Virus record (IMG/VR): IMGVR_UViG_3300009636_000004 | Span: 37,790-101,789 of that record | Direction: 5' to 3' (one strand) | Source of the DNA: a virus | DNA length: 64,000 nt | Shown here: piece by piece, positions 1 through 64,000 of the stretch | Layout of the letters: each line of letters begins with the position of its first letter | Numbering within the stretch: the stretch's first letter is position 1 | The notes under the pieces: generated by a model | Database searches by the model: none | Seen by the model: the letters and a program-made list of their open reading frames with translations, nothing else | Told to the model about the DNA's origin: nothing | Program-made: the position numbers and the translations under genes

Positions 1-25
1 GCGGAAATGCAGCAACTCTACACAT
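1..25 (-). CDS. Partial gene start running off the left edge
   Basis: Only eight codons are inside the window (MCRVAAFP). A start followed directly by Cys is the hallmark of class II glutamine amidotransferases and asparagine synthetases (MCGIAGF-like), and a strong promoter lies 50 bp upstream. The call rests on this short N-terminus only. A rival 16-codon reading frame begins at 68, closer to the promoter. Confidence 0.3.
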
Positions 26-75
26 TTGTATTTTCCTTTGTGTTAGTGTTTATAGATGCATCATTCATGATTCAA

Positions 76-103
76 AGTATATCATGTGTTTATAAAAAGT
101 CAA
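76..103 (-). promoter_or_regulatory. Sigma-70 promoter reading leftwards
   Basis: -35 TTGACT (98-103), 16 bp spacer, extended -10 TGATATACT (hexamer 76-81), preceded by the GC dinucleotide shared by most promoters here. It drives the gene leaving the left edge. Confidence 0.7.
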
Positions 104-113
104 GCGTTCTATA

Positions 114-569
114 TTATGCATTTCCGTTTGGTGAATTTTCTTGTGCGATAATTTTTTCGAGTTTTGGAATGTTTGAGAGTTTATATTTTTTCAATTGCTC
201 AATATCAAGTCGGTTTTCTAAACCATAAATAATAGTTGAAAGAACAGAAGAAGCTAATAACGGTTTGCCATTTCTGTTGACAACTGCTCTCAAATCTTTT
301 CTCAAACCAATACTAATCTTGCTTTTATCCTCAGAATTGGAATAAGTTTTGACCTCAACACCGTTAGATTTAAAAAACTCTACAAGAGCACTTAATTTTT
401 CTTCAAAGTTTTCATCAATGCCATCATAATAATATTCAATTATTATAGGTGGATTATCCGCTTGACGAAGACCATAAACAAAATATTTGTATTCAGTAAC
501 CAAATTGAATAATTTGGATTCCCTTCTAATCTTTGTCAGATTAAAATCTTTTTCTTTAAATTCAATCAT
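114..569 (-). CDS. Hypothetical protein, 151 aa
   Basis: Family not recognised. It is a mixed, charged soluble protein without signal peptide or Cys motif. Its start codon overlaps the stop region of the upstream amidoligase, so it is very likely co-translated with the amidoligase/amidotransferase genes and may serve the same pathway. That link rests on position only. Confidence 0.6.
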   Translation of the reverse strand: MIEFKEKDFNLTKIRRESKLFNLVTEYKYFVYGLRQADNPPIIIEYYYDGIDENFEEKLSALVEFFKSNGVEVKTYSNSEDKSKISIGLRKDLRAVVNRNGKPLLASSVLSTIIYGLENRLDIEQLKKYKLSNIPKLEKIIAQENSPNGNA

Positions 570-1423
570 TATACCCTCTCATTGTTATATCGGTGCCAGA
601 TAATATCTATACCGATTTTGTTAGAAATACATGGTTTCATATCTACTATACCCCAAGATTCTTTCATATTTGTTTTTGGAAGCCAAGTTAGTTTGTTTTT
701 TACAAGAAAATAAATTAAATCAATATAAGGTTTGTAAACTTGATACAAATACATTTTGGTAATATCTGCCCAAATTGCAGGAAATTGTTCAAGAACTCGT
801 TTTTGATTCATCTTAAAAAAATCATCCTTTACAGCAAATTTGTGCCACTCAAATTTTGGATTGTTCAAAACTTCATACATCACAGTTTTGCTCAAACACA
901 ACATAGCAGCAGATACATAAGGTTCAGCAACCCAACTGCTCATCACACGATATTCAAATCCCCAATCTTGTTTTCTAAAATTACCCATATAACCATATTC
1001 ATCTGCTCTTCGTCTTAATCCATGCTCTCTCTTTTCCATAAGAATAGAAACAATGCCAACATAGTGGTCTAAAAAATTAACAGCTTGCTCATGAGTAATA
1101 AGACGTTTTGGAATACCAAAATGCACATGCCCACCAAAAGGATAGCCACCATACCATGTTCCAGCAACCCATCTAAATTTTAGGAATTGAGGTTCTTTAA
1201 TAATTTGTCTTACAAGAATATCGTAAATATTGTTGACAACTTGAATAGGGTCTTTGGAAGGTGCAGGTCGTATTTCAAATGTTATTCCATTTCCATCGGA
1301 ACCAAATTCAATACCTTCTTCATTACTTACATAATCAGTTGACGTAATCATTTGCCCGTTACTTGTAGTGCAAGCAAATTCAGGGTCAGCCCCTATAGTA
1401 AAATCTATTACTTTTTCATTCAT
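569..1423 (-). CDS. PhiEco32-type COOH-NH2 ligase (amidoligase)
   Basis: Predicted ATP-dependent ligase that joins a carboxylate to an amine. The N-terminal GADPEF motif (residues 11-16), the acidic strand FGSDGNGITFEIRPAP (about 41-56) and GGHVHFGIP (about 97-105) are the signature of the phage phiEco32-like amidoligase family (PF14395), in which acidic and His residues bind Mg-ATP. At 284 aa it is a normal family length. It sits four genes from a class II glutamine amidotransferase and beside two Amidoligase_2-type proteins; such neighbourhoods have been predicted to make peptide or amide modifications. The substrate cannot be read from sequence. Confidence 0.8.
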   Translation of the reverse strand: MNEKVIDFTIGADPEFACTTSNGQMITSTDYVSNEEGIEFGSDGNGITFEIRPAPSKDPIQVVNNIYDILVRQIIKEPQFLKFRWVAGTWYGGYPFGGHVHFGIPKRLITHEQAVNFLDHYVGIVSILMEKREHGLRRRADEYGYMGNFRKQDWGFEYRVMSSWVAEPYVSAAMLCLSKTVMYEVLNNPKFEWHKFAVKDDFFKMNQKRVLEQFPAIWADITKMYLYQVYKPYIDLIYFLVKNKLTWLPKTNMKESWGIVDMKPCISNKIGIDIIWHRYNNERV

Positions 1424-1428
1424 TGGAA

Positions 1429-1689
1429 TTATTGAGCAACAAATCTATCGGGAGTAACGCTCATCATAGGTATAACAATGTGAGGCTGAGAACCGCTAAG
1501 TTGAATAACACCATTAACAGGTGACCAAAAAATTTCATTTTTATCAAGTTCAAAGTATTCAGCTACTTTTTTTGGAAGTCTAATAGTAATAAATTTCTTA
1601 CCAATAGTTACAGGAGTGGAATGAAATTTACCAGCCACAAAAATTTTAGGTTTACAAACTTTTTTAGTTTTTTTCTTGGAAGTAGGCAT
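1429..1689 (-). CDS. Small AbrB/MazE-like protein, 86 aa
   Basis: A basic N-terminus rich in Lys (residues 4-14) precedes a segment (about 33-75) with the strand-turn pattern of SpoVT/AbrB swapped-hairpin domains (FITIRLPKKVAEYFEL then a second short beta pair). AbrB-like proteins bind DNA as dimers, so a transcriptional role is plausible. The similarity is by pattern only. It lies between the amidotransferase and amidoligase genes with its own promoter upstream. Confidence 0.5.
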   Translation of the reverse strand: MPTSKKKTKKVCKPKIFVAGKFHSTPVTIGKKFITIRLPKKVAEYFELDKNEIFWSPVNGVIQLSGSQPHIVIPMMSVTPDRFVAQ

Positions 1690-1711
1690 AATATTTTTTA
1701 ATTATAGAATA

Positions 1712-1739
1712 ATTGTATCATGGATTTATAAAAAGTCAA
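1712..1739 (-). promoter_or_regulatory. Promoter for the AbrB-like/amidoligase genes
   Basis: -35 TTGACT (1734-1739), 16 bp spacer, TGATACAAT as extended -10 (hexamer 1712-1717). The start codon at 1689 is 22 nt downstream, so this transcript would have a short leader. Confidence 0.7.
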
Positions 1740-1742
1740 TTG

Positions 1743-2735
1743 TTATTTTTCGTTGAAAATGCGAATCAATGCTTCTTCTCTGCTTATACCCAAGGTTGTC
1801 TGGAAATTTTTAATATCTGCTTCAACAGCAGCATTAAACCATCCGTATTCACATGTATCGCCTTCTGAAAATGTTTTTTCTTCATCTTCTTTCACTTCTT
1901 CAATATCAATTACATTACCTGCATCATCAACTGTTTGCCGGCCATCTGTGAGTAATAATTGTTTTCTGTTTTGGGGAGTTGAAGCATCTACTCCGCAACC
2001 TTGAGAGCCATTTGTGTCAATAGTAACGATAGGTGGAACATTTTGTCTCCAAAATTCCAAATAACTATCATCACCACTATCATCAGTAGTATCCCAATGT
2101 TTTCTGAAATTAAAACTATGAGAATAATTTCTTTCTGTATTATTTCTGTTGGGGGAATATGAATGAGAGTTGTAATTAGTAGTAGGTTTATAAACACCAT
2201 ATCTAAAAGTAGTGTTGGAGTACCACACCCCCTCATCCCAAGTGCCCCCACTTTCATTAAAAATATAAGTGGCACCATTTCCATCCATTATAGCAAGTTT
2301 ATCTGTGCCTATGGATACAGTAATGAGATAATTCAATGCTCCATTGTTAATAGGAACTCCATAATTTTTAACCAATGGTTCTAACACTAATTTGACAAAA
2401 TGACCGGTATCGGAAAGCCCATCGATAGAACATTTGATAGGAAGAATACCGTTATGAACGAGAGCTAGCTTGTTGTCATTAAACAGAAATGGATGACAAT
2501 TTGTTGCATCAACTTTACCATGTGTTGCTTTTCGGAAATGAATTAAACAATGATATTGTTTAACTGCTTCATATTGTTTAATAACTTCATCAATATTGAA
2601 TATTCCTTTTCTTAAATGAAGAACACCATTATTTGCCCATGCCAAACCAGCTCCGTCAGGATGATTTTCAAAACCATTCCTCAAATGCTTTTGTGGAACT
2701 TCAACATTAGCTGGTTTGTAAATTGCTAAACACAT
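1743..2735 (-). CDS. Class II glutamine amidotransferase-like Ntn hydrolase
   Basis: The chosen start at 2735 gives MCLAIYKP, placing Cys directly after Met as required for the N-terminal nucleophile of class II glutamine amidotransferases. The frame is open further upstream to 2783, but that start would bury the Cys and overlap the previous gene. Fold motifs include HPDGAGLAWA (about 26-35), HFRKATHG (about 69-76) and LALVHNGIL (about 92-100). About 330 aa; the last 130 residues are low-complexity and not recognised. It follows the Zn-amidoligase stop by 4 nt. It probably supplies ammonia from glutamine, or hydrolyses a gamma-glutamyl amide, for the amidoligase pathway. Confidence 0.78.
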   Translation of the reverse strand: MCLAIYKPANVEVPQKHLRNGFENHPDGAGLAWANNGVLHLRKGIFNIDEVIKQYEAVKQYHCLIHFRKATHGKVDATNCHPFLFNDNKLALVHNGILPIKCSIDGLSDTGHFVKLVLEPLVKNYGVPINNGALNYLITVSIGTDKLAIMDGNGATYIFNESGGTWDEGVWYSNTTFRYGVYKPTTNYNSHSYSPNRNNTERNYSHSFNFRKHWDTTDDSGDDSYLEFWRQNVPPIVTIDTNGSQGCGVDASTPQNRKQLLLTDGRQTVDDAGNVIDIEEVKEDEEKTFSEGDTCEYGWFNAAVEADIKNFQTTLGISREEALIRIFNEK

Positions 2736-2739
2736 AATT

Positions 2740-4173
2740 TCATCTTTGTGTTGGTTCTGCTCCAGCTTCAACATCGAAGCCAAATTTTTTGATTAATTTC
2801 ATTTCTTGTTCTGTGAATTTTGTTTCTTTCCCCGAAAATCTAGCACATATAAATGCGTAAAGATGAGGATAATCTTTATTTCTAAGTTTGACATAATTCA
2901 CAAAATTATCCCAATTACGACAATAGGTAATACCATAATTACCTACCATACAAAATTGAATAAGAGCATCACAAAATTCTATTGCCTTAAAAAATGATTC
3001 TCGTTTGAGTGTTCCTTTGAAAATTCTAAATTCAATAGTATCATGATTGACAAGATTAACAGCTTCATATCTGTCACTGCGAGACAGTGTTCCGATGCGT
3101 TTAACTGTTCCGTATTTCTTTTTGCAAATACAGGAATAGTTACATGACCTTCTGCCAGCAATTGTTTCAATATGTGGTTGATTATTTTCATCATTCACGA
3201 ATACCACAATTTTTGCTATAGTGAGAAGTGATAGAGGTTTCTTTGAACAGTGGATATGAAGACCACAATTACCTCTTTCACTGTTAAACGAAACCAAGTT
3301 ATCAGGTAAATTGTCAAAAAATTTATTCCAGCGAACAAGGTGTTCTTCCTTGGATGCTGGCTGTGTGCAAATTTCAAAGCCGCAACTTAAACTGCCATCT
3401 TCTTTCACAATAGCAAAATCGCCAAATAAATCAATAACTTTTTGAGCTTTCACACCACGTTCCTCTTTGCTTTTATTTTGAACTTCAACTTCTAGTTCTA
3501 TACCGTAATAATGAGGCGGCTTACCTTGAAACTCAATTTTAGGTTTTTCTTCGTATGTGGTTATTGGGCCATAATAATTGAAACATTTATCGCATACTGA
3601 ATATTTCCCCCTGATTTTGTGAGTTATTTTGTCTTTTTGGAAAGTGTTATTACACATAGGGCAAATCTTAAAAGATTTGTCAAAACATATCTTGCAGTAA
3701 ATATTTTCCTTGTAAGTAAGAAAGTCTTGCCTGTTAAAGAATTTATGACAACAAGAACATTCTCTATAATTTACAGTAAAACAACGAAGACAAACGTTAG
3801 TTATGTTTAGGTCATTCTTTTCAGATATGCGATTTACTTCTTTTGATTCATTTTTATTATAAAGTTTATTACAACAAACACAAGTAATATAATGTTCTTT
3901 TGCACATTTGTCACATACCAAAGATTTATCTCCCATTATTTGAAATGAAGAATGAGCATCTAACTTTGTATGACAGCAGTTGCATTCTCCCGTCAATGTT
4001 CCGTTAAGGATATTATCTCTTCTACAAGCTGGGCAATCACAAGGCATTATATTCTCTTCTTTGATAAAAGTTTTTTCAGACGTATTTTCAGCCCGAATAT
4101 AGTTGTCAGAACTTTCTGGCATTGGTATTGGTTCGGTGAAAATTGATGTTGAATTTGGGTCTATGGTCGGCAT
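2740..4173 (-). CDS. Zinc-ribbon amidoligase (Amidoligase_2-like), 477 aa
   Basis: The N-terminal half (about 40-210) carries a run of CxxC pairs typical of stacked zinc ribbons, some LIM-like. The C-terminal half has the glutamine-synthetase-fold amidoligase motifs: YYGIELEVEV, KEDGSLSCGFEICTQP, NCGLHIHCS, and RYEAVNLVNHDTIEFRIFKGT. These match PF12224 in content and order. Predicted to form an amide or peptide bond with ATP; the zinc modules may hold a protein or nucleic-acid substrate. First gene after a consensus promoter and translationally close to the amidotransferase gene. Confidence 0.8.
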   Translation of the reverse strand: MPTIDPNSTSIFTEPIPMPESSDNYIRAENTSEKTFIKEENIMPCDCPACRRDNILNGTLTGECNCCHTKLDAHSSFQIMGDKSLVCDKCAKEHYITCVCCNKLYNKNESKEVNRISEKNDLNITNVCLRCFTVNYRECSCCHKFFNRQDFLTYKENIYCKICFDKSFKICPMCNNTFQKDKITHKIRGKYSVCDKCFNYYGPITTYEEKPKIEFQGKPPHYYGIELEVEVQNKSKEERGVKAQKVIDLFGDFAIVKEDGSLSCGFEICTQPASKEEHLVRWNKFFDNLPDNLVSFNSERGNCGLHIHCSKKPLSLLTIAKIVVFVNDENNQPHIETIAGRRSCNYSCICKKKYGTVKRIGTLSRSDRYEAVNLVNHDTIEFRIFKGTLKRESFFKAIEFCDALIQFCMVGNYGITYCRNWDNFVNYVKLRNKDYPHLYAFICARFSGKETKFTEQEMKLIKKFGFDVEAGAEPTQR

Positions 4174-4201
4174 TTTAATTGCTTTTCATTATTGAGCTTA
4201 T

Positions 4202-4229
4202 ATTATAACACGTAGATATAAAATGTCAA
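4202..4229 (-). promoter_or_regulatory. Promoter for zinc-amidoligase gene
   Basis: -35 TTGACA (4224-4229), 16 bp spacer, extended -10 TGTTATAAT (hexamer 4202-4207). The leader to the start codon at 4173 is about 20 nt. Confidence 0.72.
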
Positions 4230-4301
4230 GAACTGTAATAATCTCATTTAGAATCCTTATTCATTGTTAAAATTATACACACAGAAATAATCTATCTTTT
4301 A

Positions 4302-4991
4302 TTAGATGTTGAACGTTCTAATAAATGGTGAATTTCTATTACAAGATAAATTAAAAAGTTTTTCAATTCTCTTTACAAATGTAGAAATGGTAACAAATCT
4401 TTTTGTGTAATTTTTATTACCAAAACCACGAATTTCAATACGGGATGATTTATTTGTTCCATTACCGAAATGACACAAAGTTACACACCAATATTTGTCA
4501 TTTACAATATCAACCATAGATTCAACCATAGACTTGAATAGACGAACTTTGGAAGGCGATTTTTTTTGAGTTGCTTTTAACACAGTTTGGCAATAACGAT
4601 TATTTTCTCTATTAAATTTTTTCAAAATTTGGTTCCATAATTTTGAAGAAATAAATGGAAGGGGATTAAAATTTTTCATTTTAGTTTTATCTGCTGAAGA
4701 AATATTGACATGAAGGCCACAGGATGTATTAGTATTACCGTATTTATTGACAATATTAAACACTGTTTTTAGTACTTCCATTGATTCTTTGGGAGGTAGT
4801 GGTGCTGTTCTGATTTCCGTGGAATGATAACTATAGCCACAACCTGTAATACTACCATCCTCACCAATAATAATTTTTTTCTTCAATCCATAGATTTCTT
4901 TACAAAATTGAGTGAACTTGCTACTTCGGATACGACATTCTACTTCAAATCCTAACCGAATGTCAGTATCGTTAGTGAAAATAGCTTTCAT
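4302..4991 (-). CDS. Second Amidoligase_2-like protein, 229 aa
   Basis: Contains LGFEVECRI (about 13-21), GEDGSI (about 43-48), TEIRTAPLPP (about 57-66), SCGLHVNIS (about 90-98) and SRIEIRGFGN near residue 190. This is the same motif order as the C-terminal half of the neighbouring 477 aa protein, without zinc ribbons. The final FRIF-type strand is replaced by EIRGFG. Likely an active GS-fold amidoligase. The low identity to its neighbour outside the motifs argues for an old duplication or separate acquisition, and so a different substrate. Confidence 0.75.
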   Translation of the reverse strand: MKAIFTNDTDIRLGFEVECRIRSSKFTQFCKEIYGLKKKIIIGEDGSITGCGYSYHSTEIRTAPLPPKESMEVLKTVFNIVNKYGNTNTSCGLHVNISSADKTKMKNFNPLPFISSKLWNQILKKFNRENNRYCQTVLKATQKKSPSKVRLFKSMVESMVDIVNDKYWCVTLCHFGNGTNKSSRIEIRGFGNKNYTKRFVTISTFVKRIEKLFNLSCNRNSPFIRTFNI

Positions 4992-4997
4992 AAAAAG

Positions 4998-5276
4998 TTA
5001 AGTAGTTTTTTGCCCTAGCCACCAATTAAGTTTACTACCAAATCCCTTTGCTTTGTCATAACATTTGCCGCGGAAAATATCTTTGTAATGATTATAAATT
5101 GTGAGCTTCACATTTTCAGGAAGAATCTTTAATTTATCAAGAAAATTAGACAATTGCTTATCTGTTAATCCTTTTTGGTGAGCATATTCAGCAATTCTCC
5201 ATTCAGGTGAACCTTTGAGAAATAAATCAGATGCTACAATAGCAATTTCTTTCTCTCTTTGATTCAATTTTTTCAT
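4998..5276 (-). CDS. Hypothetical protein, 92 aa
   Basis: Not recognised. Mostly helical and basic. It lies 6 nt upstream of the second amidoligase gene and directly downstream of a terminator hairpin, so it may depend on read-through. The start at 5276 is embedded in the T-tract of that terminator. Confidence 0.55.
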   Translation of the reverse strand: MKKLNQREKEIAIVASDLFLKGSPEWRIAEYAHQKGLTDKQLSNFLDKLKILPENVKLTIYNHYKDIFRGKCYDKAKGFGSKLNWWLGQKTT

Positions 5277-5277
5277 A

Positions 5278-5304
5278 AAAAACAGGGGCGATTTTACTCG
5301 CCCC
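5278..5304 (-). terminator. Intrinsic terminator
   Basis: Minus-strand hairpin GGGGCGA-GTAAAA-TCGCCCC followed by TGTTTTTT. It ends transcription of the 199 aa gene and sits directly before the 92 aa gene. Confidence 0.8.
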
Positions 5305-5347
5305 TATTTTGTTGTTTGTTTTGTTGTTGTTGACCTAAATTGTGAAA

Positions 5348-5947
5348 TTATTGCTGGTCAACCGTGTAAGTGGAATAGCAGTCAGTCGTTCCGGGAGTTA
5401 CCACATAGCCGCTGATACCAGCCACGATACCTTCCAAATCCTTGCAAGTCACGCCGTTGATTTTGAGAGCACTCTGAATTTGTTTAAGAGTCACTGGTGT
5501 TCCTTTTGACAAATATGCTTCAATTCGTTGAACTAAAGGGCTTTGCGTAGGATTGGGAGCATTAACGGATGGCGGAGTGGAGGCTGGAACACCTGCTGAG
5601 GGAGTAGTGGGTGTTGAAAATTCAAATACACGGAAAGGACCACTCATGTCCACATTTGTCAATCCGAGATTGGCAAGTGTGCCGTCATTTTCAAGACTTT
5701 CAATAATTGCCTTCACATCTTCATTTTTCACCCAATACTTGATACCAGACTGACTGTTAGGATTGGGATTCTCCAAACCGGGTAGAGTAAATTCACCGGC
5801 ATTAACTGCTTCCCGAATTTCAGTGGTTACATCGTGAATGGAAAAACCACCCTTAACTTTGAGTTCCTTCACCGCATTAATCACTGCTTCCTTGAGTGTA
5901 AGTGAAGGCGTTGTTGCTACTGCTGTGCTATCTGCGCTTGTTTTCAT
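5348..5947 (-). CDS. Hypothetical protein, 199 aa, two-part architecture
   Basis: The N-terminal part (about 15-105) looks like a winged-helix-type unit (LKEAVINAVKELKVKGGFSI, then a beta wing near FRVFEF). A Pro/Thr/Ser-rich linker (about 113-138) leads to a C-terminal helical unit of about 60 aa. Base composition is richer in GC than its neighbours. It is closed by a strong terminator and has its own promoter, so it is probably an abundant single-gene transcript. Function unknown. Confidence 0.6.
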   Translation of the reverse strand: MKTSADSTAVATTPSLTLKEAVINAVKELKVKGGFSIHDVTTEIREAVNAGEFTLPGLENPNPNSQSGIKYWVKNEDVKAIIESLENDGTLANLGLTNVDMSGPFRVFEFSTPTTPSAGVPASTPPSVNAPNPTQSPLVQRIEAYLSKGTPVTLKQIQSALKINGVTCKDLEGIVAGISGYVVTPGTTDCYSTYTVDQQ

Positions 5948-6003
5948 ACTATTTTTTTGTTTTTCTTATTGATTTGTTTGGACTGTTATTTAAGTCTGGA
6001 GAA

Positions 6004-6031
6004 ATTATATCAGTGTTTTTTTAATTGTCAA
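6004..6031 (-). promoter_or_regulatory. Promoter for the 199 aa gene
   Basis: -35 TTGACA (6026-6031), 16 bp spacer, extended -10 TGATATAAT (hexamer 6004-6009). The -35 overlaps the stop codon of the 59 aa gene. The leader is about 50 nt. Confidence 0.72.
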
Positions 6032-6207
6032 GCATCTAACAAATGAGGATGAATAATTTTTATGGCTTTACAAAGAGAACGTCTTGCTAAATAAATTTTT
6101 TTCTTAGTTAATGCTGGCCAATTACATTGAACCATTGCTAAAATGCGATTAGCATCAAATAAAGCATCATTTATTTTTTCAATTTGTATTTTACTTAGTG
6201 ATTTCAT
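6028..6207 (-). CDS. Small basic protein, 59 aa
   Basis: Reads from ATG at 6207 to TGA at 6028. The product is helical and Lys/Arg-rich (MKSLSKIQIEKINDALFDAN at the start). It begins 4 nt after the PARP stop codon and fills the gap exactly, which supports it as a real gene translated with the PARP. No family recognised. Confidence 0.6.
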   Translation of the reverse strand: MKSLSKIQIEKINDALFDANRILAMVQCNWPALTKKKIYLARRSLCKAIKIIHPHLLDA

Positions 6208-6210
6208 AAT

Positions 6211-7488
6211 TTATTTACATTCAAGAAGATGTGTAATGTTTACACGATTGTTAGCGTAAACAATCAATTCGTCATGATTAAGGCCGGTATTTGCCACAGT
6301 TGCCCAAATACTATCATAACCTAATGGTGGGCGCGAACAATTTCCGTAACCTCTAGGATAATGAATTTTACCCATAGCAAATTTACAAATAAACAACCAA
6401 CCAGCTTCACCTGTTGATTGTCCCCATCTTCCATAAGTGTATCCCAACGATTTACTTGAGTTAATAGCTCCGTAAACACCATTACCCCACATTTTACCGG
6501 CAATAGCTGCGGTTGAAGGCGGACTGGTTCTAAGGCCACTTTTTAGAATACTTAAACAATTTGCTTCAGATGTTCCATGAAAAACTTCCTTTGGATTATC
6601 AGAAATAAATGCGTTGTCCATTTCGTGAACTTTGATTTTGAATATATTACGAACTTTGATGCGATCATATCCGTGCATCCTGTTCTTGGAAGTTTCAAAC
6701 CAACGTTCAAGGCGATTTGCATCGGGACCATTTTCAACATCAAGGTCAACTTTGAAAACTTGTTCAATAGTTGTTTTGTTGTCAGTTTTCTTTGAAGTAT
6801 CAGCTTTTGGTTTAGTAATGGCTGCGTAAGATGCTTCAAGAGCATCAAGAATATCGTTTTGTTTCTGAATAGCAGTAACGTCAGGAAGAATTCTTCTAAC
6901 ATCAAATTTCATACCTATACTTTGAGGAACTAAGCGAAGATAATCACTGACAAGCTTATCAAGTTGGTCATTATATCTGCTATTTTTGACAAATGGAACT
7001 GTATCTGCTAATAAACTTCTTGCCTCAATAATTGCATCAGGAGTTACGATTCCCAAGGGAGTTTGGAATAATCCTGTAGTATCATTTAAAGTAATATTTG
7101 TGGTTGATGTAATTTTATGAACATTTGATTTGACAAGACGTTCAATTAATTTATCAAGAATAGGACTACCTGAACTTCTGATAATTTGAGATTTGGCAAT
7201 TTCATGAAGATTACTAACTGCAACGGTAGGTGGTCTGGCAGATGCGACGGGTGTTGATGCATCAATGACTTTAGCTTCTGTATAACCTTTTGCTAATTTT
7301 TCCCCGATTTTCTTTTCCATGAAAGACTTGCCTACACCAGAAAAAGTCTTTGATTGAGGGTCATTGCCCACTCTTGCCCATTTTGTAACCACATCGTCAT
7401 TATCATAAAGAATAACTTCCCACCATTTATTATGATTGGCTTGAGCTTCTGCCCAAATGAATTTCTTTGATTCAATAATGTTTGCCAT
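6211..7488 (-). CDS. WGR-domain PARP-like ADP-ribosyltransferase
   Basis: Domain order is WGR (about 8-75, with WARVG at 37-41 in the WGR position), a PARP regulatory helical domain (about 95-225, with PLGIVTPDAI at 144-153) and an ART catalytic domain (about 240-425). The PARP1-type H-Y-E triad is readable: HGT at 304-306, GNGVYG with Tyr339, and DELIVY with Glu407. This arrangement matches DNA-break-activated eukaryotic PARP2/3 and a few bacterial PARPs, which use NAD+ to modify protein or DNA ends and release nicotinamide. The activating helical domain suggests regulation by nucleic acid ends. The gene lies in the same block as PRPP synthetase and nicotinate phosphoribosyltransferase. Confidence 0.9.
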   Translation of the reverse strand: MANIIESKKFIWAEAQANHNKWWEVILYDNDDVVTKWARVGNDPQSKTFSGVGKSFMEKKIGEKLAKGYTEAKVIDASTPVASARPPTVAVSNLHEIAKSQIIRSSGSPILDKLIERLVKSNVHKITSTTNITLNDTTGLFQTPLGIVTPDAIIEARSLLADTVPFVKNSRYNDQLDKLVSDYLRLVPQSIGMKFDVRRILPDVTAIQKQNDILDALEASYAAITKPKADTSKKTDNKTTIEQVFKVDLDVENGPDANRLERWFETSKNRMHGYDRIKVRNIFKIKVHEMDNAFISDNPKEVFHGTSEANCLSILKSGLRTSPPSTAAIAGKMWGNGVYGAINSSKSLGYTYGRWGQSTGEAGWLFICKFAMGKIHYPRGYGNCSRPPLGYDSIWATVANTGLNHDELIVYANNRVNITHLLECK

Positions 7489-7497
7489 ATTTTTTTT

Positions 7498-7525
7498 ATT
7501 ATATCACGATTTTAGAAAAAGTCAA
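7498..7525 (-). promoter_or_regulatory. Promoter for PARP gene
   Basis: -35 TTGACT (7520-7525), 16 bp spacer, extended -10 TGATATAAT (hexamer 7498-7503). The start codon is 9 nt after the -10, so the mRNA would have only about 3 nt of leader. Confidence 0.8.
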
Positions 7526-7794
7526 GCTTTCTTCAATGGGCACCACTTGGGAATAGTCGTCTCTTTTTTTATCATATAAGGACGACAAGCACACGTAATT
7601 GGTTTGAACGGTTGTGTATCTACTTTGTAAATTGAATTGGGTTTTACCTTTTGTTTTGCCAATTTACAAACCGCTGCTACATCATCGTCACAAAACCAAT
7701 CATGAGGGTCTGGGTCTGGAATAATAAGACAATTCGGACAGTTTATATTGACACAAGTTTTAAGAGTAGTAGTAGTTTCAGTTTTAGTTTTCAT
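7522..7794 (-). CDS. Cys-rich small protein, 90 aa
   Basis: Eight Cys spread as CxxxxC, C, C, CxC and C suggest one or two metal sites. The N-terminus is Thr-rich. The stop codon overlaps the PARP promoter -35. Not recognised. Confidence 0.55.
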   Translation of the reverse strand: MKTKTETTTTLKTCVNINCPNCLIIPDPDPHDWFCDDDVAAVCKLAKQKVKPNSIYKVDTQPFKPITCACRPYMIKKETTIPKWCPLKKA

Positions 7795-7802
7795 AATAAA
7801 TT

Positions 7803-8351
7803 TTATACATAGTTAAAATCTTCATAGTTGAATTCTTTAGTGTGTGGTGGAAGTTTTAAGTGAATATTAAGTTTATATCCTTTTTCCAAAAATTCTTTGT
7901 TATTGGCATTTTTCCAATAATAAAAAGTTTCTTCACTTATAATATCGTGGTAATCACTGTAAATATCATCTAATGTTTTCTGAAAACAAACATAATCATG
8001 TTTCATCCCAGCTAACCAAAGACACCTAAGAATTCTTGTGATTCTCAAAAAATTGTGATTTTTCATCGTAATCCAATAATCATTTTTCTCATAAAACCAA
8101 ATCATTCGGGCAAGAGACGTTTGAATGGCACTTTGAATGATAGGGTCTTTTTTTATTATTTCTATATCTTCTTCGGTTAAAACGGGTGTATTTGGATGGC
8201 GTTTACTAGGAATATCCGTAGGAAACATCCATTGAATTATATCGTTACTTTGACTAAGTTTATAATCTGGCAAACTTTGCATTTCAAATAATGTTCTGCC
8301 TCTATTATCCTTTGATTCATCGCGGAGAAATTTTATGATATGTGAGGGCAT
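7803..8351 (-). CDS. OGFr-conserved-region-like protein, 182 aa
   Basis: Residues 1-110 contain MQSLPDYKLSQSNDIIQWMF followed by PT-rich loop and NTPVLTEEDI. This is the order found in the opioid growth factor receptor conserved region (PF04664: helix, D/HxxIQWLFP, xNPxAPxLTxxEI). In animals the domain is a receptor fragment; bacterial and phage members are uncharacterised. Its start overlaps the YopX-like gene. Confidence 0.65.
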   Translation of the reverse strand: MPSHIIKFLRDESKDNRGRTLFEMQSLPDYKLSQSNDIIQWMFPTDIPSKRHPNTPVLTEEDIEIIKKDPIIQSAIQTSLARMIWFYEKNDYWITMKNHNFLRITRILRCLWLAGMKHDYVCFQKTLDDIYSDYHDIISEETFYYWKNANNKEFLEKGYKLNIHLKLPPHTKEFNYEDFNYV

Positions 8352-8731
8352 ATTATATCAGGATTTTCAAAAATATTACCAATAATTTTGTAAAGATAAT
8401 CTTTACAAAGATGATTATTATGAAAGTCGTATAATCTTTTTCTTACTTTTACACGAAATCCAAATCCACAAAAAATAATATTTCCTTTACATATTCTAGT
8501 AGAATAAGGAGGCCCATCTTCTTGTTCAATCCATTCTACTATATCCCCTTCAAAAATTTCTTTATCACATCTATCTTTTAATCCCGTGAATAATTGAACT
8601 ACTGAATTTTGGGGATTAAGTGAGTTTTCACAAATCAATTCTCCCCTAACTGAAATACCCAAAAAATCACGGGGATTACCCCATTTATTTAAAAGTTTAT
8701 CCCATACTCTGAATTTTATAGTTCTGTTCAT
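8333..8731 (-). CDS. YopX-family protein
   Basis: Opens with RTIKFRVWDKLLNKW and contains QLFTGLKD, IFEGDIVEW and IIGNIFENPD near the C-terminus, the ordered motifs of the YopX family (PF09643) common in phages and prophages. 132 aa is the usual size. Function unknown in the family; members are early phage proteins. Overlaps the PRPP synthetase start by 4 nt. Confidence 0.85.
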   Translation of the reverse strand: MNRTIKFRVWDKLLNKWGNPRDFLGISVRGELICENSLNPQNSVVQLFTGLKDRCDKEIFEGDIVEWIEQEDGPPYSTRICKGNIIFCGFGFRVKVRKRLYDFHNNHLCKDYLYKIIGNIFENPDIICPHIS

Positions 8732-9723
8732 GTGAATAATTCGCTGACACTTTCATTATTGTGAATGTTTTTGATGGCTGTAGCAAATAAAGGTGAAACA
8801 TCCACTATAATTATTTTATTCTCACAACTATAAATTACAGCATTTTTACCATAACCAGAATCATCACCGTATAATTCCCATTTTTTATCAAAATTAACAG
8901 AGTTAGATACAAAAAGTTTCTCAATCAAACCGTTTTTGAATGCATCAATGAGTCGCTGATAACCTGTATCGGTAAAACATCCGTGTGAAATAGCACAATA
9001 AATTTTTACTGCGCCTTCTTCTTTACAAGCAGTTGCCGCTTCAACCAATGTTCCGGCTGATTCGGTAAGGTCATCAACAATAAGAACTTTCTTACCTTTA
9101 ACATCACCAATGAAATGTTTTACTTCAACCGAAGTTTCGTTGGTTCGTTTTTTTGAAATAATTACCAAATCAGTTTTTAGAGCAGTAGCATATTCTTCTG
9201 CACGTTTTACTGCTCCAACATCAGGACTTACCACAGCTTTTATTCCAATGTCTTTTATAACATTTATAAGAGCTGGTCTGAAAGATAATTGGTCGACAGG
9301 CAAATTAGTAAAACCAACTATTTGAGGGGAATGAAGGTCCATCGTAAGAATACGATTAACACCAGATGCCTTTAATAAATCCATTACTAATCTAGCAGAA
9401 ATAGGAACACGGCTTTTATCTTTCCTATCCTGTCTAGCATAACCGAAATAGGGAATAACAGCAGTAATGCGCCCAGCCGAAGCCCGGCGTGCGGCATCAC
9501 ACATCACCAAAAGTTCCATAAGGTTGTCATTGACTGGTAATGAAGTGGATTGAATCAAAAAGACATCATTACCACGAATATTTTCCTTAAATTGACAATA
9601 TCTTTCACCACTTGGAAACGTTTTTAAATCAATCCTTCCTACAGGAATTGACAAACAACTGTTTCTCGAAAGGCAGATTTTTTCAACTAACGGTTTATTG
9701 GAACTACCTGAAAATATTTTCAT
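8728..9723 (-). CDS. prs: Ribose-phosphate pyrophosphokinase (PRPP synthetase)
   Basis: Transfers pyrophosphate from ATP to ribose 5-phosphate, giving PRPP. Motifs in order: FPSGERY, IPYFGYARQDRK, ILTMDLHSPQIVGF, SPDVGAVKRAEEYA and the PRPP loop VDDLTESAGTL. 331 aa, slightly longer than bacterial Prs because of a C-terminal extension. PRPP is the co-substrate of the nicotinate phosphoribosyltransferase two genes away. A homologous phage enzyme (Adps of the NARP1 pathway) instead pyrophosphorylates ADP-ribose; that substrate cannot be excluded here. Confidence 0.9.
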   Translation of the reverse strand: MKIFSGSSNKPLVEKICLSRNSCLSIPVGRIDLKTFPSGERYCQFKENIRGNDVFLIQSTSLPVNDNLMELLVMCDAARRASAGRITAVIPYFGYARQDRKDKSRVPISARLVMDLLKASGVNRILTMDLHSPQIVGFTNLPVDQLSFRPALINVIKDIGIKAVVSPDVGAVKRAEEYATALKTDLVIISKKRTNETSVEVKHFIGDVKGKKVLIVDDLTESAGTLVEAATACKEEGAVKIYCAISHGCFTDTGYQRLIDAFKNGLIEKLFVSNSVNFDKKWELYGDDSGYGKNAVIYSCENKIIIVDVSPLFATAIKNIHNNESVSELFT

Positions 9724-9726
9724 AAT

Positions 9727-10002
9727 TTATTCTTTTTCATCATCATCATCATCTATACCCAAATCTGCTTCTTCACCACCAAATTCTTCAAGAGCTTGTT
9801 GAATGGTAAATGAAGTTCCATATTCAAAATTAATATTATCGAGAGATGAAATAAAATCATTATATGCTTCAGCAAACATCGAATAAGCTTCTTTATATTT
9901 TTTTTCTAATCGAAGTCGTTGTTGGATAATCTTTAGCATCCAAGGTGGATATACTTCTTTACCAATCTTTCCAATTTTCGATTGTTTAGATTTTGCTTTC
10001 AT
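9727..10002 (-). CDS. Small protein with acidic tail, 91 aa
   Basis: A Lys-rich start, a central helix rich in Tyr/Glu and an Asp/Glu-only tail. It is packed between prs (3 nt away) and the kinase-phosphatase gene (1 nt away), so it is in the same operon. Not recognised. Confidence 0.6.
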   Translation of the reverse strand: MKAKSKQSKIGKIGKEVYPPWMLKIIQQRLRLEKKYKEAYSMFAEAYNDFISSLDNINFEYGTSFTIQQALEEFGGEEADLGIDDDDDEKE

Positions 10003-10003
10003 G

Positions 10004-10942
10004 TTATTTACAAAATTCGCTTATATGAGCAAATTTAAATCCACATCGTTCTGCAAATGTTCTGTCAGTTGTTTGGTCGCCCACCATAATACAATCAGAG
10101 GGGCACAGTTTGTATTTTTCAATAAAAATTGCTCCCATACCGACATGCGGTTTTCTACAATAGCAAGATACAGGAGGAATACTGTGTTGGCAATATAAAA
10201 AGTCAACTTTGATACCAAGTTGCCGGTTCGTTTCCTCAAAACATTGAACTGCCATATCCTCTGAAATAATTCCTTTGGCAATGCCTGATTGATTTGATGC
10301 TCCAAGAATAATAAATCCATTATCTTCTGCTTCTTTCACAATATTGGTCATTTTAGGATTTACTTTAATTTCTGAAAGTTTCGTTGGATAATCATATTCT
10401 CCAAGACTTTCACGAAGAACACCATCATAATCCAAAATAATAGCTTTATGCTTGTATTGAGCCGGCCAAATTCTTTTGAAAGGAACTTCAATTATTTCAT
10501 CAAACCCTTCTTCGGTTGTAGGTGGTTGAAATATTTTTCTGTAATGAAAAAGAGCTGCTGGTGGAAAAGCATTTGGGTCTTTCAATTTCTTAAAATCGTC
10601 TGGGCCGGGAAGTATTCCATATTTCCTAATCATCCGAAGGCAAACATTTAATTGTGCTTCTTCAAGAGAAGTAGTCAACCAATGACAGGTGATTTTGGCT
10701 CGTAATTGTTTTGCCAATTTAATGATAGAAGAACGGCTTTCTCTTGTTGGATAGGTATTATCAAGAACAACCTTTTCAACGCCATTAACAAGAGCATCTT
10801 CTACTATTTCTGTTTGGCCTTTAATACTACCACCTGTCATATCACGGTTAATTCTTTGATAATCGTCTTTGACAAATTGTTCAACCAATGTGCTTTTACC
10901 AGCAGCATTGATACCCATTACTATGATAATGTGTTTACTCAC
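10004..10942 (-). CDS. Bifunctional kinase / HAD phosphatase of the polynucleotide kinase type
   Basis: N-terminal P-loop kinase (Walker A GINAAGKST, 10-18; NRDMTG with Asp34 as candidate general base) followed by a HAD phosphatase (DYDGVLR with Asp171/Asp173, GASNQSG, CRKPHVG, MVGDQTTD). Kinase-then-phosphatase is the order of T4 Pnkp, which heals 5'-OH and 3'-phosphate or cyclic phosphate ends. The CxH...CxCRKP stretch is the zinc-binding loop of GmhB/HisB-type HAD enzymes. It therefore likely repairs RNA or DNA ends, but a small-molecule kinase/phosphatase remains possible. Overlaps pncB by 4 nt. Confidence 0.78.
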   Translation of the reverse strand: MSKHIIIVMGINAAGKSTLVEQFVKDDYQRINRDMTGGSIKGQTEIVEDALVNGVEKVVLDNTYPTRESRSSIIKLAKQLRAKITCHWLTTSLEEAQLNVCLRMIRKYGILPGPDDFKKLKDPNAFPPAALFHYRKIFQPPTTEEGFDEIIEVPFKRIWPAQYKHKAIILDYDGVLRESLGEYDYPTKLSEIKVNPKMTNIVKEAEDNGFIILGASNQSGIAKGIISEDMAVQCFEETNRQLGIKVDFLYCQHSIPPVSCYCRKPHVGMGAIFIEKYKLCPSDCIMVGDQTTDRTFAERCGFKFAHISEFCK

Positions 10943-12102
10943 AGAATTCCCAACTGTTTTTTAACTGATTGAATTGATTCTGACTTTCCTGTATGTTTTC
11001 CTTCATCATCAGAAAGTTTTACTACATCAACCCATCCTTTACCAAAATTAGCCCGTGTCATTTTAATAACCATATTAAGAGGCTTGACACCAACATCGTT
11101 GGTAAGATTTGTTCCAATACCACCAACAGGTTGAGCTACACTTTGAAAAGTTTTTGCTAATTCAATGTATTTTTCAACATTAAGATTATCTGAAAATACA
11201 AATCGTTTATTGGTTGTCAAAATTCCCAAATTTTGATAATGTTTTAACATTCTATATCCCCATTCTTTGGGATTTCCACTGTCTTGACGAACTCCATCAA
11301 ATAGTTTTGCTTCAAACATTTCAAAATCATTTAAAAACATTTCGGTAGTAAATGTATCAGTTAATGCTACACCAAGAGCACCACCAAAATGTTCACTCCA
11401 GAGTTTTACCCACATTTTATTAGCCATTCTGACTCCATATAAAGCTGACATAGCCATTATACATTCATGAGCATAAGTTCCTTGTGGAGTGACACCATGC
11501 TTCATTGCTAAATGAGGATTACTTGTTCCAAGAAATCCCTTGTAGTTTTTCATTATTTCTACAACTCTGTCTTGGACTTCATACGAATAACGTCTGCGTG
11601 TTCCAAAATCAATCCAATAACATCCGTTATTTGAAAGTTTTTTGGCTTTCTCAATTATTCTAAGATACCAGAGATTTATTTTTTCTTGGTTAGTTATTAG
11701 AAAATATAATTCAGAAATAATAGCCATGAGTTTGACTTCCCAAAAAATGGTGCGATACCAAGGCCCACGGATTTTAACTTTGAGATCGCCACCTTCTTGG
11801 CTAATTTGAACTTCATCAGGATACATCGTGTAACCTAATAACCATTCAGCGTAAGTAGGACGAATATAAGGAATGGTTTTGAGCCATCTTTCTTCTTTTT
11901 TGGTCAAACGGAGCCAAGTTAATTCATGGATTTGGTGATTTAATTCTTCGGCAAATCCTTCGGGAAAAGGCGTTTTTCCACGGTTGATAAATTCGTATTC
12001 AACTTCAGCATTTGGGAAGTTGTGAAATACCACACTGCCCATAGTGAGCTTATACCAATCGTCATCCAACATCGAAATAATTATAGGTCTGTCAACAATC
12101 AT
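10939..12102 (-). CDS. pncB: Nicotinate phosphoribosyltransferase
   Basis: Converts nicotinate + PRPP (+ATP) to nicotinate mononucleotide, the entry step of the Preiss-Handler route. Diagnostic motifs: DDDWYKLTMG (13-22), DFGTRRRYS, GTSNPHLA, GTYAHE (with the His phosphorylated in the family), LTDTF and FDGVRQDSGNP. 387 aa fits E. coli-type PncB; the motifs are not those of NadV/NAMPT. The gene starts 6 nt after its -10 element and is followed by overlapping kinase-phosphatase and prs genes. Confidence 0.95.
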   Translation of the reverse strand: MIVDRPIIISMLDDDWYKLTMGSVVFHNFPNAEVEYEFINRGKTPFPEGFAEELNHQIHELTWLRLTKKEERWLKTIPYIRPTYAEWLLGYTMYPDEVQISQEGGDLKVKIRGPWYRTIFWEVKLMAIISELYFLITNQEKINLWYLRIIEKAKKLSNNGCYWIDFGTRRRYSYEVQDRVVEIMKNYKGFLGTSNPHLAMKHGVTPQGTYAHECIMAMSALYGVRMANKMWVKLWSEHFGGALGVALTDTFTTEMFLNDFEMFEAKLFDGVRQDSGNPKEWGYRMLKHYQNLGILTTNKRFVFSDNLNVEKYIELAKTFQSVAQPVGGIGTNLTNDVGVKPLNMVIKMTRANFGKGWVDVVKLSDDEGKHTGKSESIQSVKKQLGIL

Positions 12103-12108
12103 AGTGAC

Positions 12109-12136
12109 AGTATATCAGAGGATTATAAAAAGTCAA
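12109..12136 (-). promoter_or_regulatory. Leaderless-type promoter of pncB
   Basis: -35 TTGACT (12131-12136), 16 bp, extended -10 TGATATACT (hexamer 12109-12114). The start codon begins exactly 6 nt after the -10, so the normal start site falls on or next to the A of ATG. Confidence 0.82.
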
Positions 12137-12160
12137 GCGTAACGGAATAAGTAGAAGAAA

Positions 12161-12628
12161 TTAATCCCCATCTCCGCCGCCACCTGCATCACCGCCATCG
12201 GCATCAACATCGCCACCAACTTCTGCGGGTTCAGTTCCGATTTCAATGCCTTCCATTTCATCCAAGTTGTCTATTTCTGATTCACCAAGGTCTGTAGTAT
12301 CAACTTCTTCATCTCCAAGGTCTTCCAGAGCTTCTTTGGTAGCTTTAAGCAATTCTTTCGGTAAAGTTGTAGATTTCAACCATTTTAGTGAAGAAAAGGA
12401 ACGGGTTGCTATGGGTGAAGATGCGTATGAATATGCATTGGTATTTATCACTATTACATACCAATACATTAAATTGGTTGAAGTATCAGTATGAAGGAGT
12501 TTGTAACAATGAATCGTCTCTTTTGCTGGCAATTTGTGGCGATTTATATCACAACCACTGAAAATGACCGTCATAAGAGCAAGAAATGCTAGGAACAATA
12601 GGATTAGTATAGTACGTTTTGTTTTCAT
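12161..12628 (-). CDS. Predicted lipoprotein with acidic C-terminus, 155 aa
   Basis: Charged start KTKR, a hydrophobic stretch (6-22) and the lipobox VIFSGC (about 21-26) indicate a lipid-anchored exported protein. The C-terminal third is extremely acidic and Gly/Asp-rich. It follows the methyltransferase gene by 1 nt. Phage lipoproteins can act in superinfection exclusion, but no family is recognised here. Confidence 0.65.
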   Translation of the reverse strand: MKTKRTILILLFLAFLALMTVIFSGCDINRHKLPAKETIHCYKLLHTDTSTNLMYWYVIVINTNAYSYASSPIATRSFSSLKWLKSTTLPKELLKATKEALEDLGDEEVDTTDLGESEIDNLDEMEGIEIGTEPAEVGGDVDADGGDAGGGGDGD

Positions 12629-12629
12629 A

Positions 12630-13409
12630 TTAATTTCGTTTTAGAATTAGTTTTATGTGTGTCGGGTCTTTGATTTCAATACCTGTGTCATCTTTGACGG
12701 TTTGTAAAATGTAAGGAAGAATATAATGTTCGTGAAATATTACATCATATTCTTTTGGTATCTTTGCTAATAAATTTTCTCTTGATACTGGCAGGTAGTT
12801 CTCTCTTACCTCTCTATCCCAGTTTGGTTCAAGGTATTTGTATTTTAGCAAAAAATGGATTAACTGGCGGTTACTTTCAATACTACCCCAAATACTTTCA
12901 AAATCATTTAGAACTTTTTTGTCAAGGAATTTATGATAGATTTTCTTTACGTCATTAACATTTGAAGGCCTATCAATAGAACGGCTTGGAACCATATCCC
13001 GAATGACAACGTATTCAAAGCCAGTGTCAAACACTTTCTTCCAAAAATCATCAATTTCTGCCTTGCTGAAATAATGACAAATTTCATGGATAACCGAACT
13101 TAAAATAAGAGCAGCTTTTGCCCAATGTGGAATTTGCTGTTCGACAAACTTCCAGTCGTTTGTAATTCTAATAGCTGCAGTAGAATTTTTTCTTATTTCA
13201 GTTATCATTTTAACATTACTATCATATCCAATACCACAAATGTTTCCTTTTAACGATTGAATATGATTAAGGAGAGAACCATCACCACAACCGAAATCAA
13301 CGAAAATATCGGGATTTATTTTGTCAATGAAGAATAGCTTATCAATTATTGAAAGTTCCATACGGCCATTGTAGGTCGCATAATCTTTGATTGGTTGTAA
13401 TTCATTCAT
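12630..13409 (-). CDS. Class I SAM-dependent methyltransferase, 259 aa
   Basis: Motif I FVDFGCGDGSLL (about 36-47) is followed by an acidic GIGYDSN (about 60-66) that would bind SAM ribose, and LILSSVIHEICHYF in the motif IV region. The fold resembles small-molecule or tRNA methyltransferases of the Methyltransf_25 type. Substrate unknown. Confidence 0.72.
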   Translation of the reverse strand: MNELQPIKDYATYNGRMELSIIDKLFFIDKINPDIFVDFGCGDGSLLNHIQSLKGNICGIGYDSNVKMITEIRKNSTAAIRITNDWKFVEQQIPHWAKAALILSSVIHEICHYFSKAEIDDFWKKVFDTGFEYVVIRDMVPSRSIDRPSNVNDVKKIYHKFLDKKVLNDFESIWGSIESNRQLIHFLLKYKYLEPNWDREVRENYLPVSRENLLAKIPKEYDVIFHEHYILPYILQTVKDDTGIEIKDPTHIKLILKRN

Positions 13410-13418
13410 CGTAACAAT

Positions 13419-13446
13419 ATTTTACCACAAGGATATAAAAAGTCAA
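13419..13446 (-). promoter_or_regulatory. Promoter for methyltransferase/lipoprotein genes
   Basis: -35 TTGACT (13441-13446), 16 bp, extended -10 TGGTAAAAT (hexamer 13419-13424). The start codon is 9 nt downstream of the -10. Confidence 0.75.
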
Positions 13447-13451
13447 GCGTA

Positions 13452-15179
13452 TTACTTTCTTTTAATTTGATGAATAGTGTTACCATTGATAAAGAAAACT
13501 CCATCGGGTGTAGAAAACAGTTTCATTGAATTATCAAAAGGAGCATCCTTCAATACTTCTACATGCTGATTATTGACAAACATTTCCAAATCGCCATCTT
13601 CATTAAGTAATAGACATACTCCGTTTTCCATGACCGCGAAATTTATAGTATTCACGGTTACATCTTCTACTTTGCGAACGTCAAAATCACTATAATCTTT
13701 TTTGAATACAATTATGAATTTGTCATATTTACCATTCTTTTCTGCTATAATTACAGTAACGGTTTTTTCAGATTTAGCATCTACCACTCTATATCCATCT
13801 AATTGAGGAATATGTTTGCTAAAACAACCATCTTCTTTGTATGGTAATGTTAATAGATAATTACCTAATAAATTTTGAATAGCACATCCTTCATAAACGG
13901 TAGTAGCATAGACCGAAACGTTTTCTATTTCATTTACACGATGAATAATTCTATCACCCATTGCGGTAAATTTGTTTTTTACCAACTTACCATTACCACT
14001 CATGGTATAGACACAGTTATTTCTTACAAAAATATCTTTGCTGGCAATAGTTCCAACTTCTCTTTGCCTGTTTAATTCAGTAAAAGTGACTTTAGTGCCA
14101 GATAAACTAGCAACAATGATAGTCCCATCTGAAGCCGGACAAAGGAGAGTTTTTCTTACTTTTTCACAACCACTCATGAGTTCTTTATCATCACAATAAA
14201 TCTTCTTGGTTGTAACAACGTGATTCAAGCCCATTGATTGAATAACACTTACAATGTTTTCACTATAAGCAGCTACTTGGATAACATCAATTTGATTGTT
14301 ACCTTTAATAGTAACAATAGCAGCCGGAACTGTAAGAGGCGCTAGACTATCTGGTAAGGGTGGAACACTTCGTTCATTTCTAAGAAATATTGCCTCATAC
14401 CAATCATAGTGTCTTTTAGGTATTACGTTGAAACTATTGACACTCGGGGGAACTTTTACACCACGATGGAAAACACTGATACCATCATCCATTTGTTTCT
14501 GTTTGTCTTTAGGTTTATAATGTGGATGTCCGCCCCTAAACGGATGAATATTAGTATATAACCAAAAACTTAATATGCCCCACGAAAACCAATCTGAAAG
14601 AATGTCAGGATTATATATAAGTTTTCCATTGACGTGTGTTGACACTCTCCTATCTCTTACACTATCCATAATGGCGGTGGCCTTAAAGCTTGGAGTTGCA
14701 TAACTGTCAACATCAATAAAATACGGTGTCAAGACTGTTGGGGTGAGATTCACCAACACATTAAGCTCATTAAAATCAACAATCAAACAATGAGCGCCGT
14801 GAATGTCATTGGTAGTCAACTGCAATTGTTTAACCAATTCTGCAATCATTTGCGGGTCAATATTGTTGTCTTGTTTAAAGGTGCGGGTAAATAATTTTAA
14901 TAAAGGTTCAACATTATCAATATAATTGGCTATATAACCTAATGGGTCACCAGAACTTGCATCAAAAATCAAATCTTGTGGAACTACCACGTGCGGGTCA
15001 GTAATGAGTGATAATTCTTGTATCTTTCTTAAAGGTAGTGTTTTGTGAGAATCATGATAAATCTTGAAAACTTTTCCACCGTTGACATAAATGGATGCTT
15101 CACCACCAGCCGCTTTATAATATTTGTCAGTAAGAGTAAATATTCCGCCCCTACTTCCTATTTTGACTTTTTTATTCAT
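13452..15179 (-). CDS. Protein kinase-like protein with C-terminal repeat domain (TerY-P triad kinase)
   Basis: Residues 15-260 form a protein kinase-like domain: Gly-rich GGEASIY (25-31), Lys39 in KVFKIY, catalytic-loop equivalent IVDFNELNVLV (Asp135, Asn140), DFG equivalent FIDVDSY (Asp156) and DWFSWGILSFWLYTNIHPF as helix F-like region. Residues 290-575 show repeated short beta strands, compatible with a beta-propeller sensor. Together with the PP2C and vWA genes upstream it forms the kinase/phosphatase/vWA set called the TerY-P triad in tellurite-resistance-type stress systems. The fusion to a propeller-like region is unusual. Confidence 0.75.
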   Translation of the reverse strand: MNKKVKIGSRGGIFTLTDKYYKAAGGEASIYVNGGKVFKIYHDSHKTLPLRKIQELSLITDPHVVVPQDLIFDASSGDPLGYIANYIDNVEPLLKLFTRTFKQDNNIDPQMIAELVKQLQLTTNDIHGAHCLIVDFNELNVLVNLTPTVLTPYFIDVDSYATPSFKATAIMDSVRDRRVSTHVNGKLIYNPDILSDWFSWGILSFWLYTNIHPFRGGHPHYKPKDKQKQMDDGISVFHRGVKVPPSVNSFNVIPKRHYDWYEAIFLRNERSVPPLPDSLAPLTVPAAIVTIKGNNQIDVIQVAAYSENIVSVIQSMGLNHVVTTKKIYCDDKELMSGCEKVRKTLLCPASDGTIIVASLSGTKVTFTELNRQREVGTIASKDIFVRNNCVYTMSGNGKLVKNKFTAMGDRIIHRVNEIENVSVYATTVYEGCAIQNLLGNYLLTLPYKEDGCFSKHIPQLDGYRVVDAKSEKTVTVIIAEKNGKYDKFIIVFKKDYSDFDVRKVEDVTVNTINFAVMENGVCLLLNEDGDLEMFVNNQHVEVLKDAPFDNSMKLFSTPDGVFFINGNTIHQIKRK

Positions 15180-15182
15180 CCG

Positions 15183-15404
15183 TTATAGTCCCTGTAATTT
15201 ATCTTTGTATCTTTCATGGGCGTTATCAATCATTGAACCCCAGCAATCGGCCAACGCATCACTGTAAATTTTTAGTATTTCATCTTGTGTGAATTTATAT
15301 CCACATTCATCACATTCTTCACTCCAGTCAACCATGTGTTCACCCACATCAACTTCAGCAGTGATTTGTTCATCACATTTTGGACAATGAAAGGAGTAAT
15401 ACAT
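15183..15404 (-). CDS. Zinc-ribbon protein, 73 aa
   Basis: Two Cys pairs, CPKC (8-11) and CDEC (35-38), form a single zinc ribbon; the rest is acidic and helical. It sits 3 nt before the kinase gene, inside the triad operon, so it may be an accessory factor. No family recognised. Confidence 0.6.
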   Translation of the reverse strand: MYYSFHCPKCDEQITAEVDVGEHMVDWSEECDECGYKFTQDEILKIYSDALADCWGSMIDNAHERYKDKLQGL

Positions 15405-15405
15405 A

Positions 15406-15702
15406 TTATTTCATTTTCTTTCTAGATTTATGAGGTTCATATTTTTTATTTGTTACGTTGATATAATCTTCTTTACTTCGTTGCCAAATATCATCACGTC
15501 CTTTTACAGCAAAAGACAATGAACCACAACCTGAATTGACAGATTCTATAGTGTCAAATGCAATATATTTTAATTTTCTTGGTAAATAAATTAAAGCATC
15601 ATCGTTATCACCAAGACAAATTATTTTAGCATTTAAAATGATTGTTCCATAGGAAAGACAATCAATATCTTCGTTTTTACTTATTCTATATTTAATTTTC
15701 AT
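15406..15702 (-). CDS. Hypothetical protein, 98 aa
   Basis: Mostly beta-strand prediction, ending in a basic tail (KSRKKMK). It overlaps the PP2C stop by 4 nt, so it is translationally coupled within the triad operon. Not recognised. Confidence 0.58.
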   Translation of the reverse strand: MKIKYRISKNEDIDCLSYGTIILNAKIICLGDNDDALIYLPRKLKYIAFDTIESVNSGCGSLSFAVKGRDDIWQRSKEDYINVTNKKYEPHKSRKKMK

Positions 15703-16517
15703 ACAACAATTGCTGCCATTGAAATGTCATCATAATGACTGATTTGGGTTTTAATCCATTGTCTTTTCAAAAATGAAAGTCTTCTCTGAACAAAAACACC
15801 GGGTGTGGTTTTAAAGTCAATAAAGTAGCGGGCGATAGCTTCCCAAGGAATTGTAGAACCATCAGCAGTGGTAAAACTGTTGACACCATCTGAACAAATA
15901 GCTATAATATCATTTTCTTCAACCAACCCTTTAAATGTAACAGGTTCAAATGGTTTAACATAAGTTTCATTTTCAATTACGTCACCTGATTGGCTGTCTG
16001 AGGTTTCACCTGTATATATGGAAATATCCAATATTTTTTTGGAACCTAAAACTGTTTTTTCGTATTCCCATAAGCGAAGTTTATCAAGATAGTAGGAAAG
16101 ATATGCTGGACAATTACCTTCAAAATTTACGTGGACGAGACGAATATTTGTGGCGGTTTTATGAAAGAAAACTCCATCACCATACATGTGAACTGTAAAT
16201 TTCTTATCTTTCACCCATGCAACTAACAAAGTAGAATCCAAAGAATGAGGATGAAGCGGAATTGTGTCACCAATATGTTCAAGATTTCTAATAGTAACTT
16301 TACCAAACAAATCATAATTCATATCACTGCCACCAATTGATAACGTTCGCTTTGCTGACAAAGCTAATGCTCTTGCTCCAAAATCCACGTCAGGACTTGA
16401 GGAACAACCATCACAGACAATAGCATAAGAACTGTTACTGTCAATCGCATTACTTAAAGCATAATCTTCACAAATTGTATGTCCATGTCCGATGGAAAAA
16501 TAGTGGTCGGCGTTCAT
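15699..16517 (-). CDS. PP2C-type protein phosphatase
   Basis: Mn/Mg-dependent Ser/Thr phosphatase fold: ICEDYALSNAI for the first metal Asp, AIVCDGCSSS for the DG metal motif, LLVAWVKDKKFTVHMYGDG in the core, IICSDGVNSF for the third metal site and HYDDISMAAIVV for the DD motif at the C-terminus. Predicted to reverse the action of the adjacent kinase. The start used is ATG at 16517; an in-frame GTG at 16562 would add 15 residues but would place a perfect 11 bp hairpin in the coding region. Confidence 0.8.
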   Translation of the reverse strand: MNADHYFSIGHGHTICEDYALSNAIDSNSSYAIVCDGCSSSPDVDFGARALALSAKRTLSIGGSDMNYDLFGKVTIRNLEHIGDTIPLHPHSLDSTLLVAWVKDKKFTVHMYGDGVFFHKTATNIRLVHVNFEGNCPAYLSYYLDKLRLWEYEKTVLGSKKILDISIYTGETSDSQSGDVIENETYVKPFEPVTFKGLVEENDIIAICSDGVNSFTTADGSTIPWEAIARYFIDFKTTPGVFVQRRLSFLKRQWIKTQISHYDDISMAAIVV

Positions 16518-16533
16518 ATGATTATTAGAAGTG

Positions 16534-16558
16534 GGGAAGGGAATTACATTCCCTTCCC
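16534..16558 (-). other. Perfect inverted repeat between vWA and PP2C genes
   Basis: GGGAAGGGAAT-GTA-ATTCCCTTCCC, 11 bp stem, 3 nt loop, lying between the vWA stop and the PP2C ATG. There is no T-tract after it, so it may be an attenuator, an mRNA processing or stabilising hairpin, or an operator, rather than a classical terminator. Confidence 0.6.
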
Positions 16559-16585
16559 TCACAGTGATTATGCACTTGATATTTA

Positions 16586-17335
16586 TTAAAACTTAAAGGA
16601 ACTAATCGGTTGGCTTGGAGCACCGCTACCCAATGCTGAACTTGTCGAACTGATTGATTGACTGACGAAGGCTGCCAATTTGGCAATTTTTCCGGGGGTA
16701 GCTTTGCCTATCGAAACATATTGTGTTATTCCAGCCTTCGTAACCATATCCTGCAAATAAGCATCAAGGTTGGTATCATCCGTGGTGACACCAACAAGGA
16801 TAAGGGTAATACTTTCAAGATTTTCACTCTTGCGGGCTTCTTCAAGGGATTTCTTAATTTGTGCCGCATCGTAAATGTTACCGCTGTTGTTTTGACTATC
16901 TGTAACCACCACTATAATGGCGTTGACAAGAAAGTTTTGACTGGTCAATTGTTTTCCATAAGTCGAAGTAGCTTGAATACTTTCATCAACTGCGTCGAAT
17001 AGAGCTGTCATACCGCCAATACTCAAAATATTGTCGTAATCATGCTCTTGAATAGAACCCAACAACTTAAAACCGTGAAGTTCTTTCAGGTTGTCGTTGA
17101 ATTGGGTAAGTCGAAGCATAAGGTTATCCTTACGCGGGGACTTCTCCATTGCTTTTAAAATTGTCTTGATAGCTTGCTCCAAATTAGCAGCAAAGCCAGA
17201 CACGGAACCACTGGCATCTTCAACAATCGTTGCCAAGGTGTATTCAGCCGCCCCAAGTTTGTTAATCTTGGTAGCGCTGAATTTGTAATTAGAACCCGCG
17301 TTTAGCATTTCTAGGTCTTTATCCATTAAGCTCAT
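16586..17335 (-). CDS. TerY-like von Willebrand factor A protein
   Basis: A vWA fold from about residue 30 to 220 with a MIDAS DxSGS motif (EDASGSVSG, about 38-46), a Thr in the second metal loop (about 108-114) and IVVVTDSQNNSG for the third. TerY-type vWA proteins pair with a PP2C phosphatase and a kinase, the two genes downstream here. Base composition is less AT-rich than the surroundings, as in the 199 aa gene at 5.3 kb, which may mark high expression. Confidence 0.78.
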   Translation of the reverse strand: MSLMDKDLEMLNAGSNYKFSATKINKLGAAEYTLATIVEDASGSVSGFAANLEQAIKTILKAMEKSPRKDNLMLRLTQFNDNLKELHGFKLLGSIQEHDYDNILSIGGMTALFDAVDESIQATSTYGKQLTSQNFLVNAIIVVVTDSQNNSGNIYDAAQIKKSLEEARKSENLESITLILVGVTTDDTNLDAYLQDMVTKAGITQYVSIGKATPGKIAKLAAFVSQSISSTSSALGSGAPSQPISSFKF

Positions 17336-17368
17336 AGTTTTATTTTTCTATTTGTTAATTGTTATAGT

Positions 17369-18181
17369 TTACCAATCTTTCGAGGTAGTGAGCTTCATGC
17401 CCTTGTTAGCCATTTCAAGAACGAAGTCTCGTCCAAGTTTTTCAAATCCACCCACATTAGAAGATGTATCTTTCAATAGGGTGAATTTTTTAACATTATC
17501 CACACCGAATTGTTTGGCTACATCGTAAATTGTGTTAGCAACACAATGACTTAATGCTTCGCCGGTGATAAGAATTTCATCAGCCTCAGTTAAAGCATCA
17601 ATCAAATTGGTGTTCAACTTGGTGCTAGGGTCATTATCATCCGGCACGTCAGCTTGAACACCGCTATAGTGTTCTGTGAAAAAGTTGGAACCTTTGGCAA
17701 CAAAGTTCACTCTGTCAAAACCATTTTCCCATTCATAGAGAGCCTTTGCAACCGAAGGAACAATACTATGCCCCCAAGTTCCAATTAAACAGTGGGGTGG
17801 CCAAATACACAAAACATATCGTTTGTTTTTGGCAAGTGTTTCAACATAAGTCTGTGCTCTTGCCTGCCACCGTGGATTAAATGTTCTCCATACACCGTTT
17901 TTTACATCGTCAACAGTAATAACAGTAAACGGATTTGGATGTTCACCTTTGGAATTAACCCAAAAAATAGGGTGAGCAATATGAACCAATTGGTGAGAAT
18001 CAAGGGTACAGTGAATTTGCTCAATTCTTTTCCCGTTTTTTGTAATAAATGTGGCTAACCGTTCCATATCGGTATCAGCGCCACCGACAACCAATGCCCC
18101 CTTTTCCCCACCGGGGCCATTTGGGATGCAGAAATCATTCTGCGGGTCAATCATCAATAGATGGATTTTTCTTGCACTCAT
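17369..18181 (-). CDS. pncA: Nicotinamidase
   Basis: Hydrolyses nicotinamide to nicotinate and ammonia. Isochorismatase-fold motifs: LLMIDPQNDFC (catalytic Asp about 12), the metal site TLDSHQLVHIAHP, and the nucleophile region GEALSHCVANTIYD with the catalytic Cys. 270 aa, longer than bacterial PncA (about 210) because of inserted loops, closer to fungal-size enzymes. It feeds nicotinate to PncB and sits one gene from a Nudix hydrolase and two from nadM. Confidence 0.85.
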   Translation of the reverse strand: MSARKIHLLMIDPQNDFCIPNGPGGEKGALVVGGADTDMERLATFITKNGKRIEQIHCTLDSHQLVHIAHPIFWVNSKGEHPNPFTVITVDDVKNGVWRTFNPRWQARAQTYVETLAKNKRYVLCIWPPHCLIGTWGHSIVPSVAKALYEWENGFDRVNFVAKGSNFFTEHYSGVQADVPDDNDPSTKLNTNLIDALTEADEILITGEALSHCVANTIYDVAKQFGVDNVKKFTLLKDTSSNVGGFEKLGRDFVLEMANKGMKLTTSKDW

Positions 18182-18226
18182 AGTTTTATTTTTTCCTTTT
18201 TGTCTGTTTGTTGTTAACTGTGACAG

Positions 18227-18255
18227 ATCATATCAGACTTTTTCTAATCTGTCAA
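18227..18255 (-). promoter_or_regulatory. Promoter for pncA
   Basis: -35 TTGACA (18250-18255), 17 bp, extended -10 TGATATGAT (hexamer 18227-18232). It lies over the 3' end of the Nudix gene. The leader of about 38 nt includes AAAGGA close to the pncA start. Confidence 0.68.
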
Positions 18256-18667
18256 ATCGCATCTTTAACTGTCCGATAATTTCTTTTAGACCGGGCATTA
18301 AATCCAATTTCAACGCTTCATCACAAGTCATCAATATCCAATCGCCTGTTTTTTCATTTTCAATTCTCAAGGGAATTTCTGTTTCATTTAATTCAATTAA
18401 ATAAACAAAACAAACGTCTGTAGTTGGGTCATCAAAAATAGCGTCCACGTATTCCAATCTTTTTGTGTCAATTTCAAGACCCGTTTCTTCGGTAACTTCT
18501 CTGATACCACTCTCTACTGGATTTTCTCCAATCTCCAATTTACCACCTGCAAATTGCCATCTACCAGAAAAATTTATAGTATTTTTTCTTTGTGACATAT
18601 AGATGCAGTTTCTAAAGAGTAAGCCGACTGTCACTGTATGTCTTACTGTATGCCTTGTGTATTTCAT
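18233..18667 (-). CDS. Nudix hydrolase, 144 aa
   Basis: The full Nudix box is present: GGKLEIGENPVESG then IREVTEETGLEI (about 39-64), with all catalytic Glu residues. Nudix enzymes split nucleoside diphosphates linked to X; candidates here are ADP-ribose or oxidised dNTPs. It begins 1 nt after nadM, so the two are probably co-translated, favouring an NAD-linked substrate such as ADP-ribose. That substrate is an inference. Confidence 0.82.
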   Translation of the reverse strand: MKYTRHTVRHTVTVGLLFRNCIYMSQRKNTINFSGRWQFAGGKLEIGENPVESGIREVTEETGLEIDTKRLEYVDAIFDDPTTDVCFVYLIELNETEIPLRIENEKTGDWILMTCDEALKLDLMPGLKEIIGQLKMRFDRLEKV

Positions 18668-18668
18668 A

Positions 18669-19595
18669 TTAAATTCTATTCAATATTTTATCAACGACAA
18701 GTCCTTTTAACATTCTAAAAAGGACACGGTGTTCTTCAATGAACATATCTTCTCTTAAAGCTTGTAAAGTCACCCATTCCACTTCAGCAATATCATCATC
18801 TGCTGTGGGAGTTCCTGAAACATAATCACAAATAAAGAAGATTGTTTTGATTTTATTTCTTTCATTCTCAAAGCGCCAATCTCTTATTCGAGAGCTTCCA
18901 ATATATTGAAAGTTATCACATTCCAAATGAGTTTCCTCATTTGTTTCCCTTTTAGCATCATCTTCATAAGATTCTGAATCAGGATGAGCAAAACCACCAA
19001 CAAATCTAAGCAATTTCTGGTTAGATTTACGGCAAAGAAGAACACGAGTATTATCTCTATCAAGAATTGCTATGTCAACCGTAGGGAGAGCACTAGGCCA
19101 TTGATTCTCAACAGCCCAAATAACGCCCTCCCGAAATTGTGGAGTAGCCTTTGATTTGATTCCTACATTCTTTCTGATTTCTTTGCCTGAAATATATTTG
19201 TTAGGAACCAACTCTTCTGTAGGGTATTTTCCATGATAATGTGGAATAAAACTATCACGGCTTCCATAGAGAACTACTTTTTGATTGGGGCCAATTTGTG
19301 AGGTAATTATTCTATCTAATTCCTTACTCCAAAGTTCATCGTTTCCAACGTCTTTGATATAAAGAACTTCAACGGTAGGAAACTCCTTTTCTACCATTGC
19401 TTTACGTGTGGGAAAATCAAGAGGATTATTGTAGGTGCATTTACATGCATCAGCAGCTAGACCAAGAATAACAAACACTCTAGGATGAATGCTTAAAACT
19501 CTTTGAATAAGAGCTTTATGTTCTTCATGAAGTTCTGGAACCTGAAAGCGAGCGACGATTGCGCCTACTTCTGCTGTTTCATTTACTGTTTTCAT
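18669..19595 (-). CDS. nadM: NadM-Nudix: NMN adenylyltransferase fused to Nudix (ADP-ribose pyrophosphatase-type)
   Basis: The N-terminal part (about 8-165) is a NadM-type nucleotidyltransferase: VGAIVARFQVPELHEEHK in the GRFQPFHxGH position, where the second His is displaced by an HEEH variant, and YISGKEIRK for the ISGTxIR motif. The C-terminal part (about 175-305) has a Nudix box VGGFAHPDSESYEDDAKRET then NEETHLE. This fusion is known from cyanobacteria and Francisella, where it makes NAD(or NaAD) and cleaves ADP-ribose. Fits between PncB and NadE in the pathway; preference for NaMN over NMN is not readable. Confidence 0.88.
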   Translation of the reverse strand: MKTVNETAEVGAIVARFQVPELHEEHKALIQRVLSIHPRVFVILGLAADACKCTYNNPLDFPTRKAMVEKEFPTVEVLYIKDVGNDELWSKELDRIITSQIGPNQKVVLYGSRDSFIPHYHGKYPTEELVPNKYISGKEIRKNVGIKSKATPQFREGVIWAVENQWPSALPTVDIAILDRDNTRVLLCRKSNQKLLRFVGGFAHPDSESYEDDAKRETNEETHLECDNFQYIGSSRIRDWRFENERNKIKTIFFICDYVSGTPTADDDIAEVEWVTLQALREDMFIEEHRVLFRMLKGLVVDKILNRI

Positions 19596-19627
19596 AAAAC
19601 GTTATCTAAATCACGTATTTATTTTAA

Positions 19628-19662
19628 TCGGACACCGTATTATATCTTGGTGTTTCATCCGA
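19628..19662 (-). promoter_or_regulatory. Structured leader hairpin upstream of nadM
   Basis: In the roughly 70 nt leader, TCGGA and CACC pair with GGTG and TCCGA, giving a nine-base-pair stem with a TGAAA bulge on one side and a 12 nt loop. There is no T-tract after it. It may control nadM translation or bind a ligand. It does not match a riboswitch class I can recognise. Confidence 0.5.
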
Positions 19663-19670
19663 CATTATTA

Positions 19671-19698
19671 ACTATATCACAATCTTTGAAAATGGCAA
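19671..19698 (-). promoter_or_regulatory. Promoter for nadM
   Basis: -35 TTGCCA (19693-19698), 16 bp, extended -10 TGATATAGT (hexamer 19671-19676). Confidence 0.65.
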
Positions 19699-19743
19699 TT
19701 TTATTTCACGGTGAATAAATATATAAAGCTTTTCATAACTTAA

Positions 19744-20214
19744 TTAAATGTAATCATATTCATCATCATGTTCAGTTTTCTTTAAACTTATCTCCAAATC
19801 TACTTTAAGTAAAGCTTTGTTTAATTTAAAAAGAATATGTCTAAGACCGGGAACTAAATCTAAAACAACTGCAGCATTCATTTTAAATAATTTCCAATCC
19901 GAACGGTCTGTTACACCATTATTATTGGTAGGAACTTCGTGTTCTTTAAGATGAACAAGATAAACGAAGTAAAATTCATCGGCTGCATCTATGGTAATTG
20001 AACCAATGTAATGAAGCTTACTCCCTGCGATTATTAGCCCTGTTTGGTCTTGTGCAATTCTAATAGAAGCTGTATGCCCATTTTCGCCTTGTTTCATTGC
20101 ACCATTGACAAATTGCCACTTTTTAGGAAAGAGAGGGGTGTCAATTCGTCTGGATAGATAAATGCCTCTGTCTTTGACAAGACCAACTGCTACGCCGTAT
20201 GTTGTGGTGCCCAT
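19744..20214 (-). CDS. Nudix-fold protein with degenerate catalytic box
   Basis: The start MGTTTYGVAVGLVK at 20214 is preferred over the frame's upstream ATG, which lies inside the -10 element. The Nudix box region reads GAMKQGENGHTASIRIAQDQTGL: the first Gly and Glu remain, but REUxEE has become RIAQDQ, removing most metal-binding Glu residues. It resembles the 144 aa Nudix protein in length and flanking strands (WQF, LVPGLRHIL). Probably a catalytically dead or re-purposed paralogue, for example a ligand sensor. Confidence 0.7.
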   Translation of the reverse strand: MGTTTYGVAVGLVKDRGIYLSRRIDTPLFPKKWQFVNGAMKQGENGHTASIRIAQDQTGLIIAGSKLHYIGSITIDAADEFYFVYLVHLKEHEVPTNNNGVTDRSDWKLFKMNAAVVLDLVPGLRHILFKLNKALLKVDLEISLKKTEHDDEYDYI

Positions 20215-20233
20215 AATTTTTAATCGCTTAAAA

Positions 20234-20261
20234 AGCATATCACCATTTTATATTTTGTCAA
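20234..20261 (-). promoter_or_regulatory. Promoter for the degenerate Nudix gene
   Basis: -35 TTGACA (20256-20261), 16 bp, extended -10 TGATATGCT (hexamer 20234-20239). It stands back to back with the dCMP deaminase promoter, forming a divergent promoter region. Confidence 0.7.
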
Positions 20262-20279
20262 GCGATGAATTAAAATATG

Positions 20280-20307
20280 TTGTCAAGTAACAATTTTATG
20301 AGATAAT
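20280..20307 (+). promoter_or_regulatory. Promoter for dCMP deaminase
   Basis: -35 TTGTCA (20280-20285), 16 bp, extended -10 TGAGATAAT (hexamer 20302-20307). An ATG directly abuts the -10; the next in-frame ATG at 20317 is 9 nt away and is the likelier start. Confidence 0.6.
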
Positions 20308-20316
20308 ATGTTAAAT

Positions 20317-20877
20317 ATGGAATTATCACAAAAATATCTTGATTCAATTGGCCCTGAATTTAAAGATTACATACCGCCATCTTGGGATGTATTATTCATG
20401 AAAATGGTTTATCTTGCTTCAACAAAAAGCAAAGATACTAAAACAAAAATAGGAGCGGTTATTGTTGGTCCAGACCACGAACCAATTAGTTTCGGATTTA
20501 ATGGATTACCAAGAAAAGTAAATGACCATGTACCTGAAAGATATGAACGACCAAAAAAATATTTGTTTTTTGAACACGCAGAGAGAAATGCAATCATTTC
20601 TGTAGCTAGAATGGGTGGTTCAAGTTTAAAAGGCTGCATAATGTTCACTCATGGTTTGCCTTGTGCTGATTGTGGAAGAGCAGTAATTCAATCAGGTATA
20701 ACAACGGTTGTAACTCACGAACCTTGGGAGTTGATTTTTGCCCATCTTTATGACACATGGAAAGATTCGTGTTATGCAACTTATGAAATGTTTAAAGAAG
20801 CTGGAATAGAAACTAGAACTGTTAAAGAATTTCTTGGTGTTCAAGGATTTATAAATGGAAAAATCATCAATGTATAA
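20317..20877 (+). CDS. dCMP/deoxycytidylate deaminase-type protein
   Basis: Zinc-dependent cytidine deaminase fold with HAERNAI (His/Glu catalytic) and GLPCADCGRAVIQSG (PCxxC). These match dCMP deaminases, which make dUMP for thymidylate synthesis; ThyX is also encoded (39.2-40.0 kb). About 186 aa. The start at 20317 is chosen because the upstream ATG (20308) touches the -10 element. It is the first plus-strand gene in the window. Confidence 0.85.
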   Translation: MELSQKYLDSIGPEFKDYIPPSWDVLFMKMVYLASTKSKDTKTKIGAVIVGPDHEPISFGFNGLPRKVNDHVPERYERPKKYLFFEHAERNAIISVARMGGSSLKGCIMFTHGLPCADCGRAVIQSGITTVVTHEPWELIFAHLYDTWKDSCYATYEMFKEAGIETRTVKEFLGVQGFINGKIINV

Positions 20878-20994
20878 AAAATTGACAATTTTTAGATTTT
20901 GGTCAATATATATGACTGAAAATAGCCTAAGTCTCTTGTGAGAATAGGCACCAAATAATAGATACACAGTATTATTAAATGAAAGGATATAAAT

Positions 20995-21474
20995 ATGAGT
21001 TCATTAGTTCACTACAATCGAAGAAATCCAGCCCTTTACAACATGGATGAATTTCTAACACCATTCTCATCACTCTTCAATGATATTTATAATAGTCTAT
21101 CAGACGGCTCTGAATGGCTAAATCTTAAATTATTGGATAAGACTTCTTATCCAAGAGTTGATATTGTTGAGGAAGATGATAAGATTATCATCACTGCAGA
21201 AATACCGGGTCTGACAAAGGACCAAATTTCTGTTGAATTGGTTGATGGTATTCTTCGTATCAAAGGAGAAAAGAGGGAAGAATCGGAAGATAAGTCAAAG
21301 AAATATATCTACCGAGAGTTAAAGCATTCTTCATTCTGTCGTTCTTTTGTTGTCGGGGACCATATTGATAAGGAAACCATAGGTGCATCATTTGAAAATG
21401 GTGTCTTGAAGGTTACTTTGAAGAAGACCGTTCCAACGCCGAAGGTAGAACCAAAGAAAATTGAAGTCAAGTAA
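20995..21474 (+). CDS. Small heat-shock protein (Hsp20/alpha-crystallin)
   Basis: The alpha-crystallin domain spans about 45-150: YPRVDIVEEDDKIIITAEIP, LVDGILRIKGEKREE and the closing ASFENGVLKVTLKK. A short C-terminal tail lacks a clear IxI/V motif except KIEV. 159 aa, normal size. A holdase chaperone; phage Hsp20 proteins are known in T4-like cyanophages. Preceded by a clear AAAGGA ribosome site 8 nt upstream of ATG, which is rare in this window, and followed by a strong terminator, so it is probably highly expressed. Confidence 0.92.
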   Translation: MSSLVHYNRRNPALYNMDEFLTPFSSLFNDIYNSLSDGSEWLNLKLLDKTSYPRVDIVEEDDKIIITAEIPGLTKDQISVELVDGILRIKGEKREESEDKSKKYIYRELKHSSFCRSFVVGDHIDKETIGASFENGVLKVTLKKTVPTPKVEPKKIEVK

Positions 21475-21489
21475 GCGTTTGGAAGAAAT

Positions 21490-21526
21490 AAAAGAGAGCC
21501 AGTTAGAAATGATTGACTCTCTTTTT
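21490..21526. terminator. Bidirectional terminator
   Basis: AAAGAGAG...CTCTCTTTTTAT with an 18 nt loop region between convergent genes. T-tracts on both strands allow it to stop hsp20 and the 489 aa gene. Confidence 0.8.
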
Positions 21527-22994
21527 ATGCGAGTTGTTTGTTTTCAATATATAGTTCCAATTCTCTAGCACTATTCTCTAAAAATAATAATTCTTCACCC
21601 AAAATGTGTTCAAATGTAAATCCGTGAGCACTTACATCTTTTCCATTTATTGAAATTATTTCCGGAACACCCCACTCTTTGAATCTTCTAGCTGCGTCAG
21701 AGGAAAATTTATAATTTTTCAACATAAATTGAATATCCGCTGCAGAAAGGTCTTTCTGTTCGAATGGCACAAATTCATTTTCTTTACTATAAAAAGATGT
21801 AAATACGAAAGGCCTTTTACCGGGGGTAATATTTTTGGATATTAAAGCATTATATAAACGACCAGAATATCTGACTTTCATCCTTATTCCAAACAATCCT
21901 TCGGTTAAAAGATTTTCTGGCAATCTATTATGTGGAGAACTTAACATTATTACTTTAAAATTTTCTCCATGTTTCATTTGTATTTCTAAAGGTAATATTT
22001 CATCTTTTACGAGTGCGGTTGCTTCTTCTTTTGTTAAGTTGAAAGACCCTCTTTTTATTATTTTTTCACCTTCTCTTGAGAAAAAGACAAGTGTGTACGG
22101 TTTTACTTTAAAACCTTTCCTTTTTATTAGTGCAGCAGGTAGTATTTCACCATAATATTCAACTGCTAACTTTAGACCACCAAACAAAGCTTCATTCAGC
22201 GAAAATTCTTCCATAATTTTTTGGGGATGGTGATTTCTCCAATATTCATTTGCCTTTCCTGATATAGCTATTTTAACACCACCTTCTTTCCACCATTTAT
22301 CATATTCAGCTTCACGATAAAATCTAGCATACAAATCAAAATATTCCTTTCTTATCCATTTTGCTAATTGAAGTTTAGCCTCTACAGATGCTTTTACTTC
22401 TTTGGAGAGGTTGTCCCATATATTTTTTGTAACTCCAAATTTTTCATGGTCTTCTTCCCACCATTCCATAAAATATACTGCTGGTACGGGATGATTCGGG
22501 TCATTATTTTTTATGTAAATCATCCTATTATTCTGTAAAATCATTACGGTGTATTCTTTATCTGTTTCTGAAGCAATAGGTTTCAGTGAACCATTTAGAT
22601 AATTTTTAATGTCTTTTATTCTGTCCATTCTTGATATTGAGTCAGCTTCATTTAATATTTCATTATTCTTTTTTGTGTAAAAAGCTTCACGGATAGAATC
22701 TTTAACAATATGCTTAAAATCTGACGATTTAAATGAGAAGTAATTTTCCTTATATACATTTTTGTGACCTTCTACTTTTATTCCTTTTTCATTTAACCAA
22801 TTTTCAACTGCAATTTTTTCTTCGGGAGAGGGTTTAGTTGACCAAAATACTAATTTGGTTTCACTAACGTAACGCCAACGATTGTAATTCCCTGTAGGTT
22901 TGTGGTAAAATGCTAAAAATGGAGAATTTGGTCTTGATGCTTGAACTATACCATTGCTAACTATACCAACGTAATTTTTCATCTGACTTTTCAT
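21525..22994 (-). CDS. Hypothetical protein with an internal repeat, 489 aa
   Basis: Family not recognised. Two related segments can be seen: around 280-340 (GGLKLAVEYYGEILPAALIK, then TLVFFSREGE and FNLTKEEATALV) and around 365-430 (FGIRMKVRYSGRLYNALISK, then VFTSFYSKEN and LSAADIQFML). Both read as a beta-rich unit plus a helix, so the C-terminal half is probably a tandem domain. The N-terminal 60 residues contain aromatic-rich strands (YNRWRYVSETKLVFWSTKPS). No catalytic motif found. Confidence 0.65.
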   Translation of the reverse strand: MKSQMKNYVGIVSNGIVQASRPNSPFLAFYHKPTGNYNRWRYVSETKLVFWSTKPSPEEKIAVENWLNEKGIKVEGHKNVYKENYFSFKSSDFKHIVKDSIREAFYTKKNNEILNEADSISRMDRIKDIKNYLNGSLKPIASETDKEYTVMILQNNRMIYIKNNDPNHPVPAVYFMEWWEEDHEKFGVTKNIWDNLSKEVKASVEAKLQLAKWIRKEYFDLYARFYREAEYDKWWKEGGVKIAISGKANEYWRNHHPQKIMEEFSLNEALFGGLKLAVEYYGEILPAALIKRKGFKVKPYTLVFFSREGEKIIKRGSFNLTKEEATALVKDEILPLEIQMKHGENFKVIMLSSPHNRLPENLLTEGLFGIRMKVRYSGRLYNALISKNITPGKRPFVFTSFYSKENEFVPFEQKDLSAADIQFMLKNYKFSSDAARRFKEWGVPEIISINGKDVSAHGFTFEHILGEELLFLENSARELELYIENKQLA

Positions 22995-23009
22995 TGGTAA
23001 TAAGTATTA

Positions 23010-23516
23010 TCAATAGAGTTGAATGACTCTTTTGATTTTGTTTTTTGTTGTTTTACTTCTACAATTTGTTGGTAATTGTGAATTACAGTTGGGACAAACA
23101 AATCTTAAATTCTCTATTCTATGGTCATTATGAACGCCATTTTTATGGTCTAAAACTAACACTAATTTTTTACTTTTCCAAAAGGGTTCTTGACCACAAA
23201 CAGAACAAACATATTTAATTAAACTATATCTTAGAATATATTTCTTGATACTTTGTCTATCCATTATGGAATTTTCACAGAAATATTTAATAGTAGCTTC
23301 TTTTGATACTAAAAATTTTCCTTTACTCCAAAGACATCCTTGACCATCCCTTATGTGAGAATAATCTATATTATCTTTTAGCATTCTTTCTTTTAAATTA
23401 ACGGTGGTGGTACCGGGTTTTAGTCCAAGTTGTCTTAAGATTTCGGTATAGGAATGAGAAGATTTAACAATTTCTTCCAATGATTCTTTAGAAATTTTCC
23501 AAATAATACTTTTCAT
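23010..23516 (-). CDS. HNH endonuclease, about 168 aa
   Basis: N-terminal helix-turn-helix-like part (SYTEILRQLGLKPGTTTVN) followed by CSVCGQEPFW, LVLDHKNGVHNDHRIENLRF and CPNCNSQ. This is an HNH nuclease with two zinc-binding Cys pairs, typical of free-standing homing endonucleases in phages. The start at 23516 is preferred; an in-frame ATG at 23543 also exists. It lies just downstream of two tRNA genes, a usual site for such mobile nucleases. Confidence 0.8.
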   Translation of the reverse strand: MKSIIWKISKESLEEIVKSSHSYTEILRQLGLKPGTTTVNLKERMLKDNIDYSHIRDGQGCLWSKGKFLVSKEATIKYFCENSIMDRQSIKKYILRYSLIKYVCSVCGQEPFWKSKKLVLVLDHKNGVHNDHRIENLRFVCPNCNSQLPTNCRSKTTKNKIKRVIQLY

Positions 23517-23569
23517 AAGGATAAATATCATTTGTATTGGCAAAAAAGTATGAAAACTTTGCGTAAATA

Positions 23570-23647
23570 TGGTGATGCTGGTCGGGCTTGAACCGACATA
23601 AATCCAATTACAGTTACTTGTTTAGGAAACAAGGCTGATACAGCATC
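23570..23647 (-). tRNA. tRNA-like gene without a normal D-arm, candidate Arg(CCT)
   Basis: Acceptor GATGCTG pairs with CAGCATC; the T-arm GTCGG-TTCAAGC-CCGAC is canonical and A-CCA is encoded. The only perfect anticodon-like arm is CTTGT-TTCCTAA-ACAAG, giving anticodon CCT. That leaves just 7 nt (TATCAGC) where a D-arm should be and 19 nt in the variable region. It is either a D-armless tRNA, a rearranged pseudo-tRNA, or folds differently. Same transcript as the next Arg tRNA. Confidence 0.6.
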
Positions 23648-23652
23648 GAAAG

Positions 23653-23730
23653 TGGTACTGCTGGCGGGATTCGAACCCACTAAATCCAGTTTAGAAGACT
23701 GGTGCCTAATCCGATTCGTGCCTCAGCAGC
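23653..23730 (-). tRNA. tRNA-Arg(TCT)
   Basis: Acceptor GCTGCTG/CAGCAGT, discriminator A, encoded CCA; anticodon arm CCAGT-CTTCTAA-ACTGG gives TCT; T-arm GTGGG-TTCGAAT-CCCGC. The D-stem is weak, with only two clear GC pairs. AGA is a favoured Arg codon in this AT-rich DNA. Confidence 0.85.
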
Positions 23731-23747
23731 GTTAATATCAGTATATA

Positions 23748-23775
23748 AGTATATACGAGGTTGAGAAAAAGTCAA
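23748..23775 (-). promoter_or_regulatory. Promoter for the Arg tRNA pair
   Basis: -35 TTGACT (23770-23775), 16 bp, -10 TATACT (23748-23753). Predicted start is about 11 nt before the mature tRNA-Arg(TCT) 5' end. Confidence 0.75.
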
Positions 23776-23778
23776 GCC

Positions 23779-24270
23779 TTATCTTGGCCCATCCATATCC
23801 ATGCTTCCCCAAACTTTTATATGTTCCTTAAATACATATTTGGAATATTCTGCTTCTGATATTTTCTTTAAAGCTCTCAGAGAAGTTGAACTTATATGCT
23901 CAAATTTCTTGTCACAAATGAAAAATACTGTTTTAAGAGGGGGATACATTCCTTTAATAAATTCAAGTTGATTCTGCTCATATTGAAGGTCATCACCATT
24001 TCTAAGACCACGAATAAGGAAAATTTCATCTCCGTAAGATGTTAATTCAGTCAAATAATCTGAAAGTAATCCTTCAAAAACAACCACCTTTGCACCTTTC
24101 AAAATTGGATTACCGGTAGGAAATTCTTCTTTTGTATCATTTTTTATTGGATTTTGACCGATAGCTATAATTACTTCATCAAACACTTCTTGAGCTTGGT
24201 GTAGAATGTTTGCATGTCCACAATGAAAAGGATTAAAACTTCCAGCATATACACCAATTTTTTTACTCAT
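23779..24270 (-). CDS. coaD: CoaD-like phosphopantetheine adenylyltransferase
   Basis: Nucleotidyltransferase fold: VYAGSFNPFHCGHANIL (HxGH), IFLIRGLRNGDDLQYEQNQ (CoaD signature RGLRxxxDxxYE), HISSTSLR for ATP binding. This pattern indicates 4'-phosphopantetheine adenylyltransferase (CoA synthesis) rather than NaMN adenylyltransferase. 163 aa as in bacteria. The C-terminus ends in GSMDMDGPR, closely echoing the C-terminus of the unrelated 77 aa protein at 43517-43750. Confidence 0.82.
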   Translation of the reverse strand: MSKKIGVYAGSFNPFHCGHANILHQAQEVFDEVIIAIGQNPIKNDTKEEFPTGNPILKGAKVVVFEGLLSDYLTELTSYGDEIFLIRGLRNGDDLQYEQNQLEFIKGMYPPLKTVFFICDKKFEHISSTSLRALKKISEAEYSKYVFKEHIKVWGSMDMDGPR

Positions 24271-24442
24271 ATTTTTTTAATTTTTGGTTAGCTAAATGTA
24301 ACTCTCCATCTAAAGCATCATTTTTAGATTCCAAAACTTTTACTTCACGTTGAAGTATTTTGTTCTCTTTCTCAAGAACTTGATTCTCCCTCTTGAGTCG
24401 TCTGATTTCCTTCAATAATTGGTCTTCCGTTTTTGTTTTCAT
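24263..24442 (-). CDS. Coiled-coil protein, 59 aa
   Basis: Reads from ATG at 24442 to TAA at 24263. The product is almost entirely a leucine-zipper-like heptad pattern (RRLKRENQVLEKENKILQ and on). It overlaps the zinc-ribbon gene upstream by 71 nt and the coaD start by 8 nt. The clean heptads support it as real despite the overlap. Confidence 0.6.
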   Translation of the reverse strand: MKTKTEDQLLKEIRRLKRENQVLEKENKILQREVKVLESKNDALDGELHLANQKLKKYE

Positions 24443-24590
24443 TTACTTTTATTCTTCTACCATCAATAATATTCCATCCACGCTTTTTAGCATGTATTGG
24501 GCAATACCATACAGATTCATGATCTTCATCAAGAATCAATGCGCCACAATCATGACAGTAATGCAATCCCGGCGCTTCTGTAATTCTCAT
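24372..24590 (-). CDS. Zinc-ribbon-like protein, 72 aa
   Basis: HYCHDCGALI then WYCPIHAKKRG gives a C-x2-C...C-x2-H metal site in the first 40 residues; the rest is polar and overlaps the coiled-coil gene in another frame. Preceded by a consensus promoter with only about 3 nt of leader. Not recognised beyond the metal site. Confidence 0.62.
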   Translation of the reverse strand: MRITEAPGLHYCHDCGALILDEDHESVWYCPIHAKKRGWNIIDGRRIKVNENKNGRPIIEGNQTTQEGESSS

Positions 24591-24599
24591 AACTATATT

Positions 24600-24627
24600 A
24601 TTTTATCACCAAGTTATAAATTGTCAA
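24600..24627 (-). promoter_or_regulatory. Promoter for zinc-ribbon/coiled-coil/coaD genes
   Basis: -35 TTGACA (24622-24627), 16 bp, extended -10 TGATAAAAT (hexamer 24600-24605). Confidence 0.75.
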
Positions 24628-24630
24628 GTA

Positions 24631-25383
24631 TTATGTTTTGAGAGTACATTTGAGATTTCCACAAACAGGACAAGATTTACCAATGGGTTTTATATCATTG
24701 GCAATACCATATTTTTTCAATTCTTTATGAGAAAGTTGACGTTTTAAGACAATTTTAACATGGGGAAAATCTTTCCAAATATAATAATACCTTGGTTTGT
24801 CAAAAGAACCAATCAAACGTTCTCTTGGTCCTCTTTGTTCATAAAGATTATCGTAGAAAGAATTTTCTATAATTTTGCCTTTCACTTCATACCAAATACC
24901 ATCAAATTTAAGTAATTGGTGATAGTCACCTAATATACGAAAAGTTTTGGCTTCTTCTTCCTCTTGTATTTTTCTATAATTTACTTTCTTTGGTTTGTAA
25001 TGACAAAGAATTTTGGTTTTGGGATGAACATAAAACATTTCTGAATAAGAATAATAACTTTCATTACATCTTTCAATTGGTCGTTCATTGCCACCAAAAC
25101 CTTTGGCAAAATACCAAACTTTACCATCTTTTATAAAAGTATTGAGAATAACAGAACAACTAATTTGTTCTTGAGTTCTATATTGACGGGGAATCCATTC
25201 CAAGTGAACAAATTCAGAAAACACCCTGTCCCAAGGTTTGCCAATTCTTGAGGTTAAGAAGCGATAAACCTTTTTCCAAGGATAATCTTTTCCATGTTCA
25301 TACCAATTGCTACGGGAGCGAAATTTGGCATGATTAGGAAGGTCGTCAACAACTTCTGGATGTTCGTAAATGAGATTTTTCAT
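24631..25383 (-). CDS. Hypothetical protein, 250 aa, C-terminal zinc knuckle
   Basis: Aromatic- and Lys-rich protein ending in GKSCPVCGNLKC, a one-sided zinc site. The N-terminal half includes PWKKVYRFLTSRIGKPWDRV and a run of Tyr/Trp-rich strands. Similar large proteins with this pattern occur in phages but no function is known. It has its own promoter, 11 nt from start to -10. Confidence 0.6.
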   Translation of the reverse strand: MKNLIYEHPEVVDDLPNHAKFRSRSNWYEHGKDYPWKKVYRFLTSRIGKPWDRVFSEFVHLEWIPRQYRTQEQISCSVILNTFIKDGKVWYFAKGFGGNERPIERCNESYYSYSEMFYVHPKTKILCHYKPKKVNYRKIQEEEEAKTFRILGDYHQLLKFDGIWYEVKGKIIENSFYDNLYEQRGPRERLIGSFDKPRYYYIWKDFPHVKIVLKRQLSHKELKKYGIANDIKPIGKSCPVCGNLKCTLKT

Positions 25384-25394
25384 TACGAATAAAT

Positions 25395-25422
25395 ATTATA
25401 TCAGAATTGTATAAGAAGTCAA
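25395..25422 (-). promoter_or_regulatory. Promoter for the 250 aa gene
   Basis: -35 TTGACT (25417-25422), 16 bp, perfect extended -10 TGATATAAT (hexamer 25395-25400). The -35 lies over the last codons of nadE. Confidence 0.8.
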
Positions 25423-27509
25423 GCGTTACTTCCACCAAGAACAATCGGTTTTTTGACAAATACTATGAGTTCTTCTAGTTCTTCCTCATATCCACCTGTA
25501 AGAATTGGTGTTCTACACCATGTTCGGGGGTCAAGATTATGGTCGTCCATGTGGAAACTCAAAGCATATCGTTCACGTTTCCATTGGTTCCTTGAAAACA
25601 ACTTAAAGAATTTGGTAATATCTTTGATTAATTGATTGTTATCATAATCAATCGAAATCCTCAATGATTGATAGATTTCAAGAGGCGTGTAACGGTTTTT
25701 TACAACCATCGTTTCAATCTTGTGTAATAACCAATAAGGCATTAAGTCATCTTCATCGGTCTGTTTGTAGCTTGCTGGACGAAGTTCAGCCGTAGGCTGT
25801 TGTTCAACAATAGCATACATCTCCGTTGTTGGGCCAATGTTTCTTGGACCGGTATAGGCAACCCAAGCTAAAAATTCACGGATATAAACCTTTGGTAATC
25901 CAGCGATAGGTGCTACACTTCCTGCGGTGTCACCATCCATTGTTGCGTAACCAACTGCCGCTTCTGACATATTGCTTGTCGTCAATAATAGAGTTCCCTT
26001 CATATTGGCAATCATCCAAATGCCGGGAGCGCGAACACGAGCTTGAAGATTCTGTAAAACAATATCATTTTCTTCAAAGGTCAATTCACTTCCCTTGACA
26101 ATTTTACCTAGATTCTTATAATTCTTTACCATCGGTTCAACGTCAAATTCATAATGAGGAATATTTAGAGCTTTCGCCAATCCCTTAGCGGCGTTTCTTG
26201 TAATTTCTCCACTCTGAGCTGTTGATTGATAAGCGGTAGTAATTAAAGATTTAGTAATTCTGCGAATAAATTCATTTTCTGTTTTAGCATTGACGATATT
26301 AAAAATTCCATCATTTTTAACGTGAGGACAATATTTTTCAATAAATCCCACCACTCCCAATTCTTTTACTCCAAGATGAATTCCCATAGCACAAAGATAT
26401 ATCACCATTGCCGAATCGGCTCCACCACTTAACGAAATAGTAAAACCTTTCGTGTGACTCTTTCTCATGTAATCCATCAAAGCTAACCCAAGAGCACGAA
26501 CACATTCTTCATGTTTTACAAAGCCGGTAGAAAATTTATCTATTTCCCATTCCTCTTGTTCTGGACTGGTCGTAAGTTGTTCTGTAATAGTAGGATACCT
26601 GAAATCAACCTTAACACAACCTTGATTGTATTGTTCAATATTTGGTTGAAAACTTGCTGTGCGAACTTGTGAAGTTCGTGTATTATCAACATCAATAACT
26701 GCTGTGGTTAATAAAACATTCTTATAAGTAAAACGTTTTCCAATAGCTACCAAAGAACCACCTGTAGCAATTAAAGCTCCACCGTCATAAATTGCCCGTC
26801 CGGCTTCATTACCAACAAGATTAGCATAAACGTATGTAGCTCCAAATGCTCGTGAACCGTCAACAACGAAATTTTTTCGTGTGTTTAGTTTATTAAAAGA
26901 AAAGTGTGAGGCACTAGGATTGAGATAAATATCAACTCCCTTGGTAGCCAAAACTGTTCCCGGTCTATTGGCAACCCAAGCATCTTCACAAATTTCATAT
27001 CCGATTTTGATGCCTCCAATATTAAAATGAATATCACCAATAGGAAAATCTCCACCAAGTTCAGGAATATTTATAATTTGGACTATACCAGATGGCCAAG
27101 GTTTATACCAACGATTTTCGTAATGAATACCATCACCAGCCAAGTGTTGTTTACAAGTAAATCCTACAACTTTTCCATAGACTACAGTGGCAACAGTATT
27201 GTAAAGAGTGTTATTGAATCTTACAGGTAACCCAATACAAACAATTAAGTTGTCACATAAACGATTATATCCATTTGTATTAGGAGTGTTTATAATCTCT
27301 TTCAATTTTATCATCGCTCTATGAGAAACATCAGAGCAGAAAAGGTCATCTTCCATTCCATAGCCTGTGATGGTCGCTTCAGGAAGGCAAAGAATAGTAA
27401 CATTTTCATTTTTAGCTGTTTTAATTGCTTCAAGAATATTAGCCATATTCCCCTTCCAATCACGGGGAGTTTGATTCAATACCGCAGCAGCAACTTTAAT
27501 CAGCTTCAT
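25419..27509 (-). CDS. nadE: Glutamine-dependent NAD+ synthetase
   Basis: Makes NAD+ from nicotinate adenine dinucleotide, ATP and glutamine. The N-terminal nitrilase-type glutaminase (about 1-290) shows the E-K-C triad: CLPEATITGYG, TCKQHLAGDG and GYEICEDAWV. The C-terminal synthetase (about 330-690) has the PP-loop ISLSGGADSAM and the NaAD site TSNMSEAAVGYATMDGD. 696 aa, the normal size of two-domain NadE. This last step needs no host amidotransferase because the glutaminase is fused. Leaderless-type promoter 6 nt upstream. Confidence 0.96.
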   Translation of the reverse strand: MKLIKVAAAVLNQTPRDWKGNMANILEAIKTAKNENVTILCLPEATITGYGMEDDLFCSDVSHRAMIKLKEIINTPNTNGYNRLCDNLIVCIGLPVRFNNTLYNTVATVVYGKVVGFTCKQHLAGDGIHYENRWYKPWPSGIVQIINIPELGGDFPIGDIHFNIGGIKIGYEICEDAWVANRPGTVLATKGVDIYLNPSASHFSFNKLNTRKNFVVDGSRAFGATYVYANLVGNEAGRAIYDGGALIATGGSLVAIGKRFTYKNVLLTTAVIDVDNTRTSQVRTASFQPNIEQYNQGCVKVDFRYPTITEQLTTSPEQEEWEIDKFSTGFVKHEECVRALGLALMDYMRKSHTKGFTISLSGGADSAMVIYLCAMGIHLGVKELGVVGFIEKYCPHVKNDGIFNIVNAKTENEFIRRITKSLITTAYQSTAQSGEITRNAAKGLAKALNIPHYEFDVEPMVKNYKNLGKIVKGSELTFEENDIVLQNLQARVRAPGIWMIANMKGTLLLTTSNMSEAAVGYATMDGDTAGSVAPIAGLPKVYIREFLAWVAYTGPRNIGPTTEMYAIVEQQPTAELRPASYKQTDEDDLMPYWLLHKIETMVVKNRYTPLEIYQSLRISIDYDNNQLIKDITKFFKLFSRNQWKRERYALSFHMDDHNLDPRTWCRTPILTGGYEEELEELIVFVKKPIVLGGSNA

Positions 27510-27515
27510 AAAGAA

Positions 27516-27543
27516 AGGATATCAGAGTTATTATATTTGTCAA
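27516..27543 (-). promoter_or_regulatory. Leaderless-type promoter of nadE
   Basis: -35 TTGACA (27538-27543), 16 bp, extended -10 TGATATCCT (hexamer 27516-27521); ATG begins 6 nt after the -10, as at pncB. Confidence 0.8.
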
Positions 27544-27884
27544 GCCTCACCGATTTTAAGTCCTTCAATATGAAGTGGCTTCAATTTGATTAACATTTCC
27601 CAATTAAGGTCAGGAATACCACATTCTATTTCAAAAGGAATCGGAGGCAGAATTTCTACTCCATTCTCATCATAGATTCCCGGTTTTAAATTGTTTTTAA
27701 TAATTATTGGTGGAGAATCTATGATATTTTGTAATCTATTTTTCCACCATTTTTGAGAGCGCAGTTGTCCATTAAATTGAATTTTACTCCATAATTTATC
27801 ACATAAAATCCAAACAATCAAACCGATTTCACTACCACGAAATCCTATTATTTTGCCAGTAGAGTCAGTGCGATAAGATTGCAT
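27540..27884 (-). CDS. Hypothetical protein, 114 aa
   Basis: Beta-rich start (GKIIGFRGSEIGLIVWILCD) and several Pro-rich turns. It overlaps the DUF3307 gene upstream by 37 nt. Its last codons cover the nadE promoter. Not recognised. Confidence 0.5.
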   Translation of the reverse strand: MQSYRTDSTGKIIGFRGSEIGLIVWILCDKLWSKIQFNGQLRSQKWWKNRLQNIIDSPPIIIKNNLKPGIYDENGVEILPPIPFEIECGIPDLNWEMLIKLKPLHIEGLKIGEA

Positions 27885-28315
27885 ATTAAATGTAAAAGGT
27901 TATCTTGAACAATATACAACCAAATCGTAATGAAAAAATGTCTTGGTTGTCCATAACGTTTGATTATATGTTCATTCAATTGATATGAATTATAAGGACT
28001 ATCATCATAATAACCTGTGGAATCACATAGTCTGAATGGTGGATATTTACCTGTTGGAAAATGATTTTTCCACCAAATCATTTTTCTAAGAATTATATGC
28101 CATCTGTCAAGTATAAAATGTGTTACACCGATGAAAAGTAAAGCTTTCCAAGAGAACGTCAAAAATAAAAAACAAGACGTGTAAATAATAACATGAACAA
28201 AGCAGTTCCAAGATTTTTTACTTTTGTTCATTGCCATCCAGTCCGTTTGTAACCAAAAATCAGGAACAAAATGACAAAGAAGAAACATTATTGGATAATA
28301 AAGATAGTTTTCCAT
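27848..28315 (-). CDS. DUF3307-like membrane protein, 155 aa
   Basis: Three to four hydrophobic helices. The ordered motif CHFVPDFWLQTDWMAMNK, HVIIYTSCF and THFILDRWH matches the DUF3307 family of small inner-membrane proteins, in which conserved His/Asp cluster at the membrane face. Role unknown; common in phages. Confidence 0.7.
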   Translation of the reverse strand: MENYLYYPIMFLLCHFVPDFWLQTDWMAMNKSKKSWNCFVHVIIYTSCFLFLTFSWKALLFIGVTHFILDRWHIILRKMIWWKNHFPTGKYPPFRLCDSTGYYDDSPYNSYQLNEHIIKRYGQPRHFFITIWLYIVQDNLLHLICNLIALTLLAK

Positions 28316-28319
28316 AATT

Positions 28320-29177
28320 TTATATTGATGAAGTTGGTGTACTGATTGTATTATCCATTAATGTTTCAGTCTCTTCTACAACAAATATTGGAGTTATAGG
28401 ATTAGTAGTAACATTAGCATTGATATAATTAGAATAAACAAAACCGCCATTAATTCCTACCGTTGCTGGTTCTTGTGGAGGTATTACAAAGTCATCAACA
28501 TGAGTACATCTACCACTATCAACAGAAATTGGTTCGGGCACCGGCCTTGGGTAATGATAATCTTCACTCATTATTTCTTTGGGAGATAATTTAGAATTTT
28601 TTGCAACATTAAGCATCAATTCATCAAAACGCTTTTGCTGGTCAAATGGAATCTTAAATCCTTTTGCAAGATACTTTTTTAAATGGAAAGCTGTAGCAGT
28701 AGTATCACGAACATCATTAAACCTTATTGCTCTATTTTTTAAATCATCAAAGGCAGTGTCACCTGTATAAAGTCGTTGTCCATCAAAGCCAAATTGACAA
28801 ACAGTAAAATCAAATCCACTAAGCAATTCTTCAATACTATTACAAAGTCTGAATGAAATAAGTTGAACAGGGATTGTCTTATTATAACCCCTTTCACAAA
28901 TATGAAATCCAAACGTGATGTTGTATTTGTTTTGTTTTTCGGTTACAATATGATAAACATACGGAATGCTTTTAAATTTTCTTGCATATTCTTCATATTG
29001 AGATATGTCTTTGAAAAAGAAATCTATATCGCAATCAAGAGGTATATTCTCTATGGCTTTCCACACAGAGCCACCAGCCAACCAAGGACCCTTTTCTTCC
29101 AGCTTTGGTAAGTGTTTCAATATTCTGAATAACTCAGAATCTTGGTTTACGAAATTATGAAATTCTTCAACTCTCAC
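28320..29177 (-). CDS. Nucleotidyltransferase-fold protein, GTG start
   Basis: PWLAGGSVWKAI (about 34-45) followed by CDIDFFF (about 51-57) forms the GG(S)...DxD signature of Pol-beta-type nucleotidyltransferases, as in tRNA CCA-adding or antitoxin-like enzymes. The remaining 200 residues do not match a known partner domain. The GTG start at 29177 lies exactly 6 nt after a consensus -10, a leaderless arrangement with a non-ATG start. Confidence 0.68.
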   Translation of the reverse strand: MRVEEFHNFVNQDSELFRILKHLPKLEEKGPWLAGGSVWKAIENIPLDCDIDFFFKDISQYEEYARKFKSIPYVYHIVTEKQNKYNITFGFHICERGYNKTIPVQLISFRLCNSIEELLSGFDFTVCQFGFDGQRLYTGDTAFDDLKNRAIRFNDVRDTTATAFHLKKYLAKGFKIPFDQQKRFDELMLNVAKNSKLSPKEIMSEDYHYPRPVPEPISVDSGRCTHVDDFVIPPQEPATVGINGGFVYSNYINANVTTNPITPIFVVEETETLMDNTISTPTSSI

Positions 29178-29183
29178 AATAAA

Positions 29184-29211
29184 ATTATACCACGATTTTA
29201 TAGAATGTCAA
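29184..29211 (-). promoter_or_regulatory. Leaderless-type promoter of the nucleotidyltransferase gene
   Basis: -35 TTGACA (29206-29211), 16 bp, extended -10 TGGTATAAT (hexamer 29184-29189), GTG start 6 nt downstream. Confidence 0.8.
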
Positions 29212-29557
29212 TATCGAATATTCCTAATCGACCCTTACAAGGGTAGAATGGTAAAACTTTCGCATTTTTTAAAACAAACCCATAAGGTCCTTCAAACCAT
29301 TTATTGTTACTTTCGGTAACACAATCAATAATTTCCACTTCTCCAATGATACCACCAAGGTAGGTAGAAAGACCAGTAATTATAGATTGGGGAATATTCC
29401 ATTTTTTTGCTAATTCTAATCCTCTTTTATCAAATTTTTTAGAAGCATGGATAAGAATTTTCCCACGATATTTCGTTGACCAAGACCTGTTTTCTATATC
29501 TTTTACACCTGCAACAACAATTCCAGCCCAAGGTTGTTTAAGACTAATAGCTTTCAT
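29198..29557 (-). CDS. ASCH-domain protein, about 119 aa
   Basis: MKAISLKQPWAGIVVAGVKD, IENRSW, GKILIHASKK and GGIIGEVEIID are the ordered motifs of the ASCH/PUA-like fold, which binds RNA or modified nucleotides. The start at 29557 gives the canonical MKAISLKQPW N-terminus; an upstream in-frame ATG at 29596 adds 13 atypical residues. Possibly an RNA-binding regulator or modified-base hydrolase. Confidence 0.82.
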   Translation of the reverse strand: MKAISLKQPWAGIVVAGVKDIENRSWSTKYRGKILIHASKKFDKRGLELAKKWNIPQSIITGLSTYLGGIIGEVEIIDCVTESNNKWFEGPYGFVLKNAKVLPFYPCKGRLGIFDIDIL

Positions 29558-29625
29558 ATTTTTCTTTCCAGTGATGTTCTCTGTGACAATTCGCACATAA
29601 CAAAAATCTTCAACAGAAACATCTA

Positions 29626-29940
29626 TTACATATTTTTCTTTATTCCCTCTTTAAATGCTTTCAAACATTCCTTGTAGATTTTTCGGTTAGCATATTTTTT
29701 AGGTAAAGTCATATTAGATATAGAAACTAAAATGTCATCAAGCATTTCTTTACAAAGAACTTTCGCAAGTTCTAAATCACTATTTCCAAATGCATCTAAA
29801 TTATTTCTGTTCATCATCTTATTTTGAAGAACTTTTCTCATTCTTTGGATTATAAGCTTTGTAGCATTAATTGCTTCTTTTCTTTGCCATTTCTCCTTAC
29901 CATCAATTATAATAACACCCTTATTACTTTTATTTTTCAT
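29626..29940 (-). CDS. Hypothetical helical protein, 104 aa
   Basis: Basic, all-helical pattern with alternating Lys and Leu. Overlaps the 87 aa gene by 4 nt. Not recognised. Confidence 0.55.
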   Translation of the reverse strand: MKNKSNKGVIIIDGKEKWQRKEAINATKLIIQRMRKVLQNKMMNRNNLDAFGNSDLELAKVLCKEMLDDILVSISNMTLPKKYANRKIYKECLKAFKEGIKKNM

Positions 29941-30200
29941 ATTAATCCTAAATTTCCTTCACAAGCATAACAACATCTTATATCATATTCGTATCCCCGT
30001 ATGTCATATCTTACGTAGTGTTTACATGATTTAACTAACAGTTTTTCTTTTTTAGAAAGTTCTTCTATTTGTGACCTTATAGCAGATATTTTTTTGCGAA
30101 GCTTTTCAGACTCTTCAATTTCTTCTTTAGTTGCTTCTCTCCATGTGGAACCAACTTTTTGTGGTATTTCTACGAATAATAATTTTTTAGTTGTTTTCAT
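29937..30200 (-). CDS. Coiled coil plus zinc knuckle, 87 aa
   Basis: Helical heptads (about 20-55) followed by SCKHYV...RCCYACEGN, a CxH/CxxC metal site. Overlaps the HNH gene upstream by 14 nt. Possible DNA- or RNA-binding adaptor. Confidence 0.55.
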   Translation of the reverse strand: MKTTKKLLFVEIPQKVGSTWREATKEEIEESEKLRKKISAIRSQIEELSKKEKLLVKSCKHYVRYDIRGYEYDIRCCYACEGNLGLI

Positions 30201-30720
30201 TTATTTGATATTCTGCTACATGTTTACACATTTCAATAAATTTCTCTTGAGGTAAATCCCATTTCATCGTATTAAGGTCTTTATGAACCCACTGAACGTT
30301 GTTAATTTCATATCCTTTAGAACTATCAATTCTATCAAGAGAGGCGGTATTATCTTTTGACGCTATAAAACCTATGTCCAATCCTGATAACTTACATTTT
30401 TTGTTTTGTTTTACGTATAAATTCCAAACTTGTTCTATTTTTATATTAAATGGTATATTTCTATTTCTTGCGCCTGTTTTAACACTATTCCAATAAGTTC
30501 TTGAAATTTCTTTATATCCTCTCCACCCTTTATGTTCTTGATTTTTTAATCCGTGATATGGTTTTAAGTGGTCTAATTTATGTATATTCAAGTAATTGGC
30601 CACTGATTTATGGTCGCATCCAACTTCTTTTGATATTTTATTTAGAGATTTTTTATTTACTATATGTTCTTTATATAAAAACTCTTTTGTTAAAATTGAT
30701 TTTAATCTTATTTTTATCAT
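30187..30720 (-). CDS. HNH-type homing endonuclease, 177 aa
   Basis: An N-terminal helix-turn-helix (KSLNKISKEVGCDHKSVANY) and a nuclease core CKLSGLDIGF, TASLDRIDSSKGYEINNVQW and WVHKDLNTMKW. This pattern belongs to free-standing HNH endonucleases of large phages, in which the DRIDxxKGY stretch supplies the catalytic His-equivalent and metal Asp residues. Confidence 0.75.
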   Translation of the reverse strand: MIKIRLKSILTKEFLYKEHIVNKKSLNKISKEVGCDHKSVANYLNIHKLDHLKPYHGLKNQEHKGWRGYKEISRTYWNSVKTGARNRNIPFNIKIEQVWNLYVKQNKKCKLSGLDIGFIASKDNTASLDRIDSSKGYEINNVQWVHKDLNTMKWDLPQEKFIEMCKHVAEYQINENN

Positions 30721-30770
30721 GTTATTCCCTTTCCAAGTAATAAATATAACTTGGTTTGGGAAAACGTTAT

Positions 30771-31319
30771 TTATTTTTCGGCGGTATAAGCTTCGTTGAG
30801 TTTCTTTTGACGTTCTTCTTCTTTATCTTCATGAACCCTTTTCCAAATTTTAACTAATTCATCATCATCGTTGACTTGAAAATCTTCGGGATTACGAACA
30901 TGTTTTTTACAAGTGGTTACTAGCCATCCTTTTGTATTTCTACCAACTTCTTCATCCATTCTACCACATTCTTCACAAATATTATGAGAAAGACTTTCAG
31001 TAAAGTCAACCATTCCTCTAACGTAATCATCACCACCACTGTAATAAAATCTAAGACCTGAAAATTTTTCTTTGACTTGAAGGGCTACAACCTGTGGAAT
31101 TTTTCCAAGTTTTACTGCCCATTCATACCCTTCATCAACACATTTATTACGTTCATCAATACGGTATTGAATACTACTACAAAGAGTATTTATCAAATAA
31201 AACCAACCTTCATTCACAGCAAGACCCCAACACATACATGTTTCAGTCATTGGTTTGTGTCTGTTAGCAAAAATTTTTGGATATTTTTGACAAAGATATT
31301 TATCTAATAATGAATGCAT
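30771..31319 (-). CDS. Hypothetical protein with CxxC motif, 182 aa
   Basis: Contains MTETCMCWG near residue 25 and NICEECGR (about 130) plus TCKKH, suggesting one zinc site. The middle part (KEKFSGLRFYYSGGDDYVRG) resembles conserved phage hypothetical proteins. Function unknown. Confidence 0.6.
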   Translation of the reverse strand: MHSLLDKYLCQKYPKIFANRHKPMTETCMCWGLAVNEGWFYLINTLCSSIQYRIDERNKCVDEGYEWAVKLGKIPQVVALQVKEKFSGLRFYYSGGDDYVRGMVDFTESLSHNICEECGRMDEEVGRNTKGWLVTTCKKHVRNPEDFQVNDDDELVKIWKRVHEDKEEERQKKLNEAYTAEK

Positions 31320-31327
31320 AGTATAAT

Positions 31328-31531
31328 TTACTGGTGAGAGTGATATGATGCTCCAGTATCTTCACTTCCTTCTACATGAACGTCATTTTTTTCTAAGTGA
31401 ATTTTAATGATATTAGCAATACTCTTTTTCAATTCTTGAGAATCAAGTTCCATATTGGTTGTAAATCCATAATTTTCAAGAAGATTCAGAATATCTTCAG
31501 CTACTTGTTCGTAAGATATGATATTATCCAT
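31328..31531 (-). CDS. Small acidic protein, 67 aa
   Basis: Two helices, acidic, with a His-containing tail. Leaderless-type promoter: ATG 6 nt after the -10. Not recognised. Confidence 0.55.
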   Translation of the reverse strand: MDNIISYEQVAEDILNLLENYGFTTNMELDSQELKKSIANIIKIHLEKNDVHVEGSEDTGASYHSHQ

Positions 31532-31537
31532 GATAAA

Positions 31538-31567
31538 ATTATATCACTACTCTACACACGGCGTCAA
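31538..31567 (-). promoter_or_regulatory. Leaderless-type promoter of the 67 aa gene
   Basis: -35 TTGACG (31562-31567), 18 bp spacer, extended -10 TGATATAAT (hexamer 31538-31543), start codon 6 nt later. Confidence 0.68.
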
Positions 31568-31571
31568 CTTA

Positions 31572-32273
31572 TTATAAACTACTATTTTGATGATGGTCAC
31601 CAGTTTCAAATATGGTTTTTTTATCCATTATATCCAACACTTCCTGAGTTGATAAAGGCTTAGCATAGCCATCCCATCCAACATCAAGAATTTTAGCATT
31701 AAGATTATCTGCCTGTGAGAATGGAAGACCATAATGAGAATGACCACAAATCATGTTAGCCCCGTGTTTAACATAATTCCAAACGTAAATAGGATAATGA
31801 CAAACCGAAAAATAATGGCCGTCAACAATAATTTCAGCATAGTTTCCAAGAAATATTATGCTCTTATATCTAAAGGGATATACTTCAATGTCATTAATTA
31901 GAGTACCATTTGAAAATCCATCATCTAATTCTAAATATTTTTTAGAAATTTCTCTTTGATAAATTTTCCACAGGGGATTATTGTGATTGCCCCAAAGTAG
32001 ATAAATGTTTTGACATTGAATTCTTTCAAGAAATTCATTACATTCATGTTCTTCCGTATTCAAGCAAAAATCTCCTACATGAATTAAAATGTCATTAGGA
32101 CGAACAATCTCATTGATTTTATTTATGATAAAATCAGTATGTTCTTGTGATGACTTGTGGCCTCTAGCCTCCCAAAGAGGAACTTCCCATTTAGGATTAT
32201 GGTTTAAGTGGGTATCTGATACCCAATAAACCTTCTGGTCATCAGTTTGTTTGATTTTTAATACTTTATTCAT
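31572..32273 (-). CDS. Calcineurin-like metallophosphoesterase, 233 aa
   Basis: Metal-site motifs in order: VSDTHLNH (DxH), HVGDFCLN (GD), LLWGNHN (GNH), CHYPIY and GHSHYG (GHxH). This is a complete two-metal phosphoesterase core of the YfcE/phage phosphatase type. Substrate unknown; candidates are cyclic nucleotides, 2',3'-cyclic phosphates or phosphoproteins. Confidence 0.88.
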   Translation of the reverse strand: MNKVLKIKQTDDQKVYWVSDTHLNHNPKWEVPLWEARGHKSSQEHTDFIINKINEIVRPNDILIHVGDFCLNTEEHECNEFLERIQCQNIYLLWGNHNNPLWKIYQREISKKYLELDDGFSNGTLINDIEVYPFRYKSIIFLGNYAEIIVDGHYFSVCHYPIYVWNYVKHGANMICGHSHYGLPFSQADNLNAKILDVGWDGYAKPLSTQEVLDIMDKKTIFETGDHHQNSSL

Positions 32274-32276
32274 ATT

Positions 32277-33093
32277 TTAATTAAATTCTGACAGCCATTC
32301 TTCGTATGCTTGAATTTTTCTGTTACCCGATATACCGCCTTTTTTTCTTCCACAAGTTATCATATAACCTTTGTTTGATAATAGTTTTCCTTCTGATACA
32401 AAACATTTAGCTTTAATCTTTTTAACATATTCCATCAAAGTCATGTCCGTAACAAGTAGTGTTATTATAAGGTGGGTCAATATAAACAACACTCTTGTAA
32501 ACAACACCATCATTAGGTATAAAATTATCAATATCCATGTTGTATCCATTGACACTCTTCATTTTACGACTAATATAGAATACTCTTTTAAATAAAGTTT
32601 CCGGCATTGGCATCATTGGATTAACAGGTGAACGTCTATTGGATGTTTCTGTTGGAATCCAATAGTTTCTAAAACTACAATTTTTCCATGTATTATTTTC
32701 TATCCAAATTGCTTTTCCACCAAAACTACAAGATTGGAGTATAAGAAATACATAGACCGTATCTTGGTCTGCTGGTTGTTTAGATAACAATTCAGCATAC
32801 TGTTTTATTTCATGTGAATTCTTTGGAATCCTATCAATTATTTCTCTAAATTTATTAAGGTCAAATGTGCCATCTCCAATCATTCTCCAAAATAATCCCC
32901 ACGGCCCTTTATCCAACATATAAATATTTTTGACTGGAAATCCTCGATTTGCTAATTCTATAGATATTGAGCCGGACCCACAACACAAATCATAGAATGT
33001 GGAATCGTCAGATGGATTGATACGATTAAGTATTTTTTCTGCTATTCGATTTTTTCCACCTTGATAAGCTATTGGAGCAAATAGTTTACTCAT
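32277..33093 (-). pseudogene. D12-class adenine DNA methylase split by a +1 frameshift
   Basis: The first frame (start 33093, MSKLFAPIAYQGGKN) encodes the Dam/D12 core: FAPIAYQGGKNRIAEKIL (SAM loop), DLCCGSGSIS and the catalytic YIDPPYNN. It stops at TAA 32424-32422, soon after DPPY. The family's C-terminus (FVSEG, KKGGISGNRK, EEWLSEFN) continues in the next frame down to 32277. The two frames join at TGT-TAA-A if one base is skipped. Either programmed +1 frameshifting, an inactivating mutation, or a sequencing error; the full product would be about 270 aa. Confidence 0.78.
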
Positions 33094-33202
33094 AATCATA
33101 ACCAAGGTCATTAAAGCCTTCTTCGCTAGAGTTTCTATAATAAAGTTGGTAAACACCATTTTTTACTAATTGTTCTTTATCTACTGTTTGTTTTAGGTCC
33201 AT
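33086..33202 (-). CDS. Small protein, 38 aa
   Basis: Reads from ATG at 33202 to TAA at 33086 (begins MDLKQTVDKEQLVKNG). It overlaps the previous gene's end by 10 nt and the methylase start by 8 nt (ATGAGTAA), a typical coupling arrangement. Not recognised. Confidence 0.5.
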   Translation of the reverse strand: MDLKQTVDKEQLVKNGVYQLYYRNSSEEGFNDLGYDYE

Positions 33203-33684
33203 ATATAATCTCTCTTATTCACCGCCCAAATCATTATTTCCGTTTTTAGGTCGTATATTTCTTTCTCAAGGCAGTCAACTTCTCCATAAGTTTTTTCATA
33301 AGTGTTAGGCGCAACATTAAATTCGTCTTTTCTATTTACAAACCGAAAATGAGGAATTTTTTCCCATGCTTCTTTCAATTCTTTTTCAAGTTCAGGCAAT
33401 TTTTTAGTTATCAAATTATAATATTTCTTCACTTCCTTATCAAATATTTTTTGCCATTCAGGATATAATGGGTCGCTTTCCTCAAAGTTCAATCCACCAC
33501 CATCTTTTTCAACATAATGTTTAATACCTTCAAGAACACAAATTTCCCACAAAGTATCTTTGTCAATCCAGTGATTGGGTATTTTCTTTATTAACCATTT
33601 TTGTCTTGGATTCCACCACCATTTAATTTCATTTAATATTTTTTTAATTTTGTAAGGTATCATTATTTTATCCCCACAGTCCAC
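33193..33684 (-). CDS. Hypothetical protein, 163 aa
   Basis: Rich in Trp, Lys and Glu, mostly helical. Overlaps the exonuclease gene by 17 nt. Not recognised. Confidence 0.55.
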   Translation of the reverse strand: MDCGDKIMIPYKIKKILNEIKWWWNPRQKWLIKKIPNHWIDKDTLWEICVLEGIKHYVEKDGGGLNFEESDPLYPEWQKIFDKEVKKYYNLITKKLPELEKELKEAWEKIPHFRFVNRKDEFNVAPNTYEKTYGEVDCLEKEIYDLKTEIMIWAVNKRDYIWT

Positions 33685-34267
33685 TAGACATTGCTTTTAA
33701 ATCCAATAATCGGTTTCTCAATTTCATAAATACTTGAAAAGTCAATTCAGTATCATATTTTGCATCATGCACTTTGTTTTCATCCAAAGGAATATTGAAA
33801 TATTGAGCCAACGAAGTTAAACTTCCACTTACGGTTTCAGGGAACATATTACATGCTTTAAGAAATTGACAAACTGCTGAAGTGTCCAATTTTCTGTAAG
33901 AAGTAAATTTTTCCCACGAACCAAGGCTCATTAAATGATAAGTAATCCATTCAACGTCACCATAAACGCCGTGGCCAACAACCGTAGCCTTAATCTTACC
34001 ATCGTCAGTTAAACCTTTAAGCCAGTTGTAAAGCTTGGTTCCACCTTCTTTATAAGTGATTGCTTTAGTGTCGTGAACCTTCAAGTCAATTCTGTTGACA
34101 TTCATCGCTTCACCGCAAACCTTGTAAATGCCATCATTTGGTTTCAAATAAAGATAGAGGTCGCCGATAACGTTAAAATTATCATCGGTAGCCAGCAAAT
34201 AGGTGGTTAAAAAAGAATAATTTTCTTTTTCAAGACCACCCATTTCGTTGTCCAAAAATAAATACAT
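33668..34267 (-). CDS. DnaQ-like 3'-5' exonuclease
   Basis: DEDD-type nuclease: MYLFLDNEMGG (ExoI DxE), VVGHGVYGDVEW (ExoII D) and VHDAKYDTELTF (ExoIII HxAxxD). The chosen start at 34267 begins at the first strand and lies 6 nt after a promoter -10. The frame stays open up to 34357, but that would include the promoter. About 199 aa, a stand-alone proofreading or RNase T-type exonuclease. Confidence 0.82.
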   Translation of the reverse strand: MYLFLDNEMGGLEKENYSFLTTYLLATDDNFNVIGDLYLYLKPNDGIYKVCGEAMNVNRIDLKVHDTKAITYKEGGTKLYNWLKGLTDDGKIKATVVGHGVYGDVEWITYHLMSLGSWEKFTSYRKLDTSAVCQFLKACNMFPETVSGSLTSLAQYFNIPLDENKVHDAKYDTELTFQVFMKLRNRLLDLKAMSSGLWG

Positions 34268-34273
34268 AGAAGA

Positions 34274-34302
34274 ATGATAACAGATATCTCTATAGAAGTC
34301 AA
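34274..34302 (-). promoter_or_regulatory. Leaderless-type promoter of the exonuclease gene
   Basis: -35 TTGACT (34297-34302), 17 bp, extended -10 TGTTATCAT (hexamer 34274-34279); ATG starts 6 nt after it. Confidence 0.78.
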
Positions 34303-34337
34303 GCGTTCTGTGACTGAAATACAAAAATTTGAAAATA

Positions 34338-34778
34338 TTAATCAGACTCTTTAACATTTGCCCTATTTTTTAGCCATCCACACAAAGCCCAATTATAATG
34401 AGAATAATTAGGGTCTTGTGGGTCGTGGCAAAAAGCATGAAATAAATCATAAATTATGGAATACATAAGAATATCTTCCAAACTGGATTCTTTTGACAAA
34501 CTTTCATATCCATTAACAAGCCAATTATGTTCCAAATCAAGAGGCGTATTCATTTCTAGCCCAAAATCAAAAGTAGCATACCCCATAATTGGAACATCTT
34601 CTGGATAATTTTCTTTGCCTGTTTTAGAGTCTTTCTTCTCCCAAATTGTATAATCAATTACAAGACGGGGATTGAATGTAATAGTTCTTTTTTCTTCTCC
34701 TGAACCTTCTTGGATTGATTCAAAAATAAACTTTCCTTTTTTTAAAGGTTCTGCAATTTCGGTAGGCGTATCACTCAT
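34338..34778 (-). CDS. Hypothetical protein, 146 aa
   Basis: Beta-rich N-terminal half, then a helix with ILMYSIIYDLFHAFCHDPQD. Its 3' end covers sequence upstream of the exonuclease promoter. Not recognised. Confidence 0.58.
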   Translation of the reverse strand: MSDTPTEIAEPLKKGKFIFESIQEGSGEEKRTITFNPRLVIDYTIWEKKDSKTGKENYPEDVPIMGYATFDFGLEMNTPLDLEHNWLVNGYESLSKESSLEDILMYSIIYDLFHAFCHDPQDPNYSHYNWALCGWLKNRANVKESD

Positions 34779-34779
34779 A

Positions 34780-35055
34780 TTATTTTTTTGTCTCCAACTG
34801 CTTTACCATATTAACTCTATGTTGAACAACCTTCGCAAGTTCTATCCAACGAATTTTTAAAGTGCCATCTAAATTTTCAAAATTACCATAACAACCACCA
34901 CTCCAAATATCAAATAAATTTTCTGCTTGTTCTTCTATTGTTTCCACCACAACAAATCTAATTACCGCACCACAATTTGGACAATTATATTTCATTGAAA
35001 CCGTGGGTGCTTTGTGTTCTTTTTTACACCATTGACAGATTGTTGTTTTTTTCAT
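34780..35055 (-). CDS. Zinc-ribbon protein, 91 aa
   Basis: CQWCKKEH (8-15) and YNCPNCGAV (about 24-32) make one zinc ribbon at the N-terminus; the helical C-terminus has basic residues. Overlaps the next upstream gene by 4 nt. Perhaps nucleic-acid binding. Confidence 0.6.
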   Translation of the reverse strand: MKKTTICQWCKKEHKAPTVSMKYNCPNCGAVIRFVVVETIEEQAENLFDIWSGGCYGNFENLDGTLKIRWIELAKVVQHRVNMVKQLETKK

Positions 35056-35729
35056 ATTTTGATTTCGTTAGAAGTTAATTTTTCTTCTATCAATCTGAAT
35101 CCGTGAATTGTTAATTTGAAATTCTTATCCCACTCATTACCTATGTTTCTTTTTATTTCTGCAAAATTATTTGCTCGTTTCTTCATTAGATTAAGCATTT
35201 TTTCAGTGGGTTTTTTGTAGAAAAAGATTGCTACAGAATTGTTCGGTGGTGTTATTGGACATACTGTTTTTTTACTTAAACATCTATCAATTTCTTTTTG
35301 AAGTCGTGCTAACTCTTTTTTAAGCGATTCTTTATTCCAGCCACTACGCTTATTATTTTCATCATCAATATTTATTTCTTTTGTTCGTTGATATTGTTCT
35401 TGATAGTATGATGCTGTATGCTTTCTATAATTTTCATTGGCAATTTCTGCATTAAATTCTTCTTCTTTTACTTCTCCATCTTTTCCATCATATAACCATT
35501 CCTTGGTCAGCCATATAGAACAAGGACGACAACATCCATGTTCATCAGGTCTTTGTTCCAATAATTCTAAAAATGAAGACTCTTTTTCTTTAGTCTCTTT
35601 TAAATAAATGTCGCTAAATTCATCTCCAACTTTGCAATCACCAGTAACACCGGTAATATATGCACACATTTCACGTTCAAAATTTCCAGCATAAGAATCG
35701 GTATCAATTATGAATATAAATTTGTTCAT
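35052..35729 (-). CDS. Hypothetical protein, 225 aa
   Basis: Starts with a strand and Asp (FIFIIDTDSYAGNFER) followed by CAYITGVTGDCKVGDEFSDI. A long charged helix (about 110-150) leads to a small globular end. The DTDSY...NFER opening recurs in uncharacterised phage proteins. No catalytic site assigned. Confidence 0.58.
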   Translation of the reverse strand: MNKFIFIIDTDSYAGNFEREMCAYITGVTGDCKVGDEFSDIYLKETKEKESSFLELLEQRPDEHGCCRPCSIWLTKEWLYDGKDGEVKEEEFNAEIANENYRKHTASYYQEQYQRTKEINIDDENNKRSGWNKESLKKELARLQKEIDRCLSKKTVCPITPPNNSVAIFFYKKPTEKMLNLMKKRANNFAEIKRNIGNEWDKNFKLTIHGFRLIEEKLTSNEIKI

Positions 35730-36022
35730 GATTTTATTGATTTTTCAAATGCTGGTGAACGTATTTCCAACCATTGTTCATTTCTAGTACCATTGAAATG
35801 AACTGAAATAGAAAAATTATCAGGAACTCCGTTTTCAAACATAACAGTTTTGATTTCTCTTATTTCTCTGGTCGGGTCCATTGTATCACATTGAATTGTT
35901 CCGTTATGATGGCATGAACAAGTTGTATTTATACCACGATTGCGAAGGCGAAAAACCCACAAACGCACACCTTCTTTCAATTGTTGGTAAAAGGGACAAT
36001 TCATTACATCTTCCGTATTCAT
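35726..36022 (-). CDS. Hypothetical protein, 98 aa
   Basis: Contains RNRGINTTCSCHHNGTIQCD, a short Cys/His-rich loop that might bind a metal. Overlaps both neighbours by 4 nt. Not recognised. Confidence 0.57.
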   Translation of the reverse strand: MNTEDVMNCPFYQQLKEGVRLWVFRLRNRGINTTCSCHHNGTIQCDTMDPTREIREIKTVMFENGVPDNFSISVHFNGTRNEQWLEIRSPAFEKSIKS

Positions 36023-36240
36023 TCAACTTTTCTCCATGCACAATGAGAAGGCCACCAAACTATTTCACCGTTTTGCCACACTCTTAATCCTTCTTGGCCG
36101 TCTCTATCATTTGGTTCTGGTTTCTTTATAGTAACTCTAATCCATTTTGTCAAATCTGGAGGCATAGTGGGAGATATCATATATTCCCATTCTCCCGGTT
36201 CAGTTGGAACTGGTCTTGGTTGACCACAACATGGACACAA
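36019..36240 (-). CDS. Small CPCCG protein, 73 aa, DUF551-like tail
   Basis: N-terminal MCPCCGQPRP followed by TKWIRVTIKKPEPNDRDG and WPSHCAWRKVE. The second part has the W-x-P...W-x-W/H spacing of DUF551-type phage proteins, but the match is weak. Confidence 0.55.
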   Translation of the reverse strand: MCPCCGQPRPVPTEPGEWEYMISPTMPPDLTKWIRVTIKKPEPNDRDGQEGLRVWQNGEIVWWPSHCAWRKVE

Positions 36241-36260
36241 TTTGACATTTTTTTCTATAT

Positions 36261-36524
36261 TTATTTACTGGAACCTTGATTAGATGTAATCCGCCGAAAT
36301 GAAGGTAATGTATGTGTTCTCCAATAAACTTCTCCTTCAACTTCGGGTAGTATTTTATCTACAAAAGACCAAAATCTGTATCGTTCTAATCGTCCTGTCT
36401 TTTGGCTGTGTATAGTATCCATCATAACATCGTAGAGTTCTGCAAACTTTTCTCTATGTTCTGCTGGTACGTCAGTGTATGCATATTCGGGTTCTTTTTC
36501 TATTTGTTTTTTGCTCCAAAACAT
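36261..36524 (-). CDS. Hypothetical protein, 87 aa
   Basis: Charged helical protein; no motif recognised. About 20 nt from both neighbours. Confidence 0.55.
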   Translation of the reverse strand: MFWSKKQIEKEPEYAYTDVPAEHREKFAELYDVMMDTIHSQKTGRLERYRFWSFVDKILPEVEGEVYWRTHTLPSFRRITSNQGSSK

Positions 36525-36547
36525 AATTTATCCTTTTTGTTTATTAT

Positions 36548-36739
36548 TTATTTGAAATATTCTTCCACTTTTAATAAAGCTTCAATCAATTCGTGAACTT
36601 CTGTTCCAGTTCGTAAAACCAAATCTCTACCACAAAGTTTTCCATTATGCATCAATTCAATAGTTGTCAAAGCTTTACCAGCTCTGACTTCACAAAATGG
36701 TAATGTAACTTTTAATTGTCTGATTTCTTCAATCTCCAT
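36548..36739 (-). CDS. Hypothetical protein, 63 aa
   Basis: A compact beta-beta-alpha pattern. It follows the DNA ligase gene by 2 nt, so it is on the ligase transcript. Not recognised. Confidence 0.55.
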   Translation of the reverse strand: MEIEEIRQLKVTLPFCEVRAGKALTTIELMHNGKLCGRDLVLRTGTEVHELIEALLKVEEYFK

Positions 36740-36741
36740 AA

Positions 36742-37977
36742 TTATTTGTCATTCATGTAATTATTCCAATCAAGTCTAGCATAGTTAGGTTTTCCGTAAC
36801 CCGTTGTTCCATTAAAGATAATAGTAACTATTTCATTGATTATCTTCTTATATTCTTCTGTTTCCCATGCTTCGATAGCATCTTCTTCTTCACCTTTGAA
36901 GGTAGCATCAAATGTGTCTGTTCCATCTAAATATTTACCACCATCAATTCTTTGACAAGTGAAGGTAGCAATGCGACCAGCAAATTTTCCTACACCTTCT
37001 TGGATACTAATAACCTTAAATTCAGCATCATCAACAGGTTTATATTTCAAAAGATTTTTAGTTCTTTTGTTTTCGTAAGGCTGACCAAGAATACGAAGAA
37101 TTGCCCCTTCCTGTTTATTTTTAAGGAATTCTTGATAAAGTTTTTCAAGTTCTGCTTCGGAATAAACAATCCAAGTTGGAACTTTACCAATGATATCTTT
37201 CCACCTTTCAGCAAAACAAGGAGCAAAGAAAGCATTGTCAATTGCTGCCTTTCTTTCAAGATAATCAGCCGTGGAAGGAACTATTGCACCATCCTTTGAG
37301 GTTGGAAAGCCAAATCCGTCATAAACATAAAATCTAATTAGTTCCTTGCTTCTTTCCAAATCTTGTGGAGTAATATGAACAGTCTTGCGAAGAAGCGTCA
37401 TAATTATATTAAGTTTTGAACGAAGCTCATAATTGAAGCCTTCTCCATCAAGAACAGCATTGGAAAATTTTTGGAAAAATGGTTTAAGAGCTTCTTCAAT
37501 ATGAGGAATAGAAATATATTTTTCTCCTTTTCTTGAAAATAAACCATCTTTAGTAGCAACAATACGGCCACCATTATATTTGATTTGAACACCGACACCC
37601 TTTGACCAATCAATTTTATCCTTGTAATTAGGAAACCATTTTGCCAACATTACTTGAAAAAATCGTTCCTTATCAATGTCGTTTTTATCTTCCCAATATC
37701 CACCAGATTTTAATTGTTTTTTGTATTTGGATTGGATTTCTTTAGTAGCTTGGTCAACGGTAGTAGTTTCATTTATTCTGCCAGTATTCTTTCCTTCAGC
37801 AACAGTCCATGCAGCAATGACTTTCGCTCCGTCAATTTGACCTGATACTGAGCGATATTTTTCCCCCTCTTGTTCCATCCACCACACTTGAACTGCGCCG
37901 GTGCTCGTTCTAGCATATAGGGTTGGATACTTCTTTAGCTTTGCTGGGCGAGAAGGATCATCAAAAAAATCACTCAT
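36742..37977 (-). CDS. ATP-dependent DNA ligase with N-terminal WGR-like domain
   Basis: Residues 18-95 form a WGR-like domain (TLYARTSTGAVQVWWMEQEG and AEGKNTGRINETTTVDQA) of the type attached to some phage and bacterial ligases. The nucleotidyltransferase core starts at motif I KYNGGR (Lys133 is the adenylated residue; Asn replaces the usual Asp of KxDG). It continues with VLDGEGFN (motif III), EGAILRI (motif IV) and LLKYKPV (motif V), then an OB fold. 411 aa. The PARP at 6.2 kb also carries a WGR domain, so two DNA-end enzymes share this module. Confidence 0.9.
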   Translation of the reverse strand: MSDFFDDPSRPAKLKKYPTLYARTSTGAVQVWWMEQEGEKYRSVSGQIDGAKVIAAWTVAEGKNTGRINETTTVDQATKEIQSKYKKQLKSGGYWEDKNDIDKERFFQVMLAKWFPNYKDKIDWSKGVGVQIKYNGGRIVATKDGLFSRKGEKYISIPHIEEALKPFFQKFSNAVLDGEGFNYELRSKLNIIMTLLRKTVHITPQDLERSKELIRFYVYDGFGFPTSKDGAIVPSTADYLERKAAIDNAFFAPCFAERWKDIIGKVPTWIVYSEAELEKLYQEFLKNKQEGAILRILGQPYENKRTKNLLKYKPVDDAEFKVISIQEGVGKFAGRIATFTCQRIDGGKYLDGTDTFDATFKGEEEDAIEAWETEEYKKIINEIVTIIFNGTTGYGKPNYARLDWNNYMNDK

Positions 37978-37983
37978 AGAAGG

Positions 37984-38011
37984 ATAATATCACAATCATA
38001 TAAAAAGTCAA
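37984..38011 (-). promoter_or_regulatory. Leaderless-type promoter of DNA ligase
   Basis: -35 TTGACT (38006-38011), 16 bp, extended -10 TGATATTAT (hexamer 37984-37989); ATG 6 nt downstream. The remaining spacer to 38169 is AT-rich and holds no other signal I can see. Confidence 0.8.
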
Positions 38012-38169
38012 GCGTCGGTCATTCTCTATTATTTTTATATAATTTTAGATTAGTTAGACGATTTTCTGACGAATAGAAAAAACCTCAAATAAGCACGAGA
38101 AAAATTTTTTTATTGGCTTCATATTTTAAATTTTTTTCTATTGATTTCTATTTCTAGTAGTTTATGCTT

Positions 38170-38622
38170 CTATGAATAAAGAGGTAAACTGAAAAGTAAA
38201 GGTGCTAACTTTTCTTTATCACCAAAAATGTAGGCACAAGTAGCTTCGCTTCTATGATAAAGATATTTATTTTGGTCTGTAGGAGATTGTTCAATTTTAC
38301 TTTTGGCGCTATCCATAACTATAGGCAAAATTTCAGATGGTATAAAAATTACATAATCGGGGTCAACAATAATTTCTGTAGGGAACTTGTCACTAGAAGT
38401 TATATTATGTAAATCTTTCATTAAGTCTGTTGTTACACCTAATACAATTACTGTTCCGAATCCTTGAGGGGTCTGCTTTTGCCATTCTTTAACGTCTGCC
38501 CTATTACCATATTTATGAATAAAGGCATTAGCCGCGTGGGAGGCCTGAGCCGCTGCACGACCCGCCCCCATACTAGGGAGGTCTGTTCTCATTAAAATGT
38601 AAAGATAAAGATTTTCATTCAT
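38170..38622 (-). CDS. Pth2-like peptidyl-tRNA hydrolase
   Basis: ILMRTDLPSMGAGRAAAQAS then HAANAF matches the N-terminal signature of PTH2 (K/RxDLxMxxGKxAAQxxHA), with Arg replacing the usual catalytic-region Lys in GK. About 150 aa, slightly longer than archaeal/eukaryotic Pth2 (about 120). Pth2 frees tRNA from stalled peptidyl-tRNA. A bacteriophage version is unusual; a GGQ release-factor-like gene lies 4.2 kb away. Confidence 0.72.
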   Translation of the reverse strand: MNENLYLYILMRTDLPSMGAGRAAAQASHAANAFIHKYGNRADVKEWQKQTPQGFGTVIVLGVTTDLMKDLHNITSSDKFPTEIIVDPDYVIFIPSEILPIVMDSAKSKIEQSPTDQNKYLYHRSEATCAYIFGDKEKLAPLLFSLPLYS

Positions 38623-38999
38623 ACTTTTTCTTTCAACTTTGCTAATTCAGAAGCAAGAGCATTTCGTTCTTGTATAACTATGTCTGCTGCACACCAAGGT
38701 TCAAGACCGGGATGGCCAAGTCTTTTAGAAATATCTTCTTTTTCTTCCTTCCATCGTACTTCACAACGCAATTCATTTTTATCTGAATCTTCAGCAGCTT
38801 GTTTAATTGCACTTTGGAAATTCTTTACAGATTGCTCAAGCCAATGTGGTTCCCCATGTAGCATTTTTTCAGCATCTTGAACAACCCAAATAGCATGTGG
38901 AATTACTTGATTATAAAATTCAAAATTCTTCATGTGTTGCCGAATATCACCTTTAGCTTCGGCTAATTCTTTTTTTGTTCTTTCAAGTTCATTATCCAT
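38619..38999 (-). CDS. Hypothetical helical protein, 126 aa
   Basis: Helical and charged, with coiled-coil ends. It contains PGLEPWCAADIVIQERNALA, a phrase common in phage Ead/Ea22-like proteins. It overlaps the Pth2-like gene by 4 nt and follows a promoter by 7 nt. Confidence 0.58.
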   Translation of the reverse strand: MDNELERTKKELAEAKGDIRQHMKNFEFYNQVIPHAIWVVQDAEKMLHGEPHWLEQSVKNFQSAIKQAAEDSDKNELRCEVRWKEEKEDISKRLGHPGLEPWCAADIVIQERNALASELAKLKEKV

Positions 39000-39006
39000 A
39001 GTAGTA

Positions 39007-39034
39007 AGCCTATCAGAGTTTTATAAAAAGTCAA
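39007..39034 (-). promoter_or_regulatory. Promoter of 126 aa/Pth2-like genes
   Basis: -35 TTGACT (39029-39034), 16 bp, extended -10 TGATAGGCT (hexamer 39007-39012); ATG 7 nt after the -10. Confidence 0.72.
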
Positions 39035-39037
39035 GCC

Positions 39038-39226
39038 CTACTTCGATATGATATCGTTTTTATCGAACCATATAAAATCGTCCTCGAAACAATAAAAGTG
39101 AGTTGTCTCAAAAAATTTGGAATAAGCACGCATATAAGTTTTACCATCACGTAATTTTATAGGTTTACCCAAAAACTCGTAATTACACCATTTCTGCTTG
39201 ATTTCTTCGGGAACGTGTATATTCAT
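39038..39226 (-). CDS. Small hypothetical protein, 62 aa
   Basis: Aromatic-rich, beta-strand pattern; 12 nt after the thyX gene. Not recognised. Confidence 0.55.
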   Translation of the reverse strand: MNIHVPEEIKQKWCNYEFLGKPIKLRDGKTYMRAYSKFFETTHFYCFEDDFIWFDKNDIISK

Positions 39227-39238
39227 CTACAATATATA

Positions 39239-39970
39239 CTACTGAGTTTCTGGATAAAGGTCAACCAAATTCCATTTATAACGTTCGTAAGCATTCATAG
39301 TCATAGGAAATACTTTCTTGGTTATATCATACATTGCTTTAGCATATTGTCTAATTTCCCATTGAGCGTGTTCATCCAACCGAAGTGTAAAAAATTTCGT
39401 TAAATTATTTAAATCCCAATTGGAATAAATTTCTGTGTAAAGATTTTGAGGAAGAATCATTCTAGCCATTTCGCGAGCAATACCCCATTCTAAAAATACC
39501 TGATAAAGTTTATATGATTCATCACAATGATGCTTAAGTCTATCTGAAAAGGATTGATTTAAAGAAAGATTTCCCGGATATGTAGGTTTATTCCAATCTT
39601 CTTTATTAATACTTCCTTGTTTATTTTTAGTATCTTGTTTTCGCCATTCTTTTGGAATATAAAATTCCTCACGCATTTCAGTATATCTAGCTGATATTTG
39701 ATTTAATCTTTGAGTCCTATGTCTTACCATTTGACCTTGAACAAATAATGGTAATTTAATATTGAATGTCAGATTCACTTGTTCAAACGGTGATGTATGT
39801 TTGTTTTTCCAAAGATAATTTACTAGTTTTTGGTCTTGTTCTTTACCTTTGGATGGAGATTTATAAGAAATTCTAGCTGCTTCACATATTCTTTCATCAG
39901 AACCTAAATGGTCTATATATCTTACATAACCGTAATCTAAAACTTTTATGGTATATCCTTTTTCAATCAT
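39239..39970 (-). CDS. thyX: Flavin-dependent thymidylate synthase
   Basis: Methylates dUMP to dTMP using methylene-THF, FAD and NADPH. The ThyX motif RHRTQRLNQIS (RHRx7S) is intact, preceded by HTSPFEQVNLTF and followed by ARYTEM. 243 aa, the usual length. Works downstream of the dCMP deaminase at 20.3 kb. Confidence 0.95.
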   Translation of the reverse strand: MIEKGYTIKVLDYGYVRYIDHLGSDERICEAARISYKSPSKGKEQDQKLVNYLWKNKHTSPFEQVNLTFNIKLPLFVQGQMVRHRTQRLNQISARYTEMREEFYIPKEWRKQDTKNKQGSINKEDWNKPTYPGNLSLNQSFSDRLKHHCDESYKLYQVFLEWGIAREMARMILPQNLYTEIYSNWDLNNLTKFFTLRLDEHAQWEIRQYAKAMYDITKKVFPMTMNAYERYKWNLVDLYPETQ

Positions 39971-40620
39971 ACGTAAGTTGGTAACATTTTTCCTAAATTT
40001 ACTTTCTCAATCCAAATACCACCGTCTTCATTAATATTTGGGCAAATACCTTCTTGTTCATAATCTAAATAAACTTTATACAAAACATGTGTTTGTTCAT
40101 TAGCAAGATAAGGTGGGTCATAATCATAATCATCCCCATAATAAGATGAATGATAACTATGGTCAGTACAATAACTGCCTGTTTTTATTACTTTTCTTCC
40201 AACAACTTGTCCTAATTTATTACGTAAAGATTCTCTATTTAATGTAAACAGTTTTCTTTCTTTTCCACCATATTGTTTTTGTTTTAGAATCATGTAAGCC
40301 ATGTTATCAAGAACTTTTTCATAAATATCTCCATGACCTTCATCGTATATTAAACGTTCTGCATCAGGAGCATTATCATGCAATGGCATTTCCAAACAAT
40401 TAAGAAATGATGTTCTTAGTGCATTATCTTCTGTATTATTCGGTGGGAGTCCTACCCCAAATGATTTAAACATACTATATATAGAGTCCTTTTGTTCTTG
40501 AGTTATAAGTGTATCCTTGACAATTTGTTTTGTCAAAGGATATCCCCATCTAAGAACAATCTCTGGGTTGATTATTTTTACATGGTCATTAACCCTTATA
40601 ATATTTTTTCTTAATGACAT
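39967..40620 (-). CDS. Hypothetical protein, 217 aa
   Basis: No family recognised. Has an Asp/Tyr-rich insert (about 155-172, YYGDDYDYDPPY) and is overlapped by 4 nt with thyX and by 32 nt with the upstream gene. Confidence 0.57.
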   Translation of the reverse strand: MSLRKNIIRVNDHVKIINPEIVLRWGYPLTKQIVKDTLITQEQKDSIYSMFKSFGVGLPPNNTEDNALRTSFLNCLEMPLHDNAPDAERLIYDEGHGDIYEKVLDNMAYMILKQKQYGGKERKLFTLNRESLRNKLGQVVGRKVIKTGSYCTDHSYHSSYYGDDYDYDPPYLANEQTHVLYKVYLDYEQEGICPNINEDGGIWIEKVNLGKMLPTYV

Positions 40621-41221
40621 AATTTCTCTTAGGTAATTTTTTATCAGAAAGTATATGATTCCATATTTTCAGTTTATTTTTAGTCACTTTTGTACCGGGA
40701 ATGTCGATGAGATTTCTTTTTGCCATTGCTTTTTTCAAATCAAAAACTTCATTAGCTACTTCTTCACTGATAAATCTACGAACGAATTCATCTATTGATA
40801 TTCTTTCTTCTTCTGCTAAGCTAACTATTTCTCCTATAAGATAATGAGCTTCTCTGAAAGTTACTTTCTTTGGTTCAAAAAACCTACGTCTAACATCTGC
40901 ATATTTATCTAAATCAGCCAATTTTCTAGCAAGTATATACTTCCATTTATTTATTTGTTTTTTAACATTCTTTGTGCCGGGTGCACCAATTACTACATCT
41001 TTTCTAAGCATAGCTTTTTTCAAATCAAATACTTCTTTTACTGCGGGTCCAAACCAACGAACGGCTGTGTCCACTGCCGATTCATTTCGTTCAATGGAAA
41101 CTTGATACATTGCTTTTACCAAACGATACGATTCTCTGAAAGATATTTTTTGATGCTTACTTAATTTATCTACTGTTTTAAGTGAATCTTTTATTGTAGG
41201 AATGAGAATTGAATCATTCAT
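40589..41221 (-). CDS. Hypothetical protein with an internal duplication, 210 aa
   Basis: Two copies of an approximately 80 aa unit are visible. Copy 1 contains ISFRESYRLVKAMYQ, AVKEVFDLKKAM, APGTKNVKKQINKWKYILA; copy 2 contains VTFREAHYLIGEIV, VANEVFDLKKAM, IPGTKVTKNKLKIWNHILS. All-helical. Function unknown. Confidence 0.62.
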   Translation of the reverse strand: MNDSILIPTIKDSLKTVDKLSKHQKISFRESYRLVKAMYQVSIERNESAVDTAVRWFGPAVKEVFDLKKAMLRKDVVIGAPGTKNVKKQINKWKYILARKLADLDKYADVRRRFFEPKKVTFREAHYLIGEIVSLAEEERISIDEFVRRFISEEVANEVFDLKKAMAKRNLIDIPGTKVTKNKLKIWNHILSDKKLPKRNYVIKKKYYKG

Positions 41222-41259
41222 ATAAATGTGGTCAGATAAGAATATCCATTAAAAATATT

Positions 41260-41481
41260 TCATTCTAAAGATGTTACTGCATCTATTATTGTAACTTTCC
41301 AATATGGGGTATCAAATTGTTTATCATCAATAATTTGTCCTTTTTTTGGAGAATTATAAGTTTTTAAAATTTTACAAACCGCTTCTACTCCCGATGTCAT
41401 TGTACTCCCATTAGTAGCATCAATCCTAATAGTAAGACTGAGAGGAAGTTCTTTCATTCTTTCGCCTAATTCATCTTTCAT
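41260..41481 (-). CDS. Hypothetical protein, 73 aa
   Basis: Beta-rich; contains LSLTIRIDATNGSTMTSGVE. Not recognised. Confidence 0.52.
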   Translation of the reverse strand: MKDELGERMKELPLSLTIRIDATNGSTMTSGVEAVCKILKTYNSPKKGQIIDDKQFDTPYWKVTIIDAVTSLE

Positions 41482-41495
41482 TATAGTTTATAAAT

Positions 41496-41672
41496 TTAGT
41501 CTTTTATTAACAGATGAACTGCTATAACAATCCAACCAAATAAAAAAATTACTGATGACCATAACATTATTGCATTCCATACTCCAAGAGCATAAACAGA
41601 AGATGCAATTAAGAAGACAAATGGTGTTGCCAACATTATACTTCCTATTATTTTACTTATATAATCTTTCAT
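41496..41672 (-). CDS. Small membrane protein, 58 aa
   Basis: Starting at ATG 41672, two transmembrane helices (about 8-30 and 33-55). It follows the previous gene's stop by 4 nt. An upstream in-frame ATG (41759) is inside that gene and unlikely. Confidence 0.6.
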   Translation of the reverse strand: MKDYISKIIGSIMLATPFVFLIASSVYALGVWNAIMLWSSVIFLFGWIVIAVHLLIKD

Positions 41673-41676
41673 AAAT

Positions 41677-41964
41677 TTAATCGTATCCCGGCAAACAACC
41701 ATAGTTAATTCTACATTTTTCACAGACGGCGTTGATTGCACAACCGCCTGTCGGACCATCGGTTAACTCTGTTCCGCATTTACACCAATAACGGTATTGT
41801 TTCAGAAAAATACTTCCTGCTGGATTTAAAATCCTATTCATACCAATACCACCACCACCGAAAGAAATGTCCGAAGTTCTTTGTCTCTTCAACCCGATTT
41901 CAGGGTCGCCCCAAGGTTGGGGTTCATTAGATAGTAATTTTTTAAACCATTTAATCATACTCAT
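41677..41964 (-). CDS. Cys-rich protein, 95 aa
   Basis: YWCKCGTEL, GGCAINAVCEKCRINYGC form two Cys pairs in the C-terminal half, likely a zinc site. The N-terminus is Arg/Gly-rich. Not recognised. Confidence 0.58.
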   Translation of the reverse strand: MSMIKWFKKLLSNEPQPWGDPEIGLKRQRTSDISFGGGGIGMNRILNPAGSIFLKQYRYWCKCGTELTDGPTGGCAINAVCEKCRINYGCLPGYD

Positions 41965-41973
41965 ATTTCATAA

Positions 41974-42120
41974 TTAATCAAGTTCGTGTATAAGATTGTA
42001 AAGAACCGAATCGTGAAAATCACTACAAGAAATTGCCTCAAAAATAAGAATGAGAAGTGGAATCACTATGATTATGCAGGCAACTAAAAGGATTAAAATT
42101 CCTAAGTGTTTAGTTTTCAT
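41974..42120 (-). CDS. Single-span membrane protein, 48 aa
   Basis: Start at ATG 42120 overlapping the DUF4326 stop by 4 nt; one hydrophobic helix (about 6-30, rich in Ile/Leu). An N-terminal longer reading would overlap DUF4326 in another frame. Confidence 0.55.
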   Translation of the reverse strand: MKTKHLGILILLVACIIIVIPLLILIFEAISCSDFHDSVLYNLIHELD

Positions 42121-42422
42121 TTTGGTTGTTCCAAATATTCTATTATCACATCGCCATGACAAGGTAAAGGTGCGCACCAGCAGCCAAGAACCTGATCTTT
42201 TAATGATAATACTTTATCACGAAATTCAGGATTTGTCAAGTGTTTATAAAAATCCTTTTTATATTCGCTAATACAATCTTTTCTGTCGTGGACTCGCTGG
42301 CAAACATTGCAATAGCCAATCGGGTGAGGATTTCCGAAAATTGTGCGCCTGTCAATCAAAACATCATATTTTGGTCTTGGGTGTCCTTTTCTTTTGCGGA
42401 TATTAACCAAGGTTGTTATCAT
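42117..42422 (-). CDS. DUF4326-family protein, 101 aa
   Basis: VLIDRRTIFGNPHPIG then VLGCWCAPLPCHGDVI is the diagnostic pattern of DUF4326 (PF14216), with the CWCxPLPCHGD motif expected to bind a metal. Common in phages; function unknown. A four-Cys insert (CNVCQRVHDRKDC) is between the two halves. Confidence 0.85.
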   Translation of the reverse strand: MITTLVNIRKRKGHPRPKYDVLIDRRTIFGNPHPIGYCNVCQRVHDRKDCISEYKKDFYKHLTNPEFRDKVLSLKDQVLGCWCAPLPCHGDVIIEYLEQPK

Positions 42423-42682
42423 GTCATTGGTTGAATACTTACTAAATTTTTTGTTATAAGTTTAGGATAAACTTTTTTAATAATAGGAAATATCCATTTC
42501 TCAAACTTACAATATTTTGCAAATCTTTTTTGTTGTTTTTTTGTGGGTGGCCTCCACCAATCCCACAAAACTGAACCATCTTTACAAATAGTTCCCCATC
42601 CCTTTAGGAAATCATGAACTCTTTCGCCACTCTTTATTGCGACCGATAGTTGTACATGACCTTTTTCTCTATATCTTCTCAT
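42419..42682 (-). CDS. Hypothetical protein, 87 aa
   Basis: Basic, with WGTICKDGSVLWDWWRPPTK in the middle. Overlaps DUF4326 by 4 nt. Not recognised. Confidence 0.56.
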   Translation of the reverse strand: MRRYREKGHVQLSVAIKSGERVHDFLKGWGTICKDGSVLWDWWRPPTKKQQKRFAKYCKFEKWIFPIIKKVYPKLITKNLVSIQPMT

Positions 42683-42686
42683 ATAT

Positions 42687-42884
42687 TTAGAATGGTGTTG
42701 ATACTAATTTATTGGACTTGATTAAAATACACATATAAGGATAATCGTCCCAAATATGCTCAACTTGCGGATATATAACATATTCATCAGCAGATTCGCA
42801 ATAACCAACTACACCACCTGTACCTTTTCCAAATTTTTCATCGTCAAATTGCACAATTTCACCCTGTTCAAATTTGTAATTCAT
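42687..42884 (-). CDS. Small SH3/KOW-like protein, 65 aa
   Basis: Starting at ATG 42884, NYKFEQGEIVQFDDEKFGKG then GVVGYC and a short beta tail resemble a small beta-barrel. The start overlaps the end of the GGQ gene by 17 nt. The longer frame up to 42950 would overlap that gene further and is less likely. Confidence 0.55.
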   Translation of the reverse strand: MNYKFEQGEIVQFDDEKFGKGTGGVVGYCESADEYVIYPQVEHIWDDYPYMCILIKSNKLVSTPF

Positions 42885-43302
42885 AATTCTCAGATTTAGC
42901 AGCTTCACTTTCAAAATATGATTCAAGAACTTCTTCCCATTTACCATCAATATTTTTTATTTCGTATTTAAATTTATCAGGTGTAGTTTCGCGAGCAATT
43001 TCTTCTTCAAGACTTTCTTTAGTTTGTATTTCATGAATTCGCCTAACCAGCCAAACTTTCATTTGTGGTGTTTTCAACAAACGTTTAAATGCGGATTGTT
43101 TGTTTTGTTTCAATGAACGTGAATCACTGGCTCTTCCTATTGCTCCACTTTCACGATGAATAATTTGACATCCCGAATGAACTTTGTTTCTAGCTTGCCC
43201 ACCCTTTCCGGGTCCACAAAAATAAGAAAATTCTAAATCTTTTGCTGAAAGAATTGTTATTCGTTCACATTTATCAACAGGCGCTTGCTGGATTTGATAC
43301 AT
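42868..43302 (-). CDS. GGQ release-factor-like protein (ArfB/RF-1 domain)
   Basis: Contains FCGPGKGGQARNKVHSGC, IIHRESGAIG and SRSLKQNKQSAFKRL, the GGQ peptidyl-tRNA hydrolysis motif and following helix of class I release factor domain 3 and ArfB/ICT1-type rescue factors. There is no codon-recognition domain, and the 144 aa length fits a rescue factor. The basic C-terminal tail needed by ArfB to enter the mRNA channel is not obvious; the tail is acidic. Confidence 0.82.
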   Translation of the reverse strand: MYQIQQAPVDKCERITILSAKDLEFSYFCGPGKGGQARNKVHSGCQIIHRESGAIGRASDSRSLKQNKQSAFKRLLKTPQMKVWLVRRIHEIQTKESLEEEIARETTPDKFKYEIKNIDGKWEEVLESYFESEAAKSENYELQI

Positions 43303-43308
43303 ATTATT

Positions 43309-43530
43309 TCATAAATTTTCATCTTCCAATATTTTTGGAAGTCTAAATTTCATAGAATGGCCAATAACTCTTCCATCCATTTCTATGTTGATTTTAATAC
43401 CACCACAATAACGACACCATTTCACTATTTTATCAGGAGTCGTTTCATCCCATTCATTGCCTATTCTCATAATTTCAATGAAATCGTGGTTGCCTTTTTT
43501 ACAATCTTCTTTCATTTTATCTTGACCCAT
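43309..43530 (-). CDS. Hypothetical protein with Cys pair, 73 aa
   Basis: DCKKGNHDFIEI and KWCRYCGGIKINIE suggest one zinc site, a common small phage protein pattern. Overlaps the 77 aa gene by 14 nt. Confidence 0.58.
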   Translation of the reverse strand: MGQDKMKEDCKKGNHDFIEIMRIGNEWDETTPDKIVKWCRYCGGIKINIEMDGRVIGHSMKFRLPKILEDENL

Positions 43531-43750
43531 CCATATCTAAACTTCCATGTTCAGGTTTTGGTGGTTCTTTAATTTGAGAATCAATAATGTAAGTATGTGT
43601 GAATGGATAATTCGGAATTTTTTCTTTCAATTCAATTATTATGATAGGGCCAACTATTCCACAAACTTTACCCCAACCTGACGGTAATTTTTCTCCCATC
43701 TCAAAATAAACCTTGTCACCTTCTTTATGTTTATATTTTCCTTCACTCAT
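43517..43750 (-). CDS. Small beta-barrel-like protein, 77 aa
   Basis: YKHKEGDKVYFEMG and GIVGPIIIIEL suggest an SH3-like barrel. The C-terminus HGSLDMDGSR closely matches that of the CoaD-like protein (GSMDMDGPR), although the proteins are otherwise unrelated. Adjacent to the AAA ATPase (1 nt). Confidence 0.57.
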   Translation of the reverse strand: MSEGKYKHKEGDKVYFEMGEKLPSGWGKVCGIVGPIIIIELKEKIPNYPFTHTYIIDSQIKEPPKPEHGSLDMDGSR

Positions 43751-43751
43751 A

Positions 43752-44759
43752 TTATCTTCTAGTTACTTGTGGTTGTGCAAAACCAAGGGGTTTATTTTCA
43801 TAATCTTTATTACTTGGAGTTGCTTTCATCATATCATCCAAAATTTTTACAGCATTTTCAAATGTATTTTCAAAACAACATACGGAAATCACAAGTTCAG
43901 CACAGGCAGCAAATGAAAATCCTTCCGAAGCTGCAACCCATTTTTCAATTTCAGCTTCTGAAACCTTTAATTTCTTTTCAAAATACATTTTTCGGACTTC
44001 TGGTGATGGCATATCAATTTGAAGAACTCTGTCAAATCTTCGTGGTCTTGCTACCAATCGTTTATCCAATCTTTCAGGATAGTTGGTGGTAGCAATATTT
44101 AGAACTTTATCAATTTGATTTTCACCATCCAATAATGTGAGAATTTCGTCTTCTCCATGTTCTTCAACGATAGCATCAATATCTTCAAATAAACACACAA
44201 TTGGTCTACCGGGTTCAACTTTTCTAAATTGAGACAATCCATCATTAAATACAGCAGGATGATTGGTGCATTGAAAAACAAGGCCATCAGACTTCACAAT
44301 ATCAGCAATAATTTGTTGAACAAGGCAAGTCTTGCCAGAACCCGCTGGGCCGTGTAGTAAATACCCCCTACGGTGTAGGAAGCCATGTTCCATAAACTTT
44401 TGGCCCTTTCCCCAAAATGTGGTTATTTCAGCAAGAATCTTATCTGATACGGAATCAGGAAATCTCAGGAGGTCATCAACGCATACATGCTTTTTCTGAT
44501 AAATAATCCCATGATATTGACTTACAGCAATACTATAAACACCACTTTGAAGTTTGGGAAATGTAACTGAAACGGGTTTATAAGTATTAGGTCCACAAAC
44601 TGCCCATTGAACAAGTGATATTGAATTTAATATATCATTTTGTTCAGAAGATTCCTTTTCTGATGTTGGCCTTTCGGTTGCTGGAGATTTACCTTTTCGT
44701 AAGGTTGGTCTAGGTGGTGCTGTGCCGAAAGCTTCCAAATTCATTTTCATGTCACTCAT
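43752..44759 (-). CDS. AAA+ ATPase, 335 aa
   Basis: Walker A HGPAGSGKT (about 138-146), Walker B CLFEDIDAI (about 185-193), sensor 1 IATTNYPERL and an Arg-rich VARPRRFDR box. This is a classical AAA clade module, BCS1/FtsH-like, with a 130 aa N-terminal domain (beta-rich, likely substrate-binding). There is no protease domain, so it is a remodelling ATPase. It is transcribed from a promoter 9 nt upstream and lies next to Ro60, from which it is separated by a terminator. Confidence 0.87.
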   Translation of the reverse strand: MSDMKMNLEAFGTAPPRPTLRKGKSPATERPTSEKESSEQNDILNSISLVQWAVCGPNTYKPVSVTFPKLQSGVYSIAVSQYHGIIYQKKHVCVDDLLRFPDSVSDKILAEITTFWGKGQKFMEHGFLHRRGYLLHGPAGSGKTCLVQQIIADIVKSDGLVFQCTNHPAVFNDGLSQFRKVEPGRPIVCLFEDIDAIVEEHGEDEILTLLDGENQIDKVLNIATTNYPERLDKRLVARPRRFDRVLQIDMPSPEVRKMYFEKKLKVSEAEIEKWVAASEGFSFAACAELVISVCCFENTFENAVKILDDMMKATPSNKDYENKPLGFAQPQVTRR

Positions 44760-44768
44760 AATATAATG

Positions 44769-44796
44769 ATCTTACATCAATTAATAAAGAAGTCAA
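44769..44796 (-). promoter_or_regulatory. Promoter of AAA ATPase gene
   Basis: -35 TTGACT (44791-44796), 16 bp, -10 TAAGAT (44769-44774), TG motif one base out of register. Confidence 0.6.
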
Positions 44797-44801
44797 TTCA
44801 T

Positions 44802-44834
44802 AAAAAAGGCGTGAAGATTTCTCTCCACACCTTT
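44802..44834 (-). terminator. Terminator of the Ro60 gene
   Basis: AAAGGTGTG-(12 nt)-CACGCCTTTTTT on the minus strand with one mismatch and a T6 tail. Confidence 0.75.
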
Positions 44835-44859
44835 CGTAATTTATAATAGCAAACCGAAC

Positions 44860-46419
44860 TTATATTACAATAGAGTTGTAACGTTTATCGGTAATTACTG
44901 ATAACATCAATTCCAATGGATTGAGGAATTTAGATGAACAAATTTTCTTCAAGATTGAAGGGTGACTACCACTGACCAATGCCACACCTGCATCAGAGAA
45001 TTTAATTGGCACGTTATTTTGACGTGAATCTACTTGCCACCAGACAACATTTGGAAGCTTGTAACCTGACTGTTCAAATTTTTCCTTCATTACTTCAAAG
45101 TTTGTCTTGTCGTTATATGAACTTGCCATATCAAATTGCATATCTGAAACGATAAACAAAATAGAAGGTATATCCTTCTGTTGAACGTGATTTTTCACAG
45201 CAGTATTCAGAAACAAGTTGAAAGCTGCTTGAAGGTTAGTATTGCAATCCCAACCACCATCATCCAAATTATTCCATTTTTCCAACAAATTGTTACCAAT
45301 AAGTCGGTGGAAGCAAGGAGTTTGTGAAAAGGTCATGAATACATCCTTGAAAGGACCAATATTTCTTTCAGCAAAATAAATTGCCAAAGAAACTGACACA
45401 TATAGTGGGAGTCCGTGCATTGAACCGCTAGTATCAGCAATGACTAGTCCCTTTCCATCCCCCTCTATGAAGTTAGGGAGGGCTTTCCATTGCAAATCAG
45501 CCGCCTTCAATGAAGTTGCTGATTGAGTATTTTCTACGACAGTTCGAAGAATATCGTAAGGAAATACAGCACTCGCATTAATTTTGGCTTCGCCCTTTTC
45601 AACACGATTGAGGTATTCCTTGTAACTTTCGTTAGCTCTCTTTTCAAAAGCCTTACGATAATTCAAGGTTGCCTTTGAAGGCACATGTTCAAAGTTAATG
45701 TCATTCCATTGACGAGCGCACATCTTGACTTCAACAACATCGATATATTTACGGAGTTGTGAAAGGGTCTTACGATATTTCTTTGAACTCCATCCGAGGA
45801 ATTCACGAAGTTCACTAGCCAATTTAATGGATTCTTTGGAAGAAGTGTTTTCAGACTTCAACCACTTAGCTAATAGTGAAACATTTTCTTTGACTTTCAT
45901 GTTATGCCAATCAGTAGCTAGTTGCTGAGTCATTGCAACCATAGCATCCTTTTCCAATTCAGTTCCGAATAGAATATAAAGGTCATCCCAACGTCCATAA
46001 AGAGGAACGTTCAAAAGATTTTTACGAACAATATCCGGGTAATTGTTGGCCAACCATTTTAGAATAGTTCGGAAAGTTTTACGTTCGCCCTGTCCACCAC
46101 GCACATCACGAATATAAAATAGAGCCTTAAGAGCCAAAAGTTTATCTTCGGCAAAAGCCTTGGTGAAAAGTTGGATTACTTCATCATCAGTTCGCTTACG
46201 GAGAGCGCCTGCGTTACCAAAAAAGTCAAGAAGATGACTTAGGGTGCTCTTGTAGGCAAGAGCAAGATTTTCAGTAACGGTAATATTGCTTGCGTTTTCA
46301 AGACCTGCTACAAGCGGATTTACGTACTTTTCGGGAGCGGTAAAATTACGGCCAATGGAAGGAGTTCCTTCGTAACCGAATTCGGTGCTGACTTTCTTTT
46401 TGATTGCGTTCTTCTTCAT
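44860..46419 (-). CDS. rsr: Ro60/Rsr TROVE-domain RNA-binding protein
   Basis: The N-terminal HEAT-repeat ring of the TROVE family covers about 20-300 (AYKSTLSHLLDFFGNAGALR, LFYIRDVRGGQGERKTFR, RKNLLNVPLYGRWDDLYIL). The C-terminal vWA-like domain (about 320-519) carries MIDAS VIADTSGSMHG and VSDMQFDMA. 519 aa fits bacterial Rsr and animal Ro60. Such proteins bind misfolded RNAs in the ring and Y RNAs outside; in Deinococcus, Rsr with Y RNA guides PNPase. Here it has its own promoter, a structured leader and a terminator, so it is monocistronic. Confidence 0.95.
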   Translation of the reverse strand: MKKNAIKKKVSTEFGYEGTPSIGRNFTAPEKYVNPLVAGLENASNITVTENLALAYKSTLSHLLDFFGNAGALRKRTDDEVIQLFTKAFAEDKLLALKALFYIRDVRGGQGERKTFRTILKWLANNYPDIVRKNLLNVPLYGRWDDLYILFGTELEKDAMVAMTQQLATDWHNMKVKENVSLLAKWLKSENTSSKESIKLASELREFLGWSSKKYRKTLSQLRKYIDVVEVKMCARQWNDINFEHVPSKATLNYRKAFEKRANESYKEYLNRVEKGEAKINASAVFPYDILRTVVENTQSATSLKAADLQWKALPNFIEGDGKGLVIADTSGSMHGLPLYVSVSLAIYFAERNIGPFKDVFMTFSQTPCFHRLIGNNLLEKWNNLDDGGWDCNTNLQAAFNLFLNTAVKNHVQQKDIPSILFIVSDMQFDMASSYNDKTNFEVMKEKFEQSGYKLPNVVWWQVDSRQNNVPIKFSDAGVALVSGSHPSILKKICSSKFLNPLELMLSVITDKRYNSIVI

Positions 46420-46440
46420 AACTATTCCTTTTTTATTGCG

Positions 46441-46543
46441 AGATAGTTGTTTTTCCTATATGGATTTACTGCTGTTCCTATCTCAAATTAAGCTAGATGC
46501 ATTTGGTTTTCTTGAATGAAAAGTTTTACTGCTGTTAGCATCT
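46441..46543 (-). ncRNA. Tandem structured motif in the Ro60 leader
   Basis: The minus-strand leader holds two look-alike elements. Element 1 (46495-46543) is closed by AGATGC/GCATCT, element 2 (46441-46483) by AGATAG/CTATCT. Just inside each 5' stem lies the same sequence AACAGCAGTAAA followed by a smaller inner hairpin. Stem sequences differ but pairing is kept, a sign of RNA structure. May be a ligand-binding or Ro60-binding autoregulatory leader. Confidence 0.7.
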
Positions 46544-46567
46544 AAAATTGTTCCATTTGACGATGAC

Positions 46568-46596
46568 ATTCTATACTAACTTCGGGTTAGTGTCAA
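46568..46596 (-). promoter_or_regulatory. Promoter of rsr with dyad in the spacer
   Basis: -35 TTGACA (46591-46596), 17 bp, -10 TAGAAT (46568-46573). The spacer contains ACTAAC-CCGAA-GTTAGT, a 6 bp perfect dyad not seen in other promoters here, a possible operator. Confidence 0.65.
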
Positions 46597-46646
46597 GCGT
46601 CTTATTAAACGTATATAGTAAACCAAAATGAAAAAAGCATAACTTT

Positions 46647-47588
46647 TTAGTGTTTTCGCTCAATTACCATAACTGGACTTTTAGGCGGTTGTTTGAAAAC
46701 TAAAACACAAAGGTCATATCCGGCATTAAATGCCGCTTTCATTTTTGCATTGTTTTTCTTTCCTTCTGTCTGAAAGGTATATGTAGATTTAACTTCAACT
46801 ATTAAATTTTTTGATTTAACGTAAATATCAGGAAAGTAGAATCTATTTTTATTATTAAATTGATATTCTATAAACGGAACTTCATCGGGGCCTACTCTCA
46901 AATCGTCTTCTTCAATTCCTATATTATTAATCAGATAATTTATACCAGCCTTTTCATATCCTTGAACCATTACTACTTTTCCTGATGGAAACGTATATGG
47001 ATGATAATTGTATCTAGCAGAAAATCTTTTAATTATCCAATCTTTAGTTTAAATCCTGTTTGATGGGTCATTACCACATTTTTTACAAAATCCGCTACGT
47101 TCTACCGGCAGATTTTTTGAACGTTTCAATACTGATGGACAATGTTTTCTAGTTATTGATTTAACTTTTCTCTCTCTTTTGCATTTAGGGCATGTTATAG
47201 TGTATAAATGCGTAATAGGGTCGTATGTAGCCCATGTAGGAAGTGGTTTAGTTGGACCATACATAGATTCCAACCCTTTGTTATTTTTACTACTACAACT
47301 TTTACATAACTGATTAAGTTTAACCGCTGCATAAGCAAGATATTTACGTTCATATGCCACCACAGAATTGCATTTTGGACATCTCCTGCAAAAAATTTTT
47401 TTTATAGGGTCGTACCATACTCCCTTGTTTGTTCTACAAAAGCAACACTCATTTCCCAAACATAATGCACTATTTAAATTACAATATTCAGCAATAGTTC
47501 CACATGTTTTACATTTTTTCCATAATTTATTATCAGAGTCTCTCCATATATTAGGTGGTAAAATTTCTATTTTCTTTTTTCTGCCCAT
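46647..47588 (-). pseudogene. Zinc-finger homing-type nuclease interrupted by an in-frame TAA
   Basis: One continuous reading frame of 314 codons from ATG 47588 to 46647 is broken once, by TAA at 47049-47051. Before the stop: repeated CxxC zinc ribbons (KKCKTCGTIAEYC, RRCPKCNSVVAY, ITCPKCKRERK). After it: YNYHPYTFPSGKVVMVQGYE and FPDIYVKSKNLIVEVKST, the PD-(D/E)xK nuclease core of phage homing endonucleases. The 15 codons just upstream of the downstream ATG (46970) are conserved family sequence, so the stop interrupts one gene rather than separating two. Probable pseudogene, or a read-through product. Confidence 0.8.
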
Positions 47589-47593
47589 AATTC

Positions 47594-48262
47594 TTATTTT
47601 TCAATCTGATTTCTTATTTTTTCCACCTGTTCTTTTACAGTTTTATATTCGGTAAGTTTAATCAAAGGATTTGGTGGTAAAAGGCGATAATGAGTTATTG
47701 ATGGACATTCTATTTCTTTTCCATTCCAAATAATATACCATTTCTTTCCGTCTCTAAATCCTAAACATTGACCACCATTAACATAACATAAAATAGGACT
47801 AAATACTAAAAACATTCTTCCTCTTTCATGAAAAGAAGAAGCTGGACTATGAGGCGGCAATTCTTCTATTTTATGCCACTTTTCGGAAGCTTTCTCTTGT
47901 AAATTGTAATAATATTCCTTTTCCAATTTATCGTATGCTCTTGCCATTTCTATAATTAAATTGCGAGTATATTCAGAATCACATTGAATCGTATATTTAC
48001 CACTTTCTTTCAATACGATATCCTTCCCCGATGGTATGGGGTAAGTAATAACTTTATAAGGATAACCGGCATTGTAAGGATGTTCTTCATCATATTTCTT
48101 TTGTTCTTCTTTGGACATTCTTATCCATTTATTATATCCTACATTATTGATTAAAACATGAATAAACCAGTTTAAAGCTGGTAAATCTATTCCAGTTTCT
48201 TCTGGTTTTCGTTCAGCAACTACTTTTCTTTTCCAAAACCAACTCATATCATTATTTTCCAT
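47594..48262 (-). CDS. Hypothetical protein with DUF551-like end, 222 aa
   Basis: The C-terminal 90 aa (WHKIEELPPHSP, GRMFLVFSPILCYVNGG, ITHYRLLPPNPL) follow the DUF551 pattern (W...P...vlV...vThW.pLPxPP). The N-terminal 110 residues are helical and not recognised. Overlaps the dapB-like gene by 11 nt. Confidence 0.62.
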   Translation of the reverse strand: MENNDMSWFWKRKVVAERKPEETGIDLPALNWFIHVLINNVGYNKWIRMSKEEQKKYDEEHPYNAGYPYKVITYPIPSGKDIVLKESGKYTIQCDSEYTRNLIIEMARAYDKLEKEYYYNLQEKASEKWHKIEELPPHSPASSFHERGRMFLVFSPILCYVNGGQCLGFRDGKKWYIIWNGKEIECPSITHYRLLPPNPLIKLTEYKTVKEQVEKIRNQIEK

Positions 48263-48866
48263 GTTTATACCAAAATTTTACTTCATTTAATGCTCCTATA
48301 GCATAAATTTTCTTAGAATTTGCTCTATGTTTGATTTCTATTATTTGATTTGGTAATTTAAGAATAATATTATGCATACCACCAATATTTTGATTGGTTC
48401 TGTTGGATATTATTTCCGGTTTTACACCAAATCTTGAAAATAAAATACTAGACAACATTTTTGATGTGCCGCTGGGCATATCTTTTTTAGAAATGTTATG
48501 ACATTCTTCTATTATAATTTTAGAAACTTTAAGTAATGATGAAATACCATATAACATTTGTTTTATTTCTTTAATGCCCTCACTAAAATTTTCATTGTGA
48601 ATGATATAAATAGACAGTGATGCTTCCCATATTTTTTGATAAGTGGATTCACTTAACCCTGTTGTACCACTTATCAACGGTAATTTCCTTTTCAAACAAA
48701 TAGAAAGTATTTTCAGAAGACCTTCTTCACTGGAAAAATCAACAACTATATCAGCATCTTTCAGAGAGGATAAATTTAACAATTTATCCTTATTTATTAA
48801 TGAAGTTAGAATTTGTCCCATTTTGCCATTTGCACCATGAACAAACACATTTATTTTCTTTTTCAT
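48252..48866 (-). CDS. dapB: DapB-like dihydrodipicolinate reductase, shortened
   Basis: Reduces dihydrodipicolinate to tetrahydrodipicolinate in DAP/lysine synthesis. Recognised from VHGANGKMG (NAD(P)-binding), IVVDFSSEEGLL, LPLISGTTGLSE, and the active-site block EECHNISKKDMPSGTS, where canonical sequences have HHxxKxDAPSGTA. 204 aa against 240-270 in bacteria: the N-terminal cofactor part is short. The catalytic His is kept in CHN while the neighbouring one is lost. A DAP-pathway enzyme in a phage hints at cell-wall precursor or lysine metabolism, or a re-purposed oxidoreductase. It overlaps the Cys-rich gene upstream by 4 nt. Confidence 0.8.
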   Translation of the reverse strand: MKKKINVFVHGANGKMGQILTSLINKDKLLNLSSLKDADIVVDFSSEEGLLKILSICLKRKLPLISGTTGLSESTYQKIWEASLSIYIIHNENFSEGIKEIKQMLYGISSLLKVSKIIIEECHNISKKDMPSGTSKMLSSILFSRFGVKPEIISNRTNQNIGGMHNIILKLPNQIIEIKHRANSKKIYAIGALNEVKFWYKHGK

Positions 48867-49147
48867 ATTTGAAAATTATCGGTTTCTTCAATCAAGTCAT
48901 CCCAGCAAAGCAAACCACAACTATGATGGTCAATTGGACATTCATGATATTCACATCCATCACCTTTGGAATGAATTGTTTCGCAATATAATTCTCCACT
49001 TCTTAAAGAGAGTTTTGGGGTTACGCCGTCTTCGGAGCGAAAATCACCTGCTGTATGATGGTTGGCACAAACTCTTTTCCATATACAATTCTTTTCAAGA
49101 CAAATTACCGCTTTATATTTGTCTTTCGGTTCTACATTTATTTTCAT
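48863..49147 (-). CDS. Cys-rich protein, 94 aa
   Basis: Nine Cys and several His residues, including CIWKRVCANHH, CEYHECPIDHHSCG. Similar small Cys/His proteins precede metabolic genes in phages. Metal-binding likely, function unknown. A weak promoter (TTGACA, TACCAT, 49156-49183) precedes it. Confidence 0.58.
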   Translation of the reverse strand: MKINVEPKDKYKAVICLEKNCIWKRVCANHHTAGDFRSEDGVTPKLSLRSGELYCETIHSKGDGCEYHECPIDHHSCGLLCWDDLIEETDNFQI

Positions 49148-49193
49148 CCATTTACATGGTACATTATTATTTTAAAATGTCAAGCGTCTATTA

Positions 49194-50297
49194 TTATCGG
49201 TTAATATTGCTCAAAAAAAGTTTCTTGGTTTCCTCAAATGTTAAATGCGCAGCATCATCATAATACGTAGATTTAGAAATTAAACGATTTTCAGATTGTA
49301 ATTTAGTAAACCGCTTTATAGATGACACTTTCCACTGTTCCATTTGTTTGTCTAAATCTTTCAATTCCTGAATTAGTTCTAATTCGGATTCTTTTATTTT
49401 ACATTGAAGAAATTCATTACTATTTTTATACAGGGAAACATAATGAATTCCACGATGAATTCCATGATATATTAATTTATAGTTAATACCTAAATCTTTA
49501 CAAATTTTTTTCATTAATTCATCTTTATAACGGTCAGATGTTACATTATCCGACTTTTTTACTGGTGGATATTTAACTTTCCAATTGGTTAATACAATTT
49601 CAGGTAACTCTATGGGTACTTTCCCTGATGTTGTGCCTAAGTTTTTCCAAAATTTTAAACCCGTATATTGGCAAAAAGACCCATAAAGACTTGTAGTTGT
49701 CACTCCAACAACTGTATCACCATATTTTTCTTTCCATGCATTTCTAAAATAATCTGTTACAACAATTCTAGCAAGCAACTTTCCACCCAAACAATTATAA
49801 CCGAATGGTTGAAGAGGTACAAGAACTTGTGCATTCATTAAATTGTTTATTCGCTTATTTTTATATTTATGGTTGTTAGACCAACCTATGAAATTATCTC
49901 TAGCAGATAAAGACCCAATATCTCCAGCAATTGTTATCATACCAAGAAATTTACCTGTATTACTATTTTCTACAAGAAATGACATCTTCCTTCCGGGGTA
50001 ATTATTTTGAAGAGCAGAAGATGTAAATAACATGAAATTTTTGTATATACGATACAATTCTTCATCAGATTCATTTACAGGCAAGATTTTTATTTTTAGA
50101 TTTTCTATTTCTTCTATAGTTTTTGGATTAGAAATCTGACTTTTGGAACGCATAAATGGCATAATTTCACTTACATGGTTCTGAATTTCATACCACTTAA
50201 TTTTTAAAGTGTATTCTTCTAATGATAAAGATTTTAATTCTTTAATTGTTGATAAAGTTTTATCTTCCAGTGGTTCTATAAAATCTAATAAATCCAT
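49194..50297 (-). CDS. DUF4338/DruA-like protein, 367 aa
   Basis: Central motifs GKFLGMITIAGDIGSLSARD then NFIGWS, VPLQPFGYNCLGGKLLARIV, YGDTVVGVTTTSLYG, YTGLKFWKNLGTTSGK follow the order seen in DUF4338 proteins. That family includes DruA of the Druantia anti-phage system and phage proteins; its chemistry is undetermined. Assignment by motif order only. Leaderless-type promoter. Confidence 0.55.
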   Translation of the reverse strand: MDLLDFIEPLEDKTLSTIKELKSLSLEEYTLKIKWYEIQNHVSEIMPFMRSKSQISNPKTIEEIENLKIKILPVNESDEELYRIYKNFMLFTSSALQNNYPGRKMSFLVENSNTGKFLGMITIAGDIGSLSARDNFIGWSNNHKYKNKRINNLMNAQVLVPLQPFGYNCLGGKLLARIVVTDYFRNAWKEKYGDTVVGVTTTSLYGSFCQYTGLKFWKNLGTTSGKVPIELPEIVLTNWKVKYPPVKKSDNVTSDRYKDELMKKICKDLGINYKLIYHGIHRGIHYVSLYKNSNEFLQCKIKESELELIQELKDLDKQMEQWKVSSIKRFTKLQSENRLISKSTYYDDAAHLTFEETKKLFLSNINR

Positions 50298-50303
50298 AGA
50301 AAT

Positions 50304-50332
50304 ACAATATCAAATGAAATATGTACAGTCAA
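50304..50332 (-). promoter_or_regulatory. Leaderless-type promoter of the DUF4338-like gene
   Basis: -35 TTGACT (50327-50332), 17 bp, extended -10 TGATATTGT (hexamer 50304-50309), ATG 6 nt downstream. Confidence 0.72.
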
Positions 50333-50337
50333 GAAGA

Positions 50338-50889
50338 TTATATTTCTACACCTTGAAAATGTTTTTTGAGAGCAACTTTGAGGGCAACACGATTGTAAGG
50401 ATGCTCACCGGCAAGTAACATTGTTTCGATATCTTCTTCATTTTTCCCCATATTTTTTAACATATTTACCGACCATTCAGCTTTACTTAATTCATGTCGG
50501 TATTCGTCTTTGTTTTCAAAATGGGAAGTATCTTGTTTGGTAAAATCTCTACCACGGGGAACGAATTCGCCTTCAGGAGCATATCCTGTTGCACGTTCTG
50601 AATAAACATCATCAGGACCTTCTGGTGCTTCGTAAGTATTAGGAGCTACACGTTTTACTAAATTATTAGCGTGAAGCATATCCAAAGCCCAAGAAACATG
50701 ACCTTCCAAATCCCATCCATATTCACTTTGATATTTATTTCTTACCATTTCAAGTAGTTCTTTGAAAGTAAATGGTTCATCAATAGTTTCTGAAATAATA
50801 TCAAGAATATAATTCTCAACATCATGACTTACTTTTTTGTCAGATATTTTCCTATCTCTTGGAACTTCTATTGGTGCTGTAACTGCCAT
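50338..50889 (-). CDS. Hypothetical protein, winged-helix-like, 183 aa
   Basis: The region about 25-85 (YILDIISETIDEPFTFKELL to LHANNLVKRVAPNTYE) has the helix-helix-wing pattern of a winged-helix domain. The C-terminal region is charged and helical. Possibly a DNA-binding regulator. Confidence 0.58.
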   Translation of the reverse strand: MAVTAPIEVPRDRKISDKKVSHDVENYILDIISETIDEPFTFKELLEMVRNKYQSEYGWDLEGHVSWALDMLHANNLVKRVAPNTYEAPEGPDDVYSERATGYAPEGEFVPRGRDFTKQDTSHFENKDEYRHELSKAEWSVNMLKNMGKNEEDIETMLLAGEHPYNRVALKVALKKHFQGVEI

Positions 50890-50900
50890 ATTTATAAATA

Positions 50901-51206
50901 TTAGATAGTTCCTTCAACATACCAATTTTGAACATGATCACAGGTTTTACAAATCCAACCATTTTCAGTGGCAATCAATTCACGGTCTAAGCAAATGATT
51001 TTCTTCCAACCATCACCACTTCTGTCATAATTCAATGGTTCTGGAATGAGAGTTCCGTCATTCTGTTTAACAAACCAAACACCCAGTTTATCTCTACACC
51101 ATCCACAAGTGTATGGATGACAGCCGAGATTATGCTGATATTCATTAAGTTTATCAACGACTTCTTTAGGCCAAGGCGCGTATGTTATTTTGGGTTCTTC
51201 GTTCAT
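50901..51206 (-). CDS. Cys-rich hypothetical protein, 101 aa
   Basis: PYTCGWCRDKLGVW and NGWICKTCDHV contribute two Cys pairs that would form one zinc site. Not recognised further. Confidence 0.58.
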   Translation of the reverse strand: MNEEPKITYAPWPKEVVDKLNEYQHNLGCHPYTCGWCRDKLGVWFVKQNDGTLIPEPLNYDRSGDGWKKIICLDRELIATENGWICKTCDHVQNWYVEGTI

Positions 51207-51223
51207 TTTTGTATTTATAAATA

Positions 51224-51721
51224 TTAGTTAGATTCTAATTCTTTTCTCCACATTTTAATCATTTTAATAGCATATAATGTTGCATCTTTTTCCTCTTTAT
51301 AAAATGCATGATATACTTTTTCATTCCAAGTCGTATAAAATACTAAACGTCCTTGAAAATTTTGTTTACTTACATTACCTTGCCATAAATGTCTTAATTC
51401 ATGAGAAATAAGATATACTAAAACTTCTATTTGATTTCTTAAAAGCGTTGCCTTAACATAACCAGCTTTTCTGAGATTTTCATGCCTATAACTACTTAGC
51501 ATAGGAAATCTATACTGAGAAAAAGGTAAATTTACACCAATAACTGTTTTTCTTTCGTTTGGATGTGCAACTCCATAAAAAGCTTCATCGTGTCTTGATT
51601 TTTTAGTTTGCTTAATACTAATATTGAAGTCAGATAATCCATAGGGACAACAAAAATCAATAATGATTTTTATTATGTCATTTGGAATATTTGTATAATT
51701 TCTAAGATTATAGTATCCCAT
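51224..51721 (-). CDS. Zincin-like metalloprotease, SprT-like, 165 aa
   Basis: VYLISHELRHLWQG carries an HExxH-type site (HELRH, Glu is the catalytic base) followed by EEKDATLYAIKM, where a third ligand Glu/Asp could lie. The pattern fits small phage zincins related to SprT/WSS1 metallopeptidases. Confidence 0.68.
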   Translation of the reverse strand: MGYYNLRNYTNIPNDIIKIIIDFCCPYGLSDFNISIKQTKKSRHDEAFYGVAHPNERKTVIGVNLPFSQYRFPMLSSYRHENLRKAGYVKATLLRNQIEVLVYLISHELRHLWQGNVSKQNFQGRLVFYTTWNEKVYHAFYKEEKDATLYAIKMIKMWRKELESN

Positions 51722-51729
51722 AGGATATA

Positions 51730-51978
51730 TTAGAATAATTTACCACCACTATTATCCTTCATCATTTTCATCAAACGTTCAGCGGATTCTTTACCCATTC
51801 GCCGCCAATCGTTTAAACTTCTCGGAACACCACTGATAAAATCGGGGAATTTTTCATTAGGGTGTTTATTAAAATAAATACTCCAACAATCACATTTCCC
51901 CAATAGTTTGAGGTCACGTTTTGCACGTGGTTTTCTGACACCTTTATATTTTGGGTGAAGTTTACATTGTTTTCTCAT
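51730..51978 (-). CDS. Basic hypothetical protein, 82 aa
   Basis: Lys/Arg-rich start (KGVRKPRAKRDLKLLGKC) then helical SLNDWRRMGKESAERLMKMM. Possibly binds nucleic acid. Not recognised. Confidence 0.56.
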   Translation of the reverse strand: MRKQCKLHPKYKGVRKPRAKRDLKLLGKCDCWSIYFNKHPNEKFPDFISGVPRSLNDWRRMGKESAERLMKMMKDNSGGKLF

Positions 51979-51982
51979 AATT

Positions 51983-52192
51983 TTACCACACGTTTTTGTC
52001 AGTTATTAATTTTTTTAATAATTCATTAAGGTCATAGGAACATTTAGGTTCTTCTCCATCAAAGGATACTCCCAATGTAAACTTTCCATCAATGAAAATT
52101 TCCAACCTATGACTAAAATCGTCAGATGATTTTAACTTCTTTTTGCTCTTAAAGTAAGCATTTATCCTTCGTTTTGATGGTTCTTTTTTCAT
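51983..52192 (-). CDS. Hypothetical protein, 69 aa
   Basis: Basic N-terminus and a beta pair (RLEIFIDGKFTLGVSFDG). Leaderless-type promoter 6 nt upstream. Not recognised. Confidence 0.56.
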   Translation of the reverse strand: MKKEPSKRRINAYFKSKKKLKSSDDFSHRLEIFIDGKFTLGVSFDGEEPKCSYDLNELLKKLITDKNVW

Positions 52193-52198
52193 ATCTTA

Positions 52199-52227
52199 AT
52201 AATATCATAAAATCCTTGTATTGTCAA
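52199..52227 (-). promoter_or_regulatory. Leaderless-type promoter of the 69 aa gene
   Basis: -35 TTGACA (52222-52227), 17 bp, extended -10 TGATATTAT (hexamer 52199-52204), ATG 6 nt downstream. Confidence 0.75.
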
Positions 52228-52232
52228 TCTAT

Positions 52233-52778
52233 TTAGATTGTAAGAATTCCTTCATGAACCTCTCCATGACAATTCTTACATAGTAAAATACACTTGTCAA
52301 GCTCTTTAATTATTTCTTCTTTAGATTTTTTCCAATTTGAGGATATATCATAATCCTTTTCACTTTCATTAATGTGATGAAAATCTAATGATCTCAAACA
52401 TTTATTGTATCCACAAATAATACACCTACTACCTTTCAATTCTACACACCACTTTTTAAATTCATCTCTTCTTTTTTTACTTATTATTTTATTACAAGAA
52501 CGACAAACAGCATAACGTCTTCCCCACTCTGATTTAGCATAAAATTCTTCAAATGGTTTGATATTTTTACATTCTCTACATCGTTTGTATTTTTTTCCAT
52601 CAATAAGTTTTGTTCCATAATCGCCTTCTGTTAAATCTCTTGTATTATGAGTTCCTATAGGCGAACATTCAAGGCAAAAATTACGACTTCTCAAATTCCA
52701 TTTTTTGCCATTTATGGTTATCCAATTTGGAAATGACTTGCCACATTTTTTACAAGGTCTATATTTCATCTGATTCAT
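52233..52778 (-). CDS. HNH endonuclease with multiple zinc sites, 181 aa
   Basis: Four Cys pairs at the N-terminus (CKKCGKSFPN, CLECSP, CRECKNIKPF, CRSCNK) followed by RCIICGYNKCLRSLDFHHIN, CILLCKNCHGEVHEG. This is an HNH nuclease with an HH active pair and zinc Cys. Likely a mobile homing endonuclease; it lies next to the tRNA cluster, convergent to it. Confidence 0.82.
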   Translation of the reverse strand: MNQMKYRPCKKCGKSFPNWITINGKKWNLRSRNFCLECSPIGTHNTRDLTEGDYGTKLIDGKKYKRCRECKNIKPFEEFYAKSEWGRRYAVCRSCNKIISKKRRDEFKKWCVELKGSRCIICGYNKCLRSLDFHHINESEKDYDISSNWKKSKEEIIKELDKCILLCKNCHGEVHEGILTI

Positions 52779-52837
52779 AACGGTAAATCCTTAATTTTTA
52801 CTGCTTTATCATACATATGAAGAAATTTTCATAACGC

Positions 52838-52865
52838 TTGACATTTTTTAGGAATATGATAATAT
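52838..52865 (+). promoter_or_regulatory. Promoter of the plus-strand tRNA cluster
   Basis: -35 TTGACA (52838-52843), 16 bp, -10 TAATAT (52860-52865) with extended TGA. Mature tRNA-Gly begins 12 nt later. Confidence 0.72.
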
Positions 52866-52876
52866 GTATTGAATAC

Positions 52877-52953
52877 GCAGAAGTAGCTCAGTCTGGTAGA
52901 GCGTCACGTTGCCAACGTGAATGTCGTGGGTTCGAATCCCATTTTCTGCTCCA
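52877..52953 (+). tRNA. tRNA-Gly(GCC)
   Basis: Acceptor GCAGAAG/TTTCTGC, anticodon arm TCACG-TTGCCAA-CGTGA, T-loop TTCGAAT, encoded CCA. Confidence 0.9.
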
Positions 52954-52957
52954 TAAA

Positions 52958-53034
52958 GCGGTATTGGTGTTTAACGGCTAGCATGATTGCCTTCCAAGCA
53001 ACCGGTGAGAGTTCGAATCTCTCATATCGCTCCA
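52958..53034 (+). tRNA. tRNA-Gly(TCC)
   Basis: Acceptor GCGGTAT/ATATCGC, anticodon loop CTTCCAA gives TCC, T-loop TTCGAAT, encoded CCA. Only 4 nt after the previous tRNA. Confidence 0.88.
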
Positions 53035-53062
53035 GATGTGAATTTTTGCTCTTTGGAATAAT

Positions 53063-53157
53063 GCCTCTGTAGTTTAATTGGTAGAACGCACGGCCTATAC
53101 CCGTGGTAAGCTCTAGATTTGAGCACGATATCGGTTCGAGTCCGGTTGGAGGCACCA
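53063..53157 (+). tRNA. Class II tRNA with unusual anticodon loop
   Basis: Acceptor GCCTCTG/TGGAGGC, A-CCA, T-arm with TTCGAGT, and a long variable arm with stem GCTC/GAGC, as in Leu, Ser or Tyr tRNAs. The anticodon stem CACGG/CCGTG encloses CCTATAC: by position the anticodon is TAT and base 33 is C instead of T; shifting one base gives ATA. Neither fits a normal class II isotype, so identity is left open. Confidence 0.7.
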
Positions 53158-53169
53158 TAATAATTTAAT

Positions 53170-53257
53170 TGCGGGATGTCGGAAGCCCGGTCATCCGGCT
53201 GTGCTCATAACGCAGTGCCTTAGTGCCTCGCAGGTTCGAATCCTGCTCCCGCTACCA
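53170..53257 (+). tRNA. tRNA with CAT anticodon (Met, fMet or Ile2)
   Basis: Acceptor stem GCGGGA/TCCCGC with a possible unpaired first pair (T-T), anticodon arm CTGTG-CTCATAA-CGCAG giving CAT, T-arm GCAGG-TTCGAAT-CCTGC, encoded A-CCA. A mismatch at 1-72 is typical of initiator tRNA but here is T-T rather than C-A. The variable loop is long (about 14 nt). Confidence 0.7.
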
Positions 53258-53479
53258 ATTTGGGCTGCTCAAATATTAGATGAGGGCAGTCGTTCTAACG
53301 ACTACAAAGTATCAGTTTTATTGGTGATTGGTATGTTGTGGCTGAGAAAAGAACTACGTTAGTAACTTATAGAATTAAATAACATCGCCTTTGACGGAAT
53401 TGGCTGCGTTAACAGCCAATTTCGTTGTAAATGAAAAGACAAATTCTAGGACAAAACTTTCAAATACCATTTTGTTATT
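53258..53479 (+). other. Intergenic region with three hairpins
   Basis: TTTG/CAAA near 53262-53276, AGTCGT-TCTA-ACGACT (about 53288-53303) and the strong AATTGGCTG-CGTTAA-CAGCCAATT (53398-53421). The last may end the tRNA transcript although its T-run is short. No coding frame is convincing here. It could hold a small structured RNA. Confidence 0.45.
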
Positions 53480-53683
53480 ATGAATAAATGGGTTACTATA
53501 ACGGAAGAAGAGAAACGTAAACTTGTTGAGTCAATGAAGAAAAGCGTTTCAATCACACCTACATGTTTTAATTTGAAAAGTGATAATGATAATGTAGGTA
53601 GTCGTTTTAGAGACATGACCAATCAAGAAGTGGTGGATGCAGCAAAAGAGTCTGCACATGAATTTTTATTTGCTCTCAGTTGA
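53480..53683 (+). CDS. Small hypothetical protein, 67 aa
   Basis: Charged, helical ends (EEEKRKLVESMKKS and NQEVVDAAKESAHEFLFAL). No ribosome site is obvious. It lies between tRNA genes. Not recognised. Confidence 0.5.
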   Translation: MNKWVTITEEEKRKLVESMKKSVSITPTCFNLKSDNDNVGSRFRDMTNQEVVDAAKESAHEFLFALS

Positions 53684-53719
53684 ACACGTCATCTGGCCAA
53701 TGGACTTCGACTGAGTTAT

Positions 53720-53805
53720 GCTACAGTGGCGGAACTAGGCAGACGCGATTGCCTCAAGAGCAGTTGGAGAAATCCGTGTGGGTTCGATTCCCTCCTGTAG
53801 CACCA
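53720..53805 (+). tRNA. tRNA-Leu(CAA)
   Basis: Acceptor GCTACAG/CTGTAGC, anticodon loop CTCAAGA, long variable arm GGAGAAATCC, T-loop TTCGATT, encoded A-CCA. A normal class II tRNA. Confidence 0.9.
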
Positions 53806-53817
53806 GATTTGTCGTAA

Positions 53818-53919
53818 GAATTGAATACGTCCCGTGAAACATCGGGCCCCAAATAGAGGGAGAGAAGTTGGTAAATGACAAAAATGCTGCAGCATTTAAA
53901 AAAACCTAGTATTCAATTC
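53818..53919 (+). ncRNA. Candidate structured RNA closed by an 11 bp terminal stem
   Basis: GAATTGAATAC (53818-53828) pairs perfectly with GTATTCAATTC (53909-53919), enclosing about 80 nt. Inside, CCCG-TGAAACAT-CGGG makes a hairpin, a segment AAGTTGGTAAATGAC resembles a tRNA D-loop, and AAATGCTGCAGCATTT is a palindrome. End-to-end pairing with a tRNA-like interior is the layout of bacterial Y RNAs (YrlA), and the phage encodes a Ro60. It lies between two Leu tRNA genes, probably cut from the same transcript. The RNA class is an inference. Confidence 0.55.
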
Positions 53920-53924
53920 ACAAT

Positions 53925-54009
53925 GCCACCGTGGCGAAATTGGGAGACGCGACTGCCTTAAGAGCAGTTTCCTTCGGGAGTGTGGGTTCGATTCCCTCCG
54001 GTGGCACCA
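53925..54009 (+). tRNA. tRNA-Leu(TAA)
   Basis: Acceptor GCCACCG/CGGTGGC, anticodon arm ACTGC-CTTAAGA-GCAGT, long variable arm (TTCCTTCGGGAG), T-loop TTCGATT, encoded A-CCA. Confidence 0.92.
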
Positions 54010-54040
54010 ATCTAAATAAAGTTATTATGGTAAATAAATT

Positions 54041-54205
54041 ATGAGCTTCTCTACTACCAAACCAACCGATAATAAGAAATATTGTGACCACAAATTTATG
54101 AATTCCAAGAAATGTATAAAATGTAGTTGGAAACCAAGTAAAAAAGAATTGGAATTTATGCGAGGAGCAGAAGAATATAAAAGAAATACTAGCATGTGGA
54201 ACTAA
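54041..54205 (+). CDS. Small zinc-knuckle protein, 54 aa
   Basis: ATG 54041 to TAA 54205. Residues about 15-28 carry C-x-H...CIKC, which could bind a metal; the rest is basic and helical. Located right after tRNA-Leu. Not recognised. Confidence 0.55.
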   Translation: MSFSTTKPTDNKKYCDHKFMNSKKCIKCSWKPSKKELEFMRGAEEYKRNTSMWN

Positions 54206-54252
54206 GTAATTTTTAATTGCCATTTATATTTTTTGTGTTATAGTTATTATTG

Positions 54253-54294
54253 TTCAGGCAATTCCGCCTGAATATAAAAGTCCCCAATTAGGGG
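54253..54294 (+). promoter_or_regulatory. Two consecutive hairpins upstream of the 299 aa gene
   Basis: TTCAGGC-AATTCC-GCCTGAA (54253-54272) and CCCC-AATTA-GGGG (54282-54294). Neither has a T-tract. A ribosome site AAAGGA lies 7 nt before the ATG at 54314. May stabilise the mRNA. Confidence 0.45.
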
Positions 54295-54313
54295 CAATGT
54301 AAGAAAGGAAAAC

Positions 54314-55213
54314 ATGAAAAGAAATGACTTCGAATTGTCCGTCAAGATTGATGGCAGTAAACTTCCAGAATATGGCTCTCATGGTAGAACTTATGTCCGT
54401 GGAGAAATTGGTAGGGAATTCACCCTACATTTTAGAAACAATACCGCTGACCGAGTGTTGGCACGTTTTAGCGTTGATGGATTAAGTGTCCTTGACGGTA
54501 AAAGTGCAGATAGGGATAAAAGTGGATATATTTGTAATGCTTATTCATCCATCGAAATCAATGGTTGGCGAACTTCTCTTGATGAAGTTAGAAAATTTGA
54601 ATTTTCATCAAAGGGTAAATCCTATGCAGGTAAAACTGTTGGAACTTCCAATTGTGGTGTAATTGGTGTTCAGGTTTTTGCAGAGAAACAACCACAAGTT
54701 AAAATTGTTGAAAAACATATTCATCACGACCACTATTATCCAGATCCTTATCCAATTTATCCTAAACCGTGGCCCAGACCGTGGAGAAAACCATATGACC
54801 CTTGGTGGCCAACCAATCCTCCAATTTGGGGTGATATAGTTTGTAAAGATTCTAGTGCAACTTATACATGTAGCAGTAATTCTTCTACACTAAAGGGTAG
54901 AGACAGTGGTATTAGTAGAAAATTATCTGCTAATAGTCTCCATTCAGCTAACATTTGTAAAAGCATTTCATCTGATGAAGTAACTGAGTATAATCTTGGA
55001 ACTAAGTTTGGTGAAACTAAGAATGATTCTGTTAGAACAGTAGAATTTAAAGTAGGTAGATTACTTACTGAACTTGAAATCTATTATACTGACCGTGAAG
55101 GATTGGAAAATGCTGGAATTGATTTGGATAAAAGACCAGCAGTTGCAGTACAACATTCTACTAAACATCCTCAAGCATTTGGTGGATTTTGTGAACCACC
55201 TGATGATGATTAA
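54314..55213 (+). CDS. Hypothetical protein with Pro/Trp/Tyr-rich linker, 299 aa
   Basis: N-terminal beta-rich domain (about 1-125) with evenly spaced strands. A His/Tyr/Pro/Trp-rich linker follows (about 135-180: HHDHYYPDPYPIYPKPWPRP and on), then a Ser-rich region and a helical C-terminus. The composition suggests an abundant structural or surface protein, in line with its strong ribosome site and terminator, but no family is recognised. Confidence 0.62.
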   Translation: MKRNDFELSVKIDGSKLPEYGSHGRTYVRGEIGREFTLHFRNNTADRVLARFSVDGLSVLDGKSADRDKSGYICNAYSSIEINGWRTSLDEVRKFEFSSKGKSYAGKTVGTSNCGVIGVQVFAEKQPQVKIVEKHIHHDHYYPDPYPIYPKPWPRPWRKPYDPWWPTNPPIWGDIVCKDSSATYTCSSNSSTLKGRDSGISRKLSANSLHSANICKSISSDEVTEYNLGTKFGETKNDSVRTVEFKVGRLLTELEIYYTDREGLENAGIDLDKRPAVAVQHSTKHPQAFGGFCEPPDDD

Positions 55214-55235
55214 AACATTCATCATTTAATATCAG

Positions 55236-55270
55236 AAAGTCCGGTTCAAGTAATTGAATCGGACTTTTTT
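55236..55270 (+). terminator. Strong intrinsic terminator
   Basis: AAGTCCGgTTCAA-GTAA-TTGAAtCGGACTT followed by TTTT, directly upstream of the RNA ligase promoter. Confidence 0.88.
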
Positions 55271-55271
55271 A

Positions 55272-55299
55272 TTGACTTCTGTTAAGTCTATGATATAAT
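55272..55299 (+). promoter_or_regulatory. Leaderless-type promoter of RNA ligase
   Basis: -35 TTGACT (55272-55277), 16 bp, extended -10 TGATATAAT (hexamer 55294-55299); ATG exactly 6 nt later. Confidence 0.85.
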
Positions 55300-55305
55300 G
55301 TTAAT

Positions 55306-56355
55306 ATGACAAAATCGGCAACAATAGAAAAAATTCATAGTATTAAACCCCATCCAAATCCAGAAGTAACAAAAATTGAGATTGGTATGGTGAAAGCATG
55401 GCCTGTTGTTGTTCCCAAAGGACAATTTAAAGACGGTGATTTGGTAATATTCATACAAATTGATAGCATAGTTCCAAAAGAAAATCCTTATTTCTCCTTT
55501 ATGGAGCGTCAACATTACCGTGTTTGGAATGCTAAATTTAAGAAAGCTCCAAGTCAAGGATTAGTTTGTCCTCTTTCTATTTTACCGGTAAAATCAGGTT
55601 TTGATAATGATGGTGATGAACATGAAATAGATGTATCGATTTGGGAAGAAGGCGATGATGTTACAGAAATTCTTGGTATAATTAAATATGAGAAACCACT
55701 TGATTTAAGTATATGTGGTGATGTTAGAGGTGGATTTCCTACACATTTAATTCCAATCACTGATGAAGATAATTTATTAAATAATCCAACAGTTCTTAAT
55801 GAATTTATGGGAGAGGAATGTTATCTTACAGTGAAGGTTGATGGTTCTTCTATGACTGTAATCCATGAAAATAGCGAAGTTCGTGTTTGTAGCCGCAAAC
55901 TAGAACAAAAAGAAGGAACAGGATTTTGGAAGATTGCTGAAAAATATGATTTACCAAACAATCTAAAAAAGTTGGGTAAAAATATTGCCATTCAAGCAGA
56001 AGCTTGTGGTGGAAAAATTCAAGGAAATCCATTAGGTCTTTTGGAACCTATGCTATATGTGTTTAATATAAAAGAATTGGATACAGGTAAATGGTATGGT
56101 TGGAAAGAAATAAAAGATGCATGCAATACTTTAAATATTCCAGCCGTTTCATTAGTTTATGACCCTTTTATATTTGATGATACATGGACTATTGAAAAAC
56201 TCCAAAAAATAGCAAATACAATTATATATTACATTAAACCAAATAGAGAAATGAAATATGGAGAAGGAATAGTTCTTCGTCCAACAAAACCAAAATATTC
56301 TTCTATCCTTGGCAAGCTATTGTCAGTTAAAATATTAAATCAGGAATACAAATAA
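55306..56355 (+). CDS. RNA ligase, Deinococcus Rnl (Rnl5)-like
   Basis: The N-terminal 90 residues form an OB-fold-like region (IHSIKPHPNPEVTKIEIGMV, DGDLVIFIQ). The ligase core begins at motif I LTVKVDGSS with Lys177 to be adenylated, continues with EVRVCSRKLE (motif Ia-like), IAIQAEACG (motif III/IIIa), GEGIVLRP (motif IV) and LLSVKILN (motif V). The N-terminal OB before the core is the layout of DraRnl, which seals 3'-OH/5'-P nicks in RNA or RNA-DNA hybrids. First gene of an operon with a cREC protein and a polynucleotide kinase: an RNA repair set. Confidence 0.9.
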   Translation: MTKSATIEKIHSIKPHPNPEVTKIEIGMVKAWPVVVPKGQFKDGDLVIFIQIDSIVPKENPYFSFMERQHYRVWNAKFKKAPSQGLVCPLSILPVKSGFDNDGDEHEIDVSIWEEGDDVTEILGIIKYEKPLDLSICGDVRGGFPTHLIPITDEDNLLNNPTVLNEFMGEECYLTVKVDGSSMTVIHENSEVRVCSRKLEQKEGTGFWKIAEKYDLPNNLKKLGKNIAIQAEACGGKIQGNPLGLLEPMLYVFNIKELDTGKWYGWKEIKDACNTLNIPAVSLVYDPFIFDDTWTIEKLQKIANTIIYYIKPNREMKYGEGIVLRPTKPKYSSILGKLLSVKILNQEYK

Positions 56356-56362
56356 TAAAAAT

Positions 56363-56791
56363 ATGATTACAACATTTGTTCTAGTTTTTACAGTTTTAGT
56401 GATATCCGCCATCCTTGGAGGTTATTTAGCGTCTTCAAATGGTGACAATGCTAGCGGATTTATAGGAGTCATACTGTGTGTGGTGGGAATTCTCGGTTGT
56501 GTTGCAGTATTAATAGGTGGCGGTGTAGGGGGAGCTTTTGGATTCAATACTTACACAGAAACAACGACCAACAATTTCAGTAAGGCTCTTTCAACCGACC
56601 ATAGTGCAGTAACTATAGTTTATAATAATCAACCGTATTTATTCAATCAATATGATGTGGTCAACAATTTTGACTCTATTACCAATATTACCGTCTGTGA
56701 AAGATATAGTATATTCGGTGTTAGGGGTGATTTCAATATTAAAATTATTACTCCTAGAAATAATAGAGCAGTAAATTTACATGAACCGTAA
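56363..56791 (+). CDS. Membrane protein, 142 aa
   Basis: Two hydrophobic helices (about 3-24 and 32-58, Gly-rich) then a soluble C-terminal part of about 80 aa with beta strands. It begins 8 nt after the RNA ligase. Not recognised. Confidence 0.6.
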   Translation: MITTFVLVFTVLVISAILGGYLASSNGDNASGFIGVILCVVGILGCVAVLIGGGVGGAFGFNTYTETTTNNFSKALSTDHSAVTIVYNNQPYLFNQYDVVNNFDSITNITVCERYSIFGVRGDFNIKIITPRNNRAVNLHEP

Positions 56792-56800
56792 AATAAAATA

Positions 56801-57097
56801 GTGAATATGTATATAAACGAGGATGACGCACCTAATTATGAGAAGGATAATATGGACAAGAAAGCATCAGATATTACGGTAATTTTCCATTCTAGAAAAA
56901 AGTTTTATAATGGAAAACTCATTTATTGGTATGAATTCATGGGTCAAGATGATTATGATTTTGATAATTTAATACCACGATCATTTCTTAACGTTCCTTT
57001 GACGGTGCTTTATGAATATGGTGGAACGCATGAAGAAGCATTAAAAGAATTGACAAATGCTGGCTTTATAGATATAATAGAAGGCAATGAGCTATAA
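56801..57097 (+). CDS. Hypothetical protein, 98 aa
   Basis: GTG at 56801 or ATG at 56807 as start. Acidic, mixed alpha/beta. Overlaps the cREC gene by 11 nt. Not recognised. Confidence 0.58.
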   Translation: MNMYINEDDAPNYEKDNMDKKASDITVIFHSRKKFYNGKLIYWYEFMGQDDYDFDNLIPRSFLNVPLTVLYEYGGTHEEALKELTNAGFIDIIEGNEL

Positions 57098-57449
57098 TTT
57101 ATTCCTTGATGACAACCGCGAACCTGTTTCATTTCTTAACGCTGAATTAGGTGAATGGTATGTAGTTCGCAATTATGAACAATTTATAGAAACAATTATT
57201 GAAAAAGGTTTGCCTGACTTAATATCATTTGACCATGATTTAGATGAAGAACATTATAATCAGCCTGTCGATTATGAAAACTATAAAGAAAAAACGGGAT
57301 ATGATTGTGCTAAATGGTTGATTGAACATTGTATGAAATTAGGTAAGCCATTACCAGAATGGAGAGTTCATTCGTTTAACCCCGTAGGTAGAGCTAATAT
57401 AAATATGATTTTATCCACTTACAGAGATAAAGAAGAAATTTGTGAATAA
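57087..57449 (+). CDS. Cyclic-phosphate-processing receiver-like domain (cREC) protein
   Basis: LFLDDNREPV (5-14), DLISFDHDLDEE (about 46-57), TGYDCAKWLIE (about 71-81) and VHSFNPVGRANI (about 98-109) are the four motifs of the cREC family (PF20274), a receiver-like fold predicted to act on RNA 2',3'-cyclic phosphates. Position between RNA ligase and polynucleotide kinase agrees with RNA end healing. Confidence 0.85.
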   Translation: MSYNLFLDDNREPVSFLNAELGEWYVVRNYEQFIETIIEKGLPDLISFDHDLDEEHYNQPVDYENYKEKTGYDCAKWLIEHCMKLGKPLPEWRVHSFNPVGRANINMILSTYRDKEEICE

Positions 57450-57912
57450 ATTAATTGACATTGATGATGAAGAAAAAGCTTTGATTATTCTTGTTGGACC
57501 ACCTGCAAGTGGTAAATCAACTTGGGGGAAAAAATTTGCTTTAGATAATGGTATTGTTTATGTTTCTACCGACAAAATAAGGAGTGAGATTGGCTCAGGA
57601 GAAGATGACCAGACTGTTTCAGCTGCAGCCTTCGGAATAGCCAGACAAAGAGTTTCATCAGCATTGAGTGCAGATAAAAGTGTAATGATTGATGCTACTA
57701 GTGTCAGTAGAAAAGCTAGAAGAGATTGGATTAACTTAGGAAAAAGTCACGGAGCATTCATTATAGCTGTTACATTTGAAGTTCCAAGAGATGAACTTTT
57801 GAGAAGAGATGCTAAACGTGAACGCCATGTTGGGCCAGAAATTATTGATAAATTTTTAAATAAATACGAACGTCCAACAAAAGATGAAGTTGACAAAGTG
57901 ATAATTAAGTAA
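57442..57912 (+). CDS. P-loop polynucleotide kinase-like protein
   Basis: Walker A VGPPASGKSTWGK, VSTDKIR with the acidic residue expected as general base, and DATSVSRKARRDWI, as in the kinase domain of T4 Pnkp (P-loop, D-R motif, lid Arg). 156 aa with no phosphatase domain; the bifunctional enzyme at 10.0-10.9 kb has both. GTG start overlapping cREC by 8 nt. Predicted to phosphorylate 5'-OH RNA ends for the ligase. Confidence 0.82.
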   Translation: MNKLIDIDDEEKALIILVGPPASGKSTWGKKFALDNGIVYVSTDKIRSEIGSGEDDQTVSAAAFGIARQRVSSALSADKSVMIDATSVSRKARRDWINLGKSHGAFIIAVTFEVPRDELLRRDAKRERHVGPEIIDKFLNKYERPTKDEVDKVIIK

Positions 57913-57939
57913 AAGTAAGTCAAACAAAAATCAAAAGCA

Positions 57940-60192
57940 ATGCTAAATTTTTATAAAAAACTTAAAATTGCCTCTAATGAAGATGAAGTTAAATTTGCCT
58001 ATGCAATTGCTTTTGAAAAAAAATTAAAAATTTGTATTCACGCTAAAGGCAAAAAAGATAATAATTTTGAATATAAAAACAATGAGATAATGTGTGAATA
58101 TAAATATCTTGAAAGAAATTATCACAAAATTATTGCTCAACAAATTCATTATTTAAAAAAGGAGTATCAAGATAAATATAAAAAATTACCTACAATGCTT
58201 TTCGGAGGAACAAAGTTTTATTGCTTTTTATTACCATCAATTGTAGTATTAAATTATTTAAACGGTCCGTATAATTGGAGTATTTCATCTTCGTCTGCTT
58301 ATAAAGACAAATTATTGATGAATGATTTATTAAAAGACAAAAAGATAAGAGATTACATCATTATTTTAAATATTCATAGTAACTTAATGTTAGAAACTAT
58401 AGAAGAAGCTATAAACAAAAATTTGTTTTTGATGAACAATGAAAATTGTAATTCTCCATATTTTGAGTGTGACAATGATGATGACTATATAAAAAGTTTA
58501 AAGTACGATAAAAACACTAATAAATTTTCTTTACATTCTAAAAGAGAGTTGTATATTAGTAGTTATGAAATGGTAAATGGAGTCAATAATGGAAAAGAAA
58601 CATCTATTCAAAATGTTCATACACCATCAGACTTATGCAAACAAATAATAGAAACCGATTTAAAATATAGAGGATTACCGCAAAATGAAACACTTATTAT
58701 AAGTGATACTTTTGAGCTTTTAGAGTGGTTTTATTTATATGGATATGATTTTACTAATAATACTATAGGTTTTATTTCCAAAAATTATAGAAAACGGAAA
58801 TTAGCTGAAAAATTTAATAATGAAATATGTAATGGGAAAATGATAGTTATTAAAGATTTTTCAAAATGGAGAAAAAAATTGAAAGCTACAAGAATTTACA
58901 GCAATCCACCCTATCAAAAATTTAAAGAAGACAATACGGGTGGTAAAGGAAATGAATTGTGGAAAGAATTTATTATTCAAGCAGATAAATATTTAGAAGA
59001 TAATGGAGTTTTATACATGATTCATCCTATGAATTGGAGGGAAAAACCAAATAAAATTTTAGAGTTATATTTAAAAAATTATAATTTTATTTATCTAGAG
59101 TTAAATTCAGAATATAGAAAAAAATTTAAATATCCTAATGGGTCTTCTGTAGGTACAAAAATTGACTGGTATATTTGTCAAAAGACTAAATTAAAAACAC
59201 CAACGATTATAAAATCAGAAGATGGGACTATAGCCAATTGTTTAATATCTAATAATATAAAATTTCTTCCTAATGTTTATAATGAGTGTGTTAAATCGTT
59301 ATTAAGCAGATTAGAAAAATATGATAAATTAGAATTTAAAAGAGATAACCTTGGTTATAAAGACCACATAAATGTAAAGGATAATAAATATAAATTTGAA
59401 CACATATTTACTAATAAGAAAAGAATATTTTTACAGAAAAAATCTAAAGATTTTGATAAGAAAAAAGTAATAGTTTCCGATAGTTTATCCATTGAACCAT
59501 TTTACGCAGAAAATATAGGAACTACAAGTCATTTTCCTTATATAGTAGTTAAAGACGAAAATGAAGCCAAAACACTGATTGATATTTTAAATTCTAAAAT
59601 CATTCAATTTTTGTTAAAAATATGTCTTTATTCTAATTATCAGATTTCAATGTACACTTGGAAAAATCTTCCACGAATATCAAAAGATTTTCAATTAACC
59701 AATGAAGAAGAAAAATTTATAGACAATTATTTTTCCACGATGGATAAAAGATTATGTAATAATCAAGAAAGTAATGAAAATGGTCACAAATATCACACTA
59801 TAGAAAATATAAAGAAAAATGGGGAAGTATTTACACCCATATCGTTTGTTAGAAAAATAATGGATACGTCGAATGTAATAGATTCTAAAATAGATAGCGA
59901 TATCTCATGTGGTAATGGAAATTTTCTTCTTGAAGTTCTTCAAAGAAAAATGTTAAATGGAATAACTCATTTAGATGCTCTTCAAACAATATATGGAGTT
60001 GATATAAATGAAACAAATATTGAGGAATGTAAACACCGGTTATCACTAGGAAAATCTGATAAAGAAATATGGGATATCTTAAATCATAATATAATTTGCG
60101 CAGATGCTTTAGACCCCAACCATTCAGGTTGGAAAAAAGTTGGTTATATGTGGGATGGGAAACAACGATTAGACTTAACAGATTTTATGTAG
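57940..60192 (+). CDS. Adenine methylase-like protein with two methylase segments, 750 aa
   Basis: The first part contains HTPSDLCKQII (about 227) and the catalytic motif IV YSNPPYQKF (Asn about 321), followed by a target-recognition-like region. A second N6-adenine methylase beginning lies near the C-terminus: GEVFTPISFVRKIM (about 628) and DISCGNGNFLLEVL (SAM-binding, about 652). The protein ends soon after the second motif I, before any second NPPY. So the only clear SAM loop follows the only clear catalytic motif. Eco57I/TaqI-type MTases have the opposite order. It may be a permuted enzyme, or a fusion of a degenerate copy and a truncated copy. Confidence 0.68.
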   Translation: MLNFYKKLKIASNEDEVKFAYAIAFEKKLKICIHAKGKKDNNFEYKNNEIMCEYKYLERNYHKIIAQQIHYLKKEYQDKYKKLPTMLFGGTKFYCFLLPSIVVLNYLNGPYNWSISSSSAYKDKLLMNDLLKDKKIRDYIIILNIHSNLMLETIEEAINKNLFLMNNENCNSPYFECDNDDDYIKSLKYDKNTNKFSLHSKRELYISSYEMVNGVNNGKETSIQNVHTPSDLCKQIIETDLKYRGLPQNETLIISDTFELLEWFYLYGYDFTNNTIGFISKNYRKRKLAEKFNNEICNGKMIVIKDFSKWRKKLKATRIYSNPPYQKFKEDNTGGKGNELWKEFIIQADKYLEDNGVLYMIHPMNWREKPNKILELYLKNYNFIYLELNSEYRKKFKYPNGSSVGTKIDWYICQKTKLKTPTIIKSEDGTIANCLISNNIKFLPNVYNECVKSLLSRLEKYDKLEFKRDNLGYKDHINVKDNKYKFEHIFTNKKRIFLQKKSKDFDKKKVIVSDSLSIEPFYAENIGTTSHFPYIVVKDENEAKTLIDILNSKIIQFLLKICLYSNYQISMYTWKNLPRISKDFQLTNEEEKFIDNYFSTMDKRLCNNQESNENGHKYHTIENIKKNGEVFTPISFVRKIMDTSNVIDSKIDSDISCGNGNFLLEVLQRKMLNGITHLDALQTIYGVDINETNIEECKHRLSLGKSDKEIWDILNHNIICADALDPNHSGWKKVGYMWDGKQRLDLTDFM

Positions 60193-60210
60193 TAACAAAA
60201 AGTAAAAAAT

Positions 60211-60702
60211 ATGGAAAATGAAGTAATTGATATAGAAGCAGCAGTAATACCAGAAAATGAACCTACAGATAAAACGTTAAAACTCATTGATGAACTTAAT
60301 GAAAAAGTTTCCAACGATAGTGGAGAATGGATTTATGTTAAAGAAGTGGGTGGAATATGTTGGCATCCACTATCCGATTTACCAGCAGTACCATCCCCAC
60401 CAAACCCCCCTCCCCTATTAGGGGATATAGTCAAATGGGGTAATACATTGAATTTTGACAATATTCCACAAAATGCTGTGGTATTGGTTAAATTAAAAAT
60501 TGATGACCCATTTCGTATTCAGATGATGCAGCGCATTATTACTAAACAGGTTTTTGAACCAAGAATAGAAAAATTAAAAGAAAAACATGTTTGTATTTTG
60601 TTTATGCAATCTGATGATGACATTTCAATAATGCCCGAAGAAGATATGGAAAGAGCAGGATGGGTTAAAAAAGAACCTAGTAGAATCATTACTCTCTCAT
60701 AA
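60211..60702 (+). CDS. Hypothetical protein, 163 aa
   Basis: The N-terminus is acidic; a Pro-rich stretch sits near residue 60-72 (VPSPPNPPPLLGD). The C-terminal half is mixed alpha/beta. Ends with TAA overlapping the next ATG. Not recognised. Confidence 0.58.
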   Translation: MENEVIDIEAAVIPENEPTDKTLKLIDELNEKVSNDSGEWIYVKEVGGICWHPLSDLPAVPSPPNPPPLLGDIVKWGNTLNFDNIPQNAVVLVKLKIDDPFRIQMMQRIITKQVFEPRIEKLKEKHVCILFMQSDDDISIMPEEDMERAGWVKKEPSRIITLS

Positions 60703-60914
60703 TGACTAAAATTATTAAAACTGTTAAAAGATATTGTGAACACTGTGGCGCAGAAAATGTTCTTATCTCACAATCCATAGAAGATGGAAAAATAATTATT
60801 TATATTAATCAGATACAAAGATGTTTTTATTGTAAAAAGGAAAATAATTTTATTTTAGACGAAAAAACATACGAAGAAATGGACAAACTAATAGCTGAAT
60901 TTGTTGACGCTTGA
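60702..60914 (+). CDS. Zinc-ribbon protein, 70 aa
   Basis: YCEHCGAEN and CFYCKKEN form one zinc ribbon. The start overlaps the previous stop (ATAATGACT) and its stop lies within the next gene's promoter. Likely nucleic-acid binding. Confidence 0.6.
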   Translation: MTKIIKTVKRYCEHCGAENVLISQSIEDGKIIIYINQIQRCFYCKKENNFILDEKTYEEMDKLIAEFVDA

Positions 60915-60938
60915 CTTTTATAATTACTGTGTTATCAT
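60911..60938 (+). promoter_or_regulatory. Leaderless-type promoter of the phosphoesterase gene
   Basis: -35 TTGACT (60911-60916), 16 bp, extended -10 TGTTATCAT (hexamer 60933-60938); ATG 6 nt later. Confidence 0.8.
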
Positions 60939-60944
60939 TATAGA

Positions 60945-61772
60945 ATGAAGTATCTAATATTACCAGATGTCCACAATCGTTGGGAAAAAGTAGAGAAAAT
61001 CATCAAATCAGTAAAGCCCGATAAGACGATTTTTCTTGGCGATTATTTTGACGATTTCGGGGATAATCCGCATATCATTGCAGATGTGGCCGATTGGTTT
61101 CATCATTCTGTGAACCAAAAAGACCGTGTTCATGTTTGCGGAAATCACGACCTTCATTATTGGTTCAAAGATAATAAGAACATGCGTTGTTCTGGTTACG
61201 AACAATTCAAATCTGTAACTATTAATGATTTTGTTACTAAACAGGACTGGGAAAAGTTAAAATTTTTCTATATTCTTGATAACCGATGGTTATTAAGTCA
61301 TGCAGGTGTTCATCCAAGTTGGATAGAATCATCAAAATTTAAGCCAAATGTAATAAGTGAATATTCTCTTCGTGCTATCAATCGGAGATTAATCGGTGAA
61401 TCTGCTGAAGCGAAAAAATTATTTTATGCAAACAGTATGCATTGGTTTGCTATGCCGGGATTTTCTAGGTCTAGTTGTCCTTATTATGGTGGTATCACAT
61501 GGTGCGATTGGAATAATGAATTTCATCCTATTCGTGGTATTCATCAAATAGTAGGTCATACTCCTGATTTTAAACTTACTTGGCATATTGTTGATGAAAA
61601 TGAAAGTAGCTTCAAGACTCTTTCTTTAGAAGAAGTGTCTAATCCAATATTAACGGATAAAAATTCTTACAATTTATGTTTGGATTTTCATCCCGGCTCC
61701 AAATATTATGCTATTTATGAAAATAAACAACTTACAATACATGAAGCAGACGATATACACGAAAAGATATAA
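60945..61772 (+). CDS. Calcineurin-like metallophosphoesterase, 275 aa
   Basis: LILPDVHNRW (DxH), FLGDYFDDFG (GDxxD), CGNHDLHYWF (GNHD), LSHAGVHPSW and IVGHTPDF (GHT) give the full phosphatase core of Ser/Thr phosphatase-type metalloenzymes (PrpE/lambda phosphatase-like). Could oppose the protein kinase at 13.5-15.2 kb or act on cyclic phosphates. The second phosphoesterase of the window. Confidence 0.88.
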   Translation: MKYLILPDVHNRWEKVEKIIKSVKPDKTIFLGDYFDDFGDNPHIIADVADWFHHSVNQKDRVHVCGNHDLHYWFKDNKNMRCSGYEQFKSVTINDFVTKQDWEKLKFFYILDNRWLLSHAGVHPSWIESSKFKPNVISEYSLRAINRRLIGESAEAKKLFYANSMHWFAMPGFSRSSCPYYGGITWCDWNNEFHPIRGIHQIVGHTPDFKLTWHIVDENESSFKTLSLEEVSNPILTDKNSYNLCLDFHPGSKYYAIYENKQLTIHEADDIHEKI

Positions 61773-62361
61773 ATATTTAATTTTATTTGTTATATCTTTT
61801 TTGTATTGTTTAATAATAGGAGGACAAACAGTGATTCTTACTCCTATACAAGAAGATAATCTTAGGACTATATATGGAATAGCACCTTTTGCTTGTGGTT
61901 GGGGGTATGGTGGTGTTATTAACTCATCGTCTTATCCGATGGAAGATAGGACAATTATTGATTTTGACCTGAGTAGTATTTCAGCTACATCTGTTTCAAA
62001 CGCGACATTAACATTTTTTATTCAAAATCAGCAAAATGGTGAAAAATCAATTATAGATATATTTACTTTTTATGATGAATCAACGATTCAGACAAATGAT
62101 TGGAATGAAGGAATATTTTATCAAAGTTTTGGGGATGATTATGGTATTCACACTTTAGATTTGACTTCTGCAGTGCAATCCGCAATTAATGCTGGCCATA
62201 ACTTTCTTAATTTACGAATGTCAACTCTTACCACTAATAGCTCTTACTTCATTATTGACCCTCCTTGGAGGGGGACACGTTTAAATTTGACGGTAATTTC
62301 TATTCCCGGATTAACAAATTCTTTACTCTTCCCCCCATTAAATTTAAGAATATTGAATTAA
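61741..62361 (+). CDS. Exported DNRLRE-like beta-sandwich protein
   Basis: Starting at ATG 61741, a signal peptide (KQTIYTKR then hydrophobic YLILFVISFLYCLIIGG). The remainder resembles DNRLRE/carbohydrate-binding jelly-roll repeats (IIDFDLSSISATSVSNATLT, DWNEGIFYQSFGD, LDLTSAVQSAINAGHNFLNL, FNLRMST-like end). Such domains occur in secreted surface proteins. Secretion by a phage-coded protein suggests a role at the host surface. The frame is open upstream to 61708 inside the phosphoesterase gene. Confidence 0.66.
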   Translation: MKQTIYTKRYKYLILFVISFLYCLIIGGQTVILTPIQEDNLRTIYGIAPFACGWGYGGVINSSSYPMEDRTIIDFDLSSISATSVSNATLTFFIQNQQNGEKSIIDIFTFYDESTIQTNDWNEGIFYQSFGDDYGIHTLDLTSAVQSAINAGHNFLNLRMSTLTTNSSYFIIDPPWRGTRLNLTVISIPGLTNSLLFPPLNLRILN

Positions 62362-62395
62362 TATTAATGCCGTGCGGGTTTTTATATTTTTGGTA

Positions 62396-62423
62396 TTGAC
62401 ATTTCTTTTAGAAGTAGTATAAT
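62396..62423 (+). promoter_or_regulatory. Promoter of the HNH endonuclease gene
   Basis: -35 TTGACA (62396-62401), 16 bp, -10 TATAAT (62418-62423). The leader to the start codon is about 53 nt, so this is not leaderless. Confidence 0.8.
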
Positions 62424-62482
62424 TATAATGTAACATTAAAACTAAAATATATAACCATATGAAATAGAACAACAAAGATAAT

Positions 62483-63145
62483 ATGAGCATCATTAACAGA
62501 ACGCAGGTCTTAAAGTTAAATAAAGCTTGGCAAGCTGTGGGTCAATCCACCGTTGGTAAAGCTTTGGTTGACTTGGCTGCGGGTAAATGCGCTTTGGCGC
62601 TTGACATTGAATATGAAAAGAATGAAAGGGGCGAATACATTCTTGATGAAAATGATTGGCCGTCTGGTCAATCATGGCCTCGTCCTGTGACTTGGGAAGA
62701 ATGGATTACATTGCCTGTTCGTCCTTTTGATGATGCTATTCATTATGGTAGAAATGGTGAAAAAACTATAAGAGCTCCCACAGTCATTATTGCTAAAAAC
62801 TTTGCTAGGATGCCAAAGAAAACTTTCAAAGGCAAACCATCCAAGGATGCTATTTGGATTCGTGATGGTGGTATTGACCAATACACTGGTAAAAAATTAA
62901 GACGTGATGAAGCTACCATTGACCACGTTATTCCTCAATCTAGGGGTGGTCAACACACTTGGGAAAATCTTGCCTTAACAGCTAAGGAAATTAATTCCAA
63001 GAAAGGTAATAAGCTTAATAATGAAATTGGTTTGAAATTAATTCGTGAACCGAAAGCTCCACGACCTATTCCTTTATCTAATTTAATTAGAGAAGTGAAA
63101 CACCCAGATTGGAAGCCACATCTTCCGCATTTGGTTGAAGATTAA
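62483..63145 (+). CDS. HNH endonuclease, 220 aa
   Basis: An N-terminal VLKLNKAWQAVG and a core CGD-less HNH: GGIDQYTGKKL, ATIDHVIPQSRGGQHTWEN, LALTAKEINSKKGNK. The IDHVxPxSxGGxxxWxNLxLxxxxxNxxKGN pattern is typical of cellular and phage HNH nucleases, but the first Cys pair of the zinc site is absent (YTGKKL instead of CxxC). Transcribed alone and followed by a strong terminator. Confidence 0.85.
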   Translation: MSIINRTQVLKLNKAWQAVGQSTVGKALVDLAAGKCALALDIEYEKNERGEYILDENDWPSGQSWPRPVTWEEWITLPVRPFDDAIHYGRNGEKTIRAPTVIIAKNFARMPKKTFKGKPSKDAIWIRDGGIDQYTGKKLRRDEATIDHVIPQSRGGQHTWENLALTAKEINSKKGNKLNNEIGLKLIREPKAPRPIPLSNLIREVKHPDWKPHLPHLVED

Positions 63146-63156
63146 AATAATAAACA

Positions 63157-63182
63157 AAAACCCCCGTGAAAACGGGGGTTTT
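63157..63182. terminator. Bidirectional terminator
   Basis: AAAACCCCCGT-GAAA-ACGGGGGTTTT between convergent genes; the best terminator in the window. Confidence 0.9.
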
Positions 63183-63204
63183 GATTTTTTGTGTATAAAC
63201 AATC

Positions 63205-63915
63205 TTAAATTGTTTTGTTTGCAGTAGTCTTCTTGGAAGTTTTTACAGACGTTTTAAGCTGTGTGTCTGCATCTTTGGGTGAAAAACTAAATCTTGTACC
63301 CTTAGCAGCAGCACGATAGCTTGTAACACTTCTATCTAAAGTATCAAAAGCTACAGCAGTCCCTTCCGAATCTGCTACATAGTTAAGCGTAGTACCTTTC
63401 ATGTATCCCATGCTTGACCCTACCGCCCAAGAATCCTGATTAGCACCAATATAAGCAAAATCCCAATTGTATTTATTTCTTTGATGTTCAACCATTTCCT
63501 TTACACTATCGGAATCGTATTTAATAGCATCTTCGGGTTTTTCCAAATGGTCATTATCTTCACCGTCAGTGATAGTGACTATTAAAACTTTTTCAGGTCT
63601 TTCCTCTTCGGGCATAGCAGTTAAACGAACTCCAATATCGTTAATGGTTTTGCCAAGGGAATCATAGAGAGCAGTATTGCCTCTTGGAATATAATTATTT
63701 CTATCCAAAAGAGGAACTTGATTCAAGTCAATATTTTCGAACATTGTTTCATATTCGGTATCAAATTTATAAGCAAAAACACGGCAATCACCGAGTTTAG
63801 CTTCCTGTTGTGTCTTGATGAATGAATTAAATCCACCAATCATGTCGTTGCAAATTATGTGCATTGAACCTGAACGGTCAATGACAAATATAATATATGT
63901 AAGTCCACTTTTCAT
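63205..63915 (-). CDS. Stand-alone vWA-domain protein, 236 aa
   Basis: MIDAS FVIDRSGSMH (DxSGS, about 12-16), the Thr of the NTALYDSLG loop (about 79-87) and IVTITDGEDND (about 110-120) make a complete metal site. The C-terminal tail is Lys/Thr-rich. Related to the TerY-like protein at 16.6 kb by fold only. A leaderless-type promoter precedes it and no PP2C or kinase is adjacent within the window. Confidence 0.85.
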   Translation of the reverse strand: MKSGLTYIIFVIDRSGSMHIICNDMIGGFNSFIKTQQEAKLGDCRVFAYKFDTEYETMFENIDLNQVPLLDRNNYIPRGNTALYDSLGKTINDIGVRLTAMPEEERPEKVLIVTITDGEDNDHLEKPEDAIKYDSDSVKEMVEHQRNKYNWDFAYIGANQDSWAVGSSMGYMKGTTLNYVADSEGTAVAFDTLDRSVTSYRAAAKGTRFSFSPKDADTQLKTSVKTSKKTTANKTI

Positions 63916-63921
63916 ATTATA

Positions 63922-63950
63922 AGGATACTATAATCTAACAATGATGTCAA
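63922..63950 (-). promoter_or_regulatory. Leaderless-type promoter of the vWA gene
   Basis: -35 TTGACA (63945-63950), 17 bp, -10 TATCCT (63922-63927); ATG 6 nt downstream. The -10 matches that of nadE. Confidence 0.7.
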
Positions 63951-64000
63951 TAAAATTATTGAGTTGCGCTAATAATATGAAAGTTTGGTGGTGGCAATGG

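What the first reader, a model, noticed from the sequence alone, without database searches (positions are those of the whole stretch)
6211..7488. A WGR-PARP encoded in a phage genome beside NAD+ genes
The protein has WGR, helical regulatory and ART domains with readable H304, Y339 and E407, the full PARP2/3-like layout. Such multi-domain PARPs are characteristic of eukaryotic DNA-damage signalling and rare in bacteria and viruses. An NAD+ consumer next to NAD+ salvage genes could modify host proteins or DNA ends, and the salvage could replace NAD+ it spends.
Basis: partly seen in the sequence, partly recalled or inferred. Interest (0 to 1): 0.85.

Follow-up and report, generated by a model that had tools for sequence, protein, structure and literature searches.

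The report
Jumbo-phage PARP in NAD+ gene island
A very large bacteriophage carries a complete-looking relative of the human DNA-break sensor PARP1/PARP2, in the same gene block as a whole pathway for rebuilding NAD+, the fuel that enzyme burns; such phage PARPs were already known, but this pairing with a full NAD+ pathway does not seem to have been described.

Summary
Window 6211-7488 (minus strand, 425 aa) is a WGR-HD-ART PARP. The AlphaFold model superposes on DNA-bound human PARP1 over all three domains (Z 27). The phage is a jumbo phage: the same DNA lies in a 365-kb contig.

It is not unique. Phage PARPs have been reported since 2005-2021, and I found about 45 viral clusters and 36 bacterial or archaeal loci.

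The block encodes a nearly complete Preiss-Handler NAD+ route (PncA-, PncB-, NadM-Nudix-like, NadE, plus PRPP synthetase). Related phages keep PARP beside these genes in other orders, once with a glycohydrolase and a probable macrodomain (probable erasers). A 2022 survey of viral NAD+ systems does not mention PncA, PncB or NadE.

A counter-test limits the coupling: several phages carry these NAD+ genes without PARP. Across viral PARPs, the commonest neighbours are DNA/RNA ligases and a winged-helix protein. Best reading: a break-responsive ADP-ribosyltransferase used during nucleic-acid repair, with phage-made NAD+ sustaining it and other NAD+ users. No activity is shown.

The parts
6211..7488 (-). 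WGR-HD-ART PARP, 425 aa; WGR about 1-78, helical regulatory domain about 100-225, ART about 245-425; H304-Y339-E407
5348..5947 (-). PARP-associated winged-helix protein (199 aa, two small helical/winged-helix domains, Pro/Thr-rich linker); homologues lie within 2.5 kb of PARP in 17 of 45 viral PARP clusters
8728..9723 (-). PRPP synthetase (Prs), makes the PncB co-substrate
   Evidence: NCBIfam PRK01259 347.9 bits, over the 297 cut-off
10004..10942 (-). bifunctional polynucleotide kinase / HAD phosphatase-like (PNK) end-healing enzyme
   Evidence: conserved in L042 and L043
10939..12102 (-). PncB, nicotinate phosphoribosyltransferase
   Evidence: TIGR01514 389.8 bits, over the 269.55 cut-off; Pfam PF04095 1.2e-50
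17369..18181 (-). PncA-like nicotinamidase (IDPQNDF; LDSHQ..HIAHPI; WPPHCLIG; KGSNFFTEHYS; GEALSHC)
   Evidence: PRK11609 1.6e-7, below cut-off; motifs conserved in 4 phages; next to PncB/NadE in L040 and L155
18669..19595 (-). NadM-Nudix-like (nucleotide adenylyltransferase fused to Nudix); its nucleotidyltransferase motif is altered (HEEH), so this is the weakest step of the route
   Evidence: PRK05379 1.7e-7, Nudix 4.4e-16, alignment
18233..18667 (-). Nudix hydrolase, candidate ADP-ribose pyrophosphatase
   Evidence: PF00293 4e-14
19744..20238 (-). Nudix hydrolase
   Evidence: PF00293 3.2e-7
25419..27509 (-). NadE, glutamine-dependent NAD+ synthetase (CN_hydrolase + NAD_synthase; GYEICEDAW; SGGADS)
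   Evidence: PF02540 2.1e-32, PF00795 6.5e-19; TIGR00552 over cut-off
13452..17335 (-). kinase-like (13452-15179), PP2C phosphatase (15699-16562) and vWA (16586-17335) triad, the tightest partner of the PncA-like gene across phages
   Evidence: PP2C, vWA; conserved triad; the kinase call is by eye only, no Pfam match

Best explanation
A jumbo-phage clade-1 (PARP1/2/3-like) ADP-ribosyltransferase. Inferred working: the WGR domain binds a nucleic-acid break during infection, the helical domain relays this to the ART domain, and the enzyme transfers ADP-ribose from NAD+ to itself, to nearby DNA-bound proteins (for example its winged-helix partner) or to nucleic-acid ends. This marks or protects breaks until phage ligase and PNK repair them. 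Macrodomain and/or ADP-ribosylglycohydrolase enzymes of the same phage could remove the mark. The released nicotinamide can re-enter the phage's own Preiss-Handler route (PncA to PncB to NadM-like to NadE), and free ADP-ribose could be cut by Nudix to ribose-5-phosphate, which Prs turns into PRPP. Shown here: the domains, catalytic residues, structure match, gene content and recurring neighbourhoods. Inferred: activity, break dependence, targets, and flux through the NAD+ route.
For: Three-domain match to PARP1 on a DNA break and to full-length PARP2 by profile; the viral WGR consensus keeps the NNNK and GR positions aligned with PARP2. H-Y-E invariant in 33 viral PARPs down to about 20% identity, so catalysis is under selection. 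Unbiased clustering of PARP neighbours puts ATP-dependent DNA ligases (11 clusters), T4-type RNA ligases (10) and winged-helix proteins on top; a ligase lies within 2.5 kb in 18 of 45 clusters and a winged-helix protein in 17 of 45, against 0 of 16 ThyA-anchored control loci. A macrodomain gene sits immediately upstream of PARP in L066/L070/L072 (Pfam-confirmed in L071). G001, the longer contig of this phage, has a macrodomain and a tandem ADP-ribosylglycohydrolase. In G004 the order is macro(weak)-PARP-winged helix-glycohydrolase-Nudix-PncA-PncB-NadE within about 11 kb. NAPRTase is in 12 of 19 PARP contigs against 1 of 9 PARP-less controls; NadE 9 of 19 against 0 of 9.
Against: No biochemistry. 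Neighbouring phages are related, so the counts are not independent and the controls are few. In this window the ligases are not adjacent to PARP (36742-37977 and 55306-56355); only PNK is near. The erasers of this phage lie about 76-88 kb away. PncA/PncB/NadE occur without PARP in the L150, L155 and L161 contigs, so NAD+ supply is not dedicated to PARP. The adenylyltransferase motif is altered.
Confidence: 0.5

Rival explanations
1. Host-takeover enzyme: like T4 Alt/ModA in role, it ADP-ribosylates host RNA polymerase, ribosomal or defence proteins; the WGR domain only anchors it to DNA.
For: Phage ARTs typically modify host proteins; Iyer et al. 2021 propose this for phage PARPs (PMC7824862).
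Against: The full break-sensing layout with regulatory domain is kept, and neighbours are ligases and winged-helix proteins rather than transcription-takeover genes.
Confidence: 0.25
2. Counter-defence: PARP together with macro/ARH/Nudix and NAD+ synthesis handles ADP-ribose chemistry of host immunity (reverses or competes with DarT-like or NADase defences); NAD+ synthesis refills pools emptied by host NADases.
For: The NAD+ module also occurs without PARP; phage NAD+ rebuilding against NADases is established for NARP1 (PMC12774641).
Against: A transferase that itself consumes NAD+ is an odd part of a pure refill system; PARP-ligase and PARP-winged-helix adjacency is left unexplained.
Confidence: 0.15
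3. RNA-repair accessory: PARP marks or caps RNA ends in the tRNA-repair pathway with PNK and RNA ligase.
For: RNA ligase is a frequent neighbour (10 clusters), PNK near PARP in the window, L042 and L043, Ro60-like protein and tRNA cluster in the window.
Against: DNA ligases are at least as frequent; WGR is best known as a DNA-end binder.
Confidence: 0.1

Closest known systems
Human PARP2/PARP3 and the PARP1 WGR-CAT part (clade 1 ARTD)
   Same: WGR-HD-ART order, H-Y-E triad, fold over all three domains
   Different: About 20% identity, shorter loops in the ART domain, no N-terminal extension, encoded by a phage; activity unknown
Xanthomonas phage XacN1 PARP BBA65562.1, Klebsiella phages FBKp34/05F01, Stenotrophomonas RAS14
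   Same: Same three-domain phage PARP, about 30-33% identical over full length; FBKp34's GenBank note already lists WGR, regulatory and catalytic domains
   Different: In these phages the NAPRTase-family gene is far from PARP; the window belongs to a separate all-viral clade
Bacterial PARPs (Herpetosiphon, Bacteroidota, Microbacterium, Variovorax)
   Same: Same layout; DNA-dependent activity reported for the Herpetosiphon enzyme (PMC4245714)
   Different: The window's clade holds no bacterial sequence in this sample
NARP1 (Adps + Namat) and KVP40-type NadV/NadM/NadR salvage
   Same: Phage-encoded NAD+ rebuilding from nicotinamide
   Different: Here the deamidating Preiss-Handler route (PncA-like, PncB, NadM-like, NadE) plus ordinary Prs; NadE, PncA and PncB are not named in the 2022 survey text

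Membership tests
Clade 1 PARP (PARP1/2/3-like) | WGR domain | tested here: met
   PF05406 23.1 bits over cut-off 22; structure aligned from residue 1
Clade 1 PARP (PARP1/2/3-like) | Helical regulatory domain (PARP_reg) | tested here: met
   Pfam 24.8 bits, just under cut-off 26.8, but full-length structural match to PARP1 and PARP2 and profile match
Clade 1 PARP (PARP1/2/3-like) | ART domain with H-Y-E triad | tested here: met
Clade 1 PARP (PARP1/2/3-like) | Activation by DNA breaks; poly(ADP-ribose) formation | not testable with these tools
   needs biochemistry
T4 Alt/ModA ART family (R-S-E) | R-S-E motif | tested here: not met
   H-Y-E motif, PARP Pfam family
NARP1 | Namat (NAMPT-family transferase) paired with Adps | tested here: not met
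   The transferase is PncB-type (TIGR01514, over cut-off) and the kinase matches ordinary ribose-phosphate diphosphokinase PRK01259
Preiss-Handler NAD+ pathway | Nicotinate phosphoribosyltransferase (PncB) | tested here: met
Preiss-Handler NAD+ pathway | NAD+ synthetase (NadE) | tested here: met
Preiss-Handler NAD+ pathway | NaMN adenylyltransferase | tested here: inconclusive
   NadM-Nudix-like by weak match, altered motif
Preiss-Handler NAD+ pathway | Nicotinamidase (PncA) feeding the route | tested here: inconclusive
   below family cut-offs but catalytic-type motifs kept and adjacent to PncB/NadE in other phages

The most novel reading that the evidence does not exclude
Some jumbo phages run a self-contained, reversible ADP-ribosylation cycle: a break-activated PARP writer, macrodomain/glycohydrolase erasers, and a phage-encoded Preiss-Handler pathway that recycles both products (nicotinamide and ADP-ribose) to NAD+, supporting a PARP-based break-repair response independent of the host.
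Probability: 0.25. Interest if true: 0.85.

Novelty: new variant of a known kind. Interest (0 to 1): 0.55.

Why it matters
If the reading is right, PARP-type break signalling exists outside eukaryotes as a mobile phage function, in natural gene sets that already contain writer, candidate erasers and fuel supply. These would be small, testable models for how PARP signalling works and perhaps how it arose. The Preiss-Handler module also widens the known ways phages rebuild NAD+ beyond NadV/NadM/NadR and NARP1.

Tried and rejected
NARP1 as the identity of the NAD+ genes: rejected, since PncB and ordinary Prs models fit. Salvage dedicated to PARP: weakened by PncA-anchored loci without PARP; the PncA-like gene's tightest partner is the vWA-PP2C-kinase triad. 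Winged-helix partner as a linker-histone relative: only generic winged-helix matches, H1x one of many tied weak rows, none at E below 0.001, and a non-significant Pfam hint. Recent eukaryotic origin: the window PARP lies in an all-viral clade of 10 with 100/98 support; the human row is a long branch of unsure place. Scan of an 8-sequence alignment failed for lack of conserved stretches; scan with the LR756511 PARP found nothing. PARP frequency in NAD-anchored (2/5) against ThyA-anchored (1/7) large contigs was not significant.

Full report
What is there. The ORF at 6211-7488 on the minus strand encodes 425 aa with WGR, helical regulatory and ART domains (Pfam). A profile of 33 viral relatives matches full-length human PARP2 at 2e-51 and PARP1 at 4e-51. 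AlphaFold gives pLDDT 84, and the model aligns over residues 1-425 with human PARP-1 bound to a DNA double-strand break at Z 27. H304, Y339 and E407 are correct as written and invariant in all 33 viral sequences.

What it sits in. The window is part of a 101.8-kb virus record. A stretch of 22,102 bases around the gene (window 1-22102) is 100% identical to a 365-kb viral contig, G001, so this is a fragment of a jumbo phage. On the same strand the block carries Prs, a kinase/phosphatase (PNK) and PncB, a PncA-like nicotinamidase, a NadM-Nudix-like protein, further Nudix enzymes, a CoaD-like protein and a glutamine-dependent NadE. Together these would make NAD+ from nicotinamide. PncB, Prs and the NadE synthetase domain pass curated cut-offs. 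PncA and NadM are weaker, and the NadM motif is altered. In the rest of the phage, G001 has a macrodomain about 76 kb away and a tandem ADP-ribosylglycohydrolase about 88 kb away on the other side.

Relatives. Phage PARPs are not new. GenBank phages XacN1, FBKp34, 05F01, RAS14 and phi4:1 carry them, one with the three domains already in its note, and reviews mention phage PARPs (PMC1266365; PMC7824862; PMC4245714; PMC9503650). I found 41 viral loci in one scan (43 clusters with the GenBank phages; 45 with L040 and L042) and 36 loci in bacterial and archaeal genomes. The window PARP belongs to an exclusively viral clade of ten (100/98).

Neighbourhoods. Without choosing families beforehand, the commonest PARP neighbours are ATP-dependent DNA ligases, T4-type RNA ligases and winged-helix proteins (family checks). 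The two winged-helix families are related by profile comparison (85% probability, E 6e-6) and fold as winged helices of no particular known family. Ligases are within 2.5 kb in 18 of 45 clusters and the winged-helix protein in 17 of 45, against 0 of 16 ThyA-anchored control loci; the rows are related phages, so the p values (0.0013, 0.002) are only indicative. In L066, L070 and L072 a macrodomain gene abuts PARP.

NAD+ link. Selecting by PncB alone gave two further phages, and both carry PARP 5-8 kb from PncB. In G004 the order is macro(weak), PARP, winged helix, glycohydrolase, Nudix, PncA, PncB, NadE, all within about 11 kb. In the L046 group it is PARP, winged helix, NadM-Nudix, PncA, vWA, PP2C, kinase. 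The order differs from the window, so the association has survived rearrangement. NAPRTase-family genes are in 12 of 19 PARP contigs and NadE in 9 of 19, against 1 and 0 of 9 PARP-less controls. The counter-test: of eleven contigs chosen by the PncA-like gene, only two hold a PARP, and contigs of 232, 293 and 195 kb lack it; many of the others are short fragments. The NAD+ module is therefore associated with PARP but not dedicated to it.

How it most likely works. By established knowledge of PARP1/2, WGR senses a break, the helical domain relays this, and ART uses NAD+. Ligase and PNK neighbours and the winged-helix partner fit a repair role. Erasers and the NAD+ route would allow a cycle. All functional steps are inferred.

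Literature limits. The 2022 survey of 21,191 viral proteomes names NadV, NadM and NadR but not PncA, PncB, NadE or nicotinamidase. Single genes are known: Atu_ph07 carries nicotinate phosphoribosyltransferase (PMC6102473) and its record has an annotated NAD synthetase. Searches for a phage Preiss-Handler pathway found none, but only open-licence papers are held, and the original NARP1 paper was not read.

Noticed in passing
window 13452-17335 and loci L143-L161: A vWA-PP2C-kinase-like triad is the most constant partner of the phage PncA-like gene (most of the PncA-anchored loci), resembling the TerY-P triad; its link to nicotinamide metabolism is unexplained.
   Followed up: partly
window 7803-8351: Protein matching Pfam OGFr_N (opioid growth factor receptor region, 4.1e-8) beside PARP, conserved in L042 and in LR756511.
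   Followed up: partly
window 569-4991: Cluster of COOH-NH2 ligase, class-II glutamine amidotransferase-like and two amidoligase-family genes, probably a peptide-tagging module.
   Followed up: no
window 44860-46419: Strong PHROG 850 RNA-binding protein (6.8e-141), by eye Ro60/TROVE-like; a similar gene lies near PARP in L043-L045.
   Followed up: no
L066 (about 2.5 kb upstream of PARP): By eye an NAD+-dependent DNA ligase, then a macrodomain, then PARP in a row: three NAD+/ADP-ribose-linked genes together.
   Followed up: partly
L119: A PARP in a Nanoarchaeia metagenome bin (22% identity); PMC4245714 reported no PARPs in archaea. Binning error or viral origin not excluded.
   Followed up: no

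Follow-up and report, generated by a model that had tools for sequence, protein, structure and literature searches.

The 64,000-nucleotide stretch of viral DNA analysed here (the window) probably equips its phage with a complete deamidating NAD salvage route, including an ADP-ribose arm provided by a fused NadM-Nudix protein and a vWA-PP2C-kinase triad that would tune the nicotinamidase PncA, or flux through the route, by phosphorylation. The window is a fragment of a huge phage of at least 365 kb; a 365-kb contig carries the same gene block, with proteins identical to those of the window. All six genes to which the original prediction had given NAD roles lie where it had placed them, as minus-strand open reading frames supported by family, motif and fold (Table 1). 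Active-site motifs were intact in five of the six, namely Prs, PncB, PncA, the stand-alone Nudix and the glutamine-dependent NadE, while motifs and predicted fold were concordant in NadM-Nudix.

Table 1. Features of the NAD gene set, the PncA operon and their promoter-like sites (positions in the window).
Feature	Position	Strand	Basis or remark
Prs, canonical class I PRPP synthetase	8728..9723	-	family scores, motifs
Polynucleotide kinase/3'-phosphatase (PNKP)-like protein	10004..10942	-	between PncB and Prs
PncB, nicotinate phosphoribosyltransferase	10939..12102	-	family scores, best PDB match 2im5, motifs
PncB promoter-like site	12108..12138	-	-10 box 6 nt before ATG
Ser/Thr kinase-like protein with C-terminal beta-propeller, third triad gene	13452..15179	-	K39, D135, N140, D156 invariant; propeller predicted
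Two small ORFs, 73 and 98 aa	15183..15702	-	same operon, between PP2C and kinase genes
PP2C-type phosphatase, second triad gene	15699..16562	-	metal-site D51-G52, D225-G226, D278-D279 invariant
vWA-domain protein, first triad gene	16586..17335	-	MIDAS D40-S42-S44...T110...D146 invariant
PncA, divergent nicotinamidase	17369..18181	-	PDB matches, alignment-invariant residues
PncA-triad operon promoter-like site	18226..18257	-	leader about 45 nt
Stand-alone Nudix hydrolase, MutT-like	18233..18667	-	intact Nudix box
NadM-Nudix, nucleotidyltransferase fused to Nudix domain	18669..19595	-	motifs, predicted fold
NadM upstream promoter-like site	19670..19700	-	CTTGAC/TATAAT-like pattern
NadE, two-domain glutamine-dependent NAD synthetase	25419..27509	-	family scores, motifs, best PDB relative 3ilv
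NadE promoter-like site	27515..27545	-	-10 box 6 nt before ATG, leaderless-type

As predicted, NadE combines a CN_hydrolase and an NAD_synthase domain. It matched the glutamine-dependent NAD synthetase 3ilv with 545 bits and TIGR00552 with 97 bits (cut-off 63.65), and it carries the glutaminase triad motifs PEA(43), CKQHLAG(119) and GYEICED(170) as well as the synthetase loop SGGADS(361). PncB scored above the cut-off of both TIGR01514 (390 bits) and PRK05321; by sequence it is a nicotinate rather than a nicotinamide phosphoribosyltransferase, and it is the sole protein of the NAPRTase/NAMPT family (PF04095) in the 101.8-kb record containing the window and in the 365-kb contig. Prs likewise exceeded the cut-offs of TIGR01251 (330 bits) and PRK01259 (348 bits) and retains the canonical ribose-5-phosphate, ATP and PRPP-loop motifs. 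The PNKP-like protein is probably a repair enzyme outside NAD salvage. A 163-aa ORF at 23779-24270 was considered as a NadD and rejected, being CoaD-like instead (TIGR01510, 92 bits against a cut-off of 103).

Neither NadV/NAMPT nor Namat was found in the 101.8-kb record or the 365-kb contig, both of which are possibly incomplete; the gene set thus points to deamidating (Preiss-Handler) salvage and to neither NARP1 nor NARP2, and the predicted distinctness from NARP1 is supported. In this route, PncA would convert nicotinamide to nicotinate, which PncB would join to PRPP supplied by the phage Prs to give NaMN; NadM would then adenylate NaMN to NaAD, and NadE would use glutamine to amidate NaAD, yielding NAD+. 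The Nudix half of NadM probably splits ADP-ribose into AMP and ribose 5-phosphate, and the latter could be reused by Prs. Such a pathway would serve to keep up NAD+ during infection, including after NADase defences have acted. Of the complete loop originally proposed, the nicotinamide-to-NAD+ portion stands as gene-complete; ADP-ribose as the ribose source, nicotinamide derived from NADase defences as the substrate and an anti-defence purpose are inferred, and the closed loop and its counter-defence role are plausible. Nothing in the window indicates a specific host NADase defence.

The NadM-Nudix protein has two domains, with the nucleotidyltransferase motifs ARFQ...LHEEH and SGKEIR and an intact Nudix box (GGF...RETNEET). 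Pfam recognised the Nudix domain alone, and the adenylyltransferase half gave weak NCBIfam and PHROG matches, the former far under the equivalog cut-off. The best solved matches of its predicted model were the bifunctional NMN adenylyltransferase/ADP-ribose pyrophosphatases 2qjt, 2r5w and 2qjo, in agreement with the fold expected, though the model's pTM is only 0.48 and the arrangement of its domains is uncertain. The full-length protein outside this phage that is most similar to NadM (63% identity) belongs to a locus, L026, with the order NadM-Nudix-NadV, in which NadV occupies the place taken by PncA in the window. Because of this exchange of neighbours, NMN and NaMN are probably both substrates of NadM. 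A relative of the stand-alone Nudix adjoins NadM in L026 as well. The original prediction correctly described this hydrolase as intact, the Nudix box being present; as it is closest to MutT-type families and not to ADP-ribose pyrophosphatases, we did not rely on it as an ADP-ribose enzyme, and the better candidate for that step is the Nudix half of NadM. A further Nudix ORF at 19744-20238 has mostly lost its box.

PncA is a divergent member of its family, with only 24 bits against PF00857 (cut-off 27), and a PF00857 search of its own genome at E 0.001 gave no match, a result of this divergence and not of absence. Nicotinamidases are its best matches among solved structures, and the catalytic triad D12/K163/C213 together with the metal ligands D61/H63/H70/H130 is invariant in a 14-sequence alignment. 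PncA heads a conserved operon, PncA-vWA-PP2C-kinase (the quartet), whose last three genes form a TerY-P-like triad; in the window the vWA gene lies 33 nt downstream of PncA, and the 73-aa ORF of the operon has two CxxC motifs. The operon did not figure in the original prediction.

Relatives of the quartet were gathered with PncA and kinase alignments, a single-sequence vWA search having yielded close relatives only. Of 54 dereplicated viral PncA loci with flanking sequence, 50 contained vWA, 48 PP2C and 46 the kinase, in every case on the same strand as PncA, with vWA at a median of 28 nt downstream; conversely, PncA was nearby in 58 of 64 kinase loci. The quartet stood alone, with no PncB or NadE recognised nearby, in 30 of the 54, while in several phages PncB and NadE were interleaved in the operon. 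PncB, NadE, NrtR or NadM lay beside or inside the quartet in 42/87 viral and 13/23 genome loci, compared with just 4/87 viral loci for Prs, which served as a rough control. The quartet also occurs in bacterial assemblies, where NrtR, of the ADP-ribose-responsive repressor family of NAD genes, was near in 12 of 23 loci. Some phages share this proximity, whereas no NrtR is near the quartet of the window. We know of no vWA-PP2C-kinase triad described as an NrtR-linked unit.

From gene order, we propose that the triad could tune the nicotinamidase, or flux through salvage, as a phosphorylation switch. More broadly, and tentatively, PncA-vWA-PP2C-kinase might be a hitherto unrecognised NAD-linked signalling unit of huge phages and bacteria that senses NAD stress (nicotinamide, ADP-ribose, metal or energy state) and switches deamidation and attached salvage genes by reversible phosphorylation, so that phages would rebuild NAD+ when host NADases fire. 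Known TerY-P triads (Ter, CoCoNuT and the TerY-P-like defence of Gao 2020, as covered in PMC11090510) resemble that of the window in having vWA, PP2C and Ser/Thr kinase genes side by side, with intact active-site residues. Their kinase has a C-terminal zinc ribbon or OB fold, whereas the window kinase lacks one and has a predicted beta-propeller instead; for this reason the window triad is TerY-P-like and not a TerY-P member. It further differs in having PncA as a constant partner, and the PADLOC defence models gave no match to the triad proteins.

Phage-borne NAD salvage in huge phages is reportedly the subject of Li et al. 2024 (Microbiome 12:268), to go by its title. In our comparison, the huge phage LR756500 carries PncA, PncB, NadE and NadM, LR756511 carries PncA, PncB and NadE, and a 215-kb contig combines PncA, PncB and NadE with a stand-alone adenylyltransferase and Prs. 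PncA and NadV never occurred together in 20 records (12 versus 4), a biased and partly fragmentary sample. The cultured Sinorhizobium phage Phosso (PV764938.1) carries a compact version of the set, with NadE, PncB, a Nudix, an NMN adenylyltransferase and a nicotinamidase-like hydrolase all inside 6 kb; it differs in its ammonia-type single-domain NadE, its separate adenylyltransferase and Nudix, an only distantly similar PncA and the absence of the triad from the 9.2 kb examined. For the huge phage 5-SewaE, four enzymes leading from nicotinamide to NAD+ are reported (PMC10747093), a likeness by description in that nicotinamide-to-NAD+ enzymes share one huge-phage genome; beside it, the window phage has NadM-Nudix for the adenylyltransferase step and PncA in the triad operon. 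With Phosso, 5-SewaE as so described and related huge phages carrying such genes, the set is not unprecedented. The NadV-NadM salvage of Vibrio phage KVP40 (NARP2 type) shares the fused NadM-Nudix; there NadV yields NMN in one step, whereas the window has PncA and PncB, with NadE, instead. NARP1 (Adps and Namat) is alike in restoring NAD+ from nicotinamide with possible ADP-ribose reuse; in the window, where no Namat-like transferase was found, the sugar would re-enter as ribose 5-phosphate and PRPP.

The gene set allows other readings of the chemistry. With the same genes but another intermediate, NadE could act first, as in Francisella, making NMN from NaMN for an NMN-specific NadM that then forms NAD+. 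Francisella indeed has NadM in place of NadD and a NadE homologue that is an NMN synthetase (PMC3376133), its NadM likewise fuses an adenylyltransferase to a Nudix domain (2r5w), and the closest relative of the phage NadM adjoins NadV, a maker of NMN. NadM may then prefer NMN, with NaMN a poor substrate unless NadE is a Francisella-like NMN synthetase (PMC3376133). However, the phage NadE is two-domain, glutamine-dependent and closest to the conventional two-domain synthetase 3ilv, and Acinetobacter pairs a dual-specific NadM with a conventional two-domain enzyme (PMC3376133); we regard the Francisella order as quite unlikely. It is highly improbable that the set is NARP1 in disguise, with Prs acting as Adps and an unrecognised transferase making NAD+ from ADP-ribose pyrophosphate. 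Adps does act in parallel to PRPP synthetase (PMC12774641), but Prs has the family scores and motifs of a canonical PRPP synthetase, the sole member of the NAPRTase/NAMPT family is a genuine PncB and a Namat-like partner was not found in the sequences searched, on which grounds the Adps assignment was rejected.

Other readings concern purpose. General metabolic support, in which the phage raises NAD+ in order to replicate (DNA ligase, repair, redox demand) where host nutrients are limited and counters defences at most secondarily, has a chance only a little short of even and departs from the deamidating salvage favoured here in purpose only. Prs and the PNKP-like enzyme lie next to PncB, as would be expected of a block that supplies nucleotides and cofactors in general, and two reports interpret NAD genes of other jumbo phages along these lines (PMC13282480, PMC10747093). 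Against it, the route begins with nicotinamide, the NADase product, and NARP1 demonstrates that genes of this kind can defeat NAD+-depleting defences (PMC12774641). The quartet might instead be a signalling or defence module of its own (e.g. for superinfection exclusion) that PncA serves, its nearness to the NAD genes of the window being partly incidental. It does move as a unit, often as four genes only, and TerY-P-like modules are stand-alone antiphage systems according to PMC11090510, citing Gao 2020; we nevertheless hold such independence to be unlikely given the frequent NAD genes beside or inside the quartet, the rarity of Prs there and the lack of PADLOC matches.

So far, descriptions of phage NAD+ repair have mainly concerned routes that take nicotinamide through one or two steps (NadV-NadM, NARP1). 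The full deamidating set, reported in outline for huge phages already, suggests that the longer route is in use among these phages too, and that NadV and PncA apparently replace each other beside a common NadM. The greater surprise is that, in phages and bacteria alike, a nicotinamidase is almost always coupled to a triad of kinase, phosphatase and vWA protein, frequently close to NrtR; no description of this link was found in the literature searched. The coupling provides a widespread orphan signalling triad with a function that can be tested, and it suggests that deamidating nicotinamide may be a controlled step in the virus-host conflict over NAD+.

The closest solved relatives of NadE (3ilv) and PncB (2im5) are enzymes that we take to be from Bacteroidota, and Shine-Dalgarno sequences are absent from most genes, but the promoters resemble sigma-70 sites of other bacteria, so no host was assigned. 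A single shared promoter type, as originally proposed, was borne out: on the minus strand the window has 18 sites resembling CTTGAC-N16-18-TGnTATAAT, compared with 0-3 in shuffles, and such sites precede NadE, NadM, PncA and PncB.

A search of the window recovered all six NAD genes of the original prediction in their places. Prs and PncB passed curated NCBIfam cut-offs, while NadE contains both the glutaminase and the synthetase domain and has the glutamine-dependent enzyme 3ilv as its closest solved structure. PncA is divergent, with a Pfam score just under threshold; its best matches among solved structures are nicotinamidases, and an alignment of relatives revealed that its catalytic residues D12/K163/C213 and metal ligands D61/H63/H70/H130 are invariant. 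Pfam recognises only the Nudix half of NadM, and the top matches of the predicted model (pLDDT 78, pTM 0.48) were 2qjt, 2r5w, and 2qjo, bifunctional enzymes that combine NMN adenylyltransferase with ADP-ribose pyrophosphatase. The stand-alone Nudix protein is intact as proposed, with a perfect Nudix box, but it looks MutT-like, and its assignment as an ADP-ribose enzyme was not relied on. A third Nudix-fold protein is conserved beside NadM in relatives.

Coordinates of the NAD genes and neighboring features (positions in the window)
Feature	Position	Strand	Remark
Prs	8728-9723	-	
PNKP-like kinase/phosphatase	10004-10942	-	between PncB and Prs
PncB	10939-12102	-	
Kinase	13452-15179		
PP2C phosphatase	15699-16562		
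vWA	16586-17335		
PncA	17369-18181	-	
Stand-alone Nudix	18233-18667	-	
NadM-Nudix	18669-19595	-	
Nudix-fold protein	19744-20238	-	degenerate catalytic box: RExxEE reads RIAQDQ
Deaminase-like ORF	20308-20877	+	HAE...PCADC motif, translation inspected
Hsp20-like ORF	20995-21474	+	translation inspected
tRNA match	23656-23730	-	Rfam, 45.5 bits; between HNH-like ORF and CoaD-like gene
CoaD-like pantetheine-phosphate adenylyltransferase	23779-24270	-	TIGR01510, 92 bits (cut-off 103)
NadE	25419-27509	-	

The family matches and motifs for the individual steps make the proposed pathway a sound reading, in which nicotinamide would be converted to nicotinate, NaMN, NaAD, and NAD+, with PRPP supplied by Prs. 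PncB is the single NAPRTase/NAMPT-family protein in the 101.8-kb virus record (the window spans positions 37790-101789) and in a 365,299-base IMG/VR contig, and neither contains NadV or a Namat-like protein; NARP1 and NARP2 are thus inapplicable, in agreement with the predicted distinction from NARP1. This contig encodes the same proteins at 100% identity across the whole region, which makes the source a huge phage of 365 kb or more. By analogy with the characterized NadM-Nudix enzymes of known structure, an ADP-ribose arm could run through the Nudix half of NadM. As ribose 5-phosphate is available in any cell, these genes need not form a closed ADP-ribose loop; the loop and its purpose are inferred.

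Outside this phage, the full-length NadM of highest similarity (63% identity) is on a compared contig, L026, in the order NadM-Nudix-NadV versus NadM-Nudix-PncA in the window, and in the tree the NadM of LR756500 (PncB present) pairs with that of LR756502 (NadV present). NadV and PncA/PncB have thus probably replaced each other next to members of a single NadM family, and the enzyme would be expected to accept both NMN and NaMN. PncA (12) and NadV-size proteins (4) never co-occurred in 20 records (chance 0.014), a sample chosen by these very genes and including many fragments. Francisella pairs NadM with a NadE acting as NMN synthetase, and in Acinetobacter a NadM of dual specificity works alongside a two-domain NAD synthetase (De Ingeniis et al., PMC3376133); the phage NadE is of the Acinetobacter rather than the Francisella kind.

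The view that the set is unprecedented could not be maintained. Li et al. 2024 reportedly described gut jumbo phages that synthesize NAD independently, Preiss-Handler sets included. 5-SewaE is reported to encode four enzymes leading from nicotinamide to NAD+ (PMC10747093), and for Xanthomonas phage X1 the genes listed are pncB, nadM, nadD, nadE, and NAMPT (PMC13384950). Huge phages LR756500, LR756501, and LR756511 (462-735 kb) are among the relatives for these genes; in public records LR756500 carries PncA, PncB, NadE, and NadM, LR756511 carries PncA, PncB, and NadE, and a 215-kb contig has every step plus Prs. The cultured Sinorhizobium phage Phosso (PV764938.1; positions 2575-8216 of the compared sequence L048) has a compact NadE-PncB-Nudix-NMNAT-nicotinamidase-like hydrolase cluster, a convenient experimental model. 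Given these published phages and relatives, the pathway is one more instance of a type already known.

More surprising is an operon that the original prediction missed. A vWA gene lies 33 nt downstream of PncA; after it come the gene for a PP2C phosphatase, a pair of small ORFs, and the kinase gene. Alignments show no variation in the metal site of the vWA protein, in the aspartates of the PP2C metal site, or in kinase residues K39/D135/N140/D156, and the predicted kinase model (pLDDT 86) resembles kinase-plus-WD40 proteins. When IMG/VR was scanned with alignments of PncA and of the kinase, dereplication left 54 PncA loci that have flanking sequence, of which 50 have a nearby vWA (median 28 nt downstream), 48 PP2C, and 46 the kinase, always on the strand of PncA. 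Conversely, PncA is near the kinase in 58 of 64 kinase loci, and in four of the six exceptions it lies farther off on the same contig. PncB and NadE, confirmed with Pfam and NCBIfam, can be interleaved, as in PncA-vWA-PncB-NadE-PP2C-kinase.

When each species was represented by one genome, scanning located the kinase in 31 assemblies, with PncA beside it in 21 of the 22 having sufficient sequence. Many are metagenome bins and may represent phage contigs; Bradyrhizobium scaffolds of up to 1.56 Mb are also among them. On three of these scaffolds (L230, L231, L232) the quartet of PncA, vWA, PP2C, and kinase precedes Dam methylase, RNase T-type exonuclease, and HerA-like genes, neighbors suggesting that in cultured rhizobia it probably resides in a mobile element. 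NrtR, which is known to regulate NAD genes, lies close to the quartet in 12/23 genome-assembly and 9/87 viral loci (calls confirmed by the winged-helix domain in the cases scanned), and the quartet therefore very probably belongs to NAD metabolism. Its last three members resemble the TerY-P triad, whose kinase carries a zinc ribbon or OB fold (PMC11090510); here a predicted propeller takes that place, hence our label TerY-P-like. The coupling to PncA is unmentioned in the literature searched, which did not extend to Anantharaman 2012, the main triad reference.

The shared promoter type was borne out, with 18 coding-strand promoter-like sites in the window versus 0-3 in shuffles, including one each for NadE, NadM, PncA, and PncB. 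This type, GCTTGACTTTTTATA...TGATATAAT, recurs on the - strand (e.g., 27543, 25422, 24627, 12136, 7525) with the -10 box 6-11 nt ahead of the ATG; for NadE and PncB the box ends 6 nt short of it, implying leaderless transcripts. Across the sites, such proximity, along with the lack of a Shine-Dalgarno sequence in most genes, suggests leaderless mRNAs.

The CoaD-like protein is conserved in relatives (67% identity) and may be the product of a second cofactor gene. ARAGORN reported no tRNA at the neighboring Rfam match. The PncB-PNKP-Prs order is retained in L012, another compared contig, and the deaminase-like and Hsp20-like ORFs lie within the NAD block on the opposite strand.

Follow-up and report, generated by a model that had tools for sequence, protein, structure and literature searches.

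Does a phage whose promoters end at a fixed distance ahead of its start codons make mRNAs that begin with the start codon itself? The question is raised by a 64,000-nt stretch of viral DNA (the window), bases 37790-101789 of a 101,789-bp record (the 102-kb contig, G000). The initial annotation named 11 genes in the window whose -10 hexamer ends 6 nt before the start codon, held that such spacing could not arise by chance, and read their mRNAs as leaderless.

The phage behind this contig is more fully represented by IMGVR_UViG_3300038424_000251 (G001; 365,299 bp), which is near-identical and carries the window in reverse orientation. Gene products of G001 include a T4-type family B DNA polymerase, a DnaB-like helicase, ribonucleotide reductase, rIIA/rIIB and a T4-type major head protein; on this basis, we regard the window as part of a T4-like jumbo phage. 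Since G000 belongs to the same phage as G001, the independent replicates are two diverged relatives, G002 (214,733 bp; NadE identity 76%) and G003 (102,170 bp; 73%). G004, a 435-kb phage whose NadE is 45% identical, and the nearest isolated phage, Microcystis phage Mel-JY01 (PolB 44%), served as outgroups. Genes and start codons came from a simple purpose-made gene caller. Megablast against phages returned no matches. A genome scan with pncB found only 30%-identity Roseomonas matches and the best plasmid matches of NadE were to Bacteroidota (44%), neither being decisive for the host.

The promoters in question are of the sigma70 type, with the consensus cGCTTGACW, a spacer of 16 (less often 17) bp, and TGnTAnnnT. 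Of the motif described in the initial annotation, the TTGACW -35 element, the 16/17-bp spacing and the upstream GC were retained, but the extended -10 element proved to be TGnTAnnnT, and not mostly TGnTATAAT. Scoring with a weight matrix derived from the strongest sites yielded some 50 promoters for the 102-kb contig, compared to 1-4 expected in shuffled sequence, and strong promoters numbered 127 in G001, 142 in G002 and 37 in G003.

Each of the 11 named genes has such a promoter, and in all 11 the -10 hexamer ends 6 nt before the start codon. On the minus strand these are pncB (promoter 12109..12136, -10 TATACT, ATG at 12102), nadE (27516..27543, TATCCT, ATG at 27509), the nucleotidyltransferase gene (29184..29211, TATAAT, GTG at 29177), a 67-aa gene (31538..31567, spacer 18, TATAAT, ATG at 31531), the exonuclease gene (34274..34302, TATCAT, ATG at 34267), DNA ligase (37984..38011, TATTAT, ATG at 37977), a DUF4338-like gene (50304..50332, TATTGT, ATG at 50297), a 69-aa gene (52199..52227, TATTAT, ATG at 52192) and the vWA protein gene (63922..63950, TATCCT, ATG at 63915). 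On the plus strand they are RNA ligase (55272..55299, TATAAT, ATG at 55306) and the phosphoesterase gene (60911..60938, TATCAT, ATG at 60945). The 6-nt spacing is kept in the G002 orthologs of pncB and DNA ligase and in the G002 and G003 orthologs of nadE and the exonuclease gene, while the distance is 8 nt for the phosphoesterase orthologs of both relatives. The exonuclease start at 34267 is internal to the longest open reading frame, and ortholog alignments that begin at residue 1 support it.

Other window genes had been placed at 7 or 9 nt. Both distances were found, and so were 8 and 11 nt. All of these promoters lie on the minus strand: 39007..39034 (7 nt to the ATG at 38999), 49156..49183 (8 nt, 49147), 7498..7525 (9 nt, 7488, a PARP-domain gene), 13419..13446 (9 nt, 13409), 24600..24627 (9 nt, 24590), 44769..44796 (9 nt, 44759, an AAA ATPase) and 25395..25422 (11 nt, 25383). 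The predicted leader is 3 nt for the promoters at 7498, 13419 and 24600, and 5 nt for that at 25395. Several further promoters in the window either stand 19-59 nt away from a start or serve tRNAs; one of the same class (52838..52865, plus strand) precedes a tRNA array whose first gene begins at 52877.

Two gene sets in the window deserve mention in their own right. Positions 6211-12102 and 25419-27509 hold an NAD-related set comprising a PARP-domain protein with WGR, PRPP synthetase, pncB and nadE; with an A predicted at +1 of their mRNAs, NAD-capping of these transcripts is conceivable. At 1743-4173, an Amidoligase_2 protein adjoins a class-II glutamine amidotransferase-like protein.

We measured the spacing from the end of the -10 element to the closest ATG with an open reading frame of at least 25 codons. 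This ATG stood at exactly 6 nt for 13 of the 48 promoters in the 102-kb contig (P=2e-13), 35/127 in G001 (P=4e-36) and 60/142 in G002 (P=2e-74), against a rate of 1.3-1.6% for random positions. The view that the spacing is not due to chance was therefore correct. Counted genome-wide, the 6-nt peak persisted in G001 and G002 and, weakly, in G003, where 5 of 37 promoters had this distance and the peak was broad (6, 7 and 9 nt) with few sites. Distances of 5, 6 and 7 nt occurred 0, 35 and 4 times in G001, and 4, 60 and 4 times in G002. Because distances of 4 and 5 nt are almost empty while 7 and 8 nt are low, the spacing is exact rather than merely close. GTG or TTG at exactly 6 nt adds 5 promoters in G001 and 6 in G002. 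Secondary peaks were observed at 9 nt (18, 7 and 5 promoters in G001, G002 and G003, respectively) and, in G001, at 11 nt (12 promoters). When the whole collection was scanned for other phages with this signature, matches were scattered at 1-6 per contig, compared with 75 in G001 and 95 in G002.

These distributions bear on whether the short distance is simply a by-product of genome compaction, with promoters squeezed against genes and leaders kept minimal. The genomes are indeed dense, coding density being 81-92% among the contigs compared, and some promoters reach into the gene before them. Compaction, however, predicts a broad shoulder and not the spike at exactly 6 nt seen in G001 and G002, and G004 lacks the spacing pattern despite a similar density (88%). 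We consider this explanation very improbable.

Comparison of orthologs indicates what has been conserved. The distance from -10 to start was identical in 13 of 26 ortholog pairs, compared to 7.1 by shuffling (p=0.002). In the ten pairs in which both members have 6 nt, the -10 element kept T1, A2 and T6 without exception and varied in its middle, and the six bases between the -10 element and the ATG agreed in only 19 of 60 comparisons. Thus, the length of the 6-nt interval is conserved, but its letters are not. In protein alignments of the 6-nt pairs, both partners align from residue 1 or close to it, which supports the assigned start codons.

Where transcription begins was estimated from promoters lacking a start codon 3-14 nt downstream. 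Among these, the sixth base after the -10 element was a pyrimidine in 28/38 cases in G001 and 30/38 in G002, and the seventh was a purine in 27/38 (p=0.005) and 30/38 (p=3e-4), respectively; G003 gave no such signal among 12 sites, which are too few to test. A pyrimidine-purine step is the classical transcription initiator, and the pattern therefore points to +1 at the seventh base, which in the 6-nt class would be the A of the ATG. The seventh base was also A in 14/18 of the 9-nt class and 9/12 of the 11-nt class of G001, whose transcripts are predicted to carry leaders of 3 or 5 nt, such as AUU or ACAAU. A recurrent CACAATATG lies between the -10 element and the ATG in the 11-nt class of G001, giving the predicted leader ACAAU. 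For about 30% of the strong promoters, no start codon occurs at 3-14 nt, indicating that leadered transcripts also exist.

The start region favors a pyrimidine-A step, as a transcription start would, and ATG at +1 might then be only a favored initiator of transcription and not a start of translation. Yet first ATGs at distance 6 opened at least 25 codons in 35/35 cases in G001 and 60/61 in G002, compared to 34% and 42%, respectively, of all ATGs. Moreover, ortholog alignments begin at that methionine, and where no gene start follows a promoter, this position carries a purine, not ATG. We therefore find it hardly credible that these ATGs serve transcription alone, an even poorer prospect than compaction.

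The initial annotation had also noted that most of these genes lack Shine-Dalgarno (SD) sequences, and this extends to the genomes as a whole: AGGAG, GGAGG and related motifs were near background before genes of G001-G003, and equally absent in clade members with PolB identities down to about 55%. In contrast, G004 and Mel-JY01 displayed a clear SD peak 4-12 nt upstream of genes and were without the clade's sigma70-type promoters. Given the genome-wide absence of SD motifs, operon-internal genes must likewise initiate without SD pairing. T occupies position -1 in 67-70% of genes in G001-G003, compared to 32-37% in G004 and Mel-JY01; initiator tRNA could pair through its A37 with a U at -1. A phage-encoded ribosomal protein bS21 was considered as a cause of the SD loss and rejected, as it is absent from G001-G003 and present in G004, W01 and W02.

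Why the clade should have this organization is a separate matter. The host itself may be SD-poor and rich in leaderless genes, with the phage copying its signals. This would account for the origin of the arrangement and does not conflict with leaderless mRNAs. Actinobacteria and Deinococcus-Thermus have leaderless genes in abundance, and SD sites are sparsely used by many Cyanobacteria and Bacteroidetes (PMC3160421). The promoters are of the host sigma70 type, and no protein with sigma70 region 4 was found in G001-G003. Mel-JY01, the nearest isolate, nevertheless uses SD sequences and lacks these promoters, so that copying of host signals would be insufficient if the clade infects a similar host. 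We judge its chances to be about even. The lack of any Sigma70_r4 protein in G001-G003 also led us to reject a phage-encoded sigma70-type factor.

Genes without a sigma70-type promoter, both structural and other, were found to have a second motif, TATTTATA. It occurs 31 times in G001 compared to 4.8 expected, concentrated 3-7 nt before ATG, and it recurs in G002 and G003, with the class kept in 14 ortholog pairs. Most of its G001 sites fall in the structural and replication regions (roughly 0-57, 103-115 and 258-365 kb), and most sigma70-class promoters in 116-300 kb. TATTTATA is the reverse complement of TATAAATA, the late promoter of phage T4, which consists of one short AT-rich element some 5 nt ahead of +1. 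The T4 element itself was not found before late genes, where TATTTATA stands instead. No match to a gp55-like late sigma factor was obtained with phrog_234 or phrog_12791, searches that a very diverged factor could escape. TATTTATA is probably a late promoter with the same start-codon geometry as the sigma70 class; by analogy with the geometry in T4, we infer that its transcripts would also begin at or beside the ATG.

The genomes also carry tRNA genes with initiator-like features. The tRNA(CAU) in the window (53170..53257, plus strand) has an unpaired U1:U72 and is initiator-like in that respect only. A second, at G001:237603-237679, has an unpaired A1:A72 and is identical to an E. coli-type initiator tRNA at 67 of 77 positions; a further one at G002:64589-64673 belongs to the same group with U1:U72 or A1:A72 unpaired. 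Some members of this group have a long variable arm. The three consecutive G:C pairs that a standard bacterial initiator has in its anticodon stem, next to the loop, were found neither in the window tRNA, which has a T:G pair there, nor in that of G001, which has A:T and a flipped C:G, and an initiator role for these tRNAs is thus only possible. G001 holds about 53 tRNA genes, most of them within 260388-295096, and a tmRNA, covering nearly all amino acids. Both G001 and G002 have a tRNA with a CTA (amber-type) anticodon; recoding of TAG was rejected, as TAG is a rare ordinary stop (21/471 genes) and no readthrough pattern was seen in either genome.

Based on the spacing peak, the +1 signature, the conservation of length and the absence of SD sequences, all read from sequence, we put at roughly 85% the probability that this clade uses leaderless or near-leaderless transcription genome-wide, including the second promoter class. 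The proposal of leaderless mRNAs is supported by sequence for the 6-nt class, but the 9- and 11-nt classes imply leaders of 3 and 5 nt, and a minority of promoters long leaders. In the mechanism that we propose, host-type sigma70 promoters (GCTTGACW-16/17-TGnTAnnnT) would be placed such that transcription opens with the A of ATG or the G of GTG or, alternatively, 3 or 5 nt ahead of the start codon. Transcription would be carried out by the host sigma70 holoenzyme, and 70S ribosomes with initiator tRNA would probably recognize the 5'-terminal AUG directly, without SD pairing. Direct ribosome binding to a 5'-terminal AUG has been described for leaderless mRNAs (PMC9031893). Abundant initiator tRNA would favor such initiation; operon-internal genes would have to rely on AT-rich context and the U at -1; and the probably late motif TATTTATA would repeat the same geometry 3-7 nt before its genes. 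A more ambitious hypothesis is that the clade has dropped SD sequences wholly and shifts the infected cell to leaderless initiation in both the early and the late phase, with the aid of initiator-like tRNAs of its own, phage mRNAs then outcompeting those of the host on non-dissociated 70S ribosomes. We regard this hypothesis as unlikely, albeit less so than compaction.

Leaderless translation in phages is usually regarded as a curiosity. If our main reading is true, this lineage represents a natural test of how far non-SD initiation can carry a large viral program. The promoter end plus 6 nt would also provide a rule for annotating start codons and transcription starts in uncultured phages from sequence, and the host might be traced with the aid of the promoter and U(-1) signatures. 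A literature search, mostly outside subscription journals, found no report of an SD-free phage genome with two leaderless-placed promoter classes. Leaderless starts are known for single phage genes, and as a genome-wide phage strategy they appear to be unreported.

The clade shares with T4 a short AT-rich element near +1 and the T4-type major head protein, but differs from it in the motif TATTTATA and in that no gp55 relative was detected. In the leaderless cI mRNA of phage lambda, a 5'-terminal AUG is translated without SD (PMC9031893), although this concerns a single gene. Thermus phage P23-45 has extended -10 middle and late promoters, and its gp39 displaces host sigma region 4 (PMC7403470). 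The likeness to our clade lies in phage extended -10 promoters used with host RNA polymerase, which for the clade is inferred; in the same scan, 59% of P23-45 genes were preceded by SD-like motifs, and TAnnnT stood at 6 nt only 3 times. In Deinococcus-Thermus and Actinobacteria, leaderless genes have a TANNNT -10 element next to the reading frame (PMC12340547, PMC3160421). This element, standing a few bp ahead of the start codon, is the promoter and fixes the 5' end at the start, as is predicted for the clade. Those are, however, genomes of cells, and many of their genes retain SD sequences, whereas the clade consists of phages with a strong -35, an extended -10 and virtually no SD. Among phages, Cluster O mycobacteriophages have predicted leaderless SigA-like promoters, three per genome (PMC4351075), compared with which the present clade has dozens of such promoters per genome and a second promoter class.
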